Assembly: GCA_902611175.1 (NCBI GenBank)
Contig: CACLYQ010000003.1
Location: 1-63,529, forward strand
DNA length: 63,529 nucleotides
Direction of reading: 5' to 3'
Source: an uncultured Pelagibacteraceae bacterium
GTDB lineage: Bacteria; Pseudomonadota; Alphaproteobacteria; Pelagibacterales; Pelagibacteraceae
Positions 1 to 63,529 of the stretch are shown here, in pieces. Numbering within the stretch: the first letter of the stretch is position 1; every line of letters begins with the position of its first letter. The notes beneath the pieces were generated by a model. The model worked only from the letters and a program-made list of their open reading frames with translations, ran no database searches and was not told where the DNA came from. The position numbers and the translations under genes were made by a program.

Positions 1-130
1 TAATTTAAAAGGACAAAAAATCTTTTATCCTGGCGAGCAAAAGTTTTTAAGAACAAAAACAAACTCTAAAAAATCTATAAAAATTCCAAAAAATATTAAA
101 AAGGATTTAGATATTCTCTTAGCTAGTTAA
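1..130 (+). CDS. C-terminal end of an unidentified protein (partial)
   Basis: An open frame entering from the left edge runs to a TAA at 128-130 and gives the last 42 residues of a protein. The tail is very basic, rich in Lys and Asn, and ends in DLDILLAS. No domain is recognisable in so short a piece. Its stop overlaps the end of the convergent small gene at 127-333 by four bases, which fits the compact packing of this genome. The reading as coding rests on the open frame and its termination exactly at the next gene. Confidence 0.5.
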   Translation, partial: NLKGQKIFYPGEQKFLRTKTNSKKSIKIPKNIKKDLDILLAS

Positions 131-333
131 CCTGCAAAATAACCTAGTATTCCGATAGATAAACAGACTGAAAGTATTATTATTTTTGACTGAAGTGCCT
201 CTTTTTTCTTTTCAGTGATTACTCGTTTCTTTAGAACATCTATATTTACTTTACGAGGGGACATTCGAATTACTCTCTGTTTTTTTTCAGGTATTTCAAT
301 ATTAGATGTTCTGTTTAAGCTTTCAGTACTCAT
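127..333 (-). CDS. small basic protein with C-terminal membrane anchor
   Basis: A 68-residue protein of unknown function. The first ~48 residues are hydrophilic and strongly charged, with many Lys/Arg and the segment RMSPRKVNIDVLKK. The last ~18 residues (roughly 50-67, IIILSVCLSIGILGYFAG) form one hydrophobic helix, so it should be a tail-anchored inner-membrane protein with a basic cytoplasmic domain. It fills its space exactly between a partial gene and the upstream regulator region, which supports it being real. No family name can be given. Confidence 0.6.
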   Translation of the reverse strand: MSTESLNRTSNIEIPEKKQRVIRMSPRKVNIDVLKKRVITEKKKEALQSKIIILSVCLSIGILGYFAG

Positions 334-378
334 TAAATTATTAAATCATATAGTAAAAAAATTTTACAGAATTTAACT

Positions 379-424
379 GTTCAAAATGGGTTGACTCAAG
401 TTTTAAAATTGTTCAAATTGGGTT
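379..424 (+). promoter_or_regulatory. pair of 14-bp direct repeats upstream of the double-HTH regulator
   Basis: GTTCAAAATGGGTT at 379-392 and GTTCAAATTGGGTT at 411-424 match at 13 of 14 positions. Their starts are 32 bp apart, about three helical turns, so both copies face the same side of the DNA. The second copy ends 10 bp before the ATG at 435. The arrangement resembles a tandem operator for the regulator encoded immediately downstream, which carries two HTH units. That link is inference. Confidence 0.45.
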
Positions 425-434
425 TTGATACATT

Positions 435-1397
435 ATGAAGCAGCTACCAAGTGTAAATTCCGAACTAGATGATGAACTGATCGATAAAATTTTCAAAAAT
501 CATTTTGATATTTTAAGTCCTTTTTTTTTAAAACTTATGTCTGAATGGACAATCGGTGCTTATAAAGTGTTTAAAGATATAGATACTTACACGATTTTAA
601 TTTATTTGATTAGTAAGCAGTTTGATTTTTACAGGCGAAATAATTTAAATATTACTTTTAATAATTTTTATAAGGATAAAACATTAGAGATTGAGAAAAT
701 TAACCTTATAAGAATATCAAAGGATCTTAAAATACCAAAAGAAAGTGTCAGAAGAAAAGTTATATCCCTGGAAAAAAAGGGAATAATTAGAAAAAAGGGC
801 AAGAAGATTACAATAGATAGAAGTGCTTACAATTCAACACAGCCAAATGATACATTAAAAAATATATGCACACTTTTATCAGTTTTTAGTCAAATTTTAA
901 AAGAAGAAAAAGTTATAAAAAACGAAATGACCAGTAATGAAATTAATAACTTAATAAAACATAATTTCTCATTTTGCTGGTATCAATTTTATAAATTTTT
1001 ATTCCCGTACTGCTTAAGGTGGAAAAATTATTTTGGTGATATGGAAATATTTACTATTTTAGCAACTATAATTTTGAATAATAATTCAAAAATTGGAAGG
1101 CAACTTAAAGGAGTTGATAGTTATTTAGATAAATGGAGAGATAAAATTATTAATAAAAAAATAAAAGGAATTAATGCAATGTCTATTTCTGAAATAACAG
1201 GAATACCAAGACCAACAGTAGTAAGAAAAATCAAGAAATTAACTAAAAATAAATTTATTTCTTTAGACAAAAATAAATTGATAAATTTTGATGTCAGCAA
1301 ACAAAATTTTAAAGATATGTCGATAATCCAAGATGAAAATTTAAAATCAATAAATGTTTTTATAAAAAGAACCTACAATCAAATAAATCTTAATTAG
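435..1397 (+). CDS. transcriptional regulator with two tandem winged-helix-like units
   Basis: A 320-residue DNA-binding protein built from an internal duplication. A helical segment at about residues 26-62 is followed by an HTH at about 92-128 (ISKDLKIPKESVRRKV). The same order recurs at about 184-217 and 246-285 (ISEITGIPRPTVVRKI). The two HTH units share the spacing I-S-x4-I-P-x3-V-x-R-K, which looks like a MarR/IclR-type recognition helix followed by a wing. I recognise no ligand-binding domain and no named family for the duplicated architecture. It is preceded by a 14-bp direct repeat (379-424) that may be its own operator. Its 3' end overlaps the convergent BASS transporter gene by 8 bp. 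Confidence 0.75.
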   Translation: MKQLPSVNSELDDELIDKIFKNHFDILSPFFLKLMSEWTIGAYKVFKDIDTYTILIYLISKQFDFYRRNNLNITFNNFYKDKTLEIEKINLIRISKDLKIPKESVRRKVISLEKKGIIRKKGKKITIDRSAYNSTQPNDTLKNICTLLSVFSQILKEEKVIKNEMTSNEINNLIKHNFSFCWYQFYKFLFPYCLRWKNYFGDMEIFTILATIILNNNSKIGRQLKGVDSYLDKWRDKIINKKIKGINAMSISEITGIPRPTVVRKIKKLTKNKFISLDKNKLINFDVSKQNFKDMSIIQDENLKSINVFIKRTYNQINLN

Positions 1398-2238
1398 AAT
1401 TTTTAAGAATATATATAAATATAAATCCAGTTATATACATTATTAATGCGTAAGCAGCTGTTGGAACCATGTAAGCGACATCATTGAAAATTTGTGTTGC
1501 TACAAATACAGCTAAAGTTCCATTTTGTAATCCACATTCTAAAGAAATACATTTTCTCTGTGGTATTCCAGTTGCAAAACCTTTTGCAATATAAAATGAC
1601 AAAGTCATCATGACTACGTTTAATATTAAAACAGCTAAACCCGCTTGACCTAAGTATGATATTATATTTTCTCTTTCCTCAATCCATATTGCTGCAAATA
1701 CAACAATAAATAAAATGCCTGTAATTCTATTTACAATATTAATATTAGACGAAATAAAGTTTTCAGCGAAACTTCTAATTATCATTCCAAGAATTACTGG
1801 CACAGTTACAACTAGTGCCATTTTAAGAGCAATACCAGTCATCGTAATATCTGAGGATAAATCAGTTACACCTAATAATTTGGCTGAAGAAAAAACAATA
1901 AATGGAACAGAAAAAATACTAATTAAACTACCTATTGCTGTTAACGAAATAGATAATGCAACATCTCCATTTGCAAATTTTGTTAAGACATTTGATGTTA
2001 CTCCTCCAGGAGCAGCAGCAATAATCATTAATCCTAAAGCTAATTCAACTGGTAATCTTAATATTAAAAGTAAAATATAAGCGACGATTGGGAGAAGGAT
2101 TAATTGACAAATTATTCCGACTGTAAAATCTTTTGGATTATTTATAACTCTTAAAAAATCTCTAGTTGATAAGCCCAATCCAAGACCTAACATTATAAGG
2201 GCTAACGCTATAGGTGCAATTTTTGTAACTATCTCCAT
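1390..2238 (-). CDS. BASS family (bile acid:sodium symporter-like) transporter
   Basis: A 282-residue integral membrane protein with about nine or ten hydrophobic helices. It carries the segment APGGVTSNVLTKFANGDVAL that marks the bile acid:sodium symporter (SBF/BASS) superfamily, and a second conserved region ECGLQNGTLAVFVATQIF near residues 234-252. Bacterial BASS proteins use a Na+ gradient to import organic anions, including bile acids, pantoate and keto acids, so the substrate cannot be named from sequence. It is divergent from the phosphate acyltransferase/HpsN-like pair, which hints at an organic acid or sulfonate. Start ATG at 2238. Confidence 0.85.
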   Translation of the reverse strand: MEIVTKIAPIALALIMLGLGLGLSTRDFLRVINNPKDFTVGIICQLILLPIVAYILLLILRLPVELALGLMIIAAAPGGVTSNVLTKFANGDVALSISLTAIGSLISIFSVPFIVFSSAKLLGVTDLSSDITMTGIALKMALVVTVPVILGMIIRSFAENFISSNINIVNRITGILFIVVFAAIWIEERENIISYLGQAGLAVLILNVVMMTLSFYIAKGFATGIPQRKCISLECGLQNGTLAVFVATQIFNDVAYMVPTAAYALIMYITGFIFIYILKNSN

Positions 2239-2322
2239 CGTTTGTTCAATTTTAAACTATTTTTATATCGAACGTAATAAAAAATATTGATATTTAGAAC
2301 CATAACAAATATTTAAACTCAT

Positions 2323-3234
2323 ATGTTATCTGATAAATCCACAGTTTGCCCTGTTAATCTACTTAACATAGCTCATCAAAAAAGAGGAGTAAAAGCAGCC
2401 ATTGTAAATGCGGGTAAAAAATTACCAATGATGTCGGTAATGGATGCTGTCTCTGAAAAATTGATCACCCCAATACTAATAGGTGATAAACAAAAAATAC
2501 AAGAATGCGCAGATGAGCTTAAATTTGATATATCAAATTTTGAAATAATTAATGAGCCAGCTGAAAATAATACAGCAAGTATTGCAACAAAACTTGCATC
2601 GGAAGATAAAGTAAAAATTATTGTAAAAGGACATATTCATACTGATATATTGATGAAAGAAGTTCTTAAAAGAGAATATAAATTAATTGGTAAAACAAGA
2701 CTAAGTCATATTTGGCATATGACATTACAAAAAGATGACAAACCATTAATCATAACCGATGGAGCATTGAATGTTTCTCCTAACCTAAAAACTAAAATGC
2801 ATATTTTAAGAAATGTTATAGATTTTAGTCATAGAATTAATATTCCAAGACCAAAGATTTCTATCCTTTCAGCAACAGAAGAAGTTATTAATAGTGTGCA
2901 GAGTTCGGTTGAAGCTAAAGAATTAACTGAATTAGCGAGTAAAGAAAATTTTAATGCTGATATTTTTGGACCCTTAGCATTTGACAATAGTATTTCAAAA
3001 AAATCTGCTTCTATTAAGGGAATTGAGAATATAGTTGCTGGGGAAGCTGATGTATTATTAGTTCCAAATGTCGAAACTGGAAATGCGCTTGTAAAAATGA
3101 TGATTTATTTTATGGGAGCATGTGCAGCAGGCGTAGTTGTTGGAGGTAAAGTACCTGTTGTTATAACAAGTAGATCAGATGATGCGACAGCAAGACTTGC
3201 TTCTATAGCTGCAGCTGTTGTTGCTTTAGATTAA
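2323..3234 (+). CDS. phosphate acetyl/butyryltransferase family enzyme
   Basis: A 303-residue member of the PTA/PTB family, which exchanges CoA and phosphate on acyl groups (acyl-CoA + Pi to acyl-phosphate). Family landmarks are GDKQKI near residue 50, VKGHIHTDILMKEVL near 105, ITDGALNVSPN near 145, the C-terminal FGPLAFDNSISKKSA and DVLLVPNVETGNALVKMM. The length fits the short Ptb-type or stand-alone form, without the N-terminal hydratase domain seen in some fusions. It sits 59 bp upstream of the HpsN-like dehydrogenase and could be cotranscribed with it. Recovery of acetyl-CoA from acetyl phosphate is known in sulfonate degradation, but no Xsc is seen here, so that role is speculative. Confidence 0.8.
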   Translation: MLSDKSTVCPVNLLNIAHQKRGVKAAIVNAGKKLPMMSVMDAVSEKLITPILIGDKQKIQECADELKFDISNFEIINEPAENNTASIATKLASEDKVKIIVKGHIHTDILMKEVLKREYKLIGKTRLSHIWHMTLQKDDKPLIITDGALNVSPNLKTKMHILRNVIDFSHRINIPRPKISILSATEEVINSVQSSVEAKELTELASKENFNADIFGPLAFDNSISKKSASIKGIENIVAGEADVLLVPNVETGNALVKMMIYFMGACAAGVVVGGKVPVVITSRSDDATARLASIAAAVVALD

Positions 3235-3293
3235 ACTTTTATTGAATAAACATCTTATATAATTTAAACATTTGTAAAATTAGAGGAAAAATA

Positions 3294-4580
3294 ATGGCAA
3301 TTACTTATATAAAAAAAGCTGAAAAAACTGCATTTACAGGAGAAGATGAAACAAGAACTAAGGTAAGTTCTATTTTAAAAGATTTAGAAAAAACTAAAGA
3401 TCAAGGTGTCAAAGATATTTTAAAAAAATTTGATAATTATGAAGGTGATATAATTGTTAGCAAAGAAAAAATTGAAGAAATAAATAAAACTTTAGATCAA
3501 AAGATTAAAGACGATATTCAGTTTTCTCATGAAAGAGTTAGGAAGTTTGCAGAACACCAGCTTGAAAATCTTGGAAAAGACTCAGAAGTTGAATTATCAC
3601 CTGGTTTAATAGCGGGACAAAAATTAATACCTGTAAATACTGTTGGGTGTTATGTTCCTGGTGGAAGATACAATAATATCGCCTCTGCTATAATGAGTGT
3701 GACAACAGCAAAAGTTGCAGGAGTAAAGAATGTAATTGCAACAAGTCCACCAAAAGATTCAAATGGTGCAAACCCAATTATAATTTATACAGCTAACCTA
3801 TGTGGTGCAGATGTAATTATGAATATAGGTGGAATAGGAGCAATTGGTGCTCTAGCTTATGGTTGCTTTGGTAATCCTGAAGTAGATATGATTGTTGGAC
3901 CTGGAAATAAATTTGTAGCAGAGTCTAAAAGAATTTTATTTGGAAAAGTTGGAATTGATTTATTTGCAGGACCAACCGAAATAGGCATTATTGCAGATCA
4001 TACAGCTGACAAAGAAATAATCGCTTATGATTTAGTTGGACAGGCTGAACATGGTCCTGACTCTCCAGCTTGGCTTTACACTACTGATAAATCTTTATGT
4101 GATTATGTTATGAAAAGAGTTCCAGAAATTATTCAAGAACTACCTGAACATAATAGAAATAATGCTGATGCTGCATGGAGAGATTATGGAGAAGTAATTA
4201 TGTGTGATACCAAAGAAGAAATGATGAAAGTGAGTGATGAATATGCACCTGAACATTTGGAGGTTCAAGCTGAAAACTTAGACTGGTATTTAAAAAATCT
4301 TAAAAATTATGGTTCTTTATTTTTAGGTGAAGAAACAACAGTTGCATATGGAGATAAATGCTCTGGACCAAATCATATTCTACCAACAAAAGGTGCAGGA
4401 AAATATACTGGAGGCTTATACGTTGGAAAATTTATAAAAACAGTTACTTACCAAAAGATGAATAAAGAATCTAACAAAGAAGTTGGTGCTGCAGCAGCTA
4501 GAATTTCTAGATATGAAGGTATGGAGGCTCATGCTAGAACTGGTGATGTGAGACTTAGAAAGTATGGTTTCTCTAACTAA
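3294..4580 (+). CDS. hpsN: histidinol dehydrogenase family, sulfopropanediol 3-dehydrogenase-like
   Basis: A 428-residue zinc-dependent NAD dehydrogenase of the HisD fold. The zinc and catalytic landmarks are present: GQAEHGPDSPA (Gln and His ligands), APEHLEV (Glu-His pair), AYGDKCSGPNH (Asp ligand) and EGMEAHARTGD (His ligand). Several segments differ from biosynthetic HisD and match what I remember of HpsN, the enzyme that oxidises 2,3-dihydroxypropane-1-sulfonate (DHPS) to sulfolactate: VNTVGCYVPGGRY, AAWRDYGEVIMC, YGSLFLGEETTVA and LPTKGAGKYTGGLYVGKFIKT. No other his gene is adjacent except a distant HisN-like phosphatase. DHPS is an abundant phytoplankton metabolite. A biosynthetic HisD role is the alternative. 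Confidence 0.75.
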   Translation: MAITYIKKAEKTAFTGEDETRTKVSSILKDLEKTKDQGVKDILKKFDNYEGDIIVSKEKIEEINKTLDQKIKDDIQFSHERVRKFAEHQLENLGKDSEVELSPGLIAGQKLIPVNTVGCYVPGGRYNNIASAIMSVTTAKVAGVKNVIATSPPKDSNGANPIIIYTANLCGADVIMNIGGIGAIGALAYGCFGNPEVDMIVGPGNKFVAESKRILFGKVGIDLFAGPTEIGIIADHTADKEIIAYDLVGQAEHGPDSPAWLYTTDKSLCDYVMKRVPEIIQELPEHNRNNADAAWRDYGEVIMCDTKEEMMKVSDEYAPEHLEVQAENLDWYLKNLKNYGSLFLGEETTVAYGDKCSGPNHILPTKGAGKYTGGLYVGKFIKTVTYQKMNKESNKEVGAAAARISRYEGMEAHARTGDVRLRKYGFSN

Positions 4581-4634
4581 ATAAATAATTTTATTTTTTT
4601 CTATTACACTCAAAAACTATAAACTTATTTAAAT

Positions 4635-5723
4635 CTAAGTATTTTTAATTTTTTCAAACACATCAATACCTATTTGTTTTAAAATATGAACTACATCTAT
4701 AGGTACCCAATTCTCTCTAATTAATCCTTCATCATGATGATAAAAATCCATTACTCTCATAACAACGTCTTGGTTATCTGCTGTATACCCAAGCCAATCA
4801 TTTGATCCATACTTTGCCTTTAAACTATGCCATCCACCACATAGAGAAAATTTTCCATCTCCAATTTCGCAATAATGTCCTAATTCCCAATAATTTCTTT
4901 CAGAAAATGATTTTCTAAAAGGTAGCTGATGCATATCTACAAATCCTTCTAATGACCTTGATGTTCCAATTCCACAAGGACCGTACCAAATCATATCTTT
5001 GTGCCAAAACTCTTTTTGAGGATGATTTATTAACCTTTGTCTTAATTCATCTTTAGAAATATTTTCTTTCTCAGGTTTAATATCTAAACTTCTATTCATG
5101 CTCAAAGCCTGTTGTAATGAATTTTTAGATTTACTCATGTCTTCTTCAAAAAAATTTACTCCATCTGTATTAAACGGAGGTAACCATGCTCCTTCGGATC
5201 CTCTTGATGGATTAATAACCCATCTGTCAGCTTGTCTTAAAAAATCCATCACATCAATTAAGATATGACTTTCAATAATTCTTTCATTTTTAATTTCATG
5301 AATTTCACAACATTTAAGATTAATCATTTTAAAATTTGGTTTTATACCTAACCAGGGCTTTAAAAAGAAACCTGATAAAGTAGAATAAGAACCAACTTGG
5401 ACTTTGTCTCTAAAAGAGCCTCCAAGGATGATATTTTCTCTTCTTTCGATGTCTGGAAATGCATCAAATAAAGGATTCCAAAATTTTTCTATAAAATTGT
5501 CTATGCCATTAAATTCATTTAATGGTTCAAAACAATTAACTTTGATATCTTTGTCAAATATATTTAGTAAATTTTTTTTAAGATTAATCTTTTTTAATCC
5601 ATAAACATTTTTAAAATTCTCAATAACAAATTTTTTATTATTTAAGTTTTGGATAGGAGTAATTTCTACATCTTCAATGTTTTTCTTAATTTTAAGACCT
5701 GTATCAAATTGTTCTATTTGCAT
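4635..5723 (-). CDS. tandem SnoaL/NTF2-like protein
   Basis: A 362-residue soluble protein when read from the ATG at 5721-5723. A 20-codon upstream extension is open but would run into the divergent cupin gene and reads poorly. It appears to hold two SnoaL/polyketide cyclase-like units, at about 40-180 and 230-360, with typical segments such as FWNPLFDAFPDIERRE and FYHHDEGLIRENWVPIDVVHIL. The family covers cyclases, hydrolases and isomerases with a cone-shaped pocket, and substrates cannot be predicted. It is divergent from a cupin, a second tandem-SnoaL protein and a MetE-like protein, which together look like one pathway. Confidence 0.7.
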   Translation of the reverse strand: MQIEQFDTGLKIKKNIEDVEITPIQNLNNKKFVIENFKNVYGLKKINLKKNLLNIFDKDIKVNCFEPLNEFNGIDNFIEKFWNPLFDAFPDIERRENIILGGSFRDKVQVGSYSTLSGFFLKPWLGIKPNFKMINLKCCEIHEIKNERIIESHILIDVMDFLRQADRWVINPSRGSEGAWLPPFNTDGVNFFEEDMSKSKNSLQQALSMNRSLDIKPEKENISKDELRQRLINHPQKEFWHKDMIWYGPCGIGTSRSLEGFVDMHQLPFRKSFSERNYWELGHYCEIGDGKFSLCGGWHSLKAKYGSNDWLGYTADNQDVVMRVMDFYHHDEGLIRENWVPIDVVHILKQIGIDVFEKIKNT

Positions 5724-5764
5724 AAATTGCAATTTATATTTAAATAGAGATAAATAACAAGAAT

Positions 5765-6703
5765 ATGATTGATAGATTGGCAAAATTTAATGAGCTCGTT
5801 CCGAGTAGCCTCCCTTTTGTAGAGGGTAGATTAGAAGGTCATAAAGAAAGAAAAAATTATACAATTATTGGACGTGGTGTCGCTGAAGACACCAAACAAC
5901 TAATAAAAATACAGTCTTTACATGGGTATAATTTAGGAGCAGTGAGTGCTATGCCAAAAAATGGATCTGGTCTTCACAGTCATACTACGGCTGAAGTATT
6001 TGTAATTTACTCAGGTAAATGGAGATTTTATTGGGGCGCTGATGGAAAACAAGAAACAATATTAGAAGCTGGCGATATAATTTCAATGCCTACAAATATG
6101 TTCAGAGCATTTGAAAATGTTGGAGATAAAGAAAGTTTGATGTTTGTTGTATTAGGCGGTGATGATCCTGGTATAATAACATGGGTTCCAGAAATTTTAA
6201 AAAAGGCAAAAGAGACCGGTATGGCATTGCTTGATGATAATTCGTTAATAGATTTAAAAAAGGTTGAAGTGCCTAACGGTAGAAAGATGATAGAGCCTAT
6301 CACTCAAGATGAATTAGAAAGATTTGATAATTATTTGCCAGAAGAATTAGAAAAAAATATTTATAGAAATAAACAAAACAATATTAGCGATGAAGTTAAT
6401 GGTATTAAATTATATCAAGTATTAGGAAACAAATTTAATAAAAAAACTTATGAACCTTCAATCAAACAAGATACTGGATTTAATTTAACAACATTAAATT
6501 CTATATCTGGCGAAATTAAGGGTATTGAATGTATAAAGCCTACCGTTCTTTTTGCTCAAGAAGGTAATTGGAAAATAGTAATAGGAAACTCAAATATAAA
6601 ATTAGAAAAAGGAGACACTTTTTCAGTTCCTTTGAGTAGCAAAATAGATATCTCTTGTAATAATTCAGAAAATAGTATTTTAAATTTTGTTAGTCAGATC
6701 TAA
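5765..6703 (+). CDS. bicupin protein, N-terminal cupin with partial metal site
   Basis: A 312-residue protein with two cupin barrels. In the N-terminal barrel the first motif keeps H71, H73 and E77 (LHSHTTAEVFVIYSGKWRF), but the second motif (GDIISMPTNMFRAFEN) lacks the usual histidine. The C-terminal barrel (about 215-312, ending in GDTFSVPLSSKIDIS) has no metal histidines at all. The protein may be an isomerase, a weak metalloenzyme or a binding protein rather than a dioxygenase. It starts a three-gene operon: its stop overlaps the next start by one base (TAATG at 6701-6705). It is divergent from a SnoaL-type gene across 41 bp. Confidence 0.75.
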   Translation: MIDRLAKFNELVPSSLPFVEGRLEGHKERKNYTIIGRGVAEDTKQLIKIQSLHGYNLGAVSAMPKNGSGLHSHTTAEVFVIYSGKWRFYWGADGKQETILEAGDIISMPTNMFRAFENVGDKESLMFVVLGGDDPGIITWVPEILKKAKETGMALLDDNSLIDLKKVEVPNGRKMIEPITQDELERFDNYLPEELEKNIYRNKQNNISDEVNGIKLYQVLGNKFNKKTYEPSIKQDTGFNLTTLNSISGEIKGIECIKPTVLFAQEGNWKIVIGNSNIKLEKGDTFSVPLSSKIDISCNNSENSILNFVSQI

Positions 6704-7662
6704 TGAAAGGATTTGATAGTAATTATAAAAATTTAACTGATTACATTTTAAAAATTACTAAACAAATTTGGGAAGGGAAAGATGTCGAGTCGATATCTAA
6801 ATATTATTCAGAGAATATCCCTGTAAGATCACCCTTTGGAATAACCTATGGTTTTAAACCTGTTATTGATGCAACTTATAAAACTTTAGACGAATTTCCA
6901 GACAGACAATTATTAGGTGAAGATGTAATTTGGAGTGGAAATGACGATGAAGGATATCATTCATCTCACAGAATTCTGAGCAAAGCTACACATTTAAATG
7001 ACGGGTATTACGGAAAAAAAACAGGAAACAAAATTGTTTATAGAGTTATAGCTGACTGTGCATGTAAAAATAATCAGGTTTATGATGAGTGGATTGTGAG
7101 AGATCAAGGTGCAATGGTTCGACAGCTAGGTTATACACCTGCGCAATTTGCAAGGCATTTAATTGATAAAGAAGGTGGGGTATCTAAAGCTATCAAAGTT
7201 TTTAATAGATCTTCTGATAAAAAATCAGATTATACTCCAGTAAAAGTTAATGAAGTTTCATCAGGTTATATATATTCCAATATTTTAAAGAAAATATTTA
7301 ATAATGATTATGATTTTGAAGATTATGATAGAGCAGCCAGTCTATTTTGGCCAAGTAATAAAGTTGGAAATGGCAGTGAAGATATAATTAAATATTGGAG
7401 CTCTTTAAAAAATATATTTTCTGAAATAAAGTTTACAATCGAACATGTTGCATCATTAGATGAAAAAAATAACAATCAAAAAGCAACAATCAGATGGTTT
7501 TTAAGTGGTAAGCACTCTAAAGACAGTGAAGAATTTGGGAAAAAGACTGACAAAGATTTATTTATAATGGGTATAAATCATGCAGAATTAAGAGATGATA
7601 AAATAATAAGAGAATGGGTATTATTTGATGAAGTAGCTATTTGGAAACAAATATTAATGTAA
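6703..7662 (+). CDS. second tandem SnoaL/NTF2-like protein
   Basis: A 319-residue soluble protein with two NTF2-like units (about 8-155 and 185-318). The first contains IWEGKDVESISKYYSENI and FPDRQLLGEDVIWSG. The second contains the pattern HAELRDDKIIREWVLFDEVAI that ends many SnoaL domains. It is coupled to the bicupin by a TAATG overlap and followed five bases after its stop by the MetE-like gene, so all three should be translated from one message. It has the same two-unit layout as the divergent protein at 4635-5723, and the two may form an assembly or act in sequence. The reaction is unknown. Confidence 0.7.
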   Translation: MKGFDSNYKNLTDYILKITKQIWEGKDVESISKYYSENIPVRSPFGITYGFKPVIDATYKTLDEFPDRQLLGEDVIWSGNDDEGYHSSHRILSKATHLNDGYYGKKTGNKIVYRVIADCACKNNQVYDEWIVRDQGAMVRQLGYTPAQFARHLIDKEGGVSKAIKVFNRSSDKKSDYTPVKVNEVSSGYIYSNILKKIFNNDYDFEDYDRAASLFWPSNKVGNGSEDIIKYWSSLKNIFSEIKFTIEHVASLDEKNNNQKATIRWFLSGKHSKDSEEFGKKTDKDLFIMGINHAELRDDKIIREWVLFDEVAIWKQILM

Positions 7663-7667
7663 AAACT

Positions 7668-8795
7668 ATGAATAAAATTAAAACCACACATGTTGGAAGT
7701 CTGCCAAGATCAAAAAAGCTATCTGAGATACTATTTAAAAAAGATAAAAATGAATTATTTGATCAAGGAGAACTTGATAAGATAATTGAAGAAGATGTAA
7801 ACAAAATTGTAAAAAAACAAATTGATATCGGAATTGACATTATAAGTGATGGTGAAATGTCAAAAATAAGCTACGCTACCTACGTCAAGGATCGTTTACA
7901 TGGCTTTAGCGGTGAAAGCGAAAGAAGAGCTCCTAAAGACTTGGATGATTTTCCATCATATAAAGAAAAAATTGCAAAATCAGGGGGTACGCCTACTTAT
8001 ACAAGACCATGTTGTACTGCTGATTTAAAAATCAAAGATACTGAGTCTCTTACTAAAGATATCAGTAATTTAAAATCAGCGTTAAAAAAAAATAACCATC
8101 CTCAAGGATTTATTAACTCTGCTTCACCAGGAGTAATTTCAAATTTCCTTCCAAACAAATTCTATAAAAATGATGATGATTATTTAGAGGCATTATCAAA
8201 AATGATGAAAACTGAATACGATGAAATAACAAAGAATGATTTATTATTGCAAATTGATTGCCCAGATCTTGCACTAGCAAGACATATGACTTTTAAAAAT
8301 GTATCAGATGAAGAATTTTTGGTTAGAGCTGAAAAACAAATCGAATGTCTTAATGAAGCAACCAAAGATATCGATGCCTCTAAGTTGAGAATGCATATCT
8401 GCTGGGGAAATTATGAAGGACCACATCTTCACGATATTGAATTAGAAAAAATATTACCTATTGCTTTAAAAGCAAATATCCAAACTTATTTAATTGAAGC
8501 CTCGAACCCAAGACATGCTCATGAATGGCAGGTTTTTGAGAATATTAAACTTCCTAATGATAAAGTAATAGTTCCTGGTGTAATAGACTCAACCTCAAAC
8601 TTCATAGAGCATGAAGAGTTAGTAAAAAATAGAATAATTCAGTATTCAAAAGTAATTGATAAAGATCAATTGATGGCTGGAAGTGATTGTGGATTTAGTA
8701 CTTTTGCAGGCTTTGGAAATGTTGATGAAAATATTGTTTACAAGAAATTTGAATCTTTGGTCGCAGGTGCAGAGCTTGCGTCAAATGCGATTTAA
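7668..8795 (+). CDS. short MetE-like (cobalamin-independent methionine synthase C-domain) protein
   Basis: A 375-residue protein equivalent to the catalytic C-terminal barrel of MetE, without the N-terminal folate-associated domain. It begins with the family signature THVGSLPRS. The zinc site is complete: H243 and C245 (MHICWGN), E277 (LIEASNPRHA) and C341 (AGSDCGFST). The ATG at 7668 was chosen over an in-frame one 27 bp earlier because the family signature begins right after it and the earlier one lies inside the preceding gene. Short MetE homologues include folate-independent methionine synthases. The SnoaL and cupin partners instead suggest methyl transfer from, or cleavage of, an unknown substrate. 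The exact role is open. Confidence 0.8.
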   Translation: MNKIKTTHVGSLPRSKKLSEILFKKDKNELFDQGELDKIIEEDVNKIVKKQIDIGIDIISDGEMSKISYATYVKDRLHGFSGESERRAPKDLDDFPSYKEKIAKSGGTPTYTRPCCTADLKIKDTESLTKDISNLKSALKKNNHPQGFINSASPGVISNFLPNKFYKNDDDYLEALSKMMKTEYDEITKNDLLLQIDCPDLALARHMTFKNVSDEEFLVRAEKQIECLNEATKDIDASKLRMHICWGNYEGPHLHDIELEKILPIALKANIQTYLIEASNPRHAHEWQVFENIKLPNDKVIVPGVIDSTSNFIEHEELVKNRIIQYSKVIDKDQLMAGSDCGFSTFAGFGNVDENIVYKKFESLVAGAELASNAI

Positions 8796-8808
8796 AAAAT
8801 ACTTTTAA

Positions 8809-8822
8809 ATTCCCTAGGGAAT
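8809..8822. promoter_or_regulatory. 14-bp perfect palindrome upstream of the sugar-binding protein gene
   Basis: ATTCCCTAGGGAAT is a perfect inverted repeat, followed at once by TATATATCC and ending 46 bp before the SBP start at 8869. It has no loop or T-run and so is not a good terminator for the MetE-like gene. It may be an operator for the transport operon. The binding protein is unknown. Confidence 0.35.
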
Positions 8823-8868
8823 ATATATCCTTTCATTCATAAATTTAAATTTAATGAGGGAAACAAAT

Positions 8869-10089
8869 ATGAAAAAAATATTAATATCTTTATTGTTTCT
8901 TCTTTTTGGAACTTCTGCTTATGCAGATTGTAACATTAAGAGTGGATCAATAAATATTTTAGCTAATGATTTTCCAGCTTTAAGAACTTTCGTGGAAACT
9001 GCTAAAGGATGTAAAGGAAGTGCAGATTTTAAAGTCACACACTCATCTGAGCACAATAAAATTGCTGTACCAGCTCTAACTGCAAATCCATCAGAGTTTT
9101 CTGCAAGAATTGCAGCAAATAGCTCTATAGTTCCTTTGATGAACCAAGATTTAATTAGACCACTTGATGATCTTGTTAAGAAATATGGAAAAGGAATACA
9201 AGACTCTCAATTGATAACAATTGATGGAAAAATAATGGCAGTTGCTTTTATGGCAAACACTCAGCACTTATATTACAGAGAAGATGTTTTAAAAGAATTG
9301 GGTATAGCTGTTCCTAAAACATATGAGGAAGTAGTTGCGGCATCAGAAAAAATAAGAGCTTCTGGTAAAATGCAATATCCTTACGCAGCAGCATACAAAG
9401 CTGGTTGGAATTTAGCAGAAGAATTCGTTAACATGTACATTGGACATGGAGGAGAATTCTTTAAGGCAGGAACTGCTCAGCCAAGCATTAATAATGCAAA
9501 AGGCGTAGCAACATTAAATATGCTAAAAAAATTAGCAGGTTTAAGTAACCCAGATTATTTAACTCACGATAGTGAAGCTATTAAGGTTGAATGGGAATCT
9601 GGAAATGTTGCATTAATGACTCTTTGGGCATCAAGATCAGGAACATTGCTTGATGATGATGGTGATGCAAAAATTACAGCTGCAACTAAATTAACTGGAC
9701 CAGCAACAGTTGCTGGAGGAAACATACCAGCAGCGACTTTATGGTGGGACGGTTTCACATTAGCAAAAAATAGATCTGACGCTGATGCTGAAGCAACATT
9801 TAGAGCTTTGGCACACGCAGCTGCTAACAAAAAGATGGTTGCAGATGCAGCGGATCAAGCTGTTTGGTTAATTGAAGGTTTTAAGCCTGGACCAAAATCA
9901 ATTGGAGTTATCGAAGCTGTTAAAATGAAAGCTAAACCATATCCAATGTTACCACAAATGGGTTTAATGCATGGTGCATTAGGAAGTGAGATTGTTGAAT
10001 TTTTACAAGGTAAAGAGTCAGCAGAACAAGCTTTAAAAGATGTGGAAGCAGCTTACATGAGTAAAGCAAAAGAACAAGGCTTTCTATAA
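8869..10089 (+). CDS. CUT1-type sugar ABC transporter substrate-binding protein
   Basis: A 406-residue periplasmic protein of the MalE/UgpB family (extracellular solute-binding family 1). The signal peptide is MKKILISLLFLLFGTSAYA, with cleavage before DCNIK. The ATG at 8869 is preferred to the one at 8854, because GAGGGAAAC then serves as the ribosome site and the signal peptide starts cleanly. The body has family segments such as YYREDVLKELGIAVPKTYEEV and the C-terminal AYMSKAKEQGF. It is the first gene of an operon with two permeases and a HAD protein. A strong hairpin 11 nt after its stop probably sets its high relative abundance. The ligand is unknown, but the neighbours suggest it feeds the SnoaL/cupin/MetE-like cluster. 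Confidence 0.88.
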   Translation: MKKILISLLFLLFGTSAYADCNIKSGSINILANDFPALRTFVETAKGCKGSADFKVTHSSEHNKIAVPALTANPSEFSARIAANSSIVPLMNQDLIRPLDDLVKKYGKGIQDSQLITIDGKIMAVAFMANTQHLYYREDVLKELGIAVPKTYEEVVAASEKIRASGKMQYPYAAAYKAGWNLAEEFVNMYIGHGGEFFKAGTAQPSINNAKGVATLNMLKKLAGLSNPDYLTHDSEAIKVEWESGNVALMTLWASRSGTLLDDDGDAKITAATKLTGPATVAGGNIPAATLWWDGFTLAKNRSDADAEATFRALAHAAANKKMVADAADQAVWLIEGFKPGPKSIGVIEAVKMKAKPYPMLPQMGLMHGALGSEIVEFLQGKESAEQALKDVEAAYMSKAKEQGFL

Positions 10090-10100
10090 TCTATAAATTT

Positions 10101-10126
10101 TAAGTGGGGATGAAAATCCCCACTTA
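10101..10126 (+). terminator. hairpin between substrate-binding protein and permease genes
   Basis: A perfect 10-bp stem (TAAGTGGGGA with TCCCCACTTA) and a 6-nt loop TGAAAA lie 11 nt after the SBP stop and 8 nt before the permease start. It lacks a long T-run, so it is more likely an mRNA 3'-stabilising or partial attenuation element than a full terminator. It is one of five such structures after the five SBP genes in this window. Confidence 0.75.
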
Positions 10127-10134
10127 TTACATTA

Positions 10135-11163
10135 ATGCCTAACAAAACTTTTTTTTGGTTTTTCTTGCCAACTGGATTGGCAATGATTTTATTTATAGGT
10201 CTTCCTATTATTTCAACAGGGATACAATCATTTTATGCGCAGCACGACCAAGTTGTTAAGGAAGTAAAAAAATGTGATCCTTTTGGATGTACAGTTTCTA
10301 TAGTTGTTGACCAAGAAAAAACCTCTAAAATTCGAGAAGAAAAGCCTTTAGGAAAATTCAATGGATTTGGGACTTATGTAGATAGAAATCATCTTGCAAT
10401 AGAAGAAATTGGAAAATTTTGGAATGAAACAAATACTTTTGGGGAATTTGTAGATCAAGTTACCAACCTACCCTTTTACAAGGCTCTAATTTTTACTTTA
10501 ACCTATTGCTTGTTTGTAACGCCTAACGTCTTACTTTTAGGTTTTATAATTGCTTTAAGTCTTAATGCAGTAACTAGAAGAATTAGAGGACCACTAATAT
10601 TTGGAACCATATTGCCGATGATTGTTACTCCATTGGTAGGTTCTTTAGTTTTATTTTGGATGATAGATGCAGAAGGAATTATTGGAGCGAATTTGCAAAT
10701 GTTGATGGATGACCCTTATTTATCCTTAAAATCCTCAAAAACTCTTACTTGGATAACTATAATAATTTATGGAATTTGGCACCATTCACCATTTGCTTTT
10801 GTAGTATTTTATGCAGCTTTACAAACTGTTCCTCAAGAACCTGTTGAGGCAGCTATTATTGATGGAGCATCAAGATGGCAGAGAGTAAGACATATTGTTT
10901 TACCTCATATTTATCCTGTAGTTACATTTGTTGCTCTCATATCCTTGATGGATAATTTTAGAGTTTTTGAGCCTATAATTGGTTTTAGTGCTGAAGGAAG
11001 TGCTCAATCTTTATCTTGGTTAATTTATGATAACCTCGTTAATGAGGAAGTAATATTATTTGGTTCGGCCGCAGCCACCTCAATGATGACGATTGTTGGG
11101 ATAGCCATACTTTTAGCACCAGTTTTAATAAGAACATGGAAGGAATTTAGGACAGCGAGATAA
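10135..11163 (+). CDS. CUT1 sugar ABC transporter permease (MalF/UgpA type)
   Basis: A 342-residue inner-membrane protein with about six helices. The cytoplasmic coupling loop EAAIIDGASRWQRVRHIVLP (EAA motif, about 243-262) docks the ATPase. A long polar stretch after the first helix (about 30-115, containing CDPFGC) is larger than usual and should face the periplasm. The gene lies 8 nt downstream of the SBP hairpin and abuts the second permease, which starts directly after its stop. No ATP-binding gene of this transporter class is present nearby, so a shared or distant MalK-type ATPase must power it. Confidence 0.88.
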   Translation: MPNKTFFWFFLPTGLAMILFIGLPIISTGIQSFYAQHDQVVKEVKKCDPFGCTVSIVVDQEKTSKIREEKPLGKFNGFGTYVDRNHLAIEEIGKFWNETNTFGEFVDQVTNLPFYKALIFTLTYCLFVTPNVLLLGFIIALSLNAVTRRIRGPLIFGTILPMIVTPLVGSLVLFWMIDAEGIIGANLQMLMDDPYLSLKSSKTLTWITIIIYGIWHHSPFAFVVFYAALQTVPQEPVEAAIIDGASRWQRVRHIVLPHIYPVVTFVALISLMDNFRVFEPIIGFSAEGSAQSLSWLIYDNLVNEEVILFGSAAATSMMTIVGIAILLAPVLIRTWKEFRTAR

Positions 11164-12045
11164 ATGGAATACGGACTTGATAAAAGATCAAATGCTTTAA
11201 AAATTTTTAATACAACCTTTATAATAGTTTGGCTTTTGGTTGCATGCTTTCCCTTTATTTGGACTTTCTGGGGGTCATTTAAAGTAAGAGCTGATTTTTT
11301 TTCAAGAGCCGACTGGTGGTATGCTATTACGGCATTCAATACGTTGTTAGAAACTGGAGGAAAGTTTACAACAGATGCTTATAGTCAAGCATGGACTGAA
11401 GGAGAGTTTTGGAAAGCATCTAGGAATACAGTTATAGTTACATTTTTTGTTGTAACCATTTCATTGTTCCTCGGGACCTTAGGAGCTTATGCTTTATCCA
11501 GATCAACAAGAAATTATGCATTTTGGATTTTAATTGCGGCATTAATTTTTAGAGCAATGCCACACATTACTCTAGTCTCTGGTTATTTATTTCCCTTTTT
11601 TCAATTACAAATTTGGGGAATACTACCTACGACCATCGTTGTTCTTGTTGCGATAAATCAACCATTTACTTTATGGTTATTGTATTCATTTTTTAAAACT
11701 GTTCCTAAAGAACTTGATGAAAGTGCTTTAATTGATGGCTGTTCTTATTTTCAAGCATTTAGACATATCATTATGCCAGTTATGTGGCCTGGAGTAATAA
11801 CAGCTGGATTATTTAGTTTAATGCTTGCGTATAACGATTTTACTGTGACTGCTCTTTTATTGAATCAGGAAAATCATACTATGGTTCCTAAAATACAAAG
11901 TTATCTTGGAACAAATCAACATGAAGGTAATTTGATGTGGGCTGTTTCAGCAGTTGTTTCAGCTACTGCTCCTTTATTTATGTTAGTTATGTTTTTCCAA
12001 AGACAAGTAATCAGTGGATTAACAGCTGGTGCTGTGAAGGGATAA
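11164..12045 (+). CDS. CUT1 sugar ABC transporter permease (MalG/UgpE type)
   Basis: A 293-residue inner-membrane permease, partner of the preceding gene, with about six helices. The EAA-type coupling loop is ELDESALIDGCSYFQAFRHI (about 182-201). It starts with ATG immediately after the upstream stop and overlaps the following HAD gene by one base (TAATG), so translation is tightly coupled across the operon. It lacks any ATPase domain. The heterodimeric permease should import the ligand delivered by the 8869-10089 binding protein. Confidence 0.88.
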   Translation: MEYGLDKRSNALKIFNTTFIIVWLLVACFPFIWTFWGSFKVRADFFSRADWWYAITAFNTLLETGGKFTTDAYSQAWTEGEFWKASRNTVIVTFFVVTISLFLGTLGAYALSRSTRNYAFWILIAALIFRAMPHITLVSGYLFPFFQLQIWGILPTTIVVLVAINQPFTLWLLYSFFKTVPKELDESALIDGCSYFQAFRHIIMPVMWPGVITAGLFSLMLAYNDFTVTALLLNQENHTMVPKIQSYLGTNQHEGNLMWAVSAVVSATAPLFMLVMFFQRQVISGLTAGAVKG

Positions 12046-12704
12046 TGAATTACAAAGCTGTTTTATTTGGTTCTATTGGAACTTTAGCTGAGACATCAGA
12101 TCTTCAAAGAGATGCATTTAATCAAGCTTTTAAAATAAGTGGATTAGACTGGTTTTGGGATGAAGATATATACAGAAAACTATTGTCAAAATCAGGTGGA
12201 ACTACGAGAATCAATGATTACGCAAAAGATACTAGTGTTGAAATAGACGGAAAAAAAATAAGAAATTTAAAAACCAAAATTTTTAATGAATATTTAAACA
12301 AACACAAGGTTGAGCCCAGAGACGGTGTAAAAGAAATAATTCAATTTTGTAAAAAGAACAAAATAAAAATTGGGCTTGCTAGCTCAACAACGAGTAACAA
12401 TATCAATTCTATTTTTAACTCGTTAAGAGGAAGAATTGAAAAAAAAGATTTTGATTTTATCGGCAATAATGAATTCATATTAAGAGAAAAACCATATCCC
12501 GATATTTATAATTATGCTTTAAAATACTTGAATATTAACTCAGACGAATGTGTGGCAATTGAAGATACAGAAGAAAGTTTAAATTCTGCTTTAAGTGCAG
12601 ACATAAAATGTGTTGCATTTCCTGGAAAATATCACACTCAATACGGATTTGATGGGAACCATTTAAAGGTTAATAAATTATCAAAAAAAATCTTTAATAA
12701 ATAA
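12045..12704 (+). CDS. HAD-superfamily protein with degenerate catalytic motif I
   Basis: A 219-residue CbbY/beta-phosphoglucomutase-like HAD protein. The usual motif F-D-x-D-G-T-L reads F8-G9-S10-I11-G12-T13-L14, so both the nucleophile and the general acid aspartates are missing. Motif II (GLASSTTSNN), the motif III lysine (REKPYPDIY) and motif IV (AIEDTEESLNSA) are retained. Phosphoryl transfer by the normal aspartyl-phosphate route should therefore be impossible, suggesting a binding, regulatory or structural role. The true start is the ATG overlapping the permease stop. A 36-codon upstream extension is a frame artefact over the permease. The end overlaps the convergent LysE gene by 11 bp. 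Confidence 0.8.
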   Translation: MNYKAVLFGSIGTLAETSDLQRDAFNQAFKISGLDWFWDEDIYRKLLSKSGGTTRINDYAKDTSVEIDGKKIRNLKTKIFNEYLNKHKVEPRDGVKEIIQFCKKNKIKIGLASSTTSNNINSIFNSLRGRIEKKDFDFIGNNEFILREKPYPDIYNYALKYLNINSDECVAIEDTEESLNSALSADIKCVAFPGKYHTQYGFDGNHLKVNKLSKKIFNK

Positions 12705-13308
12705 TATCTCTAATAATGTAAAAAACTATACCTGACATAAATATTATAATAAAAATATTTATGTATTTCCAAAAACTTCTATTATTTAATTTGTTTGAGA
12801 AAATCTTAGATAAGTATCCTAAAGAAAAGAAAAATAAAAAAGAAGCTATAGAAGCACCTATTCCAAAGTAAAATTTGTTTTCAATATTAAAGGATTTTGA
12901 GAAATTTCCTAAAAAAAATACTGTATCAGAATATACGTGAGGATTTAAATATGTAAAACCTAAGGTCTTAATAAAGATATTAAATGAGCTCTGTGCTATG
13001 ACATTATTTTTAAATTCTAAAGATCTAAATTTAAATATTTCTTTAATTTTTCCATAAATAAAAAAAGATAAAAAAATAATTAAAAGGATATTTAAAATCA
13101 GCTCCACTACATTATTAAAATAATTAGAAAAATAATTAAATAAAAAGATACCTAAGAAAATTAAAATCAAATCAGATAACGCACAGACTAAGCAAACTAA
13201 AAATATATATTGTTTCTTTAGTCCTTGCTCTATTACAAAAACATTTTGAGGTCCTATTGCAAAAATTAATGTTAAGCCCGTTAAAAAACCTAAAAAAAGG
13301 AAAGACAT
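12694..13308 (-). CDS. LysE/ArgO family amino acid exporter
   Basis: A 204-residue membrane protein with about six helices. The N-terminal LTLIFAIGPQNVFVIEQGL carries the GPQN motif typical of LysE/ArgO basic amino acid exporters, and the C-terminal half contains KTLGFTYLNPHVYSDTVFFL, matching the LNPH motif. The family exports Lys, Arg or analogues and dipeptide-derived excess amino acids. The gene lies 2 bp downstream of the MFS gene on the same strand, so both are probably cotranscribed. Substrate preference cannot be set by sequence alone. Confidence 0.85.
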   Translation of the reverse strand: MSFLFLGFLTGLTLIFAIGPQNVFVIEQGLKKQYIFLVCLVCALSDLILIFLGIFLFNYFSNYFNNVVELILNILLIIFLSFFIYGKIKEIFKFRSLEFKNNVIAQSSFNIFIKTLGFTYLNPHVYSDTVFFLGNFSKSFNIENKFYFGIGASIASFLFFFSLGYLSKIFSNKLNNRSFWKYINIFIIIFMSGIVFYIIRDIIY

Positions 13309-13310
13309 GT

Positions 13311-14480
13311 TTAAGAAACTGATTTTTTATCAGCAACAAAACTTACTAAAATAATTAATATTAAAAAAGGTATACAAATAATATTCATCATTTTCCATCC
13401 AATAGAATTTAGTAAAATTCCAGCAGATAAACTGGCCAAAGCCATAGTTGAAAAAACAATTAAATCATTTATCCCTTGTACTTTAAATTTTTCTTCTTTG
13501 TTATAAGTCAAAACTACTAAGCTGGTACCTGATATAAACAAAAAATTCCAACCGAGACCTAGAAAAATTAATGAGAGCATATAATTAAGATATGTCTGTT
13601 CAAATAAACTTAAAAGAACTGTAATAAAAAAAAATAAAACTCCACCATAAATTATTGCACTGTGTCCATATTTTTTTATTAAATTACCCGTTATTAACGA
13701 CGGTAAAAACATTGCAACTACATGAAATTGTAATACTAACCCAGTTTCTTTTAAGCTCATATTTTCCATAACATGCATACTTAAAGGTGTTGCTGTCATT
13801 AAAAATGACATTACTGCATAAGCAAAAGCAGCTGCGGTAATTGCTTGTAAAAATCTTGGTTGTAATACTATAGATTTTAGATTTCTTACATTTCCTTCCT
13901 TTAGACTATCCTCCTGTACATTTTCTACATTTTTAAAAAAAAATAAAAAAACTCCAGGCATAAAAGATAGGAAAGATAGCAAAAGATAAGAACCAACATA
14001 CAATTGATCTTGAATTAAATCTTTAGTGTAATTTGCAAGAGTTATACCTAAAAATGCAGAAACAATTCCTGCTAACAAGAGAGTAGAAACTGCTTTTGGT
14101 ATTTTGTCTTTTTCAACACTTTCAGCTGCTGCAAATCTATATTGATGATTAAATGCAGCGCCCATTCCAAGAATTAAGCAAGATAGACAAAATAAATTAA
14201 AACTTTTCTGACTAATTGCAAAAGCAGCAAGTAGTCCTGAACAAGAACTTCCGATAGCCGCAAAGACAAAACCATTTCTTCTTCCAATTTTACTCATAAT
14301 ATTTGCCGCTAAAACAGTAAAGCTTGCTGTTCCAACTACGAATAAAGCGGTTGGTAAGGTTGATAAAGATTGATTTGAGCTAATTTGAGAACCAACTATT
14401 CCGCTAAGAAATACTGTTATTGTTGCTGTGGTAAAACCAAATATCTGACTTAACGTAAGTAATGATAAATTTCTGTTCAT
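13311..14480 (-). CDS. major facilitator superfamily transporter
   Basis: A 389-residue protein with about twelve hydrophobic helices. The loop 2-3 region contains MSKIGRRNGFVFAAIG, a form of the MFS G-x3-D/G-R-R motif, and a charged central loop lies at about 190-205. It resembles the poorly characterised group of marine alphaproteobacterial MFS proteins related to drug or metabolite exporters. It is upstream of the LysE-type exporter and divergent from an Asp/Glu racemase-type gene. The substrate is unknown. Confidence 0.8.
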   Translation of the reverse strand: MNRNLSLLTLSQIFGFTTATITVFLSGIVGSQISSNQSLSTLPTALFVVGTASFTVLAANIMSKIGRRNGFVFAAIGSSCSGLLAAFAISQKSFNLFCLSCLILGMGAAFNHQYRFAAAESVEKDKIPKAVSTLLLAGIVSAFLGITLANYTKDLIQDQLYVGSYLLLSFLSFMPGVFLFFFKNVENVQEDSLKEGNVRNLKSIVLQPRFLQAITAAAFAYAVMSFLMTATPLSMHVMENMSLKETGLVLQFHVVAMFLPSLITGNLIKKYGHSAIIYGGVLFFFITVLLSLFEQTYLNYMLSLIFLGLGWNFLFISGTSLVVLTYNKEEKFKVQGINDLIVFSTMALASLSAGILLNSIGWKMMNIICIPFLILIILVSFVADKKSVS

Positions 14481-14563
14481 ATTTAGCGATAATATATTTC
14501 TGCTGTTATTTAAATATCTATATAGATGTTTTGAATTTTAATATAGAAGATATTATTTAAATC

Positions 14564-15265
14564 ATGATTGGAATATTAGGTGGCATGGGAACTCAAGCAG
14601 GCTTAGACTTTTGCGATAAGCTTGCAAAATTAAACAGGGGAAAATTAGATCAAAAATATCCGATGTTTGTCCTCTATAATAAATCAAATACACCACGAAG
14701 AGCAGAGAATTTAAAGCAATACAAAAATGTTTTAAAAGAATTAATTGCTGGTTGTCGAATGCTTGAAAAAAATAAATGCAAGTTTATTGTAATGCCATGT
14801 AACACAGCACATTATTGGCATGAAGATATTCAAAAAAAAATATCTGTACCATTTCTTAGTATGCCAAAAGAAGTATATTTAAACACACAAAAAAGATTTA
14901 AGAAAGATTCAACTATAGGATTGTTATGTACTGAGGCTACTTTGGACACAAAAATCTACCATAAGTATTTTGAAAAAAATTATAATTTGATAAGTCCGAG
15001 TGAAAGATTACAAAAGAGTTCAGTAAATACTGCTATTAAATATGTAAAAAAAGGTAAAGTAAAAGATGCTGAAAAAGCTTTAAGACCAGCGGTTAAATTT
15101 TTAATGAAAAAAAAATGTAAAAAAATTATTCTTGGTTGTACAGAACTACCAATAGCTATTTTTTCATACAAATCTTTTAAAAAAGCAAAAGATTCAAAAT
15201 TATTTATAGACCCAAATCTTTTGTTAGCTCAAGTTTGCATGAAAAAATACAAAAATTTAAAGTAA
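14564..15265 (+). CDS. aspartate/glutamate racemase family protein
   Basis: A 233-residue cofactor-independent racemase-type enzyme. The N-terminus IGILGGMGTQAG and the paired catalytic cysteines in VMPCNTAHYW and IILGCTELPI are the signature of the Asp/Glu/hydantoin racemase family, which moves a proton between two cysteines. The substrate is probably aspartate or a related amino acid, though it is not determined. It is a single gene ending 2 bp before a convergent methyltransferase gene. A 12-bp palindrome (ATCTATATAGAT, 14516-14527) lies in the divergent upstream gap. Confidence 0.85.
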   Translation: MIGILGGMGTQAGLDFCDKLAKLNRGKLDQKYPMFVLYNKSNTPRRAENLKQYKNVLKELIAGCRMLEKNKCKFIVMPCNTAHYWHEDIQKKISVPFLSMPKEVYLNTQKRFKKDSTIGLLCTEATLDTKIYHKYFEKNYNLISPSERLQKSSVNTAIKYVKKGKVKDAEKALRPAVKFLMKKKCKKIILGCTELPIAIFSYKSFKKAKDSKLFIDPNLLLAQVCMKKYKNLK

Positions 15266-15267
15266 AT

Positions 15268-15921
15268 TCAATTTTTTTTATTACAAATAAAATATAATTT
15301 TCTTGGAAATGATCCTTCTTCAAAATACTCAATATTTAAGTTTTTAAATCCATTTGTTAAATTCAGTATTTTATCTTTAGAAAAAAAATGAATAATAAAA
15401 CCATCTATTTCGTATAGATCTTCTCCTCTATGAATTCCTTTTTTATAGTCTCCATCATCAGTATTTCTTACTGTGTAAATATTTAATCCTCCAGGTTTTA
15501 AAATTCTATGAATTTCGCTGTTAAGTTTGTCCAAATCTTTCTGGGTTAAAGCCATGCAATAAAGCATATGTGAATAACAAGCGTCAACTGAATTAGTTTC
15601 AAATGGTAAGTCTTCTCTTATGTCAAATTTTAATGTTGAAATTGAAGATATTAGATTTTCTTTTTTTATTTTTTCATTGATAATTTTAATTCCATTTTCA
15701 CTATAATCTAATGCAGTAACATTTATCGAATTTTTTCCAAAGTAAATGCTATCTCTTCCTAGGCCTGCTCCTAACTCAACAATTTTAGAACAATTGTTTT
15801 CTTTGAAAATATTTAAAGCTTTTTTTGCAGGTAAACTTGGTTCTAAACCAAACATCTCAGGCTTATTTGAGAAATTAGTTTCCCAATGCTGAGATTGTCG
15901 GTTTAAAATATTTTTATCCAA
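15268..15921 (-). CDS. class I SAM-dependent methyltransferase
   Basis: A 217-residue soluble methyltransferase. The SAM-binding glycine loop is VELGAGLGRDSIYFG (about 45-59), followed by the acidic ribose-binding residue in ALDYSENGI and post-II motifs DIREDLPFETNSVDACYSHML and LKPGGLNIYTVRNTDDG. It is broadly similar to TehB/UbiE-type small-molecule methyltransferases. The substrate is unknown. It follows the peroxiredoxin gene by one base on the same strand, so both are likely cotranscribed. Confidence 0.8.
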   Translation of the reverse strand: MDKNILNRQSQHWETNFSNKPEMFGLEPSLPAKKALNIFKENNCSKIVELGAGLGRDSIYFGKNSINVTALDYSENGIKIINEKIKKENLISSISTLKFDIREDLPFETNSVDACYSHMLYCMALTQKDLDKLNSEIHRILKPGGLNIYTVRNTDDGDYKKGIHRGEDLYEIDGFIIHFFSKDKILNLTNGFKNLNIEYFEEGSFPRKLYFICNKKN

Positions 15922-15922
15922 T

Positions 15923-16582
15923 TTATTTAGAAGGATCTGGAACCTTTCTTAGATAAGGTTTTACAGTTTCCCATCCATCTGGATATATTTTTTTAGCTTC
16001 ATCATCTTTAATCGCTGGCAAAATAACAACATCCTCTCCCTTTTTCCAATTAGCAGGAGTAGCTACTTTATGTTTAGCTGTTAGCTGCATAGAGTCTATT
16101 GCACGCAAAATCTCTAAAAAGTTTCTTCCAGTTGCCATAGGATATGTAAGATATAATCCAATTCTCTTATCAGGTCTGATTACAAAAATAGTTCTTACAG
16201 TTTCATTATCAACTGCAGTTCTACCCATTGAGGTTGTTCCAGCATCTGCTTCCAACATATTAAACAATTTTGCTACTTTTAAATCTTCATCAGCAATAAT
16301 TGGATAATTTGGTTTTGTACCAGATACATCTTTAATATCATCTAGCCATTTTTTATGATCCTCTACCCCATCAACGCTTAAACCAATTACTTTGACATTT
16401 CTTTTATCGAATTCATCTTTCATTAATCCTAAAGCACCAAGTTCTGTAGTACAAACTGGTGTAAAATCTTTAGGGTGTGAAAAAATAACTCCCCAACTAT
16501 CACCTAACCATTCGTGAAAAGAAATATCTCCTTCAGTTGTTTTAGCTTGAAAATCAGGACACATACTATTTATTTTTAACAT
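15923..16582 (-). CDS. peroxiredoxin, Prx6/1-Cys type
   Basis: A 219-residue thiol peroxidase. The peroxidatic cysteine lies in FTPVCTTELGALGLM, and the extended C-terminal region (PANWKKGEDVVILPAIKDDE, YLRKVPDP) is that of the Prx6 subfamily of about 220 residues. It reduces hydrogen or alkyl peroxides with an external thiol donor. An unusually strong ribosome site (AAGGAGGAG, 6 nt before the ATG, around 16588-16596) predicts high expression. It is divergent from the persulfide dioxygenase gene, so oxidative and sulfane-sulfur control may be joint. Confidence 0.92.
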   Translation of the reverse strand: MLKINSMCPDFQAKTTEGDISFHEWLGDSWGVIFSHPKDFTPVCTTELGALGLMKDEFDKRNVKVIGLSVDGVEDHKKWLDDIKDVSGTKPNYPIIADEDLKVAKLFNMLEADAGTTSMGRTAVDNETVRTIFVIRPDKRIGLYLTYPMATGRNFLEILRAIDSMQLTAKHKVATPANWKKGEDVVILPAIKDDEAKKIYPDGWETVKPYLRKVPDPSK

Positions 16583-16656
16583 TGTCTCCTCCTTATAAAA
16601 AAAATATTATATGAAAGATTGTTTTACTAAGCAAACTTTTATAAAGTTAAGTATTT

Positions 16657-17352
16657 ATGATATTTGAACAACTTTTCGATCAAAAATCTTCTACATACAC
16701 TTATATAATTGCAAGTGGTGAAGGTAGAGAAGCATTAATAATTGATCCAGTCATTGAACATTCTGATGAGTATTCAACTATATTAAATAATTTAGATCTT
16801 AAACTTGTAAAAGTAATTGATACTCACATTCATGCTGATCACATCTCAGCATTAAATGAATTAAATAAAAGAACAAACTGTATAAGAGTTATGGGAGAAA
16901 AATCTAAATCAGAAGTGATAGATCTAAGAATTAAAGATGGTGAAAAAATTAAAGTTGAAGAAGTTGAACTTCAAGCAATTTATACTCCTGGTCATACTGA
17001 CTGCTCTTATAGTTTTTTGATGAATGATAGAGTTTTTACTGGAGATACACTTTTAATAAATGGAAGTGGTAGAACAGATTTTCAAAATGGTAATGCTTAC
17101 GATGCTTATGATTCTATATTTAATAAATTATTAAAATTACCCGAAAAAACTCTCGTATTTCCAGCTCATGATTATAATGGCAAGAAATTTTCCACTATTG
17201 AAAATGAAAAAAATAATAATCCAAGATTACAAGTAAGTTCAAAGGAAGAATACGCGGATATAATGAATAATCTAAATCTTGCAAATCCAAAAATGATGGA
17301 TGTCGCAGTGCCAGCTAATGTAAAAGGGCTTACTTTAGACAATATTAATTAA
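16657..17352 (+). CDS. persulfide dioxygenase (ETHE1-like metallo-beta-lactamase fold)
   Basis: A 231-residue MBL-fold mononuclear iron enzyme. The metal site is seen in DTHIHADHISALNEL, TPGHTDCSYSF, FTGDTLL and VFPAHDYNG. The segment GSGRTDFQNGNAYDAYDS matches the persulfide-binding region of ETHE1/persulfide dioxygenases, which oxidise glutathione persulfide to sulfite. It is followed after 37 bp by cysE and cysK, forming a small sulfur unit where reactive sulfane sulfur formed around cysteine synthesis can be cleared. A glyoxalase II activity is less likely given the GRTDFQ motif. Confidence 0.85.
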   Translation: MIFEQLFDQKSSTYTYIIASGEGREALIIDPVIEHSDEYSTILNNLDLKLVKVIDTHIHADHISALNELNKRTNCIRVMGEKSKSEVIDLRIKDGEKIKVEEVELQAIYTPGHTDCSYSFLMNDRVFTGDTLLINGSGRTDFQNGNAYDAYDSIFNKLLKLPEKTLVFPAHDYNGKKFSTIENEKNNNPRLQVSSKEEYADIMNNLNLANPKMMDVAVPANVKGLTLDNIN

Positions 17353-17389
17353 CTTTAAATTCCAACATTAATAACTATATAGGCAGTCT

Positions 17390-17965
17390 ATGAATGACTA
17401 TTTGCAATCAATTATTGATAGGGATCCAGCGGCAAGATCTAAGTTAAGTGTAATATTAACGTACCCTGGCGTTAAGGCTGTATTTTTTCACAGAATTGCA
17501 AATTTTTTTGCTACTGCAAAATTCGATCTTATCGCAAGAATAATTTCTCAATTTTCAAGATTTTTAACTGGTATTGAAATTCATCCAAGAGCTAAGATAG
17601 GTAAAAATTTATTTATTGATCACGGTATGGGCGTCGTTATAGGTGAAACATCTGACATTGCAGATAACGTAACAATTTATCATATGGTTACTTTAGGTGG
17701 AATATCTCCAAGCATAAATTCTAATGATCAAAGAGAAATTAAAAGACACCCTACTCTTCATGATAATGTTGTTGTTGGCTCAGGAGCGCAGATTTTGGGG
17801 CCTGTAGTTGTAGGGAAAAATGCAAGAATTGGAGCTAATGCAGTTGTAACAAAAAATGTTCCTGAAAATGCTGTTATGGTAGGAATACCTGCTAAGAATG
17901 TTGGAACAGCAACTGAAGAATTTAAACCTTATGCTGTTACAAATGGCAGTGAGGAAAAAGAATAA
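17390..17965 (+). CDS. cysE: serine O-acetyltransferase
   Basis: A 191-residue hexapeptide-repeat (left-handed beta-helix) acetyltransferase making O-acetylserine from serine and acetyl-CoA. Landmarks are [23 protein letters not shown], the catalytic-type histidine in DHGMG, the histidine region [10 protein letters not shown] and the C-terminal GIPAKNVG. It is the short form without the long N-terminal helical domain of enteric CysE, as in EpsC-type enzymes. Its stop overlaps the cysK start (TAATG at 17963-17967), so the two are translationally coupled. Confidence 0.93.
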
Positions 17966-18966
17966 TGAAAAATTACAAGGATGATTTTATCCAATCAATT
18001 GGAAATACTCCTTTAATAAAACTGAAAGCTGCATCTGAAATAACTGGTTGTAATATTTATGGTAAAGCCGAATATTTAAATCCAGGAGGATCTGTAAAAG
18101 ACAGAGCAGCTCTCGCTTTAATAAGAGATGCTGAACAAAAAAAATTAATATCTAAAGGTGGAATAATTGTAGAAGGAACTGCAGGAAATACTGGTATTGG
18201 ATTATGTTTATTAGGAAATTCACTAGGTTACAAAACTATTATTGTAATGAACGATAATCAAACTCAAGAAAAAAAAGATACATTAAGAAATATTGGTGCA
18301 GATTTAAAATTAGTTCCACCAAAACCTTATAAAGATGAAAATAACTTTGTTAAAGTTGCTGCTAGAATGGCTGAAGACCTAAAAAGTTCAAATAATCACG
18401 GAGTTGTTTGGGCAAATCAATTTGATAATACAGCAAACTCAAAAGGTCACTATAATACAACGGGTCCTGAGATATGGGAGCAAACGGAGGGAAAAGTTGA
18501 TGGATTTGTATGTTCTTCTGGAACTGGTGGAACTATTGGTGGAGTAAGTAGTTTTTTAAAAGAAAAAAATAAAGATATAAAAATTTATCTATCAGATCCA
18601 AAAGGATCATCTCTTTACAATCATATTGAAAACGGAGAGCTAAAAGCTGAAGGTGGATCAATAACTGAGGGCATTGGATCCAGCAGAGTAACTGCTAATT
18701 TTGCAGAAGCAAAAATAGATGGAGCTTTTTCAATTGAAGATAAAGAATCTTTGCCAATACTATATGATTTAATCAAAAATGAAGGTTTAAGTCTTGGAAC
18801 AAGTTGTGGAGTAAATATTGCAGGTGCAATTAGATTAGGGAAAAAATTAGGACCAGGTAAAACTATTGTCACTATTCTTTGCGACAAATCAGACAGATAC
18901 AACTCAAAGATGTTTAATAAACCTTTTTTAATTGAAAAAGGTTTGCCTTATCCCGACTGGATATAA
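17965..18966 (+). CDS. cysK: cysteine synthase A (O-acetylserine sulfhydrylase)
   Basis: A 333-residue PLP enzyme that makes cysteine from O-acetylserine and sulfide. The PLP lysine lies in NPGGSVKDRAALAL, the phosphate/substrate loop is VEGTAGNTGIGL and the PLP-phosphate loop is CSSGTGGTIGGV. The C-terminal GTSCGVNIAGA and the ending PYPDWI are also typical of this alphaproteobacterial CysK group. It is coupled to cysE by a one-base overlap. A weak stem-loop with a short T-run follows at 18983-19005 and probably ends the transcript. Confidence 0.93.
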   Translation: MKNYKDDFIQSIGNTPLIKLKAASEITGCNIYGKAEYLNPGGSVKDRAALALIRDAEQKKLISKGGIIVEGTAGNTGIGLCLLGNSLGYKTIIVMNDNQTQEKKDTLRNIGADLKLVPPKPYKDENNFVKVAARMAEDLKSSNNHGVVWANQFDNTANSKGHYNTTGPEIWEQTEGKVDGFVCSSGTGGTIGGVSSFLKEKNKDIKIYLSDPKGSSLYNHIENGELKAEGGSITEGIGSSRVTANFAEAKIDGAFSIEDKESLPILYDLIKNEGLSLGTSCGVNIAGAIRLGKKLGPGKTIVTILCDKSDRYNSKMFNKPFLIEKGLPYPDWI

Positions 18967-18982
18967 TCACGCATACCAGCAC

Positions 18983-19005
18983 TGTAATAAAACCATTACA
19001 TTTTT
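18983..19005 (+). terminator. weak intrinsic terminator after cysK
   Basis: A 6-bp stem (TGTAAT with ATTACA), a 6-nt loop AAAACC and five T follow the cysK stop by 16 nt. The stem is AT-rich and so only moderately convincing. Confidence 0.4.
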
Positions 19006-19048
19006 AATTTAGAATGAATATTAATAATCTAATAATTAAAGGAATTTT

Positions 19049-19423
19049 ATGAACGCAAAAGAAGTAGTAAAAAAAGGATATGAACTTTTTGGCAAAGGAG
19101 ATATGGAGGGATTTATGGAAATGGTACATGATGATATCACTTGGATTTATCCTGGAGATAAGCATCCAATGTCAGGAACTCATAAAGGCAAAGAAGCATA
19201 TATGAAAACCATGATGCAAGTTCCAGATCTATGGAGTAATTTTTCAGTAACCCCTGATATGATGATAAGTGAGGGGAATAAAGTGTTTGTTAAAGCAATT
19301 GCTAAGGCAGATGGCATGGATACTATTTTTGGTCATTATTTTGAAGTAAGCGATGATGGTAAACTGACATTGTTTATTGCGTTTGACGACACATTGAGCA
19401 TGTTCAATGCAATGAAAAAGTAA
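19049..19423 (+). CDS. SnoaL/NTF2-like small protein
   Basis: A 124-residue soluble protein of the SnoaL-like/ketosteroid isomerase type. It begins KEVVKKGYELFGKGDMEGFMEMVHDDITWIYPG, the usual helix-then-strand opening, and ends with HYFEVSDDGKLTLFIAFDDTLSM, the usual last strands. No catalytic assignment is possible. It opens a run of eight very small genes in the same direction (19049-22199), after a clear ribosome site (AAAGGAATTTT). The function of the run is unknown. Confidence 0.75.
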   Translation: MNAKEVVKKGYELFGKGDMEGFMEMVHDDITWIYPGDKHPMSGTHKGKEAYMKTMMQVPDLWSNFSVTPDMMISEGNKVFVKAIAKADGMDTIFGHYFEVSDDGKLTLFIAFDDTLSMFNAMKK

Positions 19424-19429
19424 TAGTTT

Positions 19430-19897
19430 ATGAAAAAATTATATTTTTTTTTAATTATCATATTTATGTCGAGCACAGCTTTTGCTGAACAAGGACAAAT
19501 TAAACAAAACGGTTTTTTTGCAGGTACATCAAAGGTTTTAGGTGACGATAAAGGTAATTTTACAATTATCTATGATGGTATGTTGGGTTTAAAAGCATTA
19601 GATGGAACGACTTTTGGAGATAAATCTTCAATGAGATGCGTAGGTTCAATAGTTGTTTTTGCAGGAAAAGGATATGAAAGTGGTACTTGCGTAAATAAAT
19701 TTGAAGATGGTGGTACAGCAACTTCACAATATAAAGGTGTTTTTGGAAAAATGTTGAGATGGAAATATGTAAGTGGAACCGGGAAGTATAAAAATATTTC
19801 AGGTGGTGGAACTGCAACTATAAAAAGTATGAATTCTGCACAAGAAGGTATTGTTCATTCTTACAATGAAATTACAGGAAATTACAAGTTAAACTAA
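19430..19897 (+). CDS. secreted small protein of unknown function
   Basis: A 155-residue protein with a signal peptide (MKKLYFFLIIIFMSSTAFA, cleavage before EQGQ). The mature part is rich in Gly, Thr and beta-type residues, has two cysteines (SMRCVGSI and SGTCVNKF) about 25 residues apart that could form a disulfide, and ends GNYKLN. The alternation of short strands and glycines suggests a lipocalin- or allene-oxide-cyclase-like beta barrel, but this is only a visual impression. It lies 6 bp after the preceding SnoaL-like gene and should be cotranscribed. Confidence 0.65.
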   Translation: MKKLYFFLIIIFMSSTAFAEQGQIKQNGFFAGTSKVLGDDKGNFTIIYDGMLGLKALDGTTFGDKSSMRCVGSIVVFAGKGYESGTCVNKFEDGGTATSQYKGVFGKMLRWKYVSGTGKYKNISGGGTATIKSMNSAQEGIVHSYNEITGNYKLN

Positions 19898-19935
19898 TTA
19901 GTATTTGTTCAGATTTAAATAATTGAAAGGAAAAA

Positions 19936-20334
19936 ATGAAAAAAACAATTTTAGTATTAATATTAAGTTTATTTACAGCTAATGTTTACGCAGATAGCCA
20001 TGTAAAGAGAATTCTATCAACAAGTCAAACAGGAATGGGAAATGATATTGTATACCCTACTGGAAAAGCAAAAATAACAGCTTTTGAATTTACTGTACCT
20101 GTAGGAGCTCCAGTAACTCCTCATACGCACTCATTTCCAGTTCTAATTATGATTCAGCAAGGTGAAATTGAATTAATTCATGAAGGAAAAACCCAAGTAT
20201 TCAAAGCTGGTGATGCATTTGTTGAAGATGTTGGAATTGTACACGAGTCGAAAAATATTGGAAATGTTCCAGTTAAAGCGATTGTAGTTGCAATTGGTGT
20301 CGAAGGACAGAAAATTATGACACCGGTAAAATAA
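19936..20334 (+). CDS. periplasmic single-domain cupin
   Basis: A 132-residue protein with a signal peptide (MKKTILVLILSLFTANVYA, cleavage before DSHV) and one cupin barrel. Motif 1 is TPHTHSFPVLIMIQQGEIEL with two histidines. Motif 2 is GDAFVEDVGIVHESKNIGN with one histidine, so a metal can be bound. Small periplasmic cupins may act on quinones, phenolics or sugars, but no specific activity can be assigned. It sits in the small-protein run with its own ribosome site (GAAAGGAAAAA). Confidence 0.8.
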   Translation: MKKTILVLILSLFTANVYADSHVKRILSTSQTGMGNDIVYPTGKAKITAFEFTVPVGAPVTPHTHSFPVLIMIQQGEIELIHEGKTQVFKAGDAFVEDVGIVHESKNIGNVPVKAIVVAIGVEGQKIMTPVK

Positions 20335-20347
20335 AAAGGAAAAAGAA

Positions 20348-20638
20348 ATGATCATAAAAATAGAAGAAAATATAAAATCATTTTCATCTTGGATGAATAT
20401 GGTAAAGGCGAATGCTGAAAAAATTAAAGGATTTGGTGCTACGATTATTTTTGCAGGTGTATCAAAAGAAGACCCTACAAAATTTACTGTAATCGTTAAG
20501 TATGCAACCATGGAAGGTTTTGAAGCATTTAAAAATGACAAAGAACTTCATGCAGCAAGAGCTGAAGCAGGCGTGGATTTAGATTCAGCAAAGGTTACAC
20601 CGATGCATGAAGATTTTATGGAAAATTTTAGTGGATAA
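20348..20638 (+). CDS. 96-residue ferredoxin-like-fold protein
   Basis: A small cytoplasmic protein of 96 residues with a beta-alpha-beta-beta-alpha-beta type pattern (IIKIEE, FSSWMNMVKANAEKI, ATIIFAGVS, KFTVIVKYA, MEGFEAFKND). This resembles dimeric alpha+beta-barrel or DUF3764-like proteins. It is the first of three consecutive genes that all encode exactly 96 residues. The following gene has the same layout and may be a diverged paralogue. Function is unknown. Confidence 0.65.
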   Translation: MIIKIEENIKSFSSWMNMVKANAEKIKGFGATIIFAGVSKEDPTKFTVIVKYATMEGFEAFKNDKELHAARAEAGVDLDSAKVTPMHEDFMENFSG

Positions 20639-20665
20639 ACAATCAATATAAAGAAAGGATAAAAT

Positions 20666-20956
20666 ATGGAAACAGAAACACTAGTAGTAGCTCATTTAAA
20701 AGAAGGTATGTTAGAAAAATTTATGGGCTTTATGCAATCAGATGCTGGTATGGCAGAAAGATCTAAAGTTGCAAATGTATCAAAAACAATTGGAACAGTT
20801 GCACCTGACAAAAAAACAGTAATGTTTAAAATTTTTGTGACTGATAAAGCTGCTCTTAAAGCTTTTATAGATGGAAGCAATCCAGTATCAGCTCCAGTTA
20901 TGAAAGAAGTTATGGAAAGTTATAGTGTCTACGAATTAAATAAAGTAGATATGTAA
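20666..20956 (+). CDS. 96-residue protein, probable paralogue of its upstream neighbour
   Basis: A 96-residue cytoplasmic protein. Its order of segments (TLVVAHLKEG, LEKFMGFMQSD, SKTIGTVAPD, KKTVMFKIFVTDKAALKAFIDG) follows that of the preceding gene, and both have the same length, so duplication followed by divergence is likely. The fold impression is again ferredoxin-like, of the antibiotic-monooxygenase/DUF3764 kind. A good ribosome site (AAAGGAT) lies 7 nt before the ATG. There is no catalytic motif to name. Confidence 0.65.
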   Translation: METETLVVAHLKEGMLEKFMGFMQSDAGMAERSKVANVSKTIGTVAPDKKTVMFKIFVTDKAALKAFIDGSNPVSAPVMKEVMESYSVYELNKVDM

Positions 20957-20979
20957 TAATTTTTGTAATAAGGTTTGTA

Positions 20980-21270
20980 ATGCCTTCAGGATATATCATA
21001 TTAAATATTAATGTGTTAAATCCTGAAAATTACAAAGAGTATTTGGAAAAAGCTCCTCCAACTGCTCAAATGTTTGGTGGCGAGTACATAATAAGAGGTG
21101 GCGAAAATGAAGTCATTGAAGGTGAGTGGAAATATCCAAGAACTGTTGTAATTAAATTCCCATCTTATGAAAAAGTTTTTGAGTGGTACAATTCAGAAAT
21201 ATATAAACCTATCAGACAAATTAGATTAGATAATACAGTATCAAATACATTAATAATTAAAGGAGCATAA
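20980..21270 (+). CDS. DUF1330-like dimeric alpha+beta-barrel protein
   Basis: A 96-residue protein opening with GYIILNINVLNPENYKEYLEKAPP and containing GGEYIIRGGENEVIEGEW and a following VVIKFPSYEKVFEWYNSEIYKPI. These are the standard segments of DUF1330, a ferredoxin-like family whose biochemical function is not established. It is the third 96-residue gene in a row and lies 11 bp before another NTF2-like gene. The shared size and fold suggest that the three may pair with each other. Confidence 0.8.
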   Translation: MPSGYIILNINVLNPENYKEYLEKAPPTAQMFGGEYIIRGGENEVIEGEWKYPRTVVIKFPSYEKVFEWYNSEIYKPIRQIRLDNTVSNTLIIKGA

Positions 21271-21281
21271 AGGAGAAAAAA

Positions 21282-21602
21282 ATGTCAATATTAGAAAAAT
21301 ATAGTGCTGCAATTAAAAATAAAGATGAAGCAGCAATGAACGAGCTTTTGCATGATGATTTTAAATTCACAATGCATAAATCAGGGAGTGTTTTAACTAA
21401 AGGTGATGTTATCAAATGGGCAATGAGTGGTGATATCAAACAAGATAAAACTAGAATTGTTTATGAAAATGATGAAGTTGGTGTTCACCATGCGTTCGTA
21501 ACATTTGATGACGGTAATGTAGAAGCAGTTATGGCAGTCTACAAATACCAAGATGGTAAAATGATTAGTTTAGAGACTGGCGCAACGCCAATGCCAAAAT
21601 AA
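21282..21602 (+). CDS. NTF2/SnoaL-like small protein
   Basis: A 106-residue protein opening ILEKYSAAIKNKDEAAMNELLHDDFKFTMH, the usual NTF2-like helix-turn-strand start. Later strands are HHAFVTFDDGNVEAVMAVYKY. It has a good ribosome site (AAAGGAG). Its stop is followed immediately by a GTG start for the DsbA-type gene, so the two are tightly linked. It is one of several NTF2-like folds in this window. No reaction can be named. Confidence 0.7.
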   Translation: MSILEKYSAAIKNKDEAAMNELLHDDFKFTMHKSGSVLTKGDVIKWAMSGDIKQDKTRIVYENDEVGVHHAFVTFDDGNVEAVMAVYKYQDGKMISLETGATPMPK

Positions 21603-22199
21603 GTGAACAACATAGATTTTTATTTTTCTATTGGAAGTACTTATACCTATCTTTCCGTTACTCGAGCACTAGAAGCAGAAAAACAACATCAAATTAAGTT
21701 TAGCTGGACTCCTTTTAGTGTGAGAGCAATAATGAAAGAAATGAACAATGTTCCCTTTCCTAAAGAAAAAAAAAATAAAGTAGATTACATGTGGAGGGAC
21801 ATAGAAAGACGAGCAAAAAATTATGGATTTTTTGCTAAAACACCAGTCCCTTACCCTTTAACGGAATTTGATTTAGCTAATAAAATTGCAATATTAGGTT
21901 TAAAAAATAACTGGGGTGTAGATTACGTTCAGCTTACGTATAAACGATGGTTTCAAGAAGGAAAAGAGCCTGCTGTTGAACCCAACTTGAGTGAAATATG
22001 CGAAACACTAAGCTTAGATAAAGAAAAGATTGTTTCAGAGGCAAGCTCTGAGGAAATAAATAATATTTATTTATCAAATACAGAAAAAGCTAGAAAAAAT
22101 AAAATATTTGGAAGTCCGTCATTTGTTGTAAAAAATGAAATATTCTGGGGAGATGATAGAATGGAAGATGCAATAAAATGGTCGAACGCAAATGAATAA
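21603..22199 (+). CDS. DsbA-family 2-hydroxychromene-2-carboxylate isomerase-like protein
   Basis: A 198-residue glutathione-transferase kappa-type protein of the DsbA/HCCA isomerase family, starting at a GTG directly after the preceding stop. It opens IDFYFSIGSTYTYLSVTRA with the serine (GS) that activates glutathione in place of the CxxC of DsbA. It contains RAKNYGFFAKTP and the family C-terminal block FGSPSFVVKNEIFWGDDRMEDA. Such enzymes catalyse glutathione-dependent isomerisation of aromatic breakdown intermediates or general glutathione transfer. It overlaps the first SMR gene by 8 bp. Confidence 0.85.
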   Translation: MNNIDFYFSIGSTYTYLSVTRALEAEKQHQIKFSWTPFSVRAIMKEMNNVPFPKEKKNKVDYMWRDIERRAKNYGFFAKTPVPYPLTEFDLANKIAILGLKNNWGVDYVQLTYKRWFQEGKEPAVEPNLSEICETLSLDKEKIVSEASSEEINNIYLSNTEKARKNKIFGSPSFVVKNEIFWGDDRMEDAIKWSNANE

Positions 22200-22527
22200 T
22201 ATAACTGCTTATATAATTTTATTAATCGCAGTAATTCTTGGAACGGCATCAAATAGTTTTGCTAAAAGTGCTCAAGGTTTTACATTATTAATACCTAGTA
22301 TAATCACAGCAGTAACAATTGTTGGATGCATGTATACTTTGTCTTTAGTTATGAAAAGTATACCAGTTGGAATAACATATGCCTCTTTTGCAGGCTTATG
22401 TATAATTGCAACAGCTGCTGTTGGTGTTATAAAATTTAATCAAGTACCAAATTTTTATACAATAATTGGATTGATTTTAATTATATCGGGTGTCTTAATA
22501 GTTAACTTATTAGGAACAAATAAATGA
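22192..22527 (+). CDS. SMR-family membrane protein 1 of a pair, lacking the key Glu
   Basis: A 111-residue, four-helix protein of the small multidrug resistance fold, with the tail segments KSIPVGITYASFAGLCII and GLILIISGVLIVNLLG like those of EmrE/MdtI. In SMR exporters a glutamate in helix 1 (Glu14 of EmrE) couples proton and drug. Lining up IAVILGTASNSFAKSAQGF with MdtI/EmrE puts Gly17 at that place. Canonical proton/drug antiport should not work. It forms an overlapping pair (ATGA) with the next gene, suggesting a heterodimer. Its role may be lipid or metabolite movement. Confidence 0.8.
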   Translation: MNNITAYIILLIAVILGTASNSFAKSAQGFTLLIPSIITAVTIVGCMYTLSLVMKSIPVGITYASFAGLCIIATAAVGVIKFNQVPNFYTIIGLILIISGVLIVNLLGTNK

Positions 22528-22859
22528 AACCATTATCTGGTTATATTTATTTGGTATTAGCTATATCAACAGGAATTGCTGCAAATAGTTTTGCTAAAAT
22601 TTCAGATGGATTTTCAAAATTAACTCCAACGATATTATCAATAGCTTTTATGTGTATAACTATGTATGGACTTGCAAAAGCAATGTCTATGATACCAGTA
22701 GGTTTTACTTATGCTACTTATAGTGGGATAACAGTGGCTGCTATTTTAGTCTTCGGTATGATTAAATATAACCAGATACCAAATATGTATGGGTTAATTG
22801 GGATTTTTTTAATTATTATTGGTGTCGTAATGGTTAATTATCTTGGAAGAATTAATTAG
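22524..22859 (+). CDS. SMR-family membrane protein 2 of a pair, lacking the key Glu
   Basis: A 111-residue, four-helix SMR-fold protein with segments MIPVGFTYATYSGITV and IGIFLIIIGVVMVNYLG. Helix 1 reads LAISTGIAANSFAKISDGF against the MdtI pattern of the same length, so Gly17 replaces the proton-coupling glutamate, just as in its partner. The equal length, overlap and shared substitution point to an obligate heterodimer with a different energetic mechanism. It ends by overlapping the convergent EamA gene by 4 bp. Confidence 0.8.
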   Translation: MKPLSGYIYLVLAISTGIAANSFAKISDGFSKLTPTILSIAFMCITMYGLAKAMSMIPVGFTYATYSGITVAAILVFGMIKYNQIPNMYGLIGIFLIIIGVVMVNYLGRIN

Positions 22860-23755
22860 CTCTTATTTAATAATAAAATTAGTACACCTACTACAAATAT
22901 AATTATCCCTAAAATTTCTGTAATTTTGACTTTTTCTTTAAACATATACTTTGAAGACACATAACTAAATAATAATTCTATTTGGCCGATAGCTCTGACA
23001 AATGAAGACTGTATTAACGTAAAAGCATAAAACCAAGACAATGTTGCAAGAAATCCAGCTAACCCTGCTGTCAAACATTCATACTTGTTTTCATATAATT
23101 TTTTAAACTGTGACTTTTCAAATATAATTAAATAAATAGTAACTAATGTTGTTTGTATAACTAGACCAAAAAATAGTGTTGCTATAGCTTTTTCAAAGTT
23201 ATTACTAAAATTTTCCAATGTTAATGCTGCTGCTCTAAAATATACAACGCTTAAACCTAAGAATAGTCCTGCGGATAAACCAATTAAAGTTGTTTTTGAA
23301 AATAAGTTTTTTAGAAATAAACTTAAATCTTTAATTGATAATATAATTACTCCAATTGTAGATACAATAATTCCTGTTATTCCAAATTTATTTAATTTGT
23401 CCCCTATTATCAAATATTCAAAAATCGCAACCTGAATAACTTCAGTCTTACTTAATGAAGTTCCAACAACAAAATTAGCAAATCTAAATAAATAGAGTAA
23501 AACAAATGTAAAAATTATTTGGAAAATTGAACCTAATAATACGTTAAATATAAATTTTTTTTGACTTAGAATTTCAGGAATTACATTTAAGTCCTGAAAA
23601 TATAAAAAAAATAAAACTGTCCCAAATGGTAATGCAAAAGCAAATCTTACATATGTTGATGCAATAGTTGATACTTTTTGATTAAGTTTTTTCTGTAAAG
23701 TTGATCTAAGATTTTGAAAAAAAGCCCCAGAAATAGCTACAATTATCCAATTCAT
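22856..23755 (-). CDS. EamA/DMT superfamily transporter
   Basis: A 299-residue protein with about ten helices in two related five-helix halves, the EamA (drug/metabolite transporter) layout. The end of the second half, FVRAIGQIELLFSYVSSKYMFKEKV followed by a last hydrophobic helix, is characteristic. Family members export or import metabolites such as amino acids and nucleosides, and the substrate is unknown. It is a single gene, convergent with the SMR pair and divergent from the TRAP operon. Start ATG at 23755. Confidence 0.82.
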   Translation of the reverse strand: MNWIIVAISGAFFQNLRSTLQKKLNQKVSTIASTYVRFAFALPFGTVLFFLYFQDLNVIPEILSQKKFIFNVLLGSIFQIIFTFVLLYLFRFANFVVGTSLSKTEVIQVAIFEYLIIGDKLNKFGITGIIVSTIGVIILSIKDLSLFLKNLFSKTTLIGLSAGLFLGLSVVYFRAAALTLENFSNNFEKAIATLFFGLVIQTTLVTIYLIIFEKSQFKKLYENKYECLTAGLAGFLATLSWFYAFTLIQSSFVRAIGQIELLFSYVSSKYMFKEKVKITEILGIIIFVVGVLILLLNKS

Positions 23756-23782
23756 TGATGATTATTAATATTGTATTTAATT

Positions 23783-23798
23783 TTAAAGTCGACTTAAA
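23783..23798. promoter_or_regulatory. inverted repeat upstream of the TRAP operon
   Basis: TTAAAGTCGACTTAAA is a palindrome with one mismatched pair around the centre TC/GA. It lies 33 bp before the dctP start, in the gap shared with the divergent EamA gene. It has the size and symmetry of a repressor site, but no regulator is encoded next to it. Confidence 0.3.
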
Positions 23799-23830
23799 TA
23801 GTCTCATTTAACAAAAAAGAGGGAAATAAC

Positions 23831-24820
23831 ATGAAAATCTTTAAAAGAATAATATTTTCTCTAATTTTCGTTTCTTTTGCCAGTGCAAGTTTGGCAGAAA
23901 CAAAAATGAGAATTACACTTCAATTACCATTAAAGGCTCACTTAGGTCAGAACCTTTTGGTGTTTAAAAAAGAATTAGAATCAAGATCAGACATTAAAGT
24001 AGAGATTTACGACTCTGCACAACTTTACAAAGATAAAGAGGTTCCGCAAGCTGTAGGTTCAGGAGCGATCGAAGCTGGTGTTGCATCTATAACAAGATTT
24101 GCAGGAACTAATCCTGAAGTTGATGTTTTCTATCTTCCATTCTTATTTGACTCAGAACAAAAAGTAAGAAAAGCAACTCAAGCTGGATCTGAGATAAGAG
24201 CTATCCTTGATCCTGCAATAGCAAAGACTGGAGCAGTTCCACTTTATTATCAAGCTTATGGATCAGCAATAATGTTATCTAATGGTGGTCCGATGAAAAC
24301 TCCTGCTGACTTTAAAGATAAAAAAATTAGAGTATTTGGAAAAACACTTGGAGCTTTTGTGAGTTCTTTAGGTGGTAAACCAGCATTAATATCTGGATCT
24401 GAGCAATACTTAGCTTACCAAAGAAATACAGTTGATGCAGGTATGACTGGTGTATCTGGTGTAAAATCTAGAAAATTATATCAAGTAATGGATACTTTAA
24501 CTGTTACAAATCATGGCGATATCGAATTCGTTGTTGTTGCTAATGATAAATGGCTAAGCTCATTAACTCAAAAACAAAGAGACGCTATAGCTGAAGCATC
24601 AAAAGTAGCTGAAAAAGCTGTTAGAGATGACATGGCTAACATCGAGGCTGGCGCTTACAAAGAGGCAAAAGCAAATGGAATGAACATTGTAAACCTAAGT
24701 AGTTCTGAAGTTTCTGCTCTTAAAAAAGCATCGTCATCTGTTATTGATGATTACATTTCTAGAACAGGTGGAGCTGGTGGAGTTGGTGATCAACTTGTAA
24801 AAGCTGCAAACAAACTTTAA
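23831..24820 (+). CDS. dctP: TRAP transporter substrate-binding protein (DctP family)
   Basis: A 329-residue periplasmic protein with a signal peptide (residues 1-22, cleavage near SLA/ETKM). It carries DctP landmarks such as YDSAQLYKDKEVPQAVGSGA and the conserved arginine region FKDKKIRVFGKTLGAF. It binds an organic acid, since TRAP ligands usually have a carboxylate that this arginine holds. The ribosome site GAGGGAAAT is strong. A perfect hairpin follows 11 nt after its stop and probably raises its level over the membrane subunits. The neighbouring enzymes suggest a branched or C4-C6 hydroxy/keto acid. Confidence 0.9.
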   Translation: MKIFKRIIFSLIFVSFASASLAETKMRITLQLPLKAHLGQNLLVFKKELESRSDIKVEIYDSAQLYKDKEVPQAVGSGAIEAGVASITRFAGTNPEVDVFYLPFLFDSEQKVRKATQAGSEIRAILDPAIAKTGAVPLYYQAYGSAIMLSNGGPMKTPADFKDKKIRVFGKTLGAFVSSLGGKPALISGSEQYLAYQRNTVDAGMTGVSGVKSRKLYQVMDTLTVTNHGDIEFVVVANDKWLSSLTQKQRDAIAEASKVAEKAVRDDMANIEAGAYKEAKANGMNIVNLSSSEVSALKKASSSVIDDYISRTGGAGGVGDQLVKAANKL

Positions 24821-24831
24821 ATCGTATAAAT

Positions 24832-24853
24832 ACCCCGCACTTAAGTGCGGGGT
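24832..24853 (+). terminator. GC-rich hairpin between dctP and dctQ
   Basis: ACCCCGCAC pairs with GTGCGGGGT around a TTAA centre, a perfect 22-nt palindrome followed by TTT. The 3' arm contains GCGGGG, the only Shine-Dalgarno-like sequence ahead of the dctQ ATG at 24860. The hairpin can therefore act both as a partial terminator/stabiliser for dctP mRNA and as a lid over dctQ translation initiation. Confidence 0.8.
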
Positions 24854-24859
24854 TTTCAA

Positions 24860-25336
24860 ATGAATACCTACGACAAAATTGTAAAATATTCTGGCTATTT
24901 AGCTTCAGCGTTATTTATTATGATAGGCTTTATAGTTTCTTATGAAGTTATCATGAGATACATATTTAATTCACCTACTATTTGGGTAAACGAAATTTCT
25001 CGATTTTTACAAATTTGGGCTACTTATTTAGCTTTAACTTATACTTTTCATAAAAATGATTTTATCAGAATAACAGTTATATATGACAAAGTAGGAGATA
25101 AAGGAAAAAAGATATTAGATTTAATAAGTGCAATATTTATTTTAATTTTTAGTGGATTTGTACTTTATTATGGATGGTTAATTGCTTACGATTCTCTTAA
25201 AGTTGGAAGAACAAGCTCTACAATTTTAGATGTTCCATCCTTTCTTACTGAATTTGCAATACCATTATGTTTTGCATTTTTGGTTTTAAGAGTGCTTTTT
25301 GAAGTACCTAAATACATCAAAGATATAATTAAATGA
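24860..25336 (+). CDS. dctQ: TRAP transporter small membrane subunit (DctQ family)
   Basis: A 158-residue protein with four helices. It contains the family segment YEVIMRYIFNSPTIWVNEISRFLQIW, which is typical of DctQ, and a second pair of helices at about 85-150. The ATG at 24860 was chosen. An upstream GTG at 24845 lies inside the hairpin arm and would start from a structured site. It overlaps dctM by four bases (ATGA). DctQ holds the large subunit in the membrane and contacts the binding protein. Confidence 0.88.
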   Translation: MNTYDKIVKYSGYLASALFIMIGFIVSYEVIMRYIFNSPTIWVNEISRFLQIWATYLALTYTFHKNDFIRITVIYDKVGDKGKKILDLISAIFILIFSGFVLYYGWLIAYDSLKVGRTSSTILDVPSFLTEFAIPLCFAFLVLRVLFEVPKYIKDIIK

Positions 25337-26604
25337 CAGTAGCAATAATCTTATTTTTGTTATTTTTTGTACTTTTTTTAGGAGTGCCAATAGCATTTGG
25401 TTTAGGTTCTATAGGATTGGGTTTAATGTTATTTGGAGATATTTCTCCTTTAATGATCCCACAAACTTTTTACAGTGTGGCAGATAACTTTATTTTATTA
25501 GCTGTTCCGATGTTTTTGATGATGTCTAATATACTGTTAAAAGCAGGTGTTGGAGAAGATCTATTTAATTTTGCTCAAAGCTGGGTTGGAAATTTTCCAG
25601 GCGGTTTAGCAATAGCAACTATAGTTTCTTGCAGTATTTTCGCTGCTATATCTGGATCATCAGTGGCTACTGCAGCAACAATTTCAACTGTAGCATTTCC
25701 TGCAATGATTAATAGAGGTTATCACAGAAACTTTACTTTAGGTATTTTGGCAGCAGGCGGAACTTTAGGGATTTTAATTCCTCCATCAATTCCAATGATT
25801 GTATATGCATTTGTTGTGGAAGAGTCTGTACTAAGTATGTTTCTTGCGGGAATTGGGCCAGGAATAGTTTTAGCATTATTTTTTATTATCTTTTCAGTTT
25901 TTTACGTAAAATTTTTTAATAAAGAAGTTCAAAATGTATCCAGCACTTTAGAAGAAAAAATTAAATACACAAAAAGAGGTTTGCCAATATTATTAATGGC
26001 CTTCATCATGCTGGGTGGAATTTATGCTGGAATTTATACACCAACAGAAGCAGGTGGTATTGGTTTTTTAATATCATTTATCTATGTTGTGGCTAAAAAA
26101 AGATTAGATTTTAAAGGTTTTATCGAAGCTGGTTTGGAGACAATGAAAACTACAGTTACTATATTTATCATTATTGCAGGAGCAAAAGTTTTTGGTAAAG
26201 CAATTTCTCTTTATAGAATTCCTCAAGATTTATCGTCTTTCATAGTTACTAATATTAATGAGACTGGTTTATTTATACTAGTTGTTTGTATTACTTTGCT
26301 AATCTTAGGATTTATAATGGAAACCCTGTCATTAATTTTAATCATGATGCCTATATTTTCGATTTCAATTGCTGCAATGAACATTGATTTAATTTGGTTT
26401 GGAATAATTTTTACACTAATGATTGAGTGTGCATTAATTACACCTCCTGTTGGACTAAATATTTATGTTCTCCAAGCAATTGGTAAAGCAAAAATGTCAG
26501 AAATAGCTAAAGGTGTGATACCTTTTGTCATTATAATGTTATTTACAGTATTTGTTATTTACTTATTCCCTGACCTAGCATTATATATACCTTTTAAATT
26601 ATAA
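25333..26604 (+). CDS. dctM: TRAP transporter large permease (DctM family)
   Basis: A 423-residue, about 12-helix protein forming the Na+-driven transport channel of the TRAP system. Landmarks are the first-half loop SGSSVATAATISTVAFPAM, the hairpin GTLGILIPPSIPMIVYAF and the matching second-half MIECALITPPVGLNIYVLQ. It is coupled to dctQ by an ATGA overlap and followed 2 bp later by the PEP mutase-family gene, making a five- or six-gene operon. Confidence 0.92.
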   Translation: MTVAIILFLLFFVLFLGVPIAFGLGSIGLGLMLFGDISPLMIPQTFYSVADNFILLAVPMFLMMSNILLKAGVGEDLFNFAQSWVGNFPGGLAIATIVSCSIFAAISGSSVATAATISTVAFPAMINRGYHRNFTLGILAAGGTLGILIPPSIPMIVYAFVVEESVLSMFLAGIGPGIVLALFFIIFSVFYVKFFNKEVQNVSSTLEEKIKYTKRGLPILLMAFIMLGGIYAGIYTPTEAGGIGFLISFIYVVAKKRLDFKGFIEAGLETMKTTVTIFIIIAGAKVFGKAISLYRIPQDLSSFIVTNINETGLFILVVCITLLILGFIMETLSLILIMMPIFSISIAAMNIDLIWFGIIFTLMIECALITPPVGLNIYVLQAIGKAKMSEIAKGVIPFVIIMLFTVFVIYLFPDLALYIPFKL

Positions 26605-26606
26605 AT

Positions 26607-27482
26607 ATGTTTTCAAAAATAAAATCAAAAGATAAAGCAGAACAACTAAGACAATTATTAAATGGACCAGAAATAATTGTAATGCCTGGATGCTTTGATG
26701 CATTATCAGCAAAATTAATTGAAAGAGAAGGTTTGAAAGTTGGATTTATGTCTGGCTTCAGTGTTTCATCTACAAAACTTGGTATGCCAGACACAGGTTT
26801 AATTTCTTTCTCTGAAATGGCAGAACAAGTAAGAAATATATGTAATGCTACATCAATTCCAATAATATTTGATGGGGATACTGGATATGGAAATTCAGTA
26901 AACGTATTTAGAACTGTAAGAGGATATGCAGATGCAGGAGCAGCTGGTGTGATGATTGAGGACCAAAAGTGGCCAAAAAAATGTGGTCATACAAAAGGTA
27001 AAGATGTTGTCGATCTTGATGAAGCAAACTCAAGAATTAAAGCTGCAGTGGATGCAAGAGAGTATGGAAATAAAGATATCTTAATAATGGCAAGAACTGA
27101 TGCCATAGCAACTAGAGGATTAGATGATGCAATTAAAAGAATGCAATCATTTTCAAAACTTGGTGTTGATATTTTATTTATTGAAGCTGTTAAAAATAAA
27201 GAGGATATGAAAAGAATTATTAAAGAAGTACCAGGTCATCATATGTTAAATTTGATCGAAGATGGTGAAACCCCATTATTAGAAATTAATGAAATAGAGG
27301 AAATTGGCTATAAAATTGCTGTAATGCCTCTAACCCTAATGAGTGCATCAGTAAAAACGATGCAAGAATGTTTAAATAATATGAAAAATAAAATTTATAA
27401 TAAAAATGTTTCTAAATTTTCAGACTTAAGAGATATAGTTGGCTTCAACGAATATTACGATATTGAAGACAAATATAAATAA
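26607..27482 (+). CDS. isocitrate lyase/PEP mutase family enzyme
   Basis: A 291-residue TIM-barrel enzyme of the isocitrate lyase/PEP mutase superfamily. It has the metal-binding IIFDGDTGYGNSVNV, the acidic IEDQKWPKKCGHTKGK (catalytic-loop cysteine in KKCGH) and ILIMARTDAIATRGLDDAI. The family includes 2-methylisocitrate lyase, dimethylmalate lyase, oxaloacetate decarboxylase and carboxyphosphonoenolpyruvate phosphonomutase. The catalytic-loop KKCGH favours a C-C lyase over a phosphonomutase. Its place right behind a TRAP transporter suggests that it cleaves the imported acid. It overlaps the DUF2798 gene by one base. Confidence 0.85.
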   Translation: MFSKIKSKDKAEQLRQLLNGPEIIVMPGCFDALSAKLIEREGLKVGFMSGFSVSSTKLGMPDTGLISFSEMAEQVRNICNATSIPIIFDGDTGYGNSVNVFRTVRGYADAGAAGVMIEDQKWPKKCGHTKGKDVVDLDEANSRIKAAVDAREYGNKDILIMARTDAIATRGLDDAIKRMQSFSKLGVDILFIEAVKNKEDMKRIIKEVPGHHMLNLIEDGETPLLEINEIEEIGYKIAVMPLTLMSASVKTMQECLNNMKNKIYNKNVSKFSDLRDIVGFNEYYDIEDKYK

Positions 27483-27703
27483 TGTTTCCAAAAAAATTTT
27501 CTAAAATTCTTTTCGTTTTTTTTATGGGTTTAGGAATGAGTTTGTTAATGACCCTAATTATTACATTTATAAATACAGGTTATGATGAATTTTATTATAA
27601 AAGATTTTTCAAAGCTTGGTCTATTAGTTTGCCAGTTGCATTAGTTGCAACAACTTTTGTTGCACCGTTGGTTAATAAATTAGTGGAAAAAATTACTAAA
27701 TAG
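27482..27703 (+). CDS. DUF2798 two-helix membrane protein
   Basis: A 73-residue protein with two hydrophobic helices (about 8-30 and 45-65) around a short polar loop YDEFYYKRFFKAW, the layout of DUF2798. Its function is not known in any organism I can name. It overlaps the upstream lyase-type gene (TAATG) and lies 12 bp before the hydroxyisobutyrate dehydrogenase-like gene, so it is part of the TRAP operon. It may be an accessory membrane factor. Confidence 0.7.
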   Translation: MFPKKFSKILFVFFMGLGMSLLMTLIITFINTGYDEFYYKRFFKAWSISLPVALVATTFVAPLVNKLVEKITK

Positions 27704-27715
27704 AGAGGATGTCAT

Positions 27716-28630
27716 ATGAGTGAAAATATAGCTTTTATAGGAGTTGGTAATATGGGAAACCCAATGGCCTGTAATTTAAAGAATGCAGGGAAAAAAGTTA
27801 AGGTTTTTGATGTTTCTAAAGAAATGATTGATAAAGCCATTGAAAATAATCTTGATGTTGAGAAGGATTTTGGAAAATTAATCAATAGTGAAACGTCTGT
27901 TGTAATCACTATGCTGCCTGAGGGTAAACATTCAAAAGAAGTTTATTTAAAAGAAAACGGTGTTCTAGATAAAGTTTCAAAAAATTGTTTACTGATAGAT
28001 TGTTCAACAATCGATATAGATACTTCTAAGGAAATAGGAAAGAAAGCAAATGAAAAAGGTATTAAGATGATTGATGCACCAGTAAGTGGTGGAGTGATGG
28101 GTGCACAAAAAGCAACTTTAAATATTATGGTTGGTGGATCAAATGATGCATTTAATCAAGCTTTACCTATTTTAAAATTAATGGGTAAAAATATTTATCA
28201 TGCTGGAGAGATAGGAAGCGGAAACGGTGCAAAGATTTGTAACAATATGTCTCTTGGAATAACAATGATTGCTGCATCAGAGTCATTAATGTTGGCAAGA
28301 AGATTGAATATAGATATCAAGAAAGTTCATGAAATAATGAAAAATGCTTCCGGAAATAGTTGGCCTATTTCAGTTTATCCACCTTTACCTGGATTAATTG
28401 AAGGAACTCCATCTAACAATAAATATAAGCCTGGCTTTTCTGCAGGTATGATGAACAAAGATTTAAAACTTGCAAATGAATGTGCTAAAAATGCAAATGC
28501 ATCTACTCCATTAGGAGAGATGGCATTAGAAATATATTCAAAGTTTTGTGAGGATGGTAACAGTTCGAAAGATTTTTCCGCTATATCAAAGGTTATTGGT
28601 GGAGACGCTTGGGATTATCCAATAGAATAA
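27716..28630 (+). CDS. mmsB: 3-hydroxyisobutyrate dehydrogenase-like enzyme
   Basis: A 304-residue NAD-dependent beta-hydroxyacid dehydrogenase. It shows the dinucleotide loop FIGVGNMGNPMACNL, substrate-binding DAPVSGGVMGAQKATLNIMVGG and the catalytic lysine in GSGNGAKICNNM. The C-terminal region (KDLKLANECAKN) is of the MmsB type, acting on 3-hydroxyisobutyrate in valine breakdown, although close relatives act on tartronate semialdehyde or similar. It closes the TRAP operon, which fits import and oxidation of a branched hydroxy acid. Its end abuts the convergent DUF924 gene. Confidence 0.8.
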   Translation: MSENIAFIGVGNMGNPMACNLKNAGKKVKVFDVSKEMIDKAIENNLDVEKDFGKLINSETSVVITMLPEGKHSKEVYLKENGVLDKVSKNCLLIDCSTIDIDTSKEIGKKANEKGIKMIDAPVSGGVMGAQKATLNIMVGGSNDAFNQALPILKLMGKNIYHAGEIGSGNGAKICNNMSLGITMIAASESLMLARRLNIDIKKVHEIMKNASGNSWPISVYPPLPGLIEGTPSNNKYKPGFSAGMMNKDLKLANECAKNANASTPLGEMALEIYSKFCEDGNSSKDFSAISKVIGGDAWDYPIE

Positions 28631-29191
28631 TTACCAAGAGGAATTTGGACTTTCCAAAAATCTTAACTCATCTGGTGTAGATTTTCTCCCCATAACTTTA
28701 TTTCGATGAGGATATCTATGAAATCGTTTAATTGCAGCGGTATGATCTTTCCAAAATTTTTTTATCTCATTATAGTTTGGATGATTAGATAAATAGTTAT
28801 CCAACAATTTATATGCTCTATCATGATCTATAACTTCTTCGCTGTGAATGTATGGCAGTAGCATGAAAAAACGTTGATATTCATCCATTTGATCAAGATA
28901 CCCGTTATAGACTGCATCATTTACAATCAGTCTTGCTTTATGGTCAAACTCGAAAGCTTTTTTATCATCCCTATATAAATTTCTTGAAAATTGATCCAAT
29001 AAAATAACTAAAGCTAGAGTGCTTAATGGTTCATCTTGCCAATCATCATATTCATTCAAAGTAGCTTTTTCATGATCATCTTTGAATTTATCTCTAATCA
29101 ATTGATCAAAATTATCATCTCTTTTAAATCGCTTTTCAACGATCATATCATCAAACCAAAAATCTAATATTGCTTTGGCTCTATCATTCAT
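28631..29191 (-). CDS. DUF924 family protein
   Basis: A 186-residue soluble helical protein. It carries the segments AKAILDFWFDDM, LALVILLDQFSRNLYRDDKKAFEFD, FMLLPYIHSEEV and PHRNKVMGRKSTPDE that define DUF924, a widespread TPR-like family without a settled function. The ATG at 29191 is preferred, as the family usually starts just before this point. The ATG 12 bp upstream would lengthen the overlap with the AhpD-like gene. It is last in the peptide-type ABC operon. Confidence 0.82.
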   Translation of the reverse strand: MNDRAKAILDFWFDDMIVEKRFKRDDNFDQLIRDKFKDDHEKATLNEYDDWQDEPLSTLALVILLDQFSRNLYRDDKKAFEFDHKARLIVNDAVYNGYLDQMDEYQRFFMLLPYIHSEEVIDHDRAYKLLDNYLSNHPNYNEIKKFWKDHTAAIKRFHRYPHRNKVMGRKSTPDELRFLESPNSSW

Positions 29192-29576
29192 AAACTTTAT
29201 CAACTTTTACCTGATATGATTCAACAAGTCTGTTAGTTTCATTTGCCATTGCAACAACTGCAATAAGTTCGCTTAACATCTCTGTAGTAGCACCTTTAGA
29301 TTTAGCAGCGATACTGTGAGATTTAATACAATACTCACAACTATTTGTCATTGAAACTGCAACATAAATAAGCTCTTTTGTCATTTCATCTAAAGCGCCT
29401 TTTTTCATCACTTGCTGTATAGAATTCCAAGTTCTCTCTAAAGTTTCTGGGTTGTTGGCTAACATTTTCCAAAAATTGTTTATGTAGTCTGTATTTCTCT
29501 TCTTTTTTATATCTTCAAATACCTCTTTCACCTTTCCTGTAGCATCAGATTCTTCAATCATATTAAAAACTGCCAT
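29184..29576 (-). CDS. carboxymuconolactone decarboxylase/AhpD-like protein
   Basis: A 130-residue AhpD-fold protein. The redox motif NSCEYCIKSHSIAAK (C-x2-C-x3-H, about 75-89) indicates alkylhydroperoxidase-type thiol chemistry rather than true carboxymuconolactone decarboxylation. A near-perfect ribosome site AAGGAGGTG sits just before the ATG, so it may be made at high level despite lying downstream of the ABC ATPase gene by only 9 bp. Its partner in peroxide removal is not visible. Confidence 0.83.
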   Translation of the reverse strand: MAVFNMIEESDATGKVKEVFEDIKKKRNTDYINNFWKMLANNPETLERTWNSIQQVMKKGALDEMTKELIYVAVSMTNSCEYCIKSHSIAAKSKGATTEMLSELIAVVAMANETNRLVESYQVKVDKVYE

Positions 29577-29585
29577 TTCACCTCC

Positions 29586-31268
29586 TTAATTGTAAATTGT
29601 TTCTATTTTAGGCATTAATCTTAATAATTCCTTAGTATATTCATGATTTGGGTTTTTAAACAACTCTTCTGTCTCAGAAACCTCGCATAGTTTTCCATTT
29701 CTTAAAACTCCAATGTCATCACACATTTGTCGTACAACTGGTAGATCATGACTTATGAAAAGTATAGTTAAATTAAGTTGTTCTTGTAAATCTTTAAGTA
29801 AATTTAGTATTTGAGCCTGAATACTCACATCCAAAGCAGATGTTGGTTCATCACAAACTAATAATCTTGGTTTTGTTGCTAACGCTCTTGCAATAGAAAT
29901 TCTTTGTCTTTGTCCTCCCGAAAACTCATGTGGATATCTTTCAGCTGAAGACTTAGATAACTCTACCGAGTCTAAGAGATCATTTATATACTCATTTAAT
30001 TCATTAGAGCTAATATTTGCATCATGTAACTTTATAGGCTCAGCAATAATATCTTTAACCTTAAGCCTACCATTCAACGAAGAGTATGGATCTTGAAATA
30101 TCATTTGAATTTGTTTTCTGAATTTAAGTAATTCTTTGTTACTTTTTATATTATTAATACATACATCATCGAAATATATTTCACCTGAGGTGGGTTTAAA
30201 TAAATTAACAATCATTTTTGCAATTGTAGTCTTTCCACTGCCGCTTTCACCAACAAGTCCAAAAGATTTTCCTTCTTGTATATTAAATGAAACAGTATCA
30301 ACTGCTAATACATTATTTTGAGATTTTTCTGTAAAAAAACCTTCATTAAAAGTTTTAGAAAGATTTTTTATTTGAACTAAATCTTTTTTTGAAATTTCTC
30401 TTTTATTCCATCTGTTTAAAATTTTTAAATTAATATTTTCCTGGTTATTATTTTCTTTCTCTATAATTTTAAATCTGGATATCTTTTTATTTGTGGGAGG
30501 AACAGAACTAACTAAACTTTTCGTATAAGTTTCTTTTGGTTCTGTTAATATTTGCTTTGTTGTTCCCAATTCTACCAAATTACCATTTTTCATTACAGCA
30601 ACTCTATTGGTGGTCTCTGCTATAACTCCCATATCATGTGTGATTAATATAACTGCTAAATTTCTCTCTTTAGTCAGCTTTTTGATAAGTTCTAATATTT
30701 GTGATTGTATTGATACATCAAGTGCAGTTGTGGGCTCATCTGCAATTAACAACTCTGGTTCACAACATAGAGAAAGTGATATAACAACCCTTTGTCTCAT
30801 ACCTCCTGAAAATTGATGAGGATAATCATTAAATCTTTTATCAGCATCTTTTATGCCTACTTCTTTTAAAAGATTTATTGATTTTTCTTTTGCTTCTGAG
30901 TTACTGAGGTTTAGATGAGTTTGGATTGTTTCAATAAGTTGTTGTCCAATTGTTAAGATAGGATTTAAAGATGTCTGGGGATCTTGAAAAATAAATCCAA
31001 TTTTTTTTCCTCTTAAACTTAGAATATTTTTTTTATTTTCATGAATATTTATGTCACTTAAATAAATTGATCCTTCAGATACTTTCCCTGGTTCGTCAAT
31101 TAAATCAATTATTGCATTTGCAACGGTACTTTTTCCAGAACCAGATTCCCCAACTAATCCTACGATTTCTCCTCTTTTTATCTCAATATTAATGTCTTTT
31201 GCAGCATGAACCGTCTCTTTTCTCAATTTATAATCCACGCTTAAATTTTGTATTTTTAAAAAACTCAT
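29586..31268 (-). CDS. fused dipeptide/oligopeptide ABC transporter ATPase (DppD-DppF type)
   Basis: A 560-residue protein with two full nucleotide-binding domains. The first (about 1-265) has GLVGESGSGKSTVANAI, FSGGMRQRVVISL and LLIADEPTTALD. The second (about 295-555) has GLVGESGSGKTTIAKMI, FSGGQRQRISIARAL and LLVCDEPTSALD. The linker region (SLVSSVPPTNKK) follows the first OppD-type C-terminal part. It powers the permeases encoded directly upstream, with a 4-bp overlap. Fusion of the two ATPases is common in alphaproteobacterial peptide or nickel-type importers. Confidence 0.92.
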   Translation of the reverse strand: MSFLKIQNLSVDYKLRKETVHAAKDINIEIKRGEIVGLVGESGSGKSTVANAIIDLIDEPGKVSEGSIYLSDINIHENKKNILSLRGKKIGFIFQDPQTSLNPILTIGQQLIETIQTHLNLSNSEAKEKSINLLKEVGIKDADKRFNDYPHQFSGGMRQRVVISLSLCCEPELLIADEPTTALDVSIQSQILELIKKLTKERNLAVILITHDMGVIAETTNRVAVMKNGNLVELGTTKQILTEPKETYTKSLVSSVPPTNKKISRFKIIEKENNNQENINLKILNRWNKREISKKDLVQIKNLSKTFNEGFFTEKSQNNVLAVDTVSFNIQEGKSFGLVGESGSGKTTIAKMIVNLFKPTSGEIYFDDVCINNIKSNKELLKFRKQIQMIFQDPYSSLNGRLKVKDIIAEPIKLHDANISSNELNEYINDLLDSVELSKSSAERYPHEFSGGQRQRISIARALATKPRLLVCDEPTSALDVSIQAQILNLLKDLQEQLNLTILFISHDLPVVRQMCDDIGVLRNGKLCEVSETEELFKNPNHEYTKELLRLMPKIETIYN

Positions 31269-32194
31269 TTTTTTAATTTAGGATTAAGTGTGTCTCTCAT
31301 CCAATCTCCTAATAGATTAATCGAAAAAGCTAAAACAACTAAGAATATTGCTGGGAAAAAGGTAATCCACCATTCACCAGAAAATAAAAAATCATTTCCA
31401 AGTCTAATCAGAGTTCCTAAAGAAGGAGTAGTTGGGGGAACGCCAACACCTAGAAAACTCAATGTGGCTTCTGCAATGATTGCTAATGCAAGACCTATGG
31501 TTCCAATAACAAGTACCGGTCTCATTATATTTGGAAGAATATGTTTAAACATTACTATAAAATTAGAAACTCCAATAATTGTTGAGGCTGAAACATAATC
31601 TTTATTTTTTTCAACTAAAGTTGCTGCTCTTGATACTCTTGCAAACTGTGGCCACTCTGAAATACCAATTGCAAAAATTAAAACATATATTGCCATCTCG
31701 TCATGAAGTTCACGCGAAATTATACCTCGAGCAATACCATCAACCAGAAGAGCCATCAAAATACTTGGAACTGTTAATTGAACATCAGTTAATCTCATAA
31801 CAATCATTTCATACTTGCCACCAAAAAAACCAGCAGTAAGACCTAATCCAACTCCTAAAATTAAACTAAATAAAATTGCTGAGAAACCAACAATCAAAGA
31901 TATTCTAGATCCATAAAGAATAGTCGATAACATATCTCTTCCTTGTCCATCAGTACCAAGTAAAAATTCTACTTTTCCTTCGCCAGTCCAAGATGGTGGG
32001 GTGAATGCATCCATTAATGATAAAGAAGATGGGTCGAATGGATTATAAGGTGTAATAAATTCTACAAAAAATGAACAGAAAAATATTATTGCTAATAAAA
32101 TTGATGAAACTATTGCTGTAGGAGATTTTATAAAACTAAAATAAATTTCACTATCTTTTATTTTATCCCAAGTTGTTAAAGCTTTATTATCCAC
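31265..32194 (-). CDS. dipeptide/oligopeptide ABC transporter permease (DppC type)
   Basis: A 309-residue inner-membrane protein with about six helices and an N-terminal extension typical of DppC/OppC. It contains FLLGTDGQGRDMLSTILYGSR, the hallmark entry to the DppC core, and the ATPase-docking segment YVSASTIIGVSNFIVMFKHI. It pairs with the DppB-type permease, whose gene ends 8 bp inside its start, and with the fused ATPase. Possible substrates are peptides, but the SBP family also handles other compounds. Confidence 0.9.
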   Translation of the reverse strand: MDNKALTTWDKIKDSEIYFSFIKSPTAIVSSILLAIIFFCSFFVEFITPYNPFDPSSLSLMDAFTPPSWTGEGKVEFLLGTDGQGRDMLSTILYGSRISLIVGFSAILFSLILGVGLGLTAGFFGGKYEMIVMRLTDVQLTVPSILMALLVDGIARGIISRELHDEMAIYVLIFAIGISEWPQFARVSRAATLVEKNKDYVSASTIIGVSNFIVMFKHILPNIMRPVLVIGTIGLALAIIAEATLSFLGVGVPPTTPSLGTLIRLGNDFLFSGEWWITFFPAIFLVVLAFSINLLGDWMRDTLNPKLKK

Positions 32195-33170
32195 TAGCTG
32201 AATCTCCTTTAACTCTAATTCTTGGATCTATAAAGTAATACAAGATATCGACTATAAAATTTATCATTACAAAAACGAATGCTATAAATACTAAATATGC
32301 TGACATAATTGGAATATCTACAAACTGAACAGCTTGAATAAAAAGAAATCCCATACCTGGCCATTGAAATACTGTTTCCGTAATTATTGAAAAAGCAATT
32401 AATGTTCCAATATTTATTCCAGCAATAGTTATTACTGGAATTAGTCCATTTTTAAGTGCGTGCTTATAATTAATGCTTTTTTCATTAATGCCTCTAGCTC
32501 TTGCAAACTTTATGTAATCAGTCTGAAGTATTTCCATCATTTCAGCTCTGACGAGTCTTATTATATATGTCATTTGAAAAAGGCTTAAAGTAACTGATGG
32601 TAATATAATTGCTTTTAAACCTGATATGGTTAAAAAGCCTGTCGACCAAAATCCTAGATCTACCACCTCACCTCTTCCAAATGATGGTAGAACGCCTAAT
32701 ATAACTGCAAAAAGATAAATAAATAAAATACCAATTACAAAAGTTGGAAGAGAAACACCTAATAAAGAAACTGCTAAGATAAAATCACTCAAAAAACCTT
32801 TTCTTTTTATACCTGTATATACTCCCAATAAAGTACCAGAAACCAATGCAATTAGAGCAGATATTAAAACTAATTCAATTGTTGCAGGTAATCTTTCAAT
32901 GATTAATTCAGATACAGGTCTTCTTAATTGATAAGATATTCCAAATTCTCCTTTAGAGGCATTAATTATAAACCTAGTAAATTGTACATGAATTGGGTCC
33001 ATTAAACCCAAGGTTTCTCTTAACTCAGCTCTTTCTTCATCTGATGTTTCCTCACCCACCATATTATTTATTGGGTCTCCTACAAAATTAAAAAGAGAGA
33101 AAGATACAAAAGCTACGACAAGCATAACCATTGCAGATTGAAACAATCGTTTAAAAAAATACTTTATCAA
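32187..33170 (-). CDS. dipeptide/oligopeptide ABC transporter permease (DppB type)
   Basis: A 327-residue inner-membrane permease that opens IKYFFKRLFQSAMVMLVV, the usual DppB N-terminus. It has the docking segment DYIKFARARGINEKSINYKH and a C-terminal YYFIDPRIRVKGD. The start is a TTG at 33170, since an in-frame stop lies just upstream and no better ATG exists before the first helix. There is no obvious Shine-Dalgarno. It follows the hairpin after the SBP gene (33191-33220), which may explain why it should be expressed weakly. Confidence 0.9.
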   Translation of the reverse strand: MIKYFFKRLFQSAMVMLVVAFVSFSLFNFVGDPINNMVGEETSDEERAELRETLGLMDPIHVQFTRFIINASKGEFGISYQLRRPVSELIIERLPATIELVLISALIALVSGTLLGVYTGIKRKGFLSDFILAVSLLGVSLPTFVIGILFIYLFAVILGVLPSFGRGEVVDLGFWSTGFLTISGLKAIILPSVTLSLFQMTYIIRLVRAEMMEILQTDYIKFARARGINEKSINYKHALKNGLIPVITIAGINIGTLIAFSIITETVFQWPGMGFLFIQAVQFVDIPIMSAYLVFIAFVFVMINFIVDILYYFIDPRIRVKGDSASG

Positions 33171-33190
33171 TTTATGAAATTTTATTTTTA

Positions 33191-33220
33191 TACAAGCCCT
33201 TTAATTAAAAAGGGCTTGTA
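33191..33220 (-). terminator. 12-bp hairpin after the peptide-type substrate-binding protein gene
   Basis: TACAAGCCCTTT pairs perfectly with AAAGGGCTTGTA around an AATTAA loop, beginning 9-10 nt after the SBP stop codon. In the transcript the 3' arm is followed by AAAAATAAAATTT rather than a T-run, so partial attenuation or 3' protection of the SBP message is more likely than full termination. It belongs to the five-member set of post-SBP hairpins. Confidence 0.78.
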
Positions 33221-33229
33221 ATAAATTAT

Positions 33230-34792
33230 TTAGTCAAAGCTCGCAAAACGGAATAACGGCTCGTTATTCGGTCTTATCGGAACATTAACATCTTTTTTTG
33301 CAGCCCAAGATATAACTTGGTGATGTAAAGGAAGATAAGAAATATCATCTTTTACTATTTTCCAAGCTTTAGCTATCGCAGCATTTCTCTTATCTAGGTT
33401 AACTTCACCTTCCATAACTCTTATCGCAGCATCTACATCAGAGTTGCTAAAGTTAACTCTGTTCCAGCTTGCTCCACTTTCATATAAGTAATGGAAAACA
33501 TAATGACTATCTAAAGTTGGAACTCCCCAACCTAACATATAAAAGTCACCTTGATTATCTTTTAGTTCTTTAAAGTGCTTACTTTTTGTTTGGGCAAATA
33601 AATTTACTTTAACACCGATTTTACCTAACATACCAACAACAGCTGTGCATATAGCTTCATCATTTACATATCTGTCATTTGGACATCTAAGCTCAACTTC
33701 AAATCCATTCGGATATCCAGCATCAGCTAGAAGTTTTTTTGCAGCAGCTACATCATAAGGAAGTCTTTTATCAAGTTCTTCTGTGTATCCGTTAACACCT
33801 GGAAAAGTAATTATTCCAGCAGGTTCACTTAAACCTCTCATTACTTTTTTCTTAATTGCTTCAATATCTATAGCTTGATAAAGAGCTTGTCTAACTGCTT
33901 TCTTTTTAAATGGGTTATCACCTGTATTACCTGTTCTAAGTTTATCTGCTCCCTGATCCATTCCAAGGAATATAGTTCTCATTTGAGCAGTGCTTTCAAC
34001 TTTGTGAGCAGGTGAATTTTTAATTCTAGCTAAATCTTGCACAGGTGCATCAGTAACAACATCAATTTCACCAGATAAAAGAGCTGCAACTCTAGTAGCT
34101 GCATTTTTTATAGGTAGTAGATGAATTTCTGTTACTTTGTCATCCTTCATAGTACCCCACCATTTTTTATTACGTTTGAAAACTGTTTTAGTATTTGGTT
34201 CTCTTAATGTAATTTTAAATGGTCCAGTTCCCATAGCATTTGTAGCTGAAAATGTTTCTTGTCCAGCATCCCAGTTCTGCGCCATGACTGCAAAATTCTT
34301 TTCACTCCATTTTTTTGACATTATAAAAATGTTTGAAAGTTGGTTTAAAAGAATTGGATTTGGTTTACTTGTTGTAATTTCTACTGTGTAGTCATTAACT
34401 GCTTTTACACCTGATACTGTACTAATATATTCTTTAAAATCAGATGTTCTTTGTTTTGCTCTTAAAATACTAAATACAACGTCTTCAGATGTAAATGGAG
34501 TTCCATCAGAAAATTTAACATCTTCTCTTAATTTAAAGATCCAAGTATTAGGACCTTGAGTTCTCCACTCTGTTGCTAGTTGAGGTCCAATTTTCATATC
34601 TAATCCTCTGGTAACTAGAGCTTCGTATACTTGTCTAGATACTTGAGTGGTAGGACCTTCGTTTTGAGCATGAGGATCAAGTGTTAAACTATCACCCTGC
34701 ATTGACCATTTAATAGTTTTTGCAAACGTTTGTGTTGGGGCAAAAGCTAGAAAAAAAGCCAATAAAATTTTTATAAAATACCCATACTTCAT
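33230..34792 (-). CDS. ABC transporter substrate-binding protein, family 5 (peptide/nickel type)
   Basis: A 520-residue periplasmic protein with a signal peptide (MKYGYFIKILLAFFLAFA..., cleavage near TFA/KTIK). It shows the family-5 opening IKWSMQGDSLTLDPHAQNE, the region FKLREDVKFSDGTPFTSEDV, which is almost diagnostic, and KKLLADAGYPNGFEVEL. These proteins bind peptides, but also opines, heme, nickel and sugars, so the ligand remains open. It is the first gene of its operon and is followed by a strong hairpin. Confidence 0.92.
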   Translation of the reverse strand: MKYGYFIKILLAFFLAFAPTQTFAKTIKWSMQGDSLTLDPHAQNEGPTTQVSRQVYEALVTRGLDMKIGPQLATEWRTQGPNTWIFKLREDVKFSDGTPFTSEDVVFSILRAKQRTSDFKEYISTVSGVKAVNDYTVEITTSKPNPILLNQLSNIFIMSKKWSEKNFAVMAQNWDAGQETFSATNAMGTGPFKITLREPNTKTVFKRNKKWWGTMKDDKVTEIHLLPIKNAATRVAALLSGEIDVVTDAPVQDLARIKNSPAHKVESTAQMRTIFLGMDQGADKLRTGNTGDNPFKKKAVRQALYQAIDIEAIKKKVMRGLSEPAGIITFPGVNGYTEELDKRLPYDVAAAKKLLADAGYPNGFEVELRCPNDRYVNDEAICTAVVGMLGKIGVKVNLFAQTKSKHFKELKDNQGDFYMLGWGVPTLDSHYVFHYLYESGASWNRVNFSNSDVDAAIRVMEGEVNLDKRNAAIAKAWKIVKDDISYLPLHHQVISWAAKKDVNVPIRPNNEPLFRFASFD

Positions 34793-34853
34793 TTCTCTCT
34801 CCTATATTATTAAAATAAAAATCTAACTTATTAATTATGTAAACTAAAGTGAT

Positions 34854-35579
34854 TTAATTCACTATTTTTTTAAAGTTTTCGTAAAGAATTTTTGAATATT
34901 TGTTCATAGATTGAATATTGTCTTTGGCATCATTATCAAATTTATCAAGAGCCCCCTGTCCTAGCTGACTCTCTAAAGCAGATTTATATTCAGGCACACA
35001 TCCCCATTCTCCCACAGTGGTATCTTTTATTTCTATATGAAATTGAATACCGTAAGCATGTTTTTTGTATTTAAAAATTTGGTATTTCGTTTCAGGAGAT
35101 GACGCTAAAAGAGTTATATTATTATTATTTTCTAGATTTTGAACTTCATATGAGTGCCACTGGAGTGATTTAATAATATCAGGATATTCTTTAAATAATA
35201 AATCATCCTTTTTACTATTTAAAAAATTAATATCTAAAATACCTATTTCTGGATTTTTTGATTTAACTACTGTACCTCCAACTACCTCTCCTAATAATTG
35301 ACAACCTAAACAAAAACCTAAATATGGTTTATTTAAGTCTACAACAAATTCTTTGATTTTTTTTTTTTCTTCTATTAACCACGGGTAATCTTTTTCCATC
35401 CATGTATCCATTGGTCCACCCATACAAAACATTGCATCAAATTCAGTTAAATCATCAGGTATCTCTTCACCCTCGTCAAGTTCTATAGTTTTAATATTAA
35501 TTTTATCCTCTAACATTAAATCTTTAATATAACCGGGATCCTCAATTTTAATGTGTTGAAGAACAATTATATTTTTCAT
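34854..35579 (-). CDS. class I glutamine amidotransferase (GuaA-like domain protein)
   Basis: A 241-residue protein with the class I GATase triad: nucleophile cysteine in YLGFCLGCQLLGEVVGG and the histidine-glutamate pair in YGIQFHIEIKD. It begins IIVLQHIKIEDPGYI as in the stand-alone GMP synthase-like group, whose members hydrolyse gamma-glutamyl bonds in polyamine or amine breakdown or have unknown partners. It lacks the ATP-pyrophosphatase domain of GuaA. It overlaps the HisN-like gene by 4 bp, and a link between them is not obvious. Confidence 0.83.
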   Translation of the reverse strand: MKNIIVLQHIKIEDPGYIKDLMLEDKINIKTIELDEGEEIPDDLTEFDAMFCMGGPMDTWMEKDYPWLIEEKKKIKEFVVDLNKPYLGFCLGCQLLGEVVGGTVVKSKNPEIGILDINFLNSKKDDLLFKEYPDIIKSLQWHSYEVQNLENNNNITLLASSPETKYQIFKYKKHAYGIQFHIEIKDTTVGEWGCVPEYKSALESQLGQGALDKFDNDAKDNIQSMNKYSKILYENFKKIVN

Positions 35580-36379
35580 GTAGCTGGTTTTATTAATTTT
35601 AAAATTTTTTTGTGATTTGATAAATTATTTGAAACAATTATATTTCCACCCAATGAAGCATCTTTGTTATCCCATGTAGTAATTATTCCACCTGATGCTT
35701 TAATAATTGGTATTATTGGATGTATATCCCAAATTTTGTTTGCACATTGAGCTACAATATCTAGTCTTCCCTCTGCTAATTGGCAATATGTTAGTGCATC
35801 GAAACATGGAAACTGCATTCTCTTAATGAATTTCATTATTTTTATTTGTTTTTGAAAAGACAAAGTTCCATGAAAAGCAGCGGCTACTTTTAAATAATTA
35901 AATTTTATTTTTTTGTTTACTTTTAATTTTCTTTTTTTTTTGCCTTCAAATACAAAAGCAGATTTATTATTTTGATTTAAATAGTACCTTTTCATTCTTG
36001 GGAAATTAGCTAGCCCGACCATTGGTTTATTCTTATAATTTAGAGAAATTAAATTGCTCCAGGTAGGATTTCCAGCAACGAATGATCTTGTCCCATCAAT
36101 TGGATCAATTATCCATGAAAATAGACTTTTCGTCTTTTTTACCCCAAACTCTTCACCAATAATTTGATGATCTGGAAAATTATCATTAATCTTCTTTCTT
36201 ATAAATTTTTCAAAAGCTTTATCAGCACTGGTAACAGGATCATAACCTTTGCCTTTTAACTTGTTATTAATTGTAAAAGTTTTGTTAAGTTTAGTGTAAT
36301 AAAAATTAGTTAAATCCTTAGCAAGCTTATTCAAAAAGGTGTAATAAATCTTGAAATCTTTTGTTTTTTTGAAGGTCAT
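35576..36379 (-). CDS. hisN: inositol monophosphatase family, histidinol-phosphatase (HisN)-like
   Basis: A 267-residue Mg-dependent phosphatase. The metal sites are GEEFGVK, the family signature WIIDPIDGTRSFVAGNP and the second signature WDIHPIIPIIKASGGIITTW. The spacing and the FVAGNP variant favour histidinol-phosphate phosphatase of the HisN type over inositol monophosphatase. Alphaproteobacteria use HisN for this histidine step. It is divergent from the gamma-butyrobetaine hydroxylase-like gene by 87 bp. Confidence 0.8.
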   Translation of the reverse strand: MTFKKTKDFKIYYTFLNKLAKDLTNFYYTKLNKTFTINNKLKGKGYDPVTSADKAFEKFIRKKINDNFPDHQIIGEEFGVKKTKSLFSWIIDPIDGTRSFVAGNPTWSNLISLNYKNKPMVGLANFPRMKRYYLNQNNKSAFVFEGKKKRKLKVNKKIKFNYLKVAAAFHGTLSFQKQIKIMKFIKRMQFPCFDALTYCQLAEGRLDIVAQCANKIWDIHPIIPIIKASGGIITTWDNKDASLGGNIIVSNNLSNHKKILKLIKPAT

Positions 36380-36466
36380 TTATCTGATGAGTAATAGTTA
36401 AAATATACAACTAGTTCAAATAAAATATCTTGAAAATTTTAGAATTTGATAGAAGAATTCAGATAG

Positions 36467-37570
36467 ATGAAAATAGAAATCGATTCTAAAAAAGTATTTA
36501 TAAATAGTGGAAATAATAAAGAAGAAATACATCCATTTTGGCTTAGAGAAAGAATAAATAACGAAGATGCTCTGGATAAAGGAAATCAACAAAGATTATT
36601 TGATCCAAATTCTATAAATACTAACATTGATATAGAAAAAATTGAGAATGAAGATGGATTACTTAATTTATTTTTCAATGATGGGACCAGTTATAAAATA
36701 AAAGAAGATCAAATATTAAATGAGTATAAATCTCAAAATCTTGATACTATTTCAATTGATAAAATTAAATGGGACTCAAATTTTAATAATTTTCAAAGAT
36801 TTAAATTTGAAAATGATATTTTTGAAAAAAAAATCATGTATGATTTATTAGTATCATTCTATAAATATGGTTTTGTAGTTTTAACTAATGTTCCTACTGA
36901 AGATAATTTTATTATTAAATTTGCAAATTCAATTGGCTGTGTCAGAAGAACAAATTTTGGGGAATTTTTTAATGTAAGATCTGTACCTAATCCTAATGAT
37001 TTGGCTTATACATCGTTAGCATTATCTCCACATACAGATAATCCGTATAGAAAACCAGTTCCTTGTGTTCAATTATTGCATTGTATTACAAATAATGTGA
37101 GTGGAGGAAATTCTACCTTGGTTGATGGTTACACAGTAAGTGAAAAAATCAAAAAACATTATCCAGAATATTATGAAATTTTATCTTCAGTGAAAGTAAA
37201 ATTTAAATTTATAGACAATACAGTTGTTCTAGAAGATATGTCTGAGTTAATAAAATTGGATGAAAAAAGTAATTTTAAACAAGTTAGATTTAGTCCAAGA
37301 TTAGATTATGCTCCGATATTAGAAAAATCAAAATTGGATTTATTCTATAAAGCTAGAAATAAAATTTCTGAATTATACAACTCTGATAAATATAAAGTTG
37401 AATTTAAATTAGAAACAGGAGATTTATTAATGATGGACAATCATAGATTACTTCATGGAAGAACAAAGTATGATGTTAACGAAGGTGATAGATATTTACA
37501 AGGATGCTACATTGATTTCGACAGTACAGAAGGTAAACTTAGACATTTAAAAAGAAAATTTAATCTTTAA
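36467..37570 (+). CDS. gamma-butyrobetaine hydroxylase-like 2-oxoglutarate dioxygenase
   Basis: A 367-residue Fe(II)/2-oxoglutarate enzyme of the TauD/BBOX family. The N-terminal ~90 residues form a DUF971-type zinc-like module (HPFWLRERINNEDAL, QQRLFDPNSI), and the iron site is seen in LSPHTDNPYRKP (H-x-D) and MMDNHRLLHGRTKYD (distal His and Arg). This pattern is that of gamma-butyrobetaine or trimethyllysine hydroxylases in carnitine synthesis. Marine bacteria may use it for breakdown of quaternary amines. It overlaps the convergent azoreductase-like gene by 11 bp. Confidence 0.85.
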   Translation: MKIEIDSKKVFINSGNNKEEIHPFWLRERINNEDALDKGNQQRLFDPNSINTNIDIEKIENEDGLLNLFFNDGTSYKIKEDQILNEYKSQNLDTISIDKIKWDSNFNNFQRFKFENDIFEKKIMYDLLVSFYKYGFVVLTNVPTEDNFIIKFANSIGCVRRTNFGEFFNVRSVPNPNDLAYTSLALSPHTDNPYRKPVPCVQLLHCITNNVSGGNSTLVDGYTVSEKIKKHYPEYYEILSSVKVKFKFIDNTVVLEDMSELIKLDEKSNFKQVRFSPRLDYAPILEKSKLDLFYKARNKISELYNSDKYKVEFKLETGDLLMMDNHRLLHGRTKYDVNEGDRYLQGCYIDFDSTEGKLRHLKRKFNL

Positions 37571-38147
37571 ATAATTCTTTTATTTTTTCTTCAGCATTTT
37601 TTATCGACTTTTCATAATCTAAAGCCATTTGATCTGCTGCAACTATATCGATTTTTTTAATACCAAAAAAATTTAACATATGTATCAACCATGGAGTTAA
37701 AAAGTCTTCTTCCCCTTGTATTTTTGTTCCACCAGAAGTAATTACTAAGTAGACCTGCTTATCTTCTAATAAACCTTTTCTTCTTCCATCATCCCCATAT
37801 TTAAATGTCAATTTTACTCTGGCTGCAAGATCAGCCCAAGCTTTCAGTGTTGCTGGCGGGCCAAAATTATAAATTGGCACTGATATAATAATTACATCAC
37901 ATTCTTTTAACTCCGATACCAACTTATCAGACAATTCAAACATTTTTTTATGTTCATCTGTTTGCTCATTCTCTGGAATTTTCATTCCAGACTCAGTTAA
38001 ACCAGATATAAAAAGCATTTCGTCATCTAGGTCTCTATAAATTACCTCATCATTATCTTTTTTAACTTTATCAAGTATTTTTTTTGCAAGCATCCTTGAG
38101 GTAGAACCTTCTTTTCTAGCACTGCAATCGATTTGATATATTTTCAT
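37560..38147 (-). CDS. azoR: FMN-dependent NADH-azoreductase-like flavodoxin-fold protein
   Basis: A 195-residue quinone reductase/azoreductase family protein. It has QIDCSARKEGSTSRMLAKK (phosphate-binding loop of FMN), ISVPIYNFGPPATLKAWADL (flavin-binding P-x-Y-N-F motif) and VITSGG near residue 140. It reduces quinones or azo compounds with NAD(P)H by two electrons and protects against redox cycling. It is 2 bp downstream of ccdA on the same strand and probably cotranscribed with it and ppc. Confidence 0.85.
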   Translation of the reverse strand: MKIYQIDCSARKEGSTSRMLAKKILDKVKKDNDEVIYRDLDDEMLFISGLTESGMKIPENEQTDEHKKMFELSDKLVSELKECDVIIISVPIYNFGPPATLKAWADLAARVKLTFKYGDDGRRKGLLEDKQVYLVITSGGTKIQGEEDFLTPWLIHMLNFFGIKKIDIVAADQMALDYEKSIKNAEEKIKELFKD

Positions 38148-38149
38148 TT

Positions 38150-38857
38150 TTATCCAAGTTTTTGAAGTATAGGAAAATACTTTAATATGTAAAATCCTAA
38201 AGCTTGTAACTGGTTTGTAATCATTAATATTCCTGTTATCAATAATAATCCTCCACCAATTCTTGAAATAGTTATCATTTTTGATTTTAGATTTTTTGTA
38301 ACAACCATAAAACGTTGAATCAAATAGCCTGATGCAATAAATGGTAGTGCTAAACCAAGTGAATAGAACACAAGTAACAATATACCTCGGTTCAAACTTT
38401 GCTCAATTGAAGCTAATGCTAATATTGATCCTAAAATAGGTCCAATACATGGAGTCCATCCAAATCCAAATGCCATACCAACTAATATTGAGCTAAAATT
38501 TCCTGATTTAATCTCAGTATTAATTCTTTTTTCATAATTTAAAAACTTAATATTAATTAATCCCATAATATGAAGGGAAAAAATGATTATTATACTTCCT
38601 GCAATAATTCTTAATTCAAAAGAATTACTTAAAATTAAAGAACCTAAAAAAGTTGCGGTAGCACCGAAGCTTATAAAAACAATAGAAAAACCAAAAGTAA
38701 ATAGAACTATAGGGAATATATTAATTGTTTTTTTTTCTAATAACTCATTTAAAGAGCTTCCAGAAATATAAGATATATATCCAGGTATTAATGGAAGTAC
38801 GCATGGAGACAAAAAACTTATCAATCCAGCTCCAAATGCAACAAATAATTCTATCAT
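38150..38857 (-). CDS. ccdA: cytochrome c biogenesis protein CcdA (DsbD transmembrane domain)
   Basis: A 235-residue membrane protein with six helices in two related triplets. Its two redox cysteines lie in FLSPCVLPLIPGYISY and FGWTPCIGPILGS, the paired motif of CcdA. It carries electrons from thioredoxin across the membrane to keep apocytochrome c or periplasmic thiols reduced. It starts one base after the ppc stop and is followed by the azoreductase-like gene. No other cytochrome c maturation genes are nearby. Confidence 0.9.
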   Translation of the reverse strand: MIELFVAFGAGLISFLSPCVLPLIPGYISYISGSSLNELLEKKTINIFPIVLFTFGFSIVFISFGATATFLGSLILSNSFELRIIAGSIIIIFSLHIMGLINIKFLNYEKRINTEIKSGNFSSILVGMAFGFGWTPCIGPILGSILALASIEQSLNRGILLLVFYSLGLALPFIASGYLIQRFMVVTKNLKSKMITISRIGGGLLLITGILMITNQLQALGFYILKYFPILQKLG

Positions 38858-41539
38858 TTAACCAGTATTTTTCATTGCAGCTGAAATGCCTGCAATAGAT
38901 GTTAATAATGCATCATTAAGATCATTTTTTTTATCTGAATTTAATTTTTTTTTTTTGATTTTATTCATAACTACTGCTTGAATTATATTTAATACTTCTG
39001 TGTAAATATTTCTTACAATAACTCCTGATCTAAATTTTTTTCTTTCATTTATAATTTCTTTTGGCGTAATCTTTTTATTTAATTTTTTAATAACTTCGAA
39101 TTGAAACCTAAGTTTTTTTCCAACTCTTTTTAAATCTTTATCAGCTAAATATTCCTCATATATTTTTGAAATATCTGGGTCTACTTTTGAAATTACCATA
39201 TCCAAAATATCCATCATTGAATTGAAGAAAGGCCAATTTTTTTCCATATCTATTAGTGTTTTCTTAAATTTTTCTATCGATGAATATCTTAAAGCTTCTG
39301 CGCTCCCAAGCCATGCTGGGAGCATTAGTCTTATTTGCGTCCAAGCAAATACCCAAGGTATTGCTCTTAAACCTTTGATATTGTCAATATTCTTTCTTTT
39401 AGACGGTCTTGATCCAATTGAAAGTTTTCCTAAAGACACATGTGGCGTTACGGTTTTAAAATATTTAATAAAATCTGAACTTTGATTAATATTTTTTCTA
39501 TATGAACTTTTTGAAATATCAGACATTTTTTCAATTAGATTTCTCCAATCTTTTTTAGGTACTGGCGGTGGGGTTAATGTTGCCTCCATTACCGCTCCTA
39601 TATAGCTACATAAATTGTAAATTGCTAAAGGCTGGTATCCATATTTCTGTTGAATAACTTCTCCTTGATCGGTTATTCTGATTTTTCCATTAACTGTATT
39701 TGGTGGCTGAGATTTTAAAGTAGCTTGAATTGGGCCTCCACCTCTACCTGCTGAACCACCTCTTCCATGAAAGAAAGTAACATCTATTTTATATTTTTTT
39801 GCAATTTTAATAATTTCTTCTTGAGCCTTATATTGATGCCAACTTGCACAAATTTTTCCAGCATCTTTGCTTGAATCTGAATATCCAATCATGACTTCTT
39901 GTTTATTTTTTATTAAATCTCTGTACCACTTTAATGAAAACAAGCTGGCCATTATTGATTTTGCATTAATTAAGTCATCTAATGTTTCAAATAAAGGGAC
40001 AACTCTTAATTTATTTTTAATATTTGCTTCTTTTTGCAAATATAAAACTGAAAGAATATCAGATGCAGATGATGTCATTGAAATAACATAAGCCCCTAAA
40101 CATTCAGTTGGCTCTTCAGATAAAATTTTAAATGTTGACCAAACTTCTTTGTTTTCTTTATTTTTAAAATTAAAGTTTTTTATGAAATTTGATTTTTTTT
40201 TCATCTTAGATGATAAAAATTTAATTTTTTCTTCCTCACTCCATTTTAGATAATTAAGTTTATTTTTTTTCTGAACAAGTTCATTGATTAACTGTGAGTG
40301 TCTAGATGATTCTTGTCTAATATCTAGTTTTGCCAGATTAATTCCAAAACATTTTGCTCTTCTCATTAAATCTAATAATTCACCACTTGCAATATTTTCA
40401 CTTTGATTTTCCTCTAAAGACTCACGGACAATTCTAAGAGGTTTTAAAATTTCCTCTTTTGAGTTTAGCAAATTGTTATAGTCTAAAGGCTTTTTGTTAA
40501 CTATAAATTGTTCAATTGCTCGATGAGTAAATCGCATTTTATCTCTTAAAGGTCTTAAGAAAACTCTGTAAGGTTCAAATGATTTTCCTGTAAGTTTTTG
40601 AATTTTTTTTGAACACTTTTTCATTGAATATGATCTAATTAATTTAGTGAGTTCTTTTTCATACAATTTTGCCGCTTCCCATCTTGATAATAACAAAACT
40701 TCTTTTGTTACTTTTGAAGTTACATTTGGATTTCCGTCTCTATCACCTCCCATCCATGATCCAAACTCAATAGGATTAAAATTTTTTGGCAAACCTTTAC
40801 CCATATTATTCAAAAATATATCATTGAGTCTTCTGTAGACTTTTGGAATAGTTTCCCAAAGACTATCCTCTATTATTGCAAGACCCCATCGCGCTTCATC
40901 GGCTGGAGACGGTTTTGATCTTTTTAAGTCATCTGTATTCCAAATAATGGTAAATTCATCATGAATTTTTTTATTTAAAGATTTTATTTTTAAAGCGTGA
41001 TCTTTAAATAACTCTCTTTCTTCAAGTATTTCTGTAATTTTATGATATTTTTGAATTAAAGTTCTTCTTTTGACCTCTGTTGGATGGGCTGTCAAAACTA
41101 TTCCAATATTTAAATTTTTTGCAAAACTATATATTTTATTATTATTAATTTTTTTATTTTTAAATAATTTCTCAAAAATTTCTTCTATAAATATATTTTT
41201 TTGATTTTTACCGTCTCTTTTATTTTCATATTGGTTGAGTTGTCTAGATGCATCAATAGACTCGGCTAGATTTATAAAATTCATAAAATGATTAAATGCT
41301 CTTGCAAGCTTGTAAGTATTTTTAGGATTAATACTTTTTATTTCATTAGCAATTTTTTTATATGATTTTTTTTGGATTTTATTTGCTTTTGATAACTTTC
41401 TAATTTTTTCAACAAGATTATAAAAGCTTTTACCTTCTTGTTCTTTAATTACATTTCCTAATGAATTTCCTAAAAACCTCACATCCTCTCTTAATGATTT
41501 AGTGGGAATTCTCTCATAGTATAGGTCTCTTTTGATCAC
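38858..41539 (-). CDS. ppc: phosphoenolpyruvate carboxylase
   Basis: An 893-residue full-length PEP carboxylase that adds bicarbonate to PEP to make oxaloacetate and refills the TCA cycle. Landmarks, in order, are VLTAHPTEVKRRTL (near 154), GSWMGGDRDGNPNV (near 263), FFHGRGGSAGRGGGP (near 590), GEVIQQKYG, and the C-terminal MKNTG, which takes the place of the usual MRNTG. All catalytic His and Arg regions are visible. It is first in a run with ccdA and the azoreductase-like gene. Start ATG at 41539. Confidence 0.97.
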   Translation of the reverse strand: MIKRDLYYERIPTKSLREDVRFLGNSLGNVIKEQEGKSFYNLVEKIRKLSKANKIQKKSYKKIANEIKSINPKNTYKLARAFNHFMNFINLAESIDASRQLNQYENKRDGKNQKNIFIEEIFEKLFKNKKINNNKIYSFAKNLNIGIVLTAHPTEVKRRTLIQKYHKITEILEERELFKDHALKIKSLNKKIHDEFTIIWNTDDLKRSKPSPADEARWGLAIIEDSLWETIPKVYRRLNDIFLNNMGKGLPKNFNPIEFGSWMGGDRDGNPNVTSKVTKEVLLLSRWEAAKLYEKELTKLIRSYSMKKCSKKIQKLTGKSFEPYRVFLRPLRDKMRFTHRAIEQFIVNKKPLDYNNLLNSKEEILKPLRIVRESLEENQSENIASGELLDLMRRAKCFGINLAKLDIRQESSRHSQLINELVQKKNKLNYLKWSEEEKIKFLSSKMKKKSNFIKNFNFKNKENKEVWSTFKILSEEPTECLGAYVISMTSSASDILSVLYLQKEANIKNKLRVVPLFETLDDLINAKSIMASLFSLKWYRDLIKNKQEVMIGYSDSSKDAGKICASWHQYKAQEEIIKIAKKYKIDVTFFHGRGGSAGRGGGPIQATLKSQPPNTVNGKIRITDQGEVIQQKYGYQPLAIYNLCSYIGAVMEATLTPPPVPKKDWRNLIEKMSDISKSSYRKNINQSSDFIKYFKTVTPHVSLGKLSIGSRPSKRKNIDNIKGLRAIPWVFAWTQIRLMLPAWLGSAEALRYSSIEKFKKTLIDMEKNWPFFNSMMDILDMVISKVDPDISKIYEEYLADKDLKRVGKKLRFQFEVIKKLNKKITPKEIINERKKFRSGVIVRNIYTEVLNIIQAVVMNKIKKKKLNSDKKNDLNDALLTSIAGISAAMKNTG

Positions 41540-41573
41540 AATTTATTATATCAAAAAAGAGATTATATTTGGA

Positions 41574-42416
41574 TTAAATTGCTACTACTTTTGATTTTTG
41601 TTCACCAAGAAATTCAATTGAAAGCCTCATTTCATCACCTGCTTTTAAAAATTTTTGTGGCTTCATTCCCATTCCAACTCCTGGGGGTGTTCCTGTGGTA
41701 ATGATATCTCCTGGTTGAAGGGACATATATCTACTAACATATGAAACAATATGATCTACGTTAAAAATCATTGTTTTTGTATTACCCGTTTGCATTCTTT
41801 GACCATTCAAATCTAATTCCATATTTAGGTTATTTACATCATTAATCTCATCTTTGGTCACAAGGTATGGACCAATAGGACCAAATGTATCATGCGACTT
41901 ACCTTTTACCCACTGTCCCATTTTTTCTATTTGCCACTCTCTTTCACTTACATCATTCACTAAACAATAGCCTAAGATATAATCTTGTGAATTTTTTTCT
42001 GGAATATTTTTAGCATTTTTTCCAATAACTAAACCTAGCTCAACTTCCCAATCTAGTTTTTTTGAATAGCTTGTAATCTCAATATCATCATTTGGTCCAT
42101 TAATTGAACTAGTTGCTTTCATAAAAACAATTGGTTCTGTTGGTGGTTTTGCTCCAGTTTCTGCGGCATGATCAGAGAAATTTAATCCGATTGCAATAAA
42201 TTTTCCTGGTTTAGTTATACATGAACCAAATCTAATATTTTTTGAAATTTCTGGAAGCGATGATAAATCAACTTTCTTGATTTTTTCAAATGTTTCAAAA
42301 TTTAAATTTGTTGGATCTAAATCATTTATATATTTGGAAATATCTCTCAAATTTCCATCTTTATCCAATATAGCTGGCTTTTCTTTATTTTTTTCTCCTA
42401 CTCTTAGTAATTTCAT
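41574..42416 (-). CDS. fumarylacetoacetate hydrolase family, 2,4-diketo-3-deoxy-sugar-acid hydrolase-like
   Basis: A 280-residue FAH-fold enzyme. It has FIAIGLNFSDHAAETGAKPP, the metal-binding LDWEVELGLVIGK, LVNDVSEREWQIEKMGQWVKGK (split signature), GNTKTMIFNVDHIVSYVS and the C-terminal GDIITTGTPPGVGMGMKP. The N-terminus (MKLLRVGEKNKEKPAILD) and the ERE/KGK segments are like those I recall for 2,4-diketo-3-deoxy-L-fuconate/L-rhamnonate hydrolase, which splits the acid to pyruvate and lactate. This fits the SDR and enolase-type dehydratase in the same TTT cluster. Confidence 0.83.
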   Translation of the reverse strand: MKLLRVGEKNKEKPAILDKDGNLRDISKYINDLDPTNLNFETFEKIKKVDLSSLPEISKNIRFGSCITKPGKFIAIGLNFSDHAAETGAKPPTEPIVFMKATSSINGPNDDIEITSYSKKLDWEVELGLVIGKNAKNIPEKNSQDYILGYCLVNDVSEREWQIEKMGQWVKGKSHDTFGPIGPYLVTKDEINDVNNLNMELDLNGQRMQTGNTKTMIFNVDHIVSYVSRYMSLQPGDIITTGTPPGVGMGMKPQKFLKAGDEMRLSIEFLGEQKSKVVAI

Positions 42417-42430
42417 TTCATCTCCAATAA

Positions 42431-43291
42431 TTATTTATAGCTTTTGTATAACGAGCTATGATCATAATTACCTAAACCCTTTTTAACAAGCTTATTATAC
42501 ATTTTTTTTACTATTTTAGTTAAAGGTAATTCTAACTTTTTATTTTTCGCACAATCAAGGATGTTATTCATATCTTTTAATTGCGAAAAATTTTTTCCTC
42601 TTGGTTTAAAATCATTTTTAATCATTCTTAGTCCGTGAGTTTGCAAAACTTTACTGTCAGCCCATCCTCCTTTTAATGCTGTGAGAATATTAATTGGATT
42701 TACTTTATATTTTTGTGATAGTGTAATTGCTTCTGCAACAGATCCGATTGTAATTCCAACTATTATTTGATTGGCTAATTTTGCTGTTTGACCTGCAGAG
42801 TTTTTTCCAACTAAAACAGGATTGCCTAATTTCTTAAGTATATTTAAATTTTTAGAAAAAACTTTCTTATCTCCACCAACCATTATGGCGAGCTCTGCAT
42901 TCTCTGCACCATTTGTGCCTCCTGAAACTGGTGCATCTAAAAAATTAATTTTATATTTTTTTAATAATTTTGATAAATTAATTGCTGTTTTTGGATTTGC
43001 AGAGCTCATATCTATAACAGTAGATCCTACTTTTAAATTTTTTAAAAATTCTGAGTTGAAATATATTTTTTTTATAGCTTTATCATCAGATAACATTGTA
43101 ATTATTAGATCTCGGTCTGAAACAACTTCCTTTAAAGAATTACATACTTCTGCGCCAAATTTTTTTAATTTAAGGGCTTTATTTTTAGTTCTATTAAAAA
43201 CTTTGATTTGATATTTAGATTTTAGGAGATTTTTTGCCATTGGATATCCCATTAAACCTATTCCAATGAAACCAATTTTAACTTTTTTCAT
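42431..43291 (-). CDS. beta-hydroxyacid dehydrogenase (HIBDH/tartronate semialdehyde reductase family)
   Basis: A 286-residue NAD(P)-dependent enzyme. It has the dinucleotide loop GFIGIGLMGYPMAKNLL, substrate region LDAPVSGGTNGAENAELAIMVGG and the catalytic lysine in SAGQTAKLANQI. It may reduce or oxidise a three- or four-carbon hydroxyacid, and the exact substrate is not set by these motifs. It lies between the ROK kinase and the FAH-type hydrolase in a run of five catabolic genes behind TctABC. It is the second member of this family in the window. Confidence 0.82.
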   Translation of the reverse strand: MKKVKIGFIGIGLMGYPMAKNLLKSKYQIKVFNRTKNKALKLKKFGAEVCNSLKEVVSDRDLIITMLSDDKAIKKIYFNSEFLKNLKVGSTVIDMSSANPKTAINLSKLLKKYKINFLDAPVSGGTNGAENAELAIMVGGDKKVFSKNLNILKKLGNPVLVGKNSAGQTAKLANQIIVGITIGSVAEAITLSQKYKVNPINILTALKGGWADSKVLQTHGLRMIKNDFKPRGKNFSQLKDMNNILDCAKNKKLELPLTKIVKKMYNKLVKKGLGNYDHSSLYKSYK

Positions 43292-43294
43292 ATT

Positions 43295-44203
43295 TTATTG
43301 ATTTAATTCGCCAGATCTTCCTAGATCAGCAGCTCCTCTTACTCCGCTAGAGTCACCGTGAATATGTTTTAATACTTTTGTATTTACAGTGTCGCTAAAC
43401 ACATATTTTTTTAATTTAGGATTTATATTCTCATAAATTTGTTTCATATTTGAAACACCTCCGCCTAAAACTATAGCTCCAGGATCAACAATATTTATGA
43501 CTTGGGAAAGTCCTCTTGCTAGATAGTCTAGATATTGAGAAATAAATTCTAAAGATTTTTCATCTCCATTATTAGCATTATCTTGTATAATTTTAGCATC
43601 GAGATTAATTCTAAACATGTCATAAAAATGTCTTGAGAAACCTGGGCCCGATAAAAAAGTTTCTATACATCCTTTTTTTCCACAATAACAATCATGTCTA
43701 TTCCATTTGTCATTTGAGCCCAATGGCATCTGATTATGGCCCCACTCTCCAGTTATATTATTATGACCATTGATAATTTTATTGTTTATAACGAGACCGC
43801 CACCAACCCCTGTTCCAATTATTACTCCAAAAACAACATCATCATTTTTTCCCGCTCCATCAATTGACTCCGATAATGCAAAACAATTTGCATCATTTTC
43901 TAAAAAAATATTTCGATTTAATCTAAGTTCTAAATCTTTTTTTAATGGTCTATTATTTAACCATGTTGAATTACCACCTTTTATACAGTCGTTTTCAAAA
44001 GAAAGAGCTCCAGGAGAGCCTACACCTACACTACATTTAGATTTATATTTATCCTCTAAATAATTTACTAGTTCACAAACTATATCAAGTGTACCGTTGT
44101 AATTTTTTGGGGTTGATTTTCTTATTCTCTCTAACTCATTACCTTTTTTATCTAATATAATCGACTCTGTTTTAGTTCCACCTAAATCAATACCAATATA
44201 CAT
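43295..44203 (-). CDS. ROK family sugar kinase
   Basis: A 302-residue kinase when started at the ATG at 44203. An upstream 19-codon extension overlaps the aldo/keto reductase gene and is not needed. Landmarks are the ATP loop YIGIDLGGTKTESIIL at the very N-terminus, GTGVGGGLVINNKI, the histidine in EWGHNQMPL, and the zinc motif CYCGKKGCIETFLSG. ROK kinases act on fructose, glucose, N-acetylmannosamine or similar hexoses. A role in the deoxy-sugar-acid pathway is not required by the other enzymes, so it may serve a second sugar. Confidence 0.87.
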   Translation of the reverse strand: MYIGIDLGGTKTESIILDKKGNELERIRKSTPKNYNGTLDIVCELVNYLEDKYKSKCSVGVGSPGALSFENDCIKGGNSTWLNNRPLKKDLELRLNRNIFLENDANCFALSESIDGAGKNDDVVFGVIIGTGVGGGLVINNKIINGHNNITGEWGHNQMPLGSNDKWNRHDCYCGKKGCIETFLSGPGFSRHFYDMFRINLDAKIIQDNANNGDEKSLEFISQYLDYLARGLSQVINIVDPGAIVLGGGVSNMKQIYENINPKLKKYVFSDTVNTKVLKHIHGDSSGVRGAADLGRSGELNQ

Positions 44204-44204
44204 T

Positions 44205-45233
44205 TTAATATGAGCTTGACTGCTTCCAGATGTTAATATTACCATCTTTTGCAGTTTCATTAATTATTTTCATTTCAGAGGCTGAAAAACTAAGTTTGTT
44301 TAGACTTTCCAAATTTTCTTTTAATTGATTTAAACTCCTAACTCCTATTAGAGCAGATGTTACATAATTATTTGATAAAACCCAAGAAATTGCCATTTGA
44401 GATAAAGATTGCCCTCTTTTAATTGCAATCTTATTTAAATCAGAAACAATCTTTAAGTTTCTTTTTGTTATTAATGATTTATCTAAGTATGATGTAATAT
44501 CACTTGCTCTTGAAACTTTAGGTATCTTTTTTAAATATTTATCTGATAGCATTCCTTGAGCTAGAGGAGAAAAAGCAATACATCCTATTTTCAGATTTCT
44601 TATCGTCTTAGTTAATTCTTTTTCAATCCATCTATTTATTAACGAATATGATGGTTGATGAATAAACAATTTAATATTTCTTGATTTTAAAATTTTGTAA
44701 ATTTGATTTGTCTTTTTAGAGGAATAAGATGAAATGCCAATATATAATGCTTTTCCAGATTTATAAATACTTTCTAAGGCATCCACTGTCTCTTCTAAAG
44801 GTGTATTTGGGTCAAATCTATGTGAATAAAATATGTCAAAATAATCAACTTTCATTCTTTTTAAACTTTGATCACAACTTGCGATAATATGTTTTTTTGA
44901 TCCCCATTCTCCATAGGGTCCTTCCCACATATCATAACCAGCTTTAGATGATATGATGAGTTCGTCTCTATATTTTTTTAAATCTTTACTTATTATTTTT
45001 CCAAAATTAATTTCAGTACTTCCATATGGCGGGCCATAATTATTTGCCAAATCAAAATGAGTAATACCTTTATCAAAAGCGTAAAATAAGATTTTTTTAA
45101 TATTTGAAAGTGGGGTTTTGGCTCCAAAATTATGCCAAAGACCCAAGCTGATTAAAGGTAATTTTACACCGCTGTCACCGCATGTCCTATATAACATATT
45201 TGAGTATCTATTTTTAGATGCAGAGTATTTCAT
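44205..45233 (-). CDS. aldo/keto reductase (YghZ/GprA-like)
   Basis: A 342-residue TIM-barrel NADPH-dependent reductase. It contains RTCGDSGVKLPLISLGLWHNFG, THFDLANNYGPPYGS (Asp and Tyr of the tetrad), IISSKAGYDMWEGPYGEWG (catalytic Lys) and DIFYSHRFDPNTPLEE (His). The N-terminus and the long loop after the lysine match the L-glyceraldehyde 3-phosphate reductase (YghZ/GprA) group. In this cluster it may handle an aldose or lactaldehyde intermediate. Its stop is one base before the ROK start. Confidence 0.88.
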   Translation of the reverse strand: MKYSASKNRYSNMLYRTCGDSGVKLPLISLGLWHNFGAKTPLSNIKKILFYAFDKGITHFDLANNYGPPYGSTEINFGKIISKDLKKYRDELIISSKAGYDMWEGPYGEWGSKKHIIASCDQSLKRMKVDYFDIFYSHRFDPNTPLEETVDALESIYKSGKALYIGISSYSSKKTNQIYKILKSRNIKLFIHQPSYSLINRWIEKELTKTIRNLKIGCIAFSPLAQGMLSDKYLKKIPKVSRASDITSYLDKSLITKRNLKIVSDLNKIAIKRGQSLSQMAISWVLSNNYVTSALIGVRSLNQLKENLESLNKLSFSASEMKIINETAKDGNINIWKQSSSY

Positions 45234-45257
45234 AAAAAAAATGTTAAATTAAATACA

Positions 45258-46007
45258 TTAATAAGTAGCTCTTCCCCCGCTTAGATCAAACACTGCTGCA
45301 GTCGCAAAAGAGTTTTCTTCACTAGCTAAATAAGTTACTAAAGAAGCCAATTCATTAACTTTTGCAAACTTATTTCTTGGAATCTTTGAAAGCATGTAAT
45401 TTATATGCTCTTCAGTCATTTGATCAAATATTCTTGTTTTTGCAGCCGCTGGTGTTACACAATTTACTGCTATATTTTTTAATGCTAATTCTTTTCCTAG
45501 AGATTTTGTTAAACCAATAACTCCAGCTTTTGATGTGCTATAAGCTCCAGCATTAGGATTGCCTTCTTTTCCAGCAATTGATGCAATATTAACTATTCTT
45601 CCATAATTATTTTTTTCCAAATAAGGAACAACTGCTTTGCAACAGTAAAATACTGCATTTAAATTTAATTGAATTACTTTTTCCCATTCCTCAATAGGAT
45701 ATTCTGCAACTGTTTTATTCATACCGGTTATCCCAGCATTGTTTACAAAGATATCTATTTTATTATGTTCAGTCTCAATATCTTTTAAGCTTTTAGAAAT
45801 CTCTTCAAAGTTACATACATTTACAATTTTATAACTTATGTTTTCTGAATTTATTTTTTCAACGGCTTTCTTTGCTTCTTGTTCATCAATATCCCATATA
45901 ACAACTTTTGCTCCTGATTGAATGAATCTTTCCGCTATTGCAAATCCAAAACCTTGGGCTCCACCTGTTATAACTGCAACTCTGTTACTTAGATCAAACT
46001 TAATCAT
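45258..46007 (-). CDS. short-chain dehydrogenase/reductase
   Basis: A 249-residue classical SDR. It has the cofactor loop ITGGAQGFGFAIAERF with the acidic NAD-selecting residue in VIWDIDEQ, NNAGITG, the serine in VNIASIAGK, and Y-x3-K in AYSTSKAG. The best fit in context is the 2-keto-3-deoxy-L-rhamnonate or -fuconate 4-dehydrogenase, whose product the neighbouring FAH-type hydrolase cleaves. The general SDR assignment is certain, the substrate only inferred. It overlaps tctA by 8 bp. Confidence 0.87.
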   Translation of the reverse strand: MIKFDLSNRVAVITGGAQGFGFAIAERFIQSGAKVVIWDIDEQEAKKAVEKINSENISYKIVNVCNFEEISKSLKDIETEHNKIDIFVNNAGITGMNKTVAEYPIEEWEKVIQLNLNAVFYCCKAVVPYLEKNNYGRIVNIASIAGKEGNPNAGAYSTSKAGVIGLTKSLGKELALKNIAVNCVTPAAAKTRIFDQMTEEHINYMLSKIPRNKFAKVNELASLVTYLASEENSFATAAVFDLSGGRATY

Positions 46008-47472
46008 TTTTTTTCTTTCTCTTTATTAATGGAAAACTTAAAGCAATTAAAGATAAAACAAAAAATGTTAAAACTATAGGTCTTTGAAGGAACATTAACC
46101 AGTTTCCATCGAAAATAACAAGCGATTGTCTTAAAGTTCCCTCTACTAATTCACCTAAAATTAAACCTATAATTACAGGTACAACTGAAAATCCATATCT
46201 TCTCATAAAAAAACCAATAACTCCAAATAATAGCATCAACCAAACATCAATAATTGACTGATTTAAAGAATATGTTCCACAAACTGAAACTGCAAAAATC
46301 ATCGGCCATAATAATTTATTCGGAACTAGAGTTATTCTTGCAAATATTTTAGCTCCAAAAAATCCTAATACGAAGAATAAAATATTTGCAATGAGCATTG
46401 ATCCAAATATTCCATAAAGAAACTCAGGTTGCTCTCTAAATAAATCTGGACCAGGTCTTACACCATGTATGATTAATCCTGTAAGTATTACTGCTGTAGT
46501 CGCACTACCAGGAATACCTAAAGCTAGCGTTGGAACCATAGCTCCTCCAGTGGCAGCATTATTTGCTGCTTCAGCTCCAGCTATTCCTTCAATTGATCCT
46601 TTTCCAAAATCTTCAGGTTTTTTTGACCATCTTTTTGCTTCAGCATATCCTATTAATGATGCAACAGTTCCTCCCTCTGCTGGCAAAACACCAATGAATG
46701 ATCCTATGCCGCTAGATCTAATTATTGTTTTCCAAGTTTTTTTATAATCATCGATTGATGGAAGTTTAACTGCCTTTAAAGCTACTCTATTAAATATTTG
46801 ATTAATTAAAGTAGATTGAGTTAACATTTCACTAATAGCAAATAAACCTACTACTACTGGAATAAAACCAACACCTTCAGTCAATTCATTAATTCCAAAT
46901 GTAAACCTATCTATAGATGTCATAAAATCTTTACCAACAGTTGAAATTAGAATTCCAAAAGCTCCAGCAATTAAATTTTTAATAGGACTACCTTCACCAA
47001 TTGATGCAAGCATAGTTAATCCAAAAATTGCTAGAGCAAAATATTCAGGTTGACCGAATTCGTAAGCTAAATTTGCAAGTAAAGGTGCAAAAAATATAAG
47101 AACTACAACACTAGCAATTCCACCAATTACGCTTGAGACAGTTGCCATACCTAAAGCTCTACCAGCTTCTCCTTTTTGTGCCAAAGGGTAACCATCTAAA
47201 CATGTAGCTGCTGCTGCAGGGGTTCCAGGGGTATTTATTAAAATTGCAGTGATCGCACCTCCATAAGTTCCTGCACAATAAATTGCAGTCAGTAATACAA
47301 TTGCAGATAGTGGATCTAGTGTCATCGTAAATGGTAATATTAAAGCACCGCCTGTTGTTGGTCCTAGTCCAGGAAGAACTCCAAGAATTAATCCAAAAAT
47401 TGTTCCAAAAAATAAAACAATTAATAATTTATAACTAAATAAAGGAGCAAAGATTAAACCTAAATTTTCCAT
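46000..47472 (-). CDS. tctA: tripartite tricarboxylate transporter large permease (TctA)
   Basis: A 490-residue, about 12-helix permease of the TTT family. It shows LGVLPGLGPTTGGALILPF, IYCAGTYGGAITAILINTPG with TPAAAATCLDGYPLAQKG, and the matching second-half LGIPGSATTAVILTGLIIHG. These repeats, placed about 250 residues apart, define TctA. It should import a carboxylate, probably a sugar acid given the operon enzymes, using an ion gradient. Its ATG follows the tctB stop by one base. Confidence 0.93.
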   Translation of the reverse strand: MENLGLIFAPLFSYKLLIVLFFGTIFGLILGVLPGLGPTTGGALILPFTMTLDPLSAIVLLTAIYCAGTYGGAITAILINTPGTPAAAATCLDGYPLAQKGEAGRALGMATVSSVIGGIASVVVLIFFAPLLANLAYEFGQPEYFALAIFGLTMLASIGEGSPIKNLIAGAFGILISTVGKDFMTSIDRFTFGINELTEGVGFIPVVVGLFAISEMLTQSTLINQIFNRVALKAVKLPSIDDYKKTWKTIIRSSGIGSFIGVLPAEGGTVASLIGYAEAKRWSKKPEDFGKGSIEGIAGAEAANNAATGGAMVPTLALGIPGSATTAVILTGLIIHGVRPGPDLFREQPEFLYGIFGSMLIANILFFVLGFFGAKIFARITLVPNKLLWPMIFAVSVCGTYSLNQSIIDVWLMLLFGVIGFFMRRYGFSVVPVIIGLILGELVEGTLRQSLVIFDGNWLMFLQRPIVLTFFVLSLIALSFPLIKRKKKND

Positions 47473-47473
47473 T

Positions 47474-47980
47474 TTATCCGTAGTAAAGATTTGTAATAAT
47501 TCCAGGTGGAAATCGTAATCCTAAAATTGTTTCAAAAAATACAAAAACAATTAAAGGAAATATAATTGATACCATTATTAAATAGGTAGCTCTTCTTTCT
47601 CCCCAAAAGTAAGAAACTATGATTGAAAGTAATGCTATGCCTAAAAAGAAATCTAAAAATTTTGAAACAATTATAAAAACTACAAATGAAAGTAAAGTGA
47701 TATAAAATGAATTAGGTAATTTTTTTTCATTTTTCCAGGGATTTTTAAGAGAAATAAAATAAGTTAATAAAGTTAGTGCAATAATTAAAATTAATAGAAC
47801 CTTTGGAAATGTTGCTGGCTGGATACCTCTATTCAATATAGGAGGTACTATATCAAAAGTAAAGGTAAAGTATAATAGGATTGAAGAAATTACTATTATT
47901 ACAGCTGATACAATGAATGAACTTTTAAAAAAAAGGGACAAACTTTTGTTTGTCCCTTTTTCTTTATGTACATCATTCAT
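47474..47980 (-). CDS. tctB: tripartite tricarboxylate transporter small subunit (TctB)
   Basis: A 168-residue protein with four helices (about 20-40, 55-75, 92-120, 130-160), the TctB layout. The ATG at 47980 is the only good start codon, but no Shine-Dalgarno precedes it. Codons 6 to 18 form the hairpin at 47931-47960, followed by a T-run. Either translation starts inside a terminator structure, or a non-ATG start such as the TTG codon 14 is used. It lies 18 bp after the tctC stop. It anchors the TTT system in the membrane. Confidence 0.8.
   Translation of the reverse strand: MNDVHKEKGTNKSLSLFFKSSFIVSAVIIVISSILLYFTFTFDIVPPILNRGIQPATFPKVLLILIIALTLLTYFISLKNPWKNEKKLPNSFYITLLSFVVFIIVSKFLDFFLGIALLSIIVSYFWGERRATYLIMVSIIFPLIVFVFFETILGLRFPPGIITNLYYG
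47931..47960 (-). terminator. intrinsic terminator after tctC, lying inside the tctB start region
   Basis: On the minus strand a perfect 13-bp stem (AAAAGGGACAAAC with GTTTGTCCCTTTT), a four-A loop and an eight-T run form a textbook Rho-independent terminator 38 nt after the tctC stop. It falls within codons 6-18 of the annotated tctB frame. It is expected to stop most transcripts after tctC and to compete with tctB initiation. Confidence 0.82.
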
Positions 47981-47998
47981 TTAAATGTACAAAATTTA

Positions 47999-48973
47999 TT
48001 AATTAATGTAACCCAATGCTTTGAGTTGAGCTGTCATTTCAGCAAGCATTTCTTCCATTTGCTTGCCCCATTCATCTGCACCTACAACACTAGTCTCATC
48101 AAGACCAATTTCTGTTAGGAAATTTTTATAGTAGTTGTGGCTCATAGCTTTCATCATTCCAGCTTCTAGTTGTTTAACTCTGTCTGCTGGAGCACCTTTT
48201 TTAGTTACGAAACCTCTAACAGTAGATAAAGAAACAGGTATCCCTAATTCTTTCGCTGTTGGAGAGTCTCCTATTTTAGCCATTCTATTATTTGCTAATA
48301 CAACTGAAACACAAAGTTTGCCTTCATTAATTTCAGTTAGGGCCTCACCTAAATTTAAAACTCCTACATCAATATCTCCCTTGATTAGATTAGTTTTAAT
48401 TGGCGCAACACCTTTGTAAGCAACAATAGTTGGATCTTTTAATCCACCTTTTTTAGTAAATGCAATTGCACTAACATCATCAATTCCACCAGTGTGAGTT
48501 GTTCCATATTTTAGTGATTTTGATTTTTGCGTGCTAATAAATTTCTTAGCATCTTTAATGTCATTGTTACAGTTAACAACAAATAGTTGAGGATCATCAG
48601 TTCCTCTAGCTAGCGGTTGCATATCACTTATTTTGACTTTTGTTTTACCTAAAGCCATTGATACTGCGTGACCAGTAGTCCAAGTCAAAGTGTGATTGCC
48701 GTCAGCAGGAAGTGTCATCATATAGTCCATAGATGCAGCTCCACCACCACCTTTTTTATTAACCAATTGCATGTCTTGTTTTAAAACTCTTCTTGCTCTT
48801 AACAACATCATTCTAGTAGTAACATCTGTTCCACCACCAAAACCAGCATGAGTAATTGCTTGTATTGGATGACCATCTGCTTTTGCAGATGTAATCATAA
48901 GTGGAAGTGCTACAACGAAAAATTCAGTTACTAAAAAAGCAGCAGCTAAAAATAGTTTAAAGCTTTTTTTCAT
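47999..48973 (-). CDS. tctC: tripartite tricarboxylate transporter substrate-binding protein (TctC/Bug family)
   Basis: A 324-residue periplasmic protein. A signal peptide of about 32 residues ends near TSAKA/DGHP. It contains the Bug-family segments ITHAGFGGGTDVTTRMM, NKKGGGGAASMDYMM and LRKYGTTHTGGIDDVSA-like regions that hold the carboxylate ligand by backbone amides and water. It is followed by a strong terminator-like hairpin, so it should be much more abundant than tctA and tctB. It is divergent from the PdxA-like/enolase-type genes across 69 bp. Confidence 0.9.
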   Translation of the reverse strand: MKKSFKLFLAAAFLVTEFFVVALPLMITSAKADGHPIQAITHAGFGGGTDVTTRMMLLRARRVLKQDMQLVNKKGGGGAASMDYMMTLPADGNHTLTWTTGHAVSMALGKTKVKISDMQPLARGTDDPQLFVVNCNNDIKDAKKFISTQKSKSLKYGTTHTGGIDDVSAIAFTKKGGLKDPTIVAYKGVAPIKTNLIKGDIDVGVLNLGEALTEINEGKLCVSVVLANNRMAKIGDSPTAKELGIPVSLSTVRGFVTKKGAPADRVKQLEAGMMKAMSHNYYKNFLTEIGLDETSVVGADEWGKQMEEMLAEMTAQLKALGYIN

Positions 48974-49042
48974 TATTTCCCTCTTAAGTTAATTTATATT
49001 TAAATATTTAATCATAATCTGTTAGAAACAGTAAGAAAAAAG

Positions 49043-50035
49043 ATGACAAATAAGAAAAAAAATATTGCTTTATTGCTTGGAGATCCATCAGGTATTGGGC
49101 CAGAACTTATATCAAAACTTTTGACCCAAAACGAACTATCGAATGCAAACATTACTGTAATTGGTGAAAAAAATATTCTAAATTCCGGAGATAAAATTTC
49201 AGGAAATAATTCGGACCTAGAAATTGTTACTGATTTTAATGACATAAATTTTGAAAAAAAAAATAAATATTTTTTAGATATCTCTAAGGGTAGCAACAAA
49301 GATTATAATTTATCAGAGTGCTCTGCAGAATCTGGAGAAACAGTTTTAAACGCACTAAATTTAGCACTAGAACTTGCGAAAGAAAAAAAAATTGATGCTA
49401 TAAATTTTGGTCCTTTTAATAAGACAAGCTTAAAATTAGGTGGATGTAAATTTGATGACGAATTACATCATATGGCTGATAAGTTAAACGTAAAAAGTTT
49501 TTTTTGTGAATTTAATGTAGTAGATAATTTTTGGACTGCTCGAGTGACATCTCACATACCTATCAAAGATGTTCCAGAACACATTAAGAAAGATAAAATA
49601 ATGAAGCCTATAAAATTGATTAATGAAGCAATGAAATTAAATGGTATAGAAAATCCAAGAGTTGCTGTTCAAGCTCTAAACCCTCATGCAGAGTTTGGTA
49701 ATGAAGAGCAAGATGAGATAATACCAGCAATAGAAGAGGCAAAAAAACTCGGTATTAATGCTGATGGTCCTTTACCGTGTGATACTTCTTTCATTACAGC
49801 ATTTAAAAATAAAAATCATGATTGCATTGTTGGAATGTATCATGATGCTCTTCAATCTGGACTAAAGGCTTTTGGATTTGATAGAGGGGTAACAGTTCAA
49901 GGTGGTCTTCCAATTCCAATAACAACACCTGCGCATGGTACTGCGTTTGATATTGCTGGAAAAAATCAGGCAAATTTGGAGCCAACATTGCAATCGTTTA
50001 AAATTGCATTAAGAATGGCTCAAAATTTAAATTAA
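49043..50035 (+). CDS. pdxA: PdxA/PdxA2-like 4-hydroxythreonine/tetronate phosphate dehydrogenase
   Basis: A 330-residue metal-dependent NAD dehydrogenase of the PdxA family. It contains IALLLGDPSGIGPELISK, the metal-binding DDELHHMADKL (His pair), CDTSFITAFKNKNHDCIVGMYHDALQSGLK and PITTPAHGTAFDIAGKNQAN. PdxA acts in pyridoxal phosphate synthesis, while PdxA2 acts on 4-phospho-D-erythronate or threonate. The setting next to a dehydratase and a TTT system favours the sugar-acid (PdxA2-like) role, but no matching kinase is visible. It ends directly against the next gene. Confidence 0.83.
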   Translation: MTNKKKNIALLLGDPSGIGPELISKLLTQNELSNANITVIGEKNILNSGDKISGNNSDLEIVTDFNDINFEKKNKYFLDISKGSNKDYNLSECSAESGETVLNALNLALELAKEKKIDAINFGPFNKTSLKLGGCKFDDELHHMADKLNVKSFFCEFNVVDNFWTARVTSHIPIKDVPEHIKKDKIMKPIKLINEAMKLNGIENPRVAVQALNPHAEFGNEEQDEIIPAIEEAKKLGINADGPLPCDTSFITAFKNKNHDCIVGMYHDALQSGLKAFGFDRGVTVQGGLPIPITTPAHGTAFDIAGKNQANLEPTLQSFKIALRMAQNLN

Positions 50036-51211
50036 ATGTCTAAAATTAAAGATATAAGAACAAAAGTATATCAATGGAATGGTAAAACAGTTCCTCCACA
50101 AAATAATTTTTGCACAAATGCATCGGATTTACTCTATGAAAAATCAGATGCCATGGGTTCTTTCAGATTTCATGAATGGTTAATTTGTGAAATTGAAACT
50201 GATGATGGTCATATTGGAATTGGTAATGCAGCTCTTGCACCTCAGTTAGTAAAAAAAACTATTGATGAGTATCTTAAACCATTAGCTATAGGGGAAGATC
50301 CTTTTGATTATACTTACATCTGGGAAAAAATGTATAGAAGAACTCATGCATGGGGAAGAAGAGGTTTGGGTATGGTTGCAATATCTGCAATTGATATTGC
50401 TATTTGGGATATATTAGGAAAGTTAACTAACAAACCCGTATTTAAATTGTTAGGGGGTAGAACAAAAGAAAAGATACCTGTTTATGCATCAAAACTTTAT
50501 AGCCAACCTATCAAAGATTTACAAAATGAAGCTGAAAAATATAAAAAACAAGGTTTTAAAATGTTTAAAATGAGATTTGGTTGGGGGCCAAAAGATGGTC
50601 CTGAAGGTATGAGAAAAAACATTGAACTTGTAGAAGCTGTAAGAGAAGTAATCGGGGATGATACTGACTTAATGTTAGAATGTTATATGGGTTGGAACCT
50701 AGATTATTCTAAAAGAATGATACCTAAATTGTTAAAATTTAATCCAAGATGGTTAGAAGAACCAGTTATTGCTGATGATATTCATGGGTATGCGGAACTG
50801 AATAATATGAACGCTATACCAATTTCTGGGGGAGAACATGAATTTAATCTATTTGGTTTTAAACAATTGTTAGACCTCAAAGCAGTTAGCTACATTCAAT
50901 ATGATAATAATAGAGTTGGTGGATTTACAATCGCTCAGAAAATAAATGCTCTTGCAGAGGCTTATCAAGTTCCAGTAATTCCACATGCAGGTCAAATGCA
51001 TAACTATCATTTAACAATGTCGAATTTTAATTGTCCTATCTCAGAGTTTTTTCCAGTTCATGATGTAGAAATTGGTAACGAACTATTTTATTATATTTTT
51101 GAAGGTGATCCTGCTCCAATAGATGGAATGATAAATCTAGATGATAATGTTCCAGGTCTTGGGCTTAAGATTACAGATAAATATAAATCAGAATTTAAAA
51201 TTATTGAGTAA
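50036..51211 (+). CDS. enolase-superfamily acid-sugar dehydratase, L-rhamnonate dehydratase-like
   Basis: A 391-residue mandelate racemase/muconate lactonising-type enzyme. The capping domain spans about 1-140 and the barrel 145-370. The region [33 protein letters not shown] and [15 protein letters not shown] (catalytic His317) are like L-rhamnonate dehydratase. The metal ligands are E215 (LMLECYMGW), E241 and E267. The first is usually Asp in the relatives I remember, so Glu there is unusual. It would dehydrate the imported acid to a 2-keto-3-deoxy acid. It starts one base after the PdxA-like stop. Confidence 0.83.
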
Positions 51212-52126
51212 TTAATAATTTTCTACTTCATTGATACTTGGCATTGAATTTGCAGCCCCCTCTTTAGTTGTAGAAATGCCAGCAACTTTATTAGAAAATT
51301 CTAATGCATCGACAATTTTTAACGATTTAGCTAATGCCACACTAAAAGCTCCATTAAATGCATCTCCTGCTCCAGTAGTATCTTTTACATCGTCTTTTAA
51401 TTTATGAGCGTCCACAAAATGGCTTTCGTTTCCATTTGAAAAATAAACTCCTTTAGAACCAAGGGTTATTAGAATATTTTTTACTCCTTTTTTTAAAAAT
51501 TCTTTAGCTGCATTTTCTATTTCAGATTTTGTTTCTATTTTCTTTTCTAAATAAAAACTAGCCTCAGTTTCATTTGGTGTAAAATAGTCTATGTTATTAA
51601 AGTCATTCTCAGATATTTTTGAAGCCGGAGCTGGATTTAAAATAGTAATTGATCCAGTATCTTTAGCTTTTTGTAAAGCATAACTAGTAACATCATATGG
51701 TGTTTCTAATTGTGTTAAGAATATATCTGACTTCTCGATTGCTTTTAAATTATTATCTATATCAGAACTATTTAAAGTGCCAGCAGCGCCTGGTATGATG
51801 TTTATTGCATTATCACCCGTATTAGCATTAATCATAATACCAGCAACACCAGTTGAGTGATTTTTATCTTTAATAATATAATCGGTATTTACTCCAGAGG
51901 ATTTATATAAATTTAGCGCCATTTCAGCATTATTATCATCACCTATTTTTGTAATAAAACTTATGTTTCCGCCAAGTCTTGCTGCAGCAATGGCTTGGTT
52001 AGATCCTTTTCCACCAGGTCCTATTAAGTGTTTTGTTCCTAAAATAGTTTGACCCACTTCAGGAATTTTTTCACCAATAAAACATAAGTCTGCAACAAAT
52101 ACTCCAAATACACATATAGATTTCAT
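51212..52126 (-). CDS. rbsK: ribokinase-like PfkB family sugar kinase
   Basis: A 304-residue PfkB-type kinase. It has the N-terminal glycine motif LIGPGGKGSNQAIAAARLGG, ILNPAPA, TPNETEA, and the catalytic block DTTGAGDAFNGAFSVAL near residue 250. The GPGGKGSNQA form is typical of ribokinase. In the inositol setting a 5-dehydro-2-deoxygluconokinase (IolC) is possible but less like the motifs. It is the last gene of the CUT2 ABC run, 4 bp after the RbsD/FucU-like gene, with convergent overlap-free spacing to the dehydratase. Confidence 0.85.
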   Translation of the reverse strand: MKSICVFGVFVADLCFIGEKIPEVGQTILGTKHLIGPGGKGSNQAIAAARLGGNISFITKIGDDNNAEMALNLYKSSGVNTDYIIKDKNHSTGVAGIMINANTGDNAINIIPGAAGTLNSSDIDNNLKAIEKSDIFLTQLETPYDVTSYALQKAKDTGSITILNPAPASKISENDFNNIDYFTPNETEASFYLEKKIETKSEIENAAKEFLKKGVKNILITLGSKGVYFSNGNESHFVDAHKLKDDVKDTTGAGDAFNGAFSVALAKSLKIVDALEFSNKVAGISTTKEGAANSMPSINEVENY

Positions 52127-52130
52127 TTAA

Positions 52131-52592
52131 TTAAGACCAGACTTTACCGTCAGGAAGAATAACTCCTTTAGTAATAATAAAACATCCAAAAGGTCGAGCA
52201 TCTGTAGTGGTTACAATACAATATGCTTTTTTTGCTTCTTCATAAAAATTTTGTCTTGAAATTGATCCAACTTTCCATTGGGGACCAGAATTATTTTTTA
52301 CTGCTTCAATAAATTCTTTATGAGTTTCAGTTAGTTCCTTTGGATTATCATCTACTTCCATTCTAAGAGCAGGTGAGCCCCCTTGTGATACGATAAAACT
52401 ATCTAATGGAAAAACAGATAAAATTGCATTTGCTGCACTTTTAATATCTACCCCATCTAATCGTATTACATTCTTGTTCATAGAGTTTGCAGGAAAATTA
52501 GCATCAGCAAGAATAATTTTCTCACCATGACCCATTGATCTTAAATGAAAAAGTAAATCAGGGCTTAAAACTGGGTTAATATTTATTAACAT
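52131..52592 (-). CDS. RbsD/FucU family sugar mutarotase
   Basis: A 153-residue protein of the RbsD/FucU fold. It contains LININPVLSPDLLFHLRSMGHGEKIILADANFP (with the catalytic-type His) and the C-terminal TTTDARPFGCFIITKGVI. The length and the YCIVTTTDARPFG ending are closer to FucU, the L-fucose mutarotase, than to short RbsD ribose pyranase. These proteins interconvert ring forms of the imported sugar so that the kinase or dehydrogenase can act. A terminator hairpin separates it from the upstream SBP gene. Confidence 0.85.
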   Translation of the reverse strand: MLININPVLSPDLLFHLRSMGHGEKIILADANFPANSMNKNVIRLDGVDIKSAANAILSVFPLDSFIVSQGGSPALRMEVDDNPKELTETHKEFIEAVKNNSGPQWKVGSISRQNFYEEAKKAYCIVTTTDARPFGCFIITKGVILPDGKVWS

Positions 52593-52613
52593 TAAAATAT
52601 TATATTACATAAA

Positions 52614-52647
52614 AAAAAAGGGTGGAATAAAAATTCCACCCTTTTTT
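52614..52647 (-). terminator. strong hairpin after the CUT2 substrate-binding protein gene
   Basis: GGGTGGAAT pairs with ATTCCACCC around an AAAA loop, and flanking A6/T6 tracts extend the stem to 15 bp and give a T-rich tail in both directions. It lies 19 nt after the SBP stop and before the mutarotase gene. It has the full form of an intrinsic terminator, so rbsD/rbsK expression would depend on read-through. Confidence 0.85.
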
Positions 52648-52666
52648 AAAAGTTATAGACTAATGA

Positions 52667-53599
52667 TTATTTAAAATCGTTAGCGTTTTCTTTTGTTACT
52701 AGTTGTGTTCCAGTATCAATGTTTGGATCAATACTTCCACCATTAGCTAGCTCAAGTGCATATTTAACACCGTAAGCACCCATGTTATATGAGAACTGTG
52801 CAATAGTTGCAGTCATTTCACCTTTTAAGATACTTGTAGCAGCATCTGGAGTTGCATCAAAACCAACAACAACAACATCATTCATATCTGCATCTTTAAG
52901 AGCTTGCATAGCACCTAAGCCCATATTGTCATTTGAAGCAAATATTGCTTTGATGTTAGGATTTTTCAAAATAATAGACTCAGTAACTGATCTACCTTTT
53001 GCTGTATCCCACTCAGCAGTTTGAGTAGCAACTATATTTAAACCACAATTTTTAAATCCTTTAATTGCACCGTCTCTTCTTAGTAAAGCAGTTGATTGAG
53101 ACTCTATTCCAGTCAAAATTGCAACATCTGAACCTTTTGGAGTTTTGTCACAAATGAACTTAGCAGCTAATTCTGCTCCATTCATATTGTTAGTTCCAAT
53201 AAAAGTAACACCTTCATTGATCCCTTTTGTATCTACGAATACAACTGGAACACCACTTTTGATAGCGTCATCTACAATTGGAGCAAATGCATTTGGATCT
53301 CCTGGTGCAAGAGCTAAAGCATCAACACCTTTAGCAAGTTGGTCTTCCACTTGGTTAATTTGCGCTTGAACATCACCTTCTTGAGGTGGCGCAACCAAGA
53401 TTAGCTTAACACCTAATTTTTTAGCTTCTTCTTCAGCACCTTTTGTAACAGAAGCCCAGAAAGGATTTCCAGACCCAGGACCTTTAATACTGAACAAGAT
53501 TTTTTTACCATGACCATCAGCAAAAGAAGCTGAAATCATGCTTATCGATAAAAAAATTGCTGATACTAAAACAACGATTTTTCTTGATAGTTCTCTCAT
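52667..53599 (-). CDS. CUT2 sugar ABC transporter substrate-binding protein (RbsB-like)
   Basis: A 310-residue periplasmic binding protein of type 1 fold. A signal peptide (residues 1-27) ends near SFA/DGHG. It contains LFSIKGPGSGNPFWASVTKGAEEE, ILVAPPQEGDVQAQINQVEDQL-type and FASNDNMGLGAMQALKDA segments of the RbsB family. Candidate ligands are ribose, fructose or, given the linked iolD, myo-inositol. It follows the permease gene by 107 bp and is trailed by a terminator. A short run of Glu/Lys ends the protein. Confidence 0.9.
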   Translation of the reverse strand: MRELSRKIVVLVSAIFLSISMISASFADGHGKKILFSIKGPGSGNPFWASVTKGAEEEAKKLGVKLILVAPPQEGDVQAQINQVEDQLAKGVDALALAPGDPNAFAPIVDDAIKSGVPVVFVDTKGINEGVTFIGTNNMNGAELAAKFICDKTPKGSDVAILTGIESQSTALLRRDGAIKGFKNCGLNIVATQTAEWDTAKGRSVTESIILKNPNIKAIFASNDNMGLGAMQALKDADMNDVVVVGFDATPDAATSILKGEMTATIAQFSYNMGAYGVKYALELANGGSIDPNIDTGTQLVTKENANDFK

Positions 53600-53706
53600 A
53601 AATTTCCCCTTTAATAATTATTAAAACTTAATTTAATAAAATTTTTAAAAAAAATTCAACTGTTTACAAGGTCTCTAATGAGAGCAACTATTCAACTTTG
53701 ACGTGA

Positions 53707-54720
53707 TTATTTTCTCGTGCCGAAATCTCTTCTTAAAACATCCACGTAAACTGCTAATACAATAATCGAGCCAATCAATACTTGTTGCCAGAAAGAACTT
53801 ACATCCATCAAATTAAGTCCATTTCTTAAAATTCCCATAATCATTACTCCGGCAAAAACTCCAAGAACAGTTCCTCTACCACCAAAGAAACTAGCTCCGC
53901 CAATTATACATGCTGCGATAGCATCCAATTCAGATTGTAATCCTGCATTAGGATAACCAGAGTCTGTTCTTCCTGCTAAAATTAATGCACCAATACCTGA
54001 TAAAAATCCACAAAGTGAATAAACAATTATTAAAATTTTATTTACATTAATTCCAGAGGCTCTTGCTGCACTTGGGTTACCACCAATTGCATAAATCCAC
54101 TTTCCTGTTCGACTATGATTTAAGAAAACCCAAAAAACAAAATATACAACAGCAATTAGAACTAAGCTTACGGGGAGATATTGAGATTTCTCTAATCCTA
54201 ACCAGGTAAGATCTATTCTACCATGACCTAGGTATCTAACTTCATCGGTAAATCCACTTATGGGTGTTCCGCCTGATATTAGGTTTCCTGTTCCTCTAAA
54301 AATATAAAGAGTTCCTAAAGTCATTATAAAAGGATGAGGCATTCTTAATAGTGTTATCCCCAAACCATTTATCAACCCACATAAAAATCCAGCAAATAAA
54401 GGTACTAGAACAACTATAAACCAAGGTGCTCCAGCTTTAGCTACTATTGCTAAAATCATCAATGAAAGCATCATTATTGAGCCAACTGATAGATCTATAC
54501 CCGCAGTCACAATAACCATAAAAACACCTAAAGCTAACATTGATTGCCAAGATATTTGTTTGAATACGTTCGTTACATTTCTCCAAGACAAGAAGACATC
54601 TGGTTGCAAAATATGCATTACCAAGATCATGATAACTAATAATAGTAAAATCCCATATTTTTCAAAATATGGAATAAGTTTTACATATAAGCTATCTTGT
54701 TTTTTTTCCTTATCGTCCAT
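53707..54720 (-). CDS. CUT2 sugar ABC transporter permease (RbsC/FrcC-like)
   Basis: A 337-residue permease with about nine or ten helices. It contains MLALGVFMVIVTAGIDLSVGS, the conserved RbsC segment, GLINGLGITLLRMPHPFIMTLG, YAIGGNPSAARASGINV and CIIGGASFFGGRGTVLGVF. The ATG at 54720 is used. A longer frame from 54756 would overlap the ATPase gene by 35 bp and adds only a polar leader. It starts one base after the ATPase stop. Confidence 0.9.
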   Translation of the reverse strand: MDDKEKKQDSLYVKLIPYFEKYGILLLLVIMILVMHILQPDVFLSWRNVTNVFKQISWQSMLALGVFMVIVTAGIDLSVGSIMMLSLMILAIVAKAGAPWFIVVLVPLFAGFLCGLINGLGITLLRMPHPFIMTLGTLYIFRGTGNLISGGTPISGFTDEVRYLGHGRIDLTWLGLEKSQYLPVSLVLIAVVYFVFWVFLNHSRTGKWIYAIGGNPSAARASGINVNKILIIVYSLCGFLSGIGALILAGRTDSGYPNAGLQSELDAIAACIIGGASFFGGRGTVLGVFAGVMIMGILRNGLNLMDVSSFWQQVLIGSIIVLAVYVDVLRRDFGTRK

Positions 54721-54721
54721 T

Positions 54722-55471
54722 TTATTTTTTTCCCATAATCCAACCAATGACTTCATCTCTTGAAGTTTTATCTAATTGAGACTCAGCAAAGTTTGTTCCT
54801 TGAAAAAGTGCCATTACTCTGTCGCAAACAGTAAAAATATCATCCATTCTATGACTTATTACTATAACACCTACGCCAGTACTTTTTAATTTGTTAATTA
54901 AGTCTAATACTTTTCCAACTTCTTTTATTGCTAAAGCAGCAGTTGGTTCATCCATTATAACAACTTTGGCATTAAATGCTGTTGACCTAGCTATTGCAAC
55001 TGCTTGTCTTTGTCCTCCAGATAATTCCTCTACTTTCTGATCAGCACTTTTAACATTTATTTTTAGTTTCTCTAAGTGTGCGCTTGTCATTTCTTGAATT
55101 TTTTTAAAATCTAGAAATTTTAAGAAGCCAATATTTTTTGTAGGCTCTCTTCCTAAGAATATATTTTCTCCAATAGGTAAATTACCTGCCAATGCAAGAT
55201 CTTGATAAACCATTTCTAAACCTAAATTTTGAGAGTCTTTTGGGCTATCTAACACATGTTCTTTGCCCTCAAAAAATAAAGCACCTGCACTTGGTTTGTA
55301 CAAACCAGATAAAACTTTCATTAGAGTAGATTTGCCTGCACCATTATCTCCCACTACACCTAAACATTCACCTTCGTGCACTTTTAAATTTACATTTTCT
55401 AAAGCAGTTATTGTACCAAAATACTTTGTGATACCTTTAGCCTCTAAGAGCAATTTATTTGTTGAAGTCAT
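54722..55471 (-). CDS. CUT2 sugar ABC transporter ATPase, single-domain (FrcA-like)
   Basis: A 249-residue ATPase with one nucleotide-binding domain: Walker A LGVVGDNGAGKSTLMKVL, signature VEELSGGQRQAVAIARS, Walker B AKVVIMDEPTAAL and the switch histidine in VIVISHRMDD. RbsA-type CUT2 ATPases have two domains in about 500 residues. The one-domain form resembles FrcA of the fructose system, and it must dimerise. It follows the hydroxyacid dehydrogenase gene by 22 bp and may be part of a long transcript starting at iolD. Confidence 0.9.
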   Translation of the reverse strand: MTSTNKLLLEAKGITKYFGTITALENVNLKVHEGECLGVVGDNGAGKSTLMKVLSGLYKPSAGALFFEGKEHVLDSPKDSQNLGLEMVYQDLALAGNLPIGENIFLGREPTKNIGFLKFLDFKKIQEMTSAHLEKLKINVKSADQKVEELSGGQRQAVAIARSTAFNAKVVIMDEPTAALAIKEVGKVLDLINKLKSTGVGVIVISHRMDDIFTVCDRVMALFQGTNFAESQLDKTSRDEVIGWIMGKK

Positions 55472-55493
55472 TTAATTTAAATTAAAAAAAAAA

Positions 55494-56513
55494 TTAATTA
55501 ATTGCAACAGGTTTTGACCTTAAAAGATGAACAGTTTTTCTTAGAGCTTTTTTACAAAATCTTGGATTAAGATTTTTTGAAATTAATTTCATATCTTCGA
55601 AAACAATATTGCCCATTTCCTTGAACGCCTCGTCTAAAGCGCCCGCTCTATGTGCTGAGAATAAAACATTTTTTAATTTTCTTATTGGGTCATTTTTTTT
55701 AACTGGTTCTTCCGGAAAAACGTCAAGTGCTGCATAAATATCACCTTTTTTAAGTCTATTTTTTAAATCTTTAAAATTAACGACTGCAGCTCTACTCATT
55801 AGTATAAAAAGTGAGTTTGATTTCATAAAATTGAGTAATTTTTTATCAATCAGTCCTTTGTTTTTTGTAGTAATTGCAGCAAGTACATAAATAACTTCAC
55901 ATTCTTTAAACATTTTTTTTAAAGTAATTGGTTTATATCCTTGATTAATTATTTTTTTGTTTGGTATCCAAGGATCATAGATATTTATTTTACTCGAAAA
56001 TGGTTTCAATAATGGAACTAAAGCTTTCCCTAGGTCTCCATATCCCAATAATCCAATTTTTTTGTCTGATAACAATGAAGCCTTAAGATTTCCATCTAAT
56101 CCATACTTTTCCTTTTTATTAATAAAATCCTGATTTGCTCCATGAATATTTCTAAGAAGAGAGAGTGTAAATCCAAGCGCAATTTCTGCGACTGGTTTTG
56201 AGAAAACAGGTGAAGTTGCAATAACGTGAATACCTTTATCAAAGCAATAATTATAATCCATATTATCTAAAAAGTTGCTTTCGACATTTATTACTGCTTT
56301 CAACTTTTTTGCTTTTATTAATAAAAATTTAGGAAGATCAGGCTGTCCAATTATAAATTTCGCTTTATGAATATTATTAATATAAAATTTTTGTTTATTT
56401 ATTTTAGGTGCGAAAATTAGCTTAAATTTATTTTTTAACTCAATTAATTTTGGTTTTGAAAAAATAAGCTCCATAGTTCTTGGATACGGATCAACAATTG
56501 CAATATCTTTCAT
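55494..56513 (-). CDS. D-isomer-specific 2-hydroxyacid dehydrogenase
   Basis: A 339-residue NAD-dependent dehydrogenase. It has the nucleotide-binding IGLLGYGDLGKALVPLL, and the catalytic triad regions FILMSRAAVVNFKDL (Arg), DVFPEEPVKK (Glu) and VLFSAHRAGALDEAF (His). The N-terminal domain is diverged from phosphoglycerate dehydrogenase, so the substrate is uncertain, perhaps a sugar-derived 2-keto acid. It lies 3 bp after the Gfo/Idh/MocA gene in the iolD run. Confidence 0.82.
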   Translation of the reverse strand: MKDIAIVDPYPRTMELIFSKPKLIELKNKFKLIFAPKINKQKFYINNIHKAKFIIGQPDLPKFLLIKAKKLKAVINVESNFLDNMDYNYCFDKGIHVIATSPVFSKPVAEIALGFTLSLLRNIHGANQDFINKKEKYGLDGNLKASLLSDKKIGLLGYGDLGKALVPLLKPFSSKINIYDPWIPNKKIINQGYKPITLKKMFKECEVIYVLAAITTKNKGLIDKKLLNFMKSNSLFILMSRAAVVNFKDLKNRLKKGDIYAALDVFPEEPVKKNDPIRKLKNVLFSAHRAGALDEAFKEMGNIVFEDMKLISKNLNPRFCKKALRKTVHLLRSKPVAIN

Positions 56514-56516
56514 TAT

Positions 56517-57671
56517 CTATAACAGAATTTTTTTTACTTCTTCTTCTGTAAATCTTTTTGGTTTTTCACACTTAGTTTTTATTTTTTGAGGTATTCCAGT
56601 TGTTGCAGCTTTCATAGTAGATTCAATTATATCTAAAACATGAAGAGATAGCTCTCCTGAACATCGATGTTTTTTCTTTTTTTCTATTGAATATAACATC
56701 TCAGACATCCCAACACTTCTATAGTTTGCATTTGTTGGTGACTCATTTGATCTACCGCTTGCAGATGTAATATTTATTTTTCCTAAATGCATTTTATCGG
56801 TTTTATGTTCGCCCCAACGACCACCTTCAGTAACAGAAATATAAACAGATCCACCAAACATATTTGGATCAGGGACAATAATTGATCCTTTAGTTCCATA
56901 AAGTTCCATATGATTTCTTTGATGATTAATAACATCAAAGGATAAAGTAACTTGAATAATTGCTTCATTATGAAATTGAATTGTTGCTAAATAAGTAGTT
57001 GGTGTTTCAACCTTAAATGTTTTTCCTTTATTTGGACCTGCTCTATAATTCCTTCTTTTAAATGCCGTTAATGTTCTTCCTTGCACCTGTTTAGCTGGCC
57101 CTAAAAGATTAACAAGCGTTGTAAAAAAATAAGGACCCATATCTATGACTGGTCCTCCCTCTTTTTTATACCAAGATTCTGGTTTTGGATGAAAGTTTTC
57201 AACACCAGGAAATGCAAAGATTGCATTTCCAAGTTTGATTTGTCCAATCAAATCAGAGTCAATTAATTCCTTTGCTTTTTGTCCACCTCCTCCAAGAAAA
57301 GTATCTGGCGCATTCCCTATGTATAATTTTTTTTGTTTTGCCAAAGCCACTAGCTCTTTTCCTTTTTGAAAGTATGTTGCTAATGGTTTTTCTGAATAAA
57401 CATGCTTGCCTGCATTTAATACTTTTTTTGATACAGAATAATGTGATTGAGGAATTGTTAAATTTAAAATTACCTCAATATCTTTATCTTTTAGTATTTC
57501 ATTAACAGTCATTGATTTGATGTTGTATAATTTCGCACATTTTTCAGCTGCTTTTTGATTAATATCCGCACAAGCAACGATTTTGAAATTATTAAAATAT
57601 TGGTGTCCCCTAAAATATGTTTCTGCGATATGGCCACATCCTATGAGACCAACCTTAAAAACTTTATTCAT
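56517..57671 (-). CDS. Gfo/Idh/MocA family oxidoreductase (inositol dehydrogenase-like)
   Basis: A 384-residue NAD(P)-dependent sugar or inositol dehydrogenase. It has VGLIGCGHIAETYF, the catalytic lysine in YSEKPLATYF (EKP motif) and GGPVIDMGPYFFTTLVNLLG. In the last the usual histidine of D-x3-H is replaced, as in a common subgroup. It may supply the inositol dehydrogenase (IolG) step next to iolD, or oxidise another cyclitol. It starts 5 bp after the iolD stop. The long C-terminal domain and extra basic tail are typical of marine members. Confidence 0.83.
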   Translation of the reverse strand: MNKVFKVGLIGCGHIAETYFRGHQYFNNFKIVACADINQKAAEKCAKLYNIKSMTVNEILKDKDIEVILNLTIPQSHYSVSKKVLNAGKHVYSEKPLATYFQKGKELVALAKQKKLYIGNAPDTFLGGGGQKAKELIDSDLIGQIKLGNAIFAFPGVENFHPKPESWYKKEGGPVIDMGPYFFTTLVNLLGPAKQVQGRTLTAFKRRNYRAGPNKGKTFKVETPTTYLATIQFHNEAIIQVTLSFDVINHQRNHMELYGTKGSIIVPDPNMFGGSVYISVTEGGRWGEHKTDKMHLGKINITSASGRSNESPTNANYRSVGMSEMLYSIEKKKKHRCSGELSLHVLDIIESTMKAATTGIPQKIKTKCEKPKRFTEEEVKKILL

Positions 57672-57676
57672 GAATT

Positions 57677-59521
57677 TTAGACACCTTGTCTTTGCTTTGA
57701 TTTTCCTTCTTTATGAAGTTTTAATGCCTCTTCATTTTCTTTTGTTGATGGCATTTCTAAAGTAGGACTTTCCCAGTAAGCAGAACCTTCTAGCCACTCA
57801 TAAGAATGAGTTTTTATTGAAATTAAGTAAGTTACATCAGATTTTTTAGCTCTTTTAAATGCTTCCTCCAATTCAGAAATAGATGATACCTCCTCAGATT
57901 TTGCCCCCATACTCTCTGCATGTTTAGCAAAATTAATAGGGACTAGATTTGGAGCTTTTGAACTATTAAATAGACAATTAAATTCTTTTCCACCTTTAAA
58001 TAATTGTAGCCTGTTAATAACGGCATGGCCTCCATTATCACATAAAACTATTATTAATTTATTATTTGTTATAACTGATGAATAAATATCTGAATTAAAA
58101 AGTAAATAAGATCCATCTCCTACAAAAGCTATTACTTCTTTATCTGGGTTTGCCATTTTAACTCCTAATGCACCAGAAATTTCATAACTCATACAGCTAA
58201 AACCCCATTCGGTTTCATGTGTATTTAATTCTTTTGGCCTCCAAATTTGTACAACTTCTCCAACCAATCCACCTGCTGCAGTAACAGCAATGTCCGTTGG
58301 ATCTGAATTACGATATATTGCTCCTACAGCGTGTGCATAACTAGGTAGTTCTTGATTAGTTGGACCACTTTCTTTATCTACATAATCATTCCAATTTTTT
58401 AATTCATCTCTTGATTTTTTATGCCATTCATCAGGTGCTTTCCAATCTCCCAAAGCATTTGATAGCTCTTGTAAGCTTACTTTTGCATCACCTATTACTG
58501 ATTGCGCCAAATGTTTGCTAGCATCAAATCTAGAGACATTAACACTAACAAGTGAAAAGTCTGGGTTCTCAAAATTTGCCCACGAACCAGTTGTGAAATC
58601 AGCTAACTTTGTTCCAACAGCAATAGCTAGGTCAGTTTGTTTTGCTAAATTATTTGCTGCTTTGCCACCAAGACCACCAATTGGACCTAAAAAATGAGAG
58701 TGATCTCTCTTCATAGTAGAGTAACCCATAACTGTTTGTGTGACTGGTATATTGTGTTTAATTGCAAAATTACTTAGATCTTCCATTGCATCAGAGTAGA
58801 AAACCCCTCCACCTGAAATCATTAAAGGATTTTTAGATTTTTTAATTTGCTCAGCTGCTTGTTTTATTTGAAAATCATCAGGTCTTGGTCGTCTAATATT
58901 ATGAACTCTCTCTTTAAAAAATTCCTCAGGATATTCATATGTTTCACCTTGGACATCTTGTGATAATGATAAGCAAGCTGGTCCGCAATCTGCTGGATCT
59001 AACATTGTTTGGATTGCTTGAGGTAATGTTTGTAAGATTTGTTCTGGTCTTGTAATTCTATCAAAATATTTTGTTACTGGTTTGAAAGCATCGTTCTGAG
59101 TAATGCCAGGATTATTAAAATGCTCAACTTGTTGTAGAACCGGGTCAGGCATTCTGTTTGCATATGTATCTCCAGGTAAAAATAAAATTGGAAGTCTATT
59201 GCTCATAGCAACAGCCGAGGCTGTAACCATATTTGTAGATCCTGGTCCAACTGAACTAGTTGCAACAAAAAATTGTTTTCTTCTTTTAGCTCTAGCATAT
59301 GCTATCCCAGTCAGAGCCATATTTTGCTCATGATGCCCTCTATAAGTTGGTAATTTATCTTGATTTTCTTGTAGAGCTTGTCCTAAACAAGCAACATTGC
59401 CATGTCCAAAAATACCAAAAGCTCCAGCAAATAACTGCTCTTTTTTACCATCTATTAAAATTTTTTGAGCAATAAGATGTTTTATTATTGCATGTGCACA
59501 AGTGAGCTTTATTTTTTTCAT
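57677..59521 (-). CDS. iolD: 3D-(3,5/4)-trihydroxycyclohexane-1,2-dione hydrolase
   Basis: A 614-residue thiamine diphosphate enzyme of myo-inositol catabolism. It opens the trihydroxycyclohexanedione ring. It contains the diagnostic FAGAFGIFGHGNVACLGQAL near residue 30, YRGHHEQNMALTGIAYARAK with the ThDP glutamate, and the ThDP-Mg motif VAFVGDGSYLLFNSDIYSS. Length and segment order match IolD rather than acetolactate synthase. It is first in a run with an inositol dehydrogenase-like gene and the CUT2 transporter, and is divergent from the aldehyde dehydrogenase gene across 52 bp. Together with iolE at the right edge it marks inositol use. Confidence 0.94.
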   Translation of the reverse strand: MKKIKLTCAHAIIKHLIAQKILIDGKKEQLFAGAFGIFGHGNVACLGQALQENQDKLPTYRGHHEQNMALTGIAYARAKRRKQFFVATSSVGPGSTNMVTASAVAMSNRLPILFLPGDTYANRMPDPVLQQVEHFNNPGITQNDAFKPVTKYFDRITRPEQILQTLPQAIQTMLDPADCGPACLSLSQDVQGETYEYPEEFFKERVHNIRRPRPDDFQIKQAAEQIKKSKNPLMISGGGVFYSDAMEDLSNFAIKHNIPVTQTVMGYSTMKRDHSHFLGPIGGLGGKAANNLAKQTDLAIAVGTKLADFTTGSWANFENPDFSLVSVNVSRFDASKHLAQSVIGDAKVSLQELSNALGDWKAPDEWHKKSRDELKNWNDYVDKESGPTNQELPSYAHAVGAIYRNSDPTDIAVTAAGGLVGEVVQIWRPKELNTHETEWGFSCMSYEISGALGVKMANPDKEVIAFVGDGSYLLFNSDIYSSVITNNKLIIVLCDNGGHAVINRLQLFKGGKEFNCLFNSSKAPNLVPINFAKHAESMGAKSEEVSSISELEEAFKRAKKSDVTYLISIKTHSYEWLEGSAYWESPTLEMPSTKENEEALKLHKEGKSKQRQGV

Positions 59522-59573
59522 TATTCTATATATATATCTTTAACTTTTAACAATTAAACACAATTTAAAAAAT

Positions 59574-61016
59574 ATGTATAGCAATTTTGGTCAATTCATT
59601 GATGGTCAGTGGCAACAAGCAGAAAAAAAAGAAACTTATAAAGTTATCAATCCAGCAACAGAAGAAGTTTTAGGAGAAGCATCAAAAGCGTCCTCTGTTG
59701 ACGTTCAAAAAGCATTAAAATCAGCAGAGAAAGGACTCGAAACTTGGAAAAATACCACTCCATGGCAGAGGTCTTATGTAATAAGAAAAATTGCAGATTT
59801 GATGCGTGAAAGAAAAGATGTATTGGCTAAATGGCTTACACTTGAAGTTGGAAAACCTCTCAAAGAAGCAATTGGAGAAGTTGGTGGTGGAGCAGATATA
59901 TTTGAATGGAATGCAGAAGAAACTAAGAGAATTTATGGTGAAACATTACAAAGTAGATTTCCAGAAACAAGAGTTCATGTTTACTATCAGCCAGTAGGTG
60001 TTGTAGCAGCACTTGTGCCATGGAATTTTCCTATAGTTTTAGCATCTAGAAAAATTTCAACTGCACTGGCTGCTGGTTGTTCAGTTATTTGTAAACCAGA
60101 TGTAATTACGCCTGGAGCAGTTATGGAACTTGTAAATATTTGTAAAGATGCTGGAGTTCCTGATGGAGTAGTCAATTTATTATCTGGAGACCCAGCTGAA
60201 ATATCAAATGAATTACTTGAATCAGATATAATAAAAAAAGTTTCTATAACTGGCTCAACACGTGTTGGAAAATTAATACTTAAAAAAGCTGCAGATAAAG
60301 TTCAAAGAGTTACAATGGAATTAAGTGGTCATTCTCCATTTATAGTATTTGACGATGTTGACATGAATAAAGTTGCAGATATGGCAATAACAGCAAAATT
60401 TCGTAACAATGGTCAAGTTTGTATATCCCCAAATAGGTTTTACATTCAAGAAACAAGGAAAGAAGAATTTGTAAATGCTTTCGTAGATAGAGCAAAAAAA
60501 TTAAAAATTGGAAATGGTATGGATGAAGGTACTGACTTAGGACCTTTAACAACAGCAAAACGTTTGGAGGAAATTGAAAAATTAGTTGAAACGACAAAGA
60601 GTGAAGGCGCAAAAGTTGTTTTAGGTGGGGGTAGACCTTCAGGATTTAATAAAGGTTATTATTTTGAACCAACTGTGTTTGATGAAGTGCAGGACAATTT
60701 TACAATTATGAGAGAAGAACCTTTTGGTCCCTTAGTGCCCGTTTTAACTTTCAAGGATTTTGACGAAGTAGTAGAGAGAGCAAATAATAATGACCTGGGA
60801 CTTTGTAGCTATTTATATACAAACTCAATGGACAAAGCTAATAGAGCATCAGAGATGATGGAAACCGGTTGTGTAGCAGTAAATACAGCTGCAGTCGCAG
60901 TTGCTGAAGCTCCATTCGGTGGAATAAAACAAACCGGTTATGGTCGTGAAGGTGGATCTATGGCTATAAAAGATTACCTTAATATAAAGTATACCCATAT
61001 GGGTCTAAAAACCTAA
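59574..61016 (+). CDS. NAD(P)-dependent aldehyde dehydrogenase (GabD-like)
   Basis: A 480-residue aldehyde dehydrogenase. It has LVPWNFPIVLASRKISTALA, the general-base glutamate in VTMELSGHSPFIVFDD, the nucleophile in RNNGQVCISPNRFY and the C-terminal AEAPFGGIKQTGYGREGG. The overall type is that of succinate-semialdehyde or glycolaldehyde/lactaldehyde dehydrogenases, not the CoA-acylating IolA. It could oxidise an aldehyde freed by the aldolase encoded 4 bp downstream. It starts with ATG after an AT-rich 52-bp divergent region. Confidence 0.87.
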   Translation: MYSNFGQFIDGQWQQAEKKETYKVINPATEEVLGEASKASSVDVQKALKSAEKGLETWKNTTPWQRSYVIRKIADLMRERKDVLAKWLTLEVGKPLKEAIGEVGGGADIFEWNAEETKRIYGETLQSRFPETRVHVYYQPVGVVAALVPWNFPIVLASRKISTALAAGCSVICKPDVITPGAVMELVNICKDAGVPDGVVNLLSGDPAEISNELLESDIIKKVSITGSTRVGKLILKKAADKVQRVTMELSGHSPFIVFDDVDMNKVADMAITAKFRNNGQVCISPNRFYIQETRKEEFVNAFVDRAKKLKIGNGMDEGTDLGPLTTAKRLEEIEKLVETTKSEGAKVVLGGGRPSGFNKGYYFEPTVFDEVQDNFTIMREEPFGPLVPVLTFKDFDEVVERANNNDLGLCSYLYTNSMDKANRASEMMETGCVAVNTAAVAVAEAPFGGIKQTGYGREGGSMAIKDYLNIKYTHMGLKT

Positions 61017-61020
61017 GTAA

Positions 61021-61812
61021 ATGAGAAAAAATAAAGCCAAAGAAATTATTAAAAATGGCAAAGCTGTAATCAATGGTTGGTTACAAATTCCAAGTACTGT
61101 TTCGGCAGAAACCATGGCTCAACAAGGATGGGACTCATTAACAATTGATATGCAACACGGGCTCGTTGATTACACAAATGCAATGCCAATGATGCAAGTG
61201 ATTTCAGCGACTGAAGTCGTGCCTTTGGCAAGAGTTAATTGGAATGAACCTGGTCAAATTATGAAAATTTTAGATGCTGGGTGTTATGGAATCATTTGTC
61301 CAATGGTAAGTAATCGAAAAGAAGCAGAAAGATTTGTTCAAGCATGTAAATATCCACCAGATGGATATAGAAGTTTCGGTCCAATGAGAGGGTTAATCTA
61401 TGGAGGACCTGATTATGGAGATCATGCAAACGACGAAATATTAAAAATGGCTATGATTGAAACTAAAGAAGCTTTAGAAAATCTTGATGAAATTATGAGT
61501 ACCCCAGGCCTTGATGGTATCTACATAGGGCCTGCTGATTTAAGTTTGGCTATAGGAGAAAAGCCTGGTTTTGACAAAGGTGAAGATACTAAAGCTTATT
61601 CAGAAATACTTAGAATATTAGAGCATGCAAAAAAAAACAATATATTTGCTGGAATTCATAACGGAAGTACTGACTATGCAAAAAAAATGATTGAAAAAGG
61701 TTTTCAATTTGTAACAGTTGGAGCAGACTCCAGATTTATAAGTGCGGGTGCGAAAAATACAGTTGAAAATTTAAAAGGCACAGTGAAATCAGAATTATCT
61801 AAAGCCTATTAA
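61021..61812 (+). CDS. HpcH/HpaI family class II aldolase
   Basis: A 263-residue metal-dependent pyruvate aldolase. It has SLTIDMQHGLVDYTNAM (catalytic His), PLARVNWNEPGQIMKILDAG (Arg), AMIETKEALENLDEI (metal Glu) and IYIGPADLSLAIG (metal Asp). The family cleaves 2-keto-3-deoxy or 4-hydroxy-2-keto acids into pyruvate and an aldehyde. With the aldehyde dehydrogenase directly upstream it forms a cleavage-and-oxidation pair for a sugar acid such as 2-keto-3-deoxy-rhamnonate or -glucarate. A second possible acceptor is a phytoplankton uronic acid product. Confidence 0.88.
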   Translation: MRKNKAKEIIKNGKAVINGWLQIPSTVSAETMAQQGWDSLTIDMQHGLVDYTNAMPMMQVISATEVVPLARVNWNEPGQIMKILDAGCYGIICPMVSNRKEAERFVQACKYPPDGYRSFGPMRGLIYGGPDYGDHANDEILKMAMIETKEALENLDEIMSTPGLDGIYIGPADLSLAIGEKPGFDKGEDTKAYSEILRILEHAKKNNIFAGIHNGSTDYAKKMIEKGFQFVTVGADSRFISAGAKNTVENLKGTVKSELSKAY

Positions 61813-61836
61813 TAAATAAAGTATAAACTTTTACGT

Positions 61837-62796
61837 ATGAAAAAAATCTTAATAATAGGATCGATACATAATCATGGTATTGATTTACTAAAAGGAAATA
61901 AAAATTTTGAATTTGAAGTTGTAGACAACACAGATACAGAATTTTTGAAAGATAAAATAAAAGACTGTGATGGAATAAGTATTAGAACATCTAAATTGTC
62001 AAAAGAAATTATAGACAGAGCTAAGAATTTAAAAGTGATATCTAGACATGGTGTAGGTTATGACAATATAGATCTTAAAGCAACCAAGCAAAACAATATT
62101 ACATTAGCAATAACAGCTACAGCAAATGCTCAAGCTGTAGCAGAACATGTTTTATTCATGCTATTCAGCATTGCAAAAAGAAATAATATGTACAACGAGA
62201 CTGTAAAAACTGGAAAGTTCAGTGATAGAACTAAGCTTCCAAAAACAATTGAGTTATGGAATAAAAGTATCTTAATTGCAGGTTTTGGTCGTATTGGAAA
62301 ATGCTTACTTAAAAAATGTAAGGGTTTAGAAATGAACATTTTTGTTTATGATCCTTTTGTCAGCGAAGAGGAAATTAAAAAAGTTGGTGGTACTAAAATT
62401 AATGATTTAAATGAGAGTTTAAATAAAATGGATGCAATTTCAATTCATATGCCTCTAAACGAAAATACAAAACATTTAATCAATTATGAAATGATAAAAA
62501 AAATGAAAAAAAATTGTATTTTAATTAATGCTGCAAGAGGTGGTATTATTAACGAGCAAGATCTTAATAAGGCATTAAATGAAGATTTAATTTTTGGTGC
62601 AGGGCTTGATGTTTTTGAAAAGGAGCCTCCATCTTTAGATAATCCATTGCTAAAAAATGAGAAAGCATTTTTAAGCCCTCATTCAGCAGTATTTACCGAA
62701 GAATGTTTATCTAGAATGGGTATTGAAACAGTCCAAAATATTATTGATTTTTTTGACAATAAATTGGAAAAGTCAAAAATAGTAAAAATCTCATGA
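61837..62796 (+). CDS. D-isomer-specific 2-hydroxyacid dehydrogenase (SerA-like)
   Basis: A 319-residue NAD-dependent enzyme. It has ISRHGVGYDNIDLKAT, the nucleotide loop ILIAGFGRIGKCLLKK, NAARGGIINEQDLNKAL (Arg), DVFEKEPPSLDNPLL (Glu) and SPHSAVFTEECLSRMG (His). The body resembles the catalytic part of phosphoglycerate dehydrogenase without an ACT domain. Glyoxylate/hydroxypyruvate or another 2-keto acid is likely. It is in line with the aldehyde dehydrogenase and aldolase, 24 bp downstream. Its stop overlaps the next start (ATGA). Confidence 0.86.
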   Translation: MKKILIIGSIHNHGIDLLKGNKNFEFEVVDNTDTEFLKDKIKDCDGISIRTSKLSKEIIDRAKNLKVISRHGVGYDNIDLKATKQNNITLAITATANAQAVAEHVLFMLFSIAKRNNMYNETVKTGKFSDRTKLPKTIELWNKSILIAGFGRIGKCLLKKCKGLEMNIFVYDPFVSEEEIKKVGGTKINDLNESLNKMDAISIHMPLNENTKHLINYEMIKKMKKNCILINAARGGIINEQDLNKALNEDLIFGAGLDVFEKEPPSLDNPLLKNEKAFLSPHSAVFTEECLSRMGIETVQNIIDFFDNKLEKSKIVKIS

Positions 62797-63293
62797 GATT
62801 AAAATTAAAAAATTTTGGATTGTTAGAGTTTCTTATCATTATATCAGCTGTTTATGTTGTAGGAATGTTGATATGGACAGCGAGTACAAGGCCTGAAGTT
62901 GAAGCTCGTGCAAATTTAGTAAAAGAAAATCATAAAAAAGTTGTCGATTTTATTAATGGCGAAATTAATAATTGTGGAAATAATGATGAAGGTAAGATAA
63001 CAGTTTGGGGTGATCCATGTAATGCTGAATGGATAGCTGAAAAGGTTGTTAATCATATAAATGATAATCTTAAGATTGAAAATCCATTTTCAGATGATAA
63101 TAAAGTTAAAACAGACCCTGACCCAAGAATAAAAGCAGAGGGAAAAGCTGGTCAATCAGTAGAAATGGGTGTTATTTTTATAATGTCATCAAATTTTCTA
63201 GCAGAACCAGGATCAGAATGGATTGTTGGTACTTGTTTTAAATCTCCATGTGTGGCTGCTGGTAATAATGAATTAACTTCTTTATATAGATAG
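62793..63293 (+). CDS. membrane-anchored protein of unknown function
   Basis: A 166-residue protein with one N-terminal hydrophobic segment (about 9-27, LLEFLIIISAVYVVGMLIW) that may anchor it or act as a pilin-like signal, then a polar domain outside the membrane. Two cysteine pairs (NNCGNN and DPCNAEW, later GTCFKSPCVA) suggest disulfides. The short, charged leader (MRLKLKNFGLLEFLIIIS) followed by a long hydrophobic helix is similar to type IV pilin-like or pseudopilin N-termini, without a clear G-F-T-L-x-E motif. It overlaps the SerA-like gene by 4 bp and abuts iolE. No function can be assigned. Confidence 0.6.
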   Translation: MRLKLKNFGLLEFLIIISAVYVVGMLIWTASTRPEVEARANLVKENHKKVVDFINGEINNCGNNDEGKITVWGDPCNAEWIAEKVVNHINDNLKIENPFSDDNKVKTDPDPRIKAEGKAGQSVEMGVIFIMSSNFLAEPGSEWIVGTCFKSPCVAAGNNELTSLYR

Positions 63294-63529
63294 CTAATTA
63301 TTTTCAATTTCTAAATTTGCGCTTTTTAAAGTCTCAATTAGATATTTGTATCCAATTTTAGCATATTGAAAAGGATTTGCTTTTGCGGGATCTTGCTCCG
63401 CTTCTACAACTAACCATCCAGAATAATTTTGTTCTTTTAACAATTCAAAAAAAGGCTTGTAATCAATACAACCATCTCCTGGAACAGTGAAGGCTCCTTC
63501 TAAAAAAGCCTGTCTAAAACTATAATCGT
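63294..63529 (-). CDS. iolE: inosose dehydratase, C-terminal part (partial at right edge)
   Basis: The last 77 residues of a protein that enters from the right edge and ends at a stop at 63294-63296. The segments FLEGAFTVPGDGCIDYK, YSGWLVVEAEQDPAKANP and the closing YAKIGYKYL match the C-terminus of IolE (2-keto-myo-inositol dehydratase), the step before IolD. It is on the same strand as iolD but separated from it by four genes of the opposite strand. The N-terminal part lies outside the window. Confidence 0.88.
   Translation of the reverse strand, partial: DYSFRQAFLEGAFTVPGDGCIDYKPFFELLKEQNYSGWLVVEAEQDPAKANPFQYAKIGYKYLIETLKSANLEIENN

Follow-up and report, generated by a model that had tools for sequence, protein, structure and literature searches.

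How does a streamlined genome set the level of a substrate-binding protein (SBP) above that of its translocator? The literature consulted held no answer at the level of DNA. We addressed the question in a 63,529-nt stretch of an SAR11 (Pelagibacteraceae) genome, here called the window, which encodes SBPs of five transport systems. A preliminary description had placed a perfect hairpin behind each of the five genes and proposed such hairpins as a general rule of this genome, regardless of transporter family.

Strong hairpins follow the five binding-protein genes of the window

All five hairpins were recovered at the positions first reported, each with a perfect stem 3' of the SBP stop codon. 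The CUT1 stem, originally given as 10 bp, comprises 11 bp when the outer T-A pair is counted. Spacing between stop and hairpin, described as 9-39 nt, was 11, 11, 9, 38 and 19 nt for CUT1, dctP, family-5, tctC and CUT2, respectively. The relevant features are:

8856..8861, plus strand: Shine-Dalgarno GAGGGA of the CUT1 SBP gene (anti-SD duplex -6.1 kcal/mol)
8869..10089, plus strand: CUT1-type ABC substrate-binding protein, SBP_bac_1 (Pfam PF01547, E 1.1e-15; start 8869 by our own gene caller, signal-like N-terminus)
10101..10126, plus strand: perfect 11-bp hairpin 3' of the CUT1 SBP gene (-18.2 kcal/mol; 0/1000 shuffles); weak U-tract (T at 4 of 8 nt)
23819..23824, plus strand: Shine-Dalgarno GAGGGA of dctP (anti-SD duplex -6.3 kcal/mol)
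23831..24820, plus strand: TRAP solute-binding protein DctP (Pfam PF03480, E 1e-52)
24832..24853, plus strand: perfect 9-bp GC-rich hairpin 3' of dctP, 4-nt loop (-17.6 kcal/mol)
33191..33220, minus strand: perfect 12-bp hairpin 3' of the family-5 SBP gene (-18.3 kcal/mol); without U-tract, 2 T in 8 nt
33230..34792, minus strand: family-5 ABC substrate-binding protein, SBP_bac_5 (Pfam PF00496, E 1.9e-86)
34797..34802, minus strand: Shine-Dalgarno GGAGAG of the family-5 SBP gene (anti-SD duplex -7.3 kcal/mol)
47931..47960, minus strand: perfect 13-bp hairpin (14 with the next pair) 3' of tctC (-20.0 to -22.2 kcal/mol, depending on the stretch folded); U-tract with 8 T following the GC core
47999..48973, minus strand: TTT binding protein TctC (Pfam PF03401, E 5.7e-19)
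48978..48983, minus strand: Shine-Dalgarno GAGGGA of tctC (anti-SD duplex -6.3 kcal/mol)
52614..52647, minus strand: perfect 15-bp hairpin 3' of the CUT2 SBP gene (-20.5 kcal/mol); U-tract with 9 T following the GC core
52667..53599, minus strand: CUT2-type ABC substrate-binding protein, Peripla_BP_4 (Pfam PF13407, E 4.6e-63)
53605..53610, minus strand: Shine-Dalgarno AGGGGA of the CUT2 SBP gene (anti-SD duplex -7.9 kcal/mol)
53707-54756, upstream of the CUT2 SBP gene: CUT2 system permease, BPD_transp_2 (Pfam)
54722-55471, upstream of the CUT2 SBP gene: CUT2 system ATPase, ABC_tran (Pfam)

We scored each gene end by the best 36-nt fold within the first 70 nt 3' of the stop. Behind the five SBP stops this fold ranged from -17.6 to -20.5 kcal/mol, as opposed to -9.6 for the next best gene end of the window; none of the 69 other testable gene ends was equally strong, in line with the initial impression that the remaining gaps lack comparable structures. 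A chance origin could be dismissed, as for none of the five hairpins did any of 1000 dinucleotide shuffles match the observed energy. Descent from a single repeat was likewise rejected, since stems and loops are unrelated in sequence, as had also been pointed out before.

One junction differed from expectation. While the hairpins had been taken to lie between SBP and permease genes, the CUT2 SBP gene stands after its ATPase and permease genes and is followed by a RbsD/FucU-type gene, so that its hairpin divides the SBP from the latter and not from the permease.

With 9-15 bp, 5-7 G-C pairs and loops of 4-6 nt, all five stems are stable and GC-containing like those of Rho-independent terminators. 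The T counts in the 8 nt behind them varied (8, 8, 4, 4 and 2). A simple terminator scan returned a match on the transcribed strand for only one of the five (52647-52614) and recovered the tctC stem solely from the opposite strand; the others were passed over by its rules for tail and loop.

Given their location between transporter subunits, the hairpins might be ligand-responsive RNAs, with a riboswitch or attenuator in each gap. We consider this extremely improbable: they are single short stems of unrelated sequence and loop, and across 143,529 bases (the window plus four other stretches) no Rfam family, riboswitches included, reached its gathering score.

The hairpins are enriched at binding-protein genes in four sampled SAR11 genomes

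For the enrichment analysis proposed at the outset, we sampled four SAR11 genomes. A strong 3' hairpin followed 31 of 37 SBP genes versus 43 of 1627 other genes, and the three genomes sampled at regular intervals gave the same picture (15/18 versus 35/1219). SBP labels derive from Pfam searches on signal-peptide and phmmer candidates, such that missed SBPs would count as 'other', and part of the hairpins scored for 'other' genes fall within the next coding sequence. One TctC (L222:5321) was retained as SBP despite scoring below the Pfam cut-off (24.4 versus 27 bits), and a Peripla_BP_6 gene at a contig edge (C7), without downstream sequence, was left out. Two Peripla_BP_6/LppC-like genes without strong hairpin (L210:1312 and L216:5832) were counted as 'other'; as SBPs, they would change the pooled figure to 31/39.

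Two possible confounders were checked. Longer gaps do not fully account for the enrichment, as among same-strand gaps of ≥35 nt the hairpin was present at 25 of 27 SBP junctions and at 15 of 302 others; the equal frequency at non-SBP junctions that would have spoken against the rule was not seen in these samples. Nor is the hairpin a trait of exported proteins in general (31/37 SBPs versus 10/305 other exported-like genes).

The proposed family-independent rule held in that the enrichment spans ABC, TRAP (DctP and TAXI) and TTT systems, with hairpins in ten SBP Pfam families; it is not strict, as some non-SBP genes carry hairpins too and six of the 37 SBP genes had no strong hairpin within 70 nt of the stop. 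Two of these exceptions (L201 and L263, both SBP_bac_3) might be read as periplasmic enzymes. Their best NCBIfam matches, below cut-off, are amino-acid transport SBPs, which speaks against that reading.

As to gene context, 26 of 32 same-strand SBP junctions in the four genomes bear a stem-loop before the next gene, and the median SBP gap measures 54 nt (29 SBPs). The hairpins could simply mark ordinary transcription-unit ends, with SBP genes transcribed alone and the genes behind them served by their own promoters. This would fit the five of 37 SBPs that precede convergent genes, all of which have the hairpin. However, a promoter would find little room, the GC core lying a median of 27 nt, and in 9/26 operon-internal cases ≤15 nt, from the next start; moreover, most other gene ends lack a strong hairpin, convergent ones included (23/435). 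We regard this explanation as improbable.

The same short distances raise the alternative of translational damping, whereby the hairpin chiefly masks the region in which the next gene starts. The dctP hairpin, whose 22 nt form a complete palindrome, ends 6 nt upstream of the dctQ ATG (24860), and its 3' arm contains the sole SD-like run before dctQ; the tctC hairpin leaves no clean gap, as it falls within what is predicted to be the 5' end of tctB (ORF 47474-47980) and overlaps its predicted start region. Yet 17 of the 26 hairpins are farther from the next start, and the convergent SBP junctions have hairpins as well, leaving damping a slim chance of being the main function.

The dctP hairpin is maintained through sequence turnover

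In relatives, a hairpin occupied the same place in 80/80 dctP loci (the best 80 of 156, most of them close). In distant relatives the hairpin is kept while its sequence is fully replaced. When arms were swapped between DctP hairpins, the mean energy fell from -18.0 kcal/mol for own arms to -7.2 kcal/mol, although 23 of 182 swapped pairs remained at -14 or stronger. An alignment of 18 DctP hairpins yielded a consensus structure with zero predicted pairs because the stems slip in register, and the case for covariation therefore lies solely in the arm-swap test. Across the class (L161-L190, 30 loci), the two AT-rich loci had a strong hairpin, one of them (L178) itself from the SAR11 family; at GC-rich loci fold energies are not comparable and the ORF picker seemingly takes antisense frames in part. 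For TctC, 25 of the 29 readable SAR11-family loci (of 30) reached -14.6 or stronger in a 44-nt folding window, and in about half of the family's loci stem and tctB start apparently overlap.

Binding-protein genes also carry strong Shine-Dalgarno sequences

A strong Shine-Dalgarno sequence preceded 29 of 37 SBP genes as compared to 2 of 31 genes directly following them and ~9% of 1467 others, the latter being near chance (6% of shuffled upstream sequences). Gene starts came from our own caller, whose slight reward for SD sequences works against this contrast. This layer, absent from the preliminary description, goes with the hairpin on the same gene.

Both features coincided in 48 of 1609 genes (~3%), 25 of which are SBPs; the others include proteorhodopsin, a xanthine/uracil permease, SSF symporters, OmpA and Hsp20. 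Non-SBP genes with hairpins form a small set, several known as highly transcribed. We tentatively propose, at slightly under even odds, that strong SD plus 3' hairpin form a two-part DNA signature that characterizes many of the top-expressed SAR11 genes, above all the binding proteins of every sampled transporter class, and that would allow the expression ranking of nutrient-uptake systems in uncultured SAR11 to be read from single-cell genomes.

A proposed model for binding-protein excess

Our preferred reading, to which we assign a probability of about 0.72, is that every SBP gene forms a cassette for high expression in which a leaky-terminator or 3'-protective hairpin and a strong SD together yield an excess of SBP over the membrane subunits. 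The gene opens with a strong Shine-Dalgarno and has a strong GC-cored hairpin just past its stop. At this hairpin, RNA polymerase moving along the transporter operon would halt part of the time, through leaky Rho-independent termination where a U-tract follows. The hairpin may also guard the SBP message against 3'-5' exonucleases entering at its 3' end, probably its chief effect where the U-tract is missing. Other transcripts would read through into the next genes, mostly without a Shine-Dalgarno and about a third of them starting within 15 nt of the stem. The predicted outcome is more SBP than membrane subunits from one shared message. Termination, protection and protein ratio are here deduced from sequence.

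Alternatively, the hairpins may be pure mRNA protectors of the malE type: transcription would run through, RNase E would cut behind the hairpin and 3'-5' exonucleases would be blocked, so that the SBP segment alone persists. The tails lend this some weight. In DctP relatives the stem is better conserved than the U-tract, with tails ranging from TTTTT to none, and 7 of 26 operon-internal SBP hairpins, three of them in the window, have ≤4 T in 8 nt, so not all resemble good intrinsic terminators. The decay machinery is in place as well: among related genomes, some of them incomplete assemblies, RNase E/G scores over the curated cut-off in 20/21 and PNPase scores likewise in 18/21, the window's own genome being among those with both. 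These genes also fit the cassette reading, as does Rho, over cut-off in 17/21. For five ABC operons of E. coli, it is the SBP gene whose transcript segment is stabilized, according to the available part of PMC5927463. Against pure protection, 16 of the 26 hairpins are followed by ≥6 T in 8 nt (mean 6.0 behind the GC core, where ~3.2 are expected from 39.8% T in gaps), and long U runs follow all six SBP genes discussed below. We judge this alternative rather unlikely.

Published SAR11 expression data are only consistent with SBP transcripts exceeding translocator transcripts, as the cassette reading predicts. The 36 rows of most-read HTCC7211 genes in PMC5069720 (Table 2) name six SBPs, and none of these rows names a membrane or ATPase component of an SBP-dependent transport system. 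In the matching genome, all six SBP genes (families assigned by Pfam) are followed by a hairpin that folds at -17 kcal/mol or stronger and then by a U run, and in four of the six a translocator subunit gene comes next. Among the most-read non-SBP genes, 5/17 have a hairpin and 12/17 have none; high expression alone is therefore no predictor. Under iron limitation, 'Ca. P. ubique' mRNAs rose 16.0-fold for sfuC, 10.4-fold for sfuB and 5.0-fold for sfuA, as given in the accessible portion of PMC2864753.

Comparison with known systems

Within the same clade, Meyer et al. 2009 (PMC2704228) searched 'Ca. Pelagibacter ubique' for intergenic RNA structure and, in the sections available, considered the rhtB motif a possible terminator; they ranked gaps >100 bp, a lower limit giving few further candidates by the authors' account, whereas the SBP gaps studied here have a median of 54 nt. 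In the literature searched, which included few subscription papers, we found no earlier report of the SAR11 rule.

Differential decay of malE-malF in E. coli (Dar and Sorek 2018, PMC5927463, available text) shares the 3' structure at the SBP segment, there shown to be protective, with the SBP as the stable segment in five ABC systems. By contrast, the internal SAR11 hairpins mostly have a U-tract and could terminate, and most SBPs of the sampled genomes carry such a hairpin.

A close counterpart comes from cellulolytic Clostridia, whose ABC importers have stem-loops behind the SBP gene; in the available parts of Wu et al. 2022 (PMC9045158), partial termination of 20.7-96.1% at these leads to SBP excess, and at least 15 such stem-loops were also reported in E. 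coli. The mechanism is already known from ABC importers, both in E. coli and in Clostridia. Common to both cases are the stem-loop behind the SBP gene and a variable U-tract. Theirs are ABC importers, tested in vivo (in that text, 'TTT' occurs 0 times and 'TRAP' once, in a reference), as opposed to ten SBP Pfam families including TRAP DctP, TRAP-TAXI and TTT in SAR11. Of the five window systems, three are ABC importers; dctP (TRAP) and tctC (TTT) are not. SAR11 further differs in being a streamlined alphaproteobacterium in which strong 3' hairpins are otherwise scarce, and in the strong SD on the same genes. With a signature at both the 5' and the 3' side that does not depend on transporter family, the question of SBP excess becomes testable by RNA-seq of cultured strains such as HTCC7211, and expression in uncultured lineages can be predicted. 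Relative to the systems above, the extension of a known mechanism to TRAP, TAXI and TTT transporters and the two-part SAR11 signature appear to be new.

Strong hairpins follow the substrate-binding-protein genes of the window

All five perfect hairpins that the preliminary description had placed after substrate-binding-protein (SBP) genes were found at those positions, and Pfam assigned the genes 5' of them to five SBP families (SBP_bac_1, DctP, SBP_bac_5, TctC and Peripla_BP_4). When every testable gene end of the window (G+C 30.5%) was scored by its best 36-nt fold within the first 70 nt past the stop codon, the SBP ends reached -17.6 to -20.5 kcal/mol, as compared to -9.6 for the best of the other 69 ends, in agreement with the claim that the remaining gaps lack a comparable hairpin. 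For each of the five, none of 1000 dinucleotide shuffles was as strong as the observed sequence. Two of the five depart from the plain SBP-permease location that had been implied: the CUT2 SBP gene stands after its own ATPase and permease genes and precedes an RbsD/FucU-type gene and a PfkB kinase gene, and the tctC hairpin lies within the predicted 5' end of tctB. The latter junction contains a further element:

Window 47931-47998 (-), tctC-tctB: second small stem (TGTACAT...ATGTACA) around the predicted start codon of tctB; it lies upstream of the strong hairpin

Two relatives (L153, L157) show a similar arrangement of the second stem, and another group has a single long stem that seems to overlap the tctB start.

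Hairpins are enriched at SBP genes across four SAR11 genomes

The window's genome assembly comprises 970,553 bases in 52 contigs (73% complete). We sampled the window and 20 further stretches (429,867 bases), calling genes with a hexamer model and assigning SBP labels from Pfam irrespective of hairpins. Fold energies showed a gap, with 24 gene ends at -14.6 kcal/mol or stronger and the next at -11.6. Sixteen of the 24 were SBPs, corresponding to 16/19 SBPs versus 8/408 other genes. Among these eight, one was an SBP hairpin seen from the convergent gene, one lay behind a 57-aa ORF directly after an SBP, two appear to be located in adjacent coding sequence, and the remainder followed recA, an SSF symporter gene, a 73-aa ORF behind amt and a LysR gene.

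Given that this sample had been picked partly around SBPs, the analysis was repeated on three other genomes of the family, sampled in stretches at regular intervals, where strong hairpins followed 6/7 SBPs versus 15/397 other genes, 3/3 versus 9/400 and 6/8 versus 11/422. The comparison of SBPs with other junctions proposed in the preliminary description thus yielded, pooled over the samples of four genomes, 31/37 versus 43/1627 (Fisher p 2e-39). At convergent junctions the counts were 5/5 versus 23/435. Hairpins followed SBP_bac_1, SBP_bac_3, SBP_bac_5, SBP_bac_8, OpuAC, Peripla_BP_4, Peripla_BP_6, DctP, NMT1_3 (TAXI) and TctC genes. Gap length or export alone is insufficient as a cause: same-strand gaps of at least 35 nt carried hairpins after 25 of 27 SBPs versus 15 of 302 other genes, and among other exported-like genes 10 of 305 had one. 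One hairpin is shared between two genes:

L035:2741-2794: hairpin between an OpuAC-type SBP gene and a convergent TauD/GBBH-like gene, a strong 3' hairpin for both

Six SBPs lacked a strong hairpin. Two similar, orthologous-looking SBP_bac_3 genes (L201:5629-6396, L263:4540-5307), whose best NCBIfam matches are amino-acid SBPs below cut-off, also lack a strong Shine-Dalgarno (SD) sequence. Four have a strong SD and no strong hairpin within 70 nt, namely a second DctP (contig C8), two SBP_bac_6 and a TctC (L261:789); one of the SBP_bac_6 genes has its hairpin further on, behind a 57-aa ORF.

L044:5173-5346 (-): 57-aa cysteine-containing ORF between the SBP_bac_6 gene and the hairpin

This SBP_bac_6 resembles iron-type SBPs, and a palindrome upstream of its gene looks like a Fur-type operator.

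The DctP hairpin is conserved while its sequence is replaced

Among named relatives, those closest to the window DctP come from single cells and bins of uncultured Pelagibacteraceae, and many of them are 100% identical in the best protein segment; HIMB114 shows 86% identity. At all 80 loci of the best 80 of 156 relatives, dctP was followed by a hairpin folding at -15.6 kcal/mol or stronger, the SAR11 loci being mostly near-identical (32 distinct 60-nt sequences among 73 loci). At divergent loci the stem sequence is wholly replaced, with hairpin and location kept, as they are at two AT-rich loci outside SAR11 (L129, L130); five GC-rich loci (L124-L128) also fold strongly but are less informative. 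Swapping arms among 14 divergent hairpins weakened the mean fold from -18.0 to -7.2 kcal/mol, with 23/182 swaps still at -14 or stronger. Automatic consensus folding of 18 aligned DctP hairpins yielded no base pair.

SBP genes combine a strong Shine-Dalgarno sequence with the hairpin

All five window SBPs carry a strong SD (anti-SD pairing at -6 kcal/mol or stronger): GAGGGA (CUT1, DctP and TctC), GGAGAG (family-5) and AGGGGA (CUT2). Across the four genomes this applies to 29/37 SBPs versus about 9% of 1467 other genes (47/577 of those with an upstream gap of at least 30 nt), and 6% of shuffled SBP upstream sequences reach the threshold. Only 2/31 genes directly after an SBP have a strong SD, one being the window dctQ, whose G run is part of the hairpin. 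In SAR11 genes generally the SD is slight, in SBPs it is strong, and most genes directly after an SBP lack it. The closeness of the non-SBP and shuffled values in the sampled genomes suggests SD-free translation initiation for the majority of SAR11 genes.

Both features co-occurred in 48/1609 genes, 25 of them SBPs. The other 23 encode proteorhodopsin (3), xanthine/uracil permease (3), SSF symporters (2), Hsp20 (2), OmpA (2), a Bax1-I membrane protein, GcvT, FtsZ, a TPP enzyme, a GYD protein, an FAD-binding subunit, two lysine-rich small proteins and four proteins without Pfam match or label; for a few, the stem may be in the next coding sequence.

A published list of the HTCC7211 genes with the highest read counts in Red Sea water (36 rows; Table 2 of PMC5069720) was matched to genome G035, gene ends agreeing within one base for 23 of the 24 rows examined. 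Hairpins of -14.6 kcal/mol or stronger followed 6/6 listed SBPs by Pfam (potD, tauA, opuAC, dctP, PB7211_130, yhdW) and 5/17 non-SBPs (hupA, xanthine/uracil permease, bacteriorhodopsin, yjcG symporter, groL); the 12 non-SBPs without one include ybhL, whose relative (Bax1-I) in genome G040 has a hairpin. The amt hairpin lies behind a conserved 76-aa ORF, and ompA, a row outside the 24, has its hairpin in a further sampled stretch. Highly transcribed genes are hairpin-enriched, and SBPs are the group with near-regular hairpins. The ORF behind the ammonium transporter gene was seen twice:

L032:9758-9979 and L236:5279-5509: conserved 73-76 aa ORF bearing the unit's 3' hairpin

It looks membrane-like by eye; in L032 it is preceded by a very strong SD and has no Pfam match.

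Possible mechanism

We consider it probable (roughly 0.7) that hairpin and SD together bring about an excess of SBP. The hairpin would act by termination, by 3' protection, or both. Behind the GC core of operon-internal SBP hairpins, the following 8 nt contain on average 6.0 T versus about 3.2 expected (at least 6 in 16/26, at most 4 in 7/26), a spread that fits a mix of putative leaky terminators and protection-only stems. Related genomes, the window's included, encode Rho (17/21), RNase E/G (20/21) and PNPase (18/21) above curated cut-offs. In 9/26 cases no more than 15 nt separate the end of the GC core from the next start codon, so that the stem may additionally impede translation of the downstream gene.

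For 'Ca. P. ubique' under iron starvation, the accessible text of PMC2864753 gives transcript rises declining along the operon (sfuC 16.0-fold, sfuB 10.4-fold, sfuA 5.0-fold) and an increase of SfuC protein, with no rise seen for SfuA or SfuB, although SfuB peptides were never detected at all. These data are consistent with SBP excess, although no proof of it.

Relation to known systems

Internal terminators behind SBP genes of Clostridia ABC importers terminate at 20.7-96.1%, and E. coli has at least 15 such stem-loops (PMC9045158); in five E. coli ABC operons the SBP segment is the stable one (PMC5927463). The idea is thus known from the accessible parts of these papers; a literature search that covered few subscription papers returned no earlier report of a SAR11 post-SBP hairpin rule. 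The SAR11 RNA survey (Meyer et al. 2009, PMC2704228), as far as its accessible text goes, ranked gaps >100 bp, whereas the median SBP gap in the present analysis is 54 nt. The Clostridia and E. coli work, in its accessible parts, concerns ABC importers; TRAP and TTT systems do not appear there in such a role, whereas the SAR11 hairpins include both.
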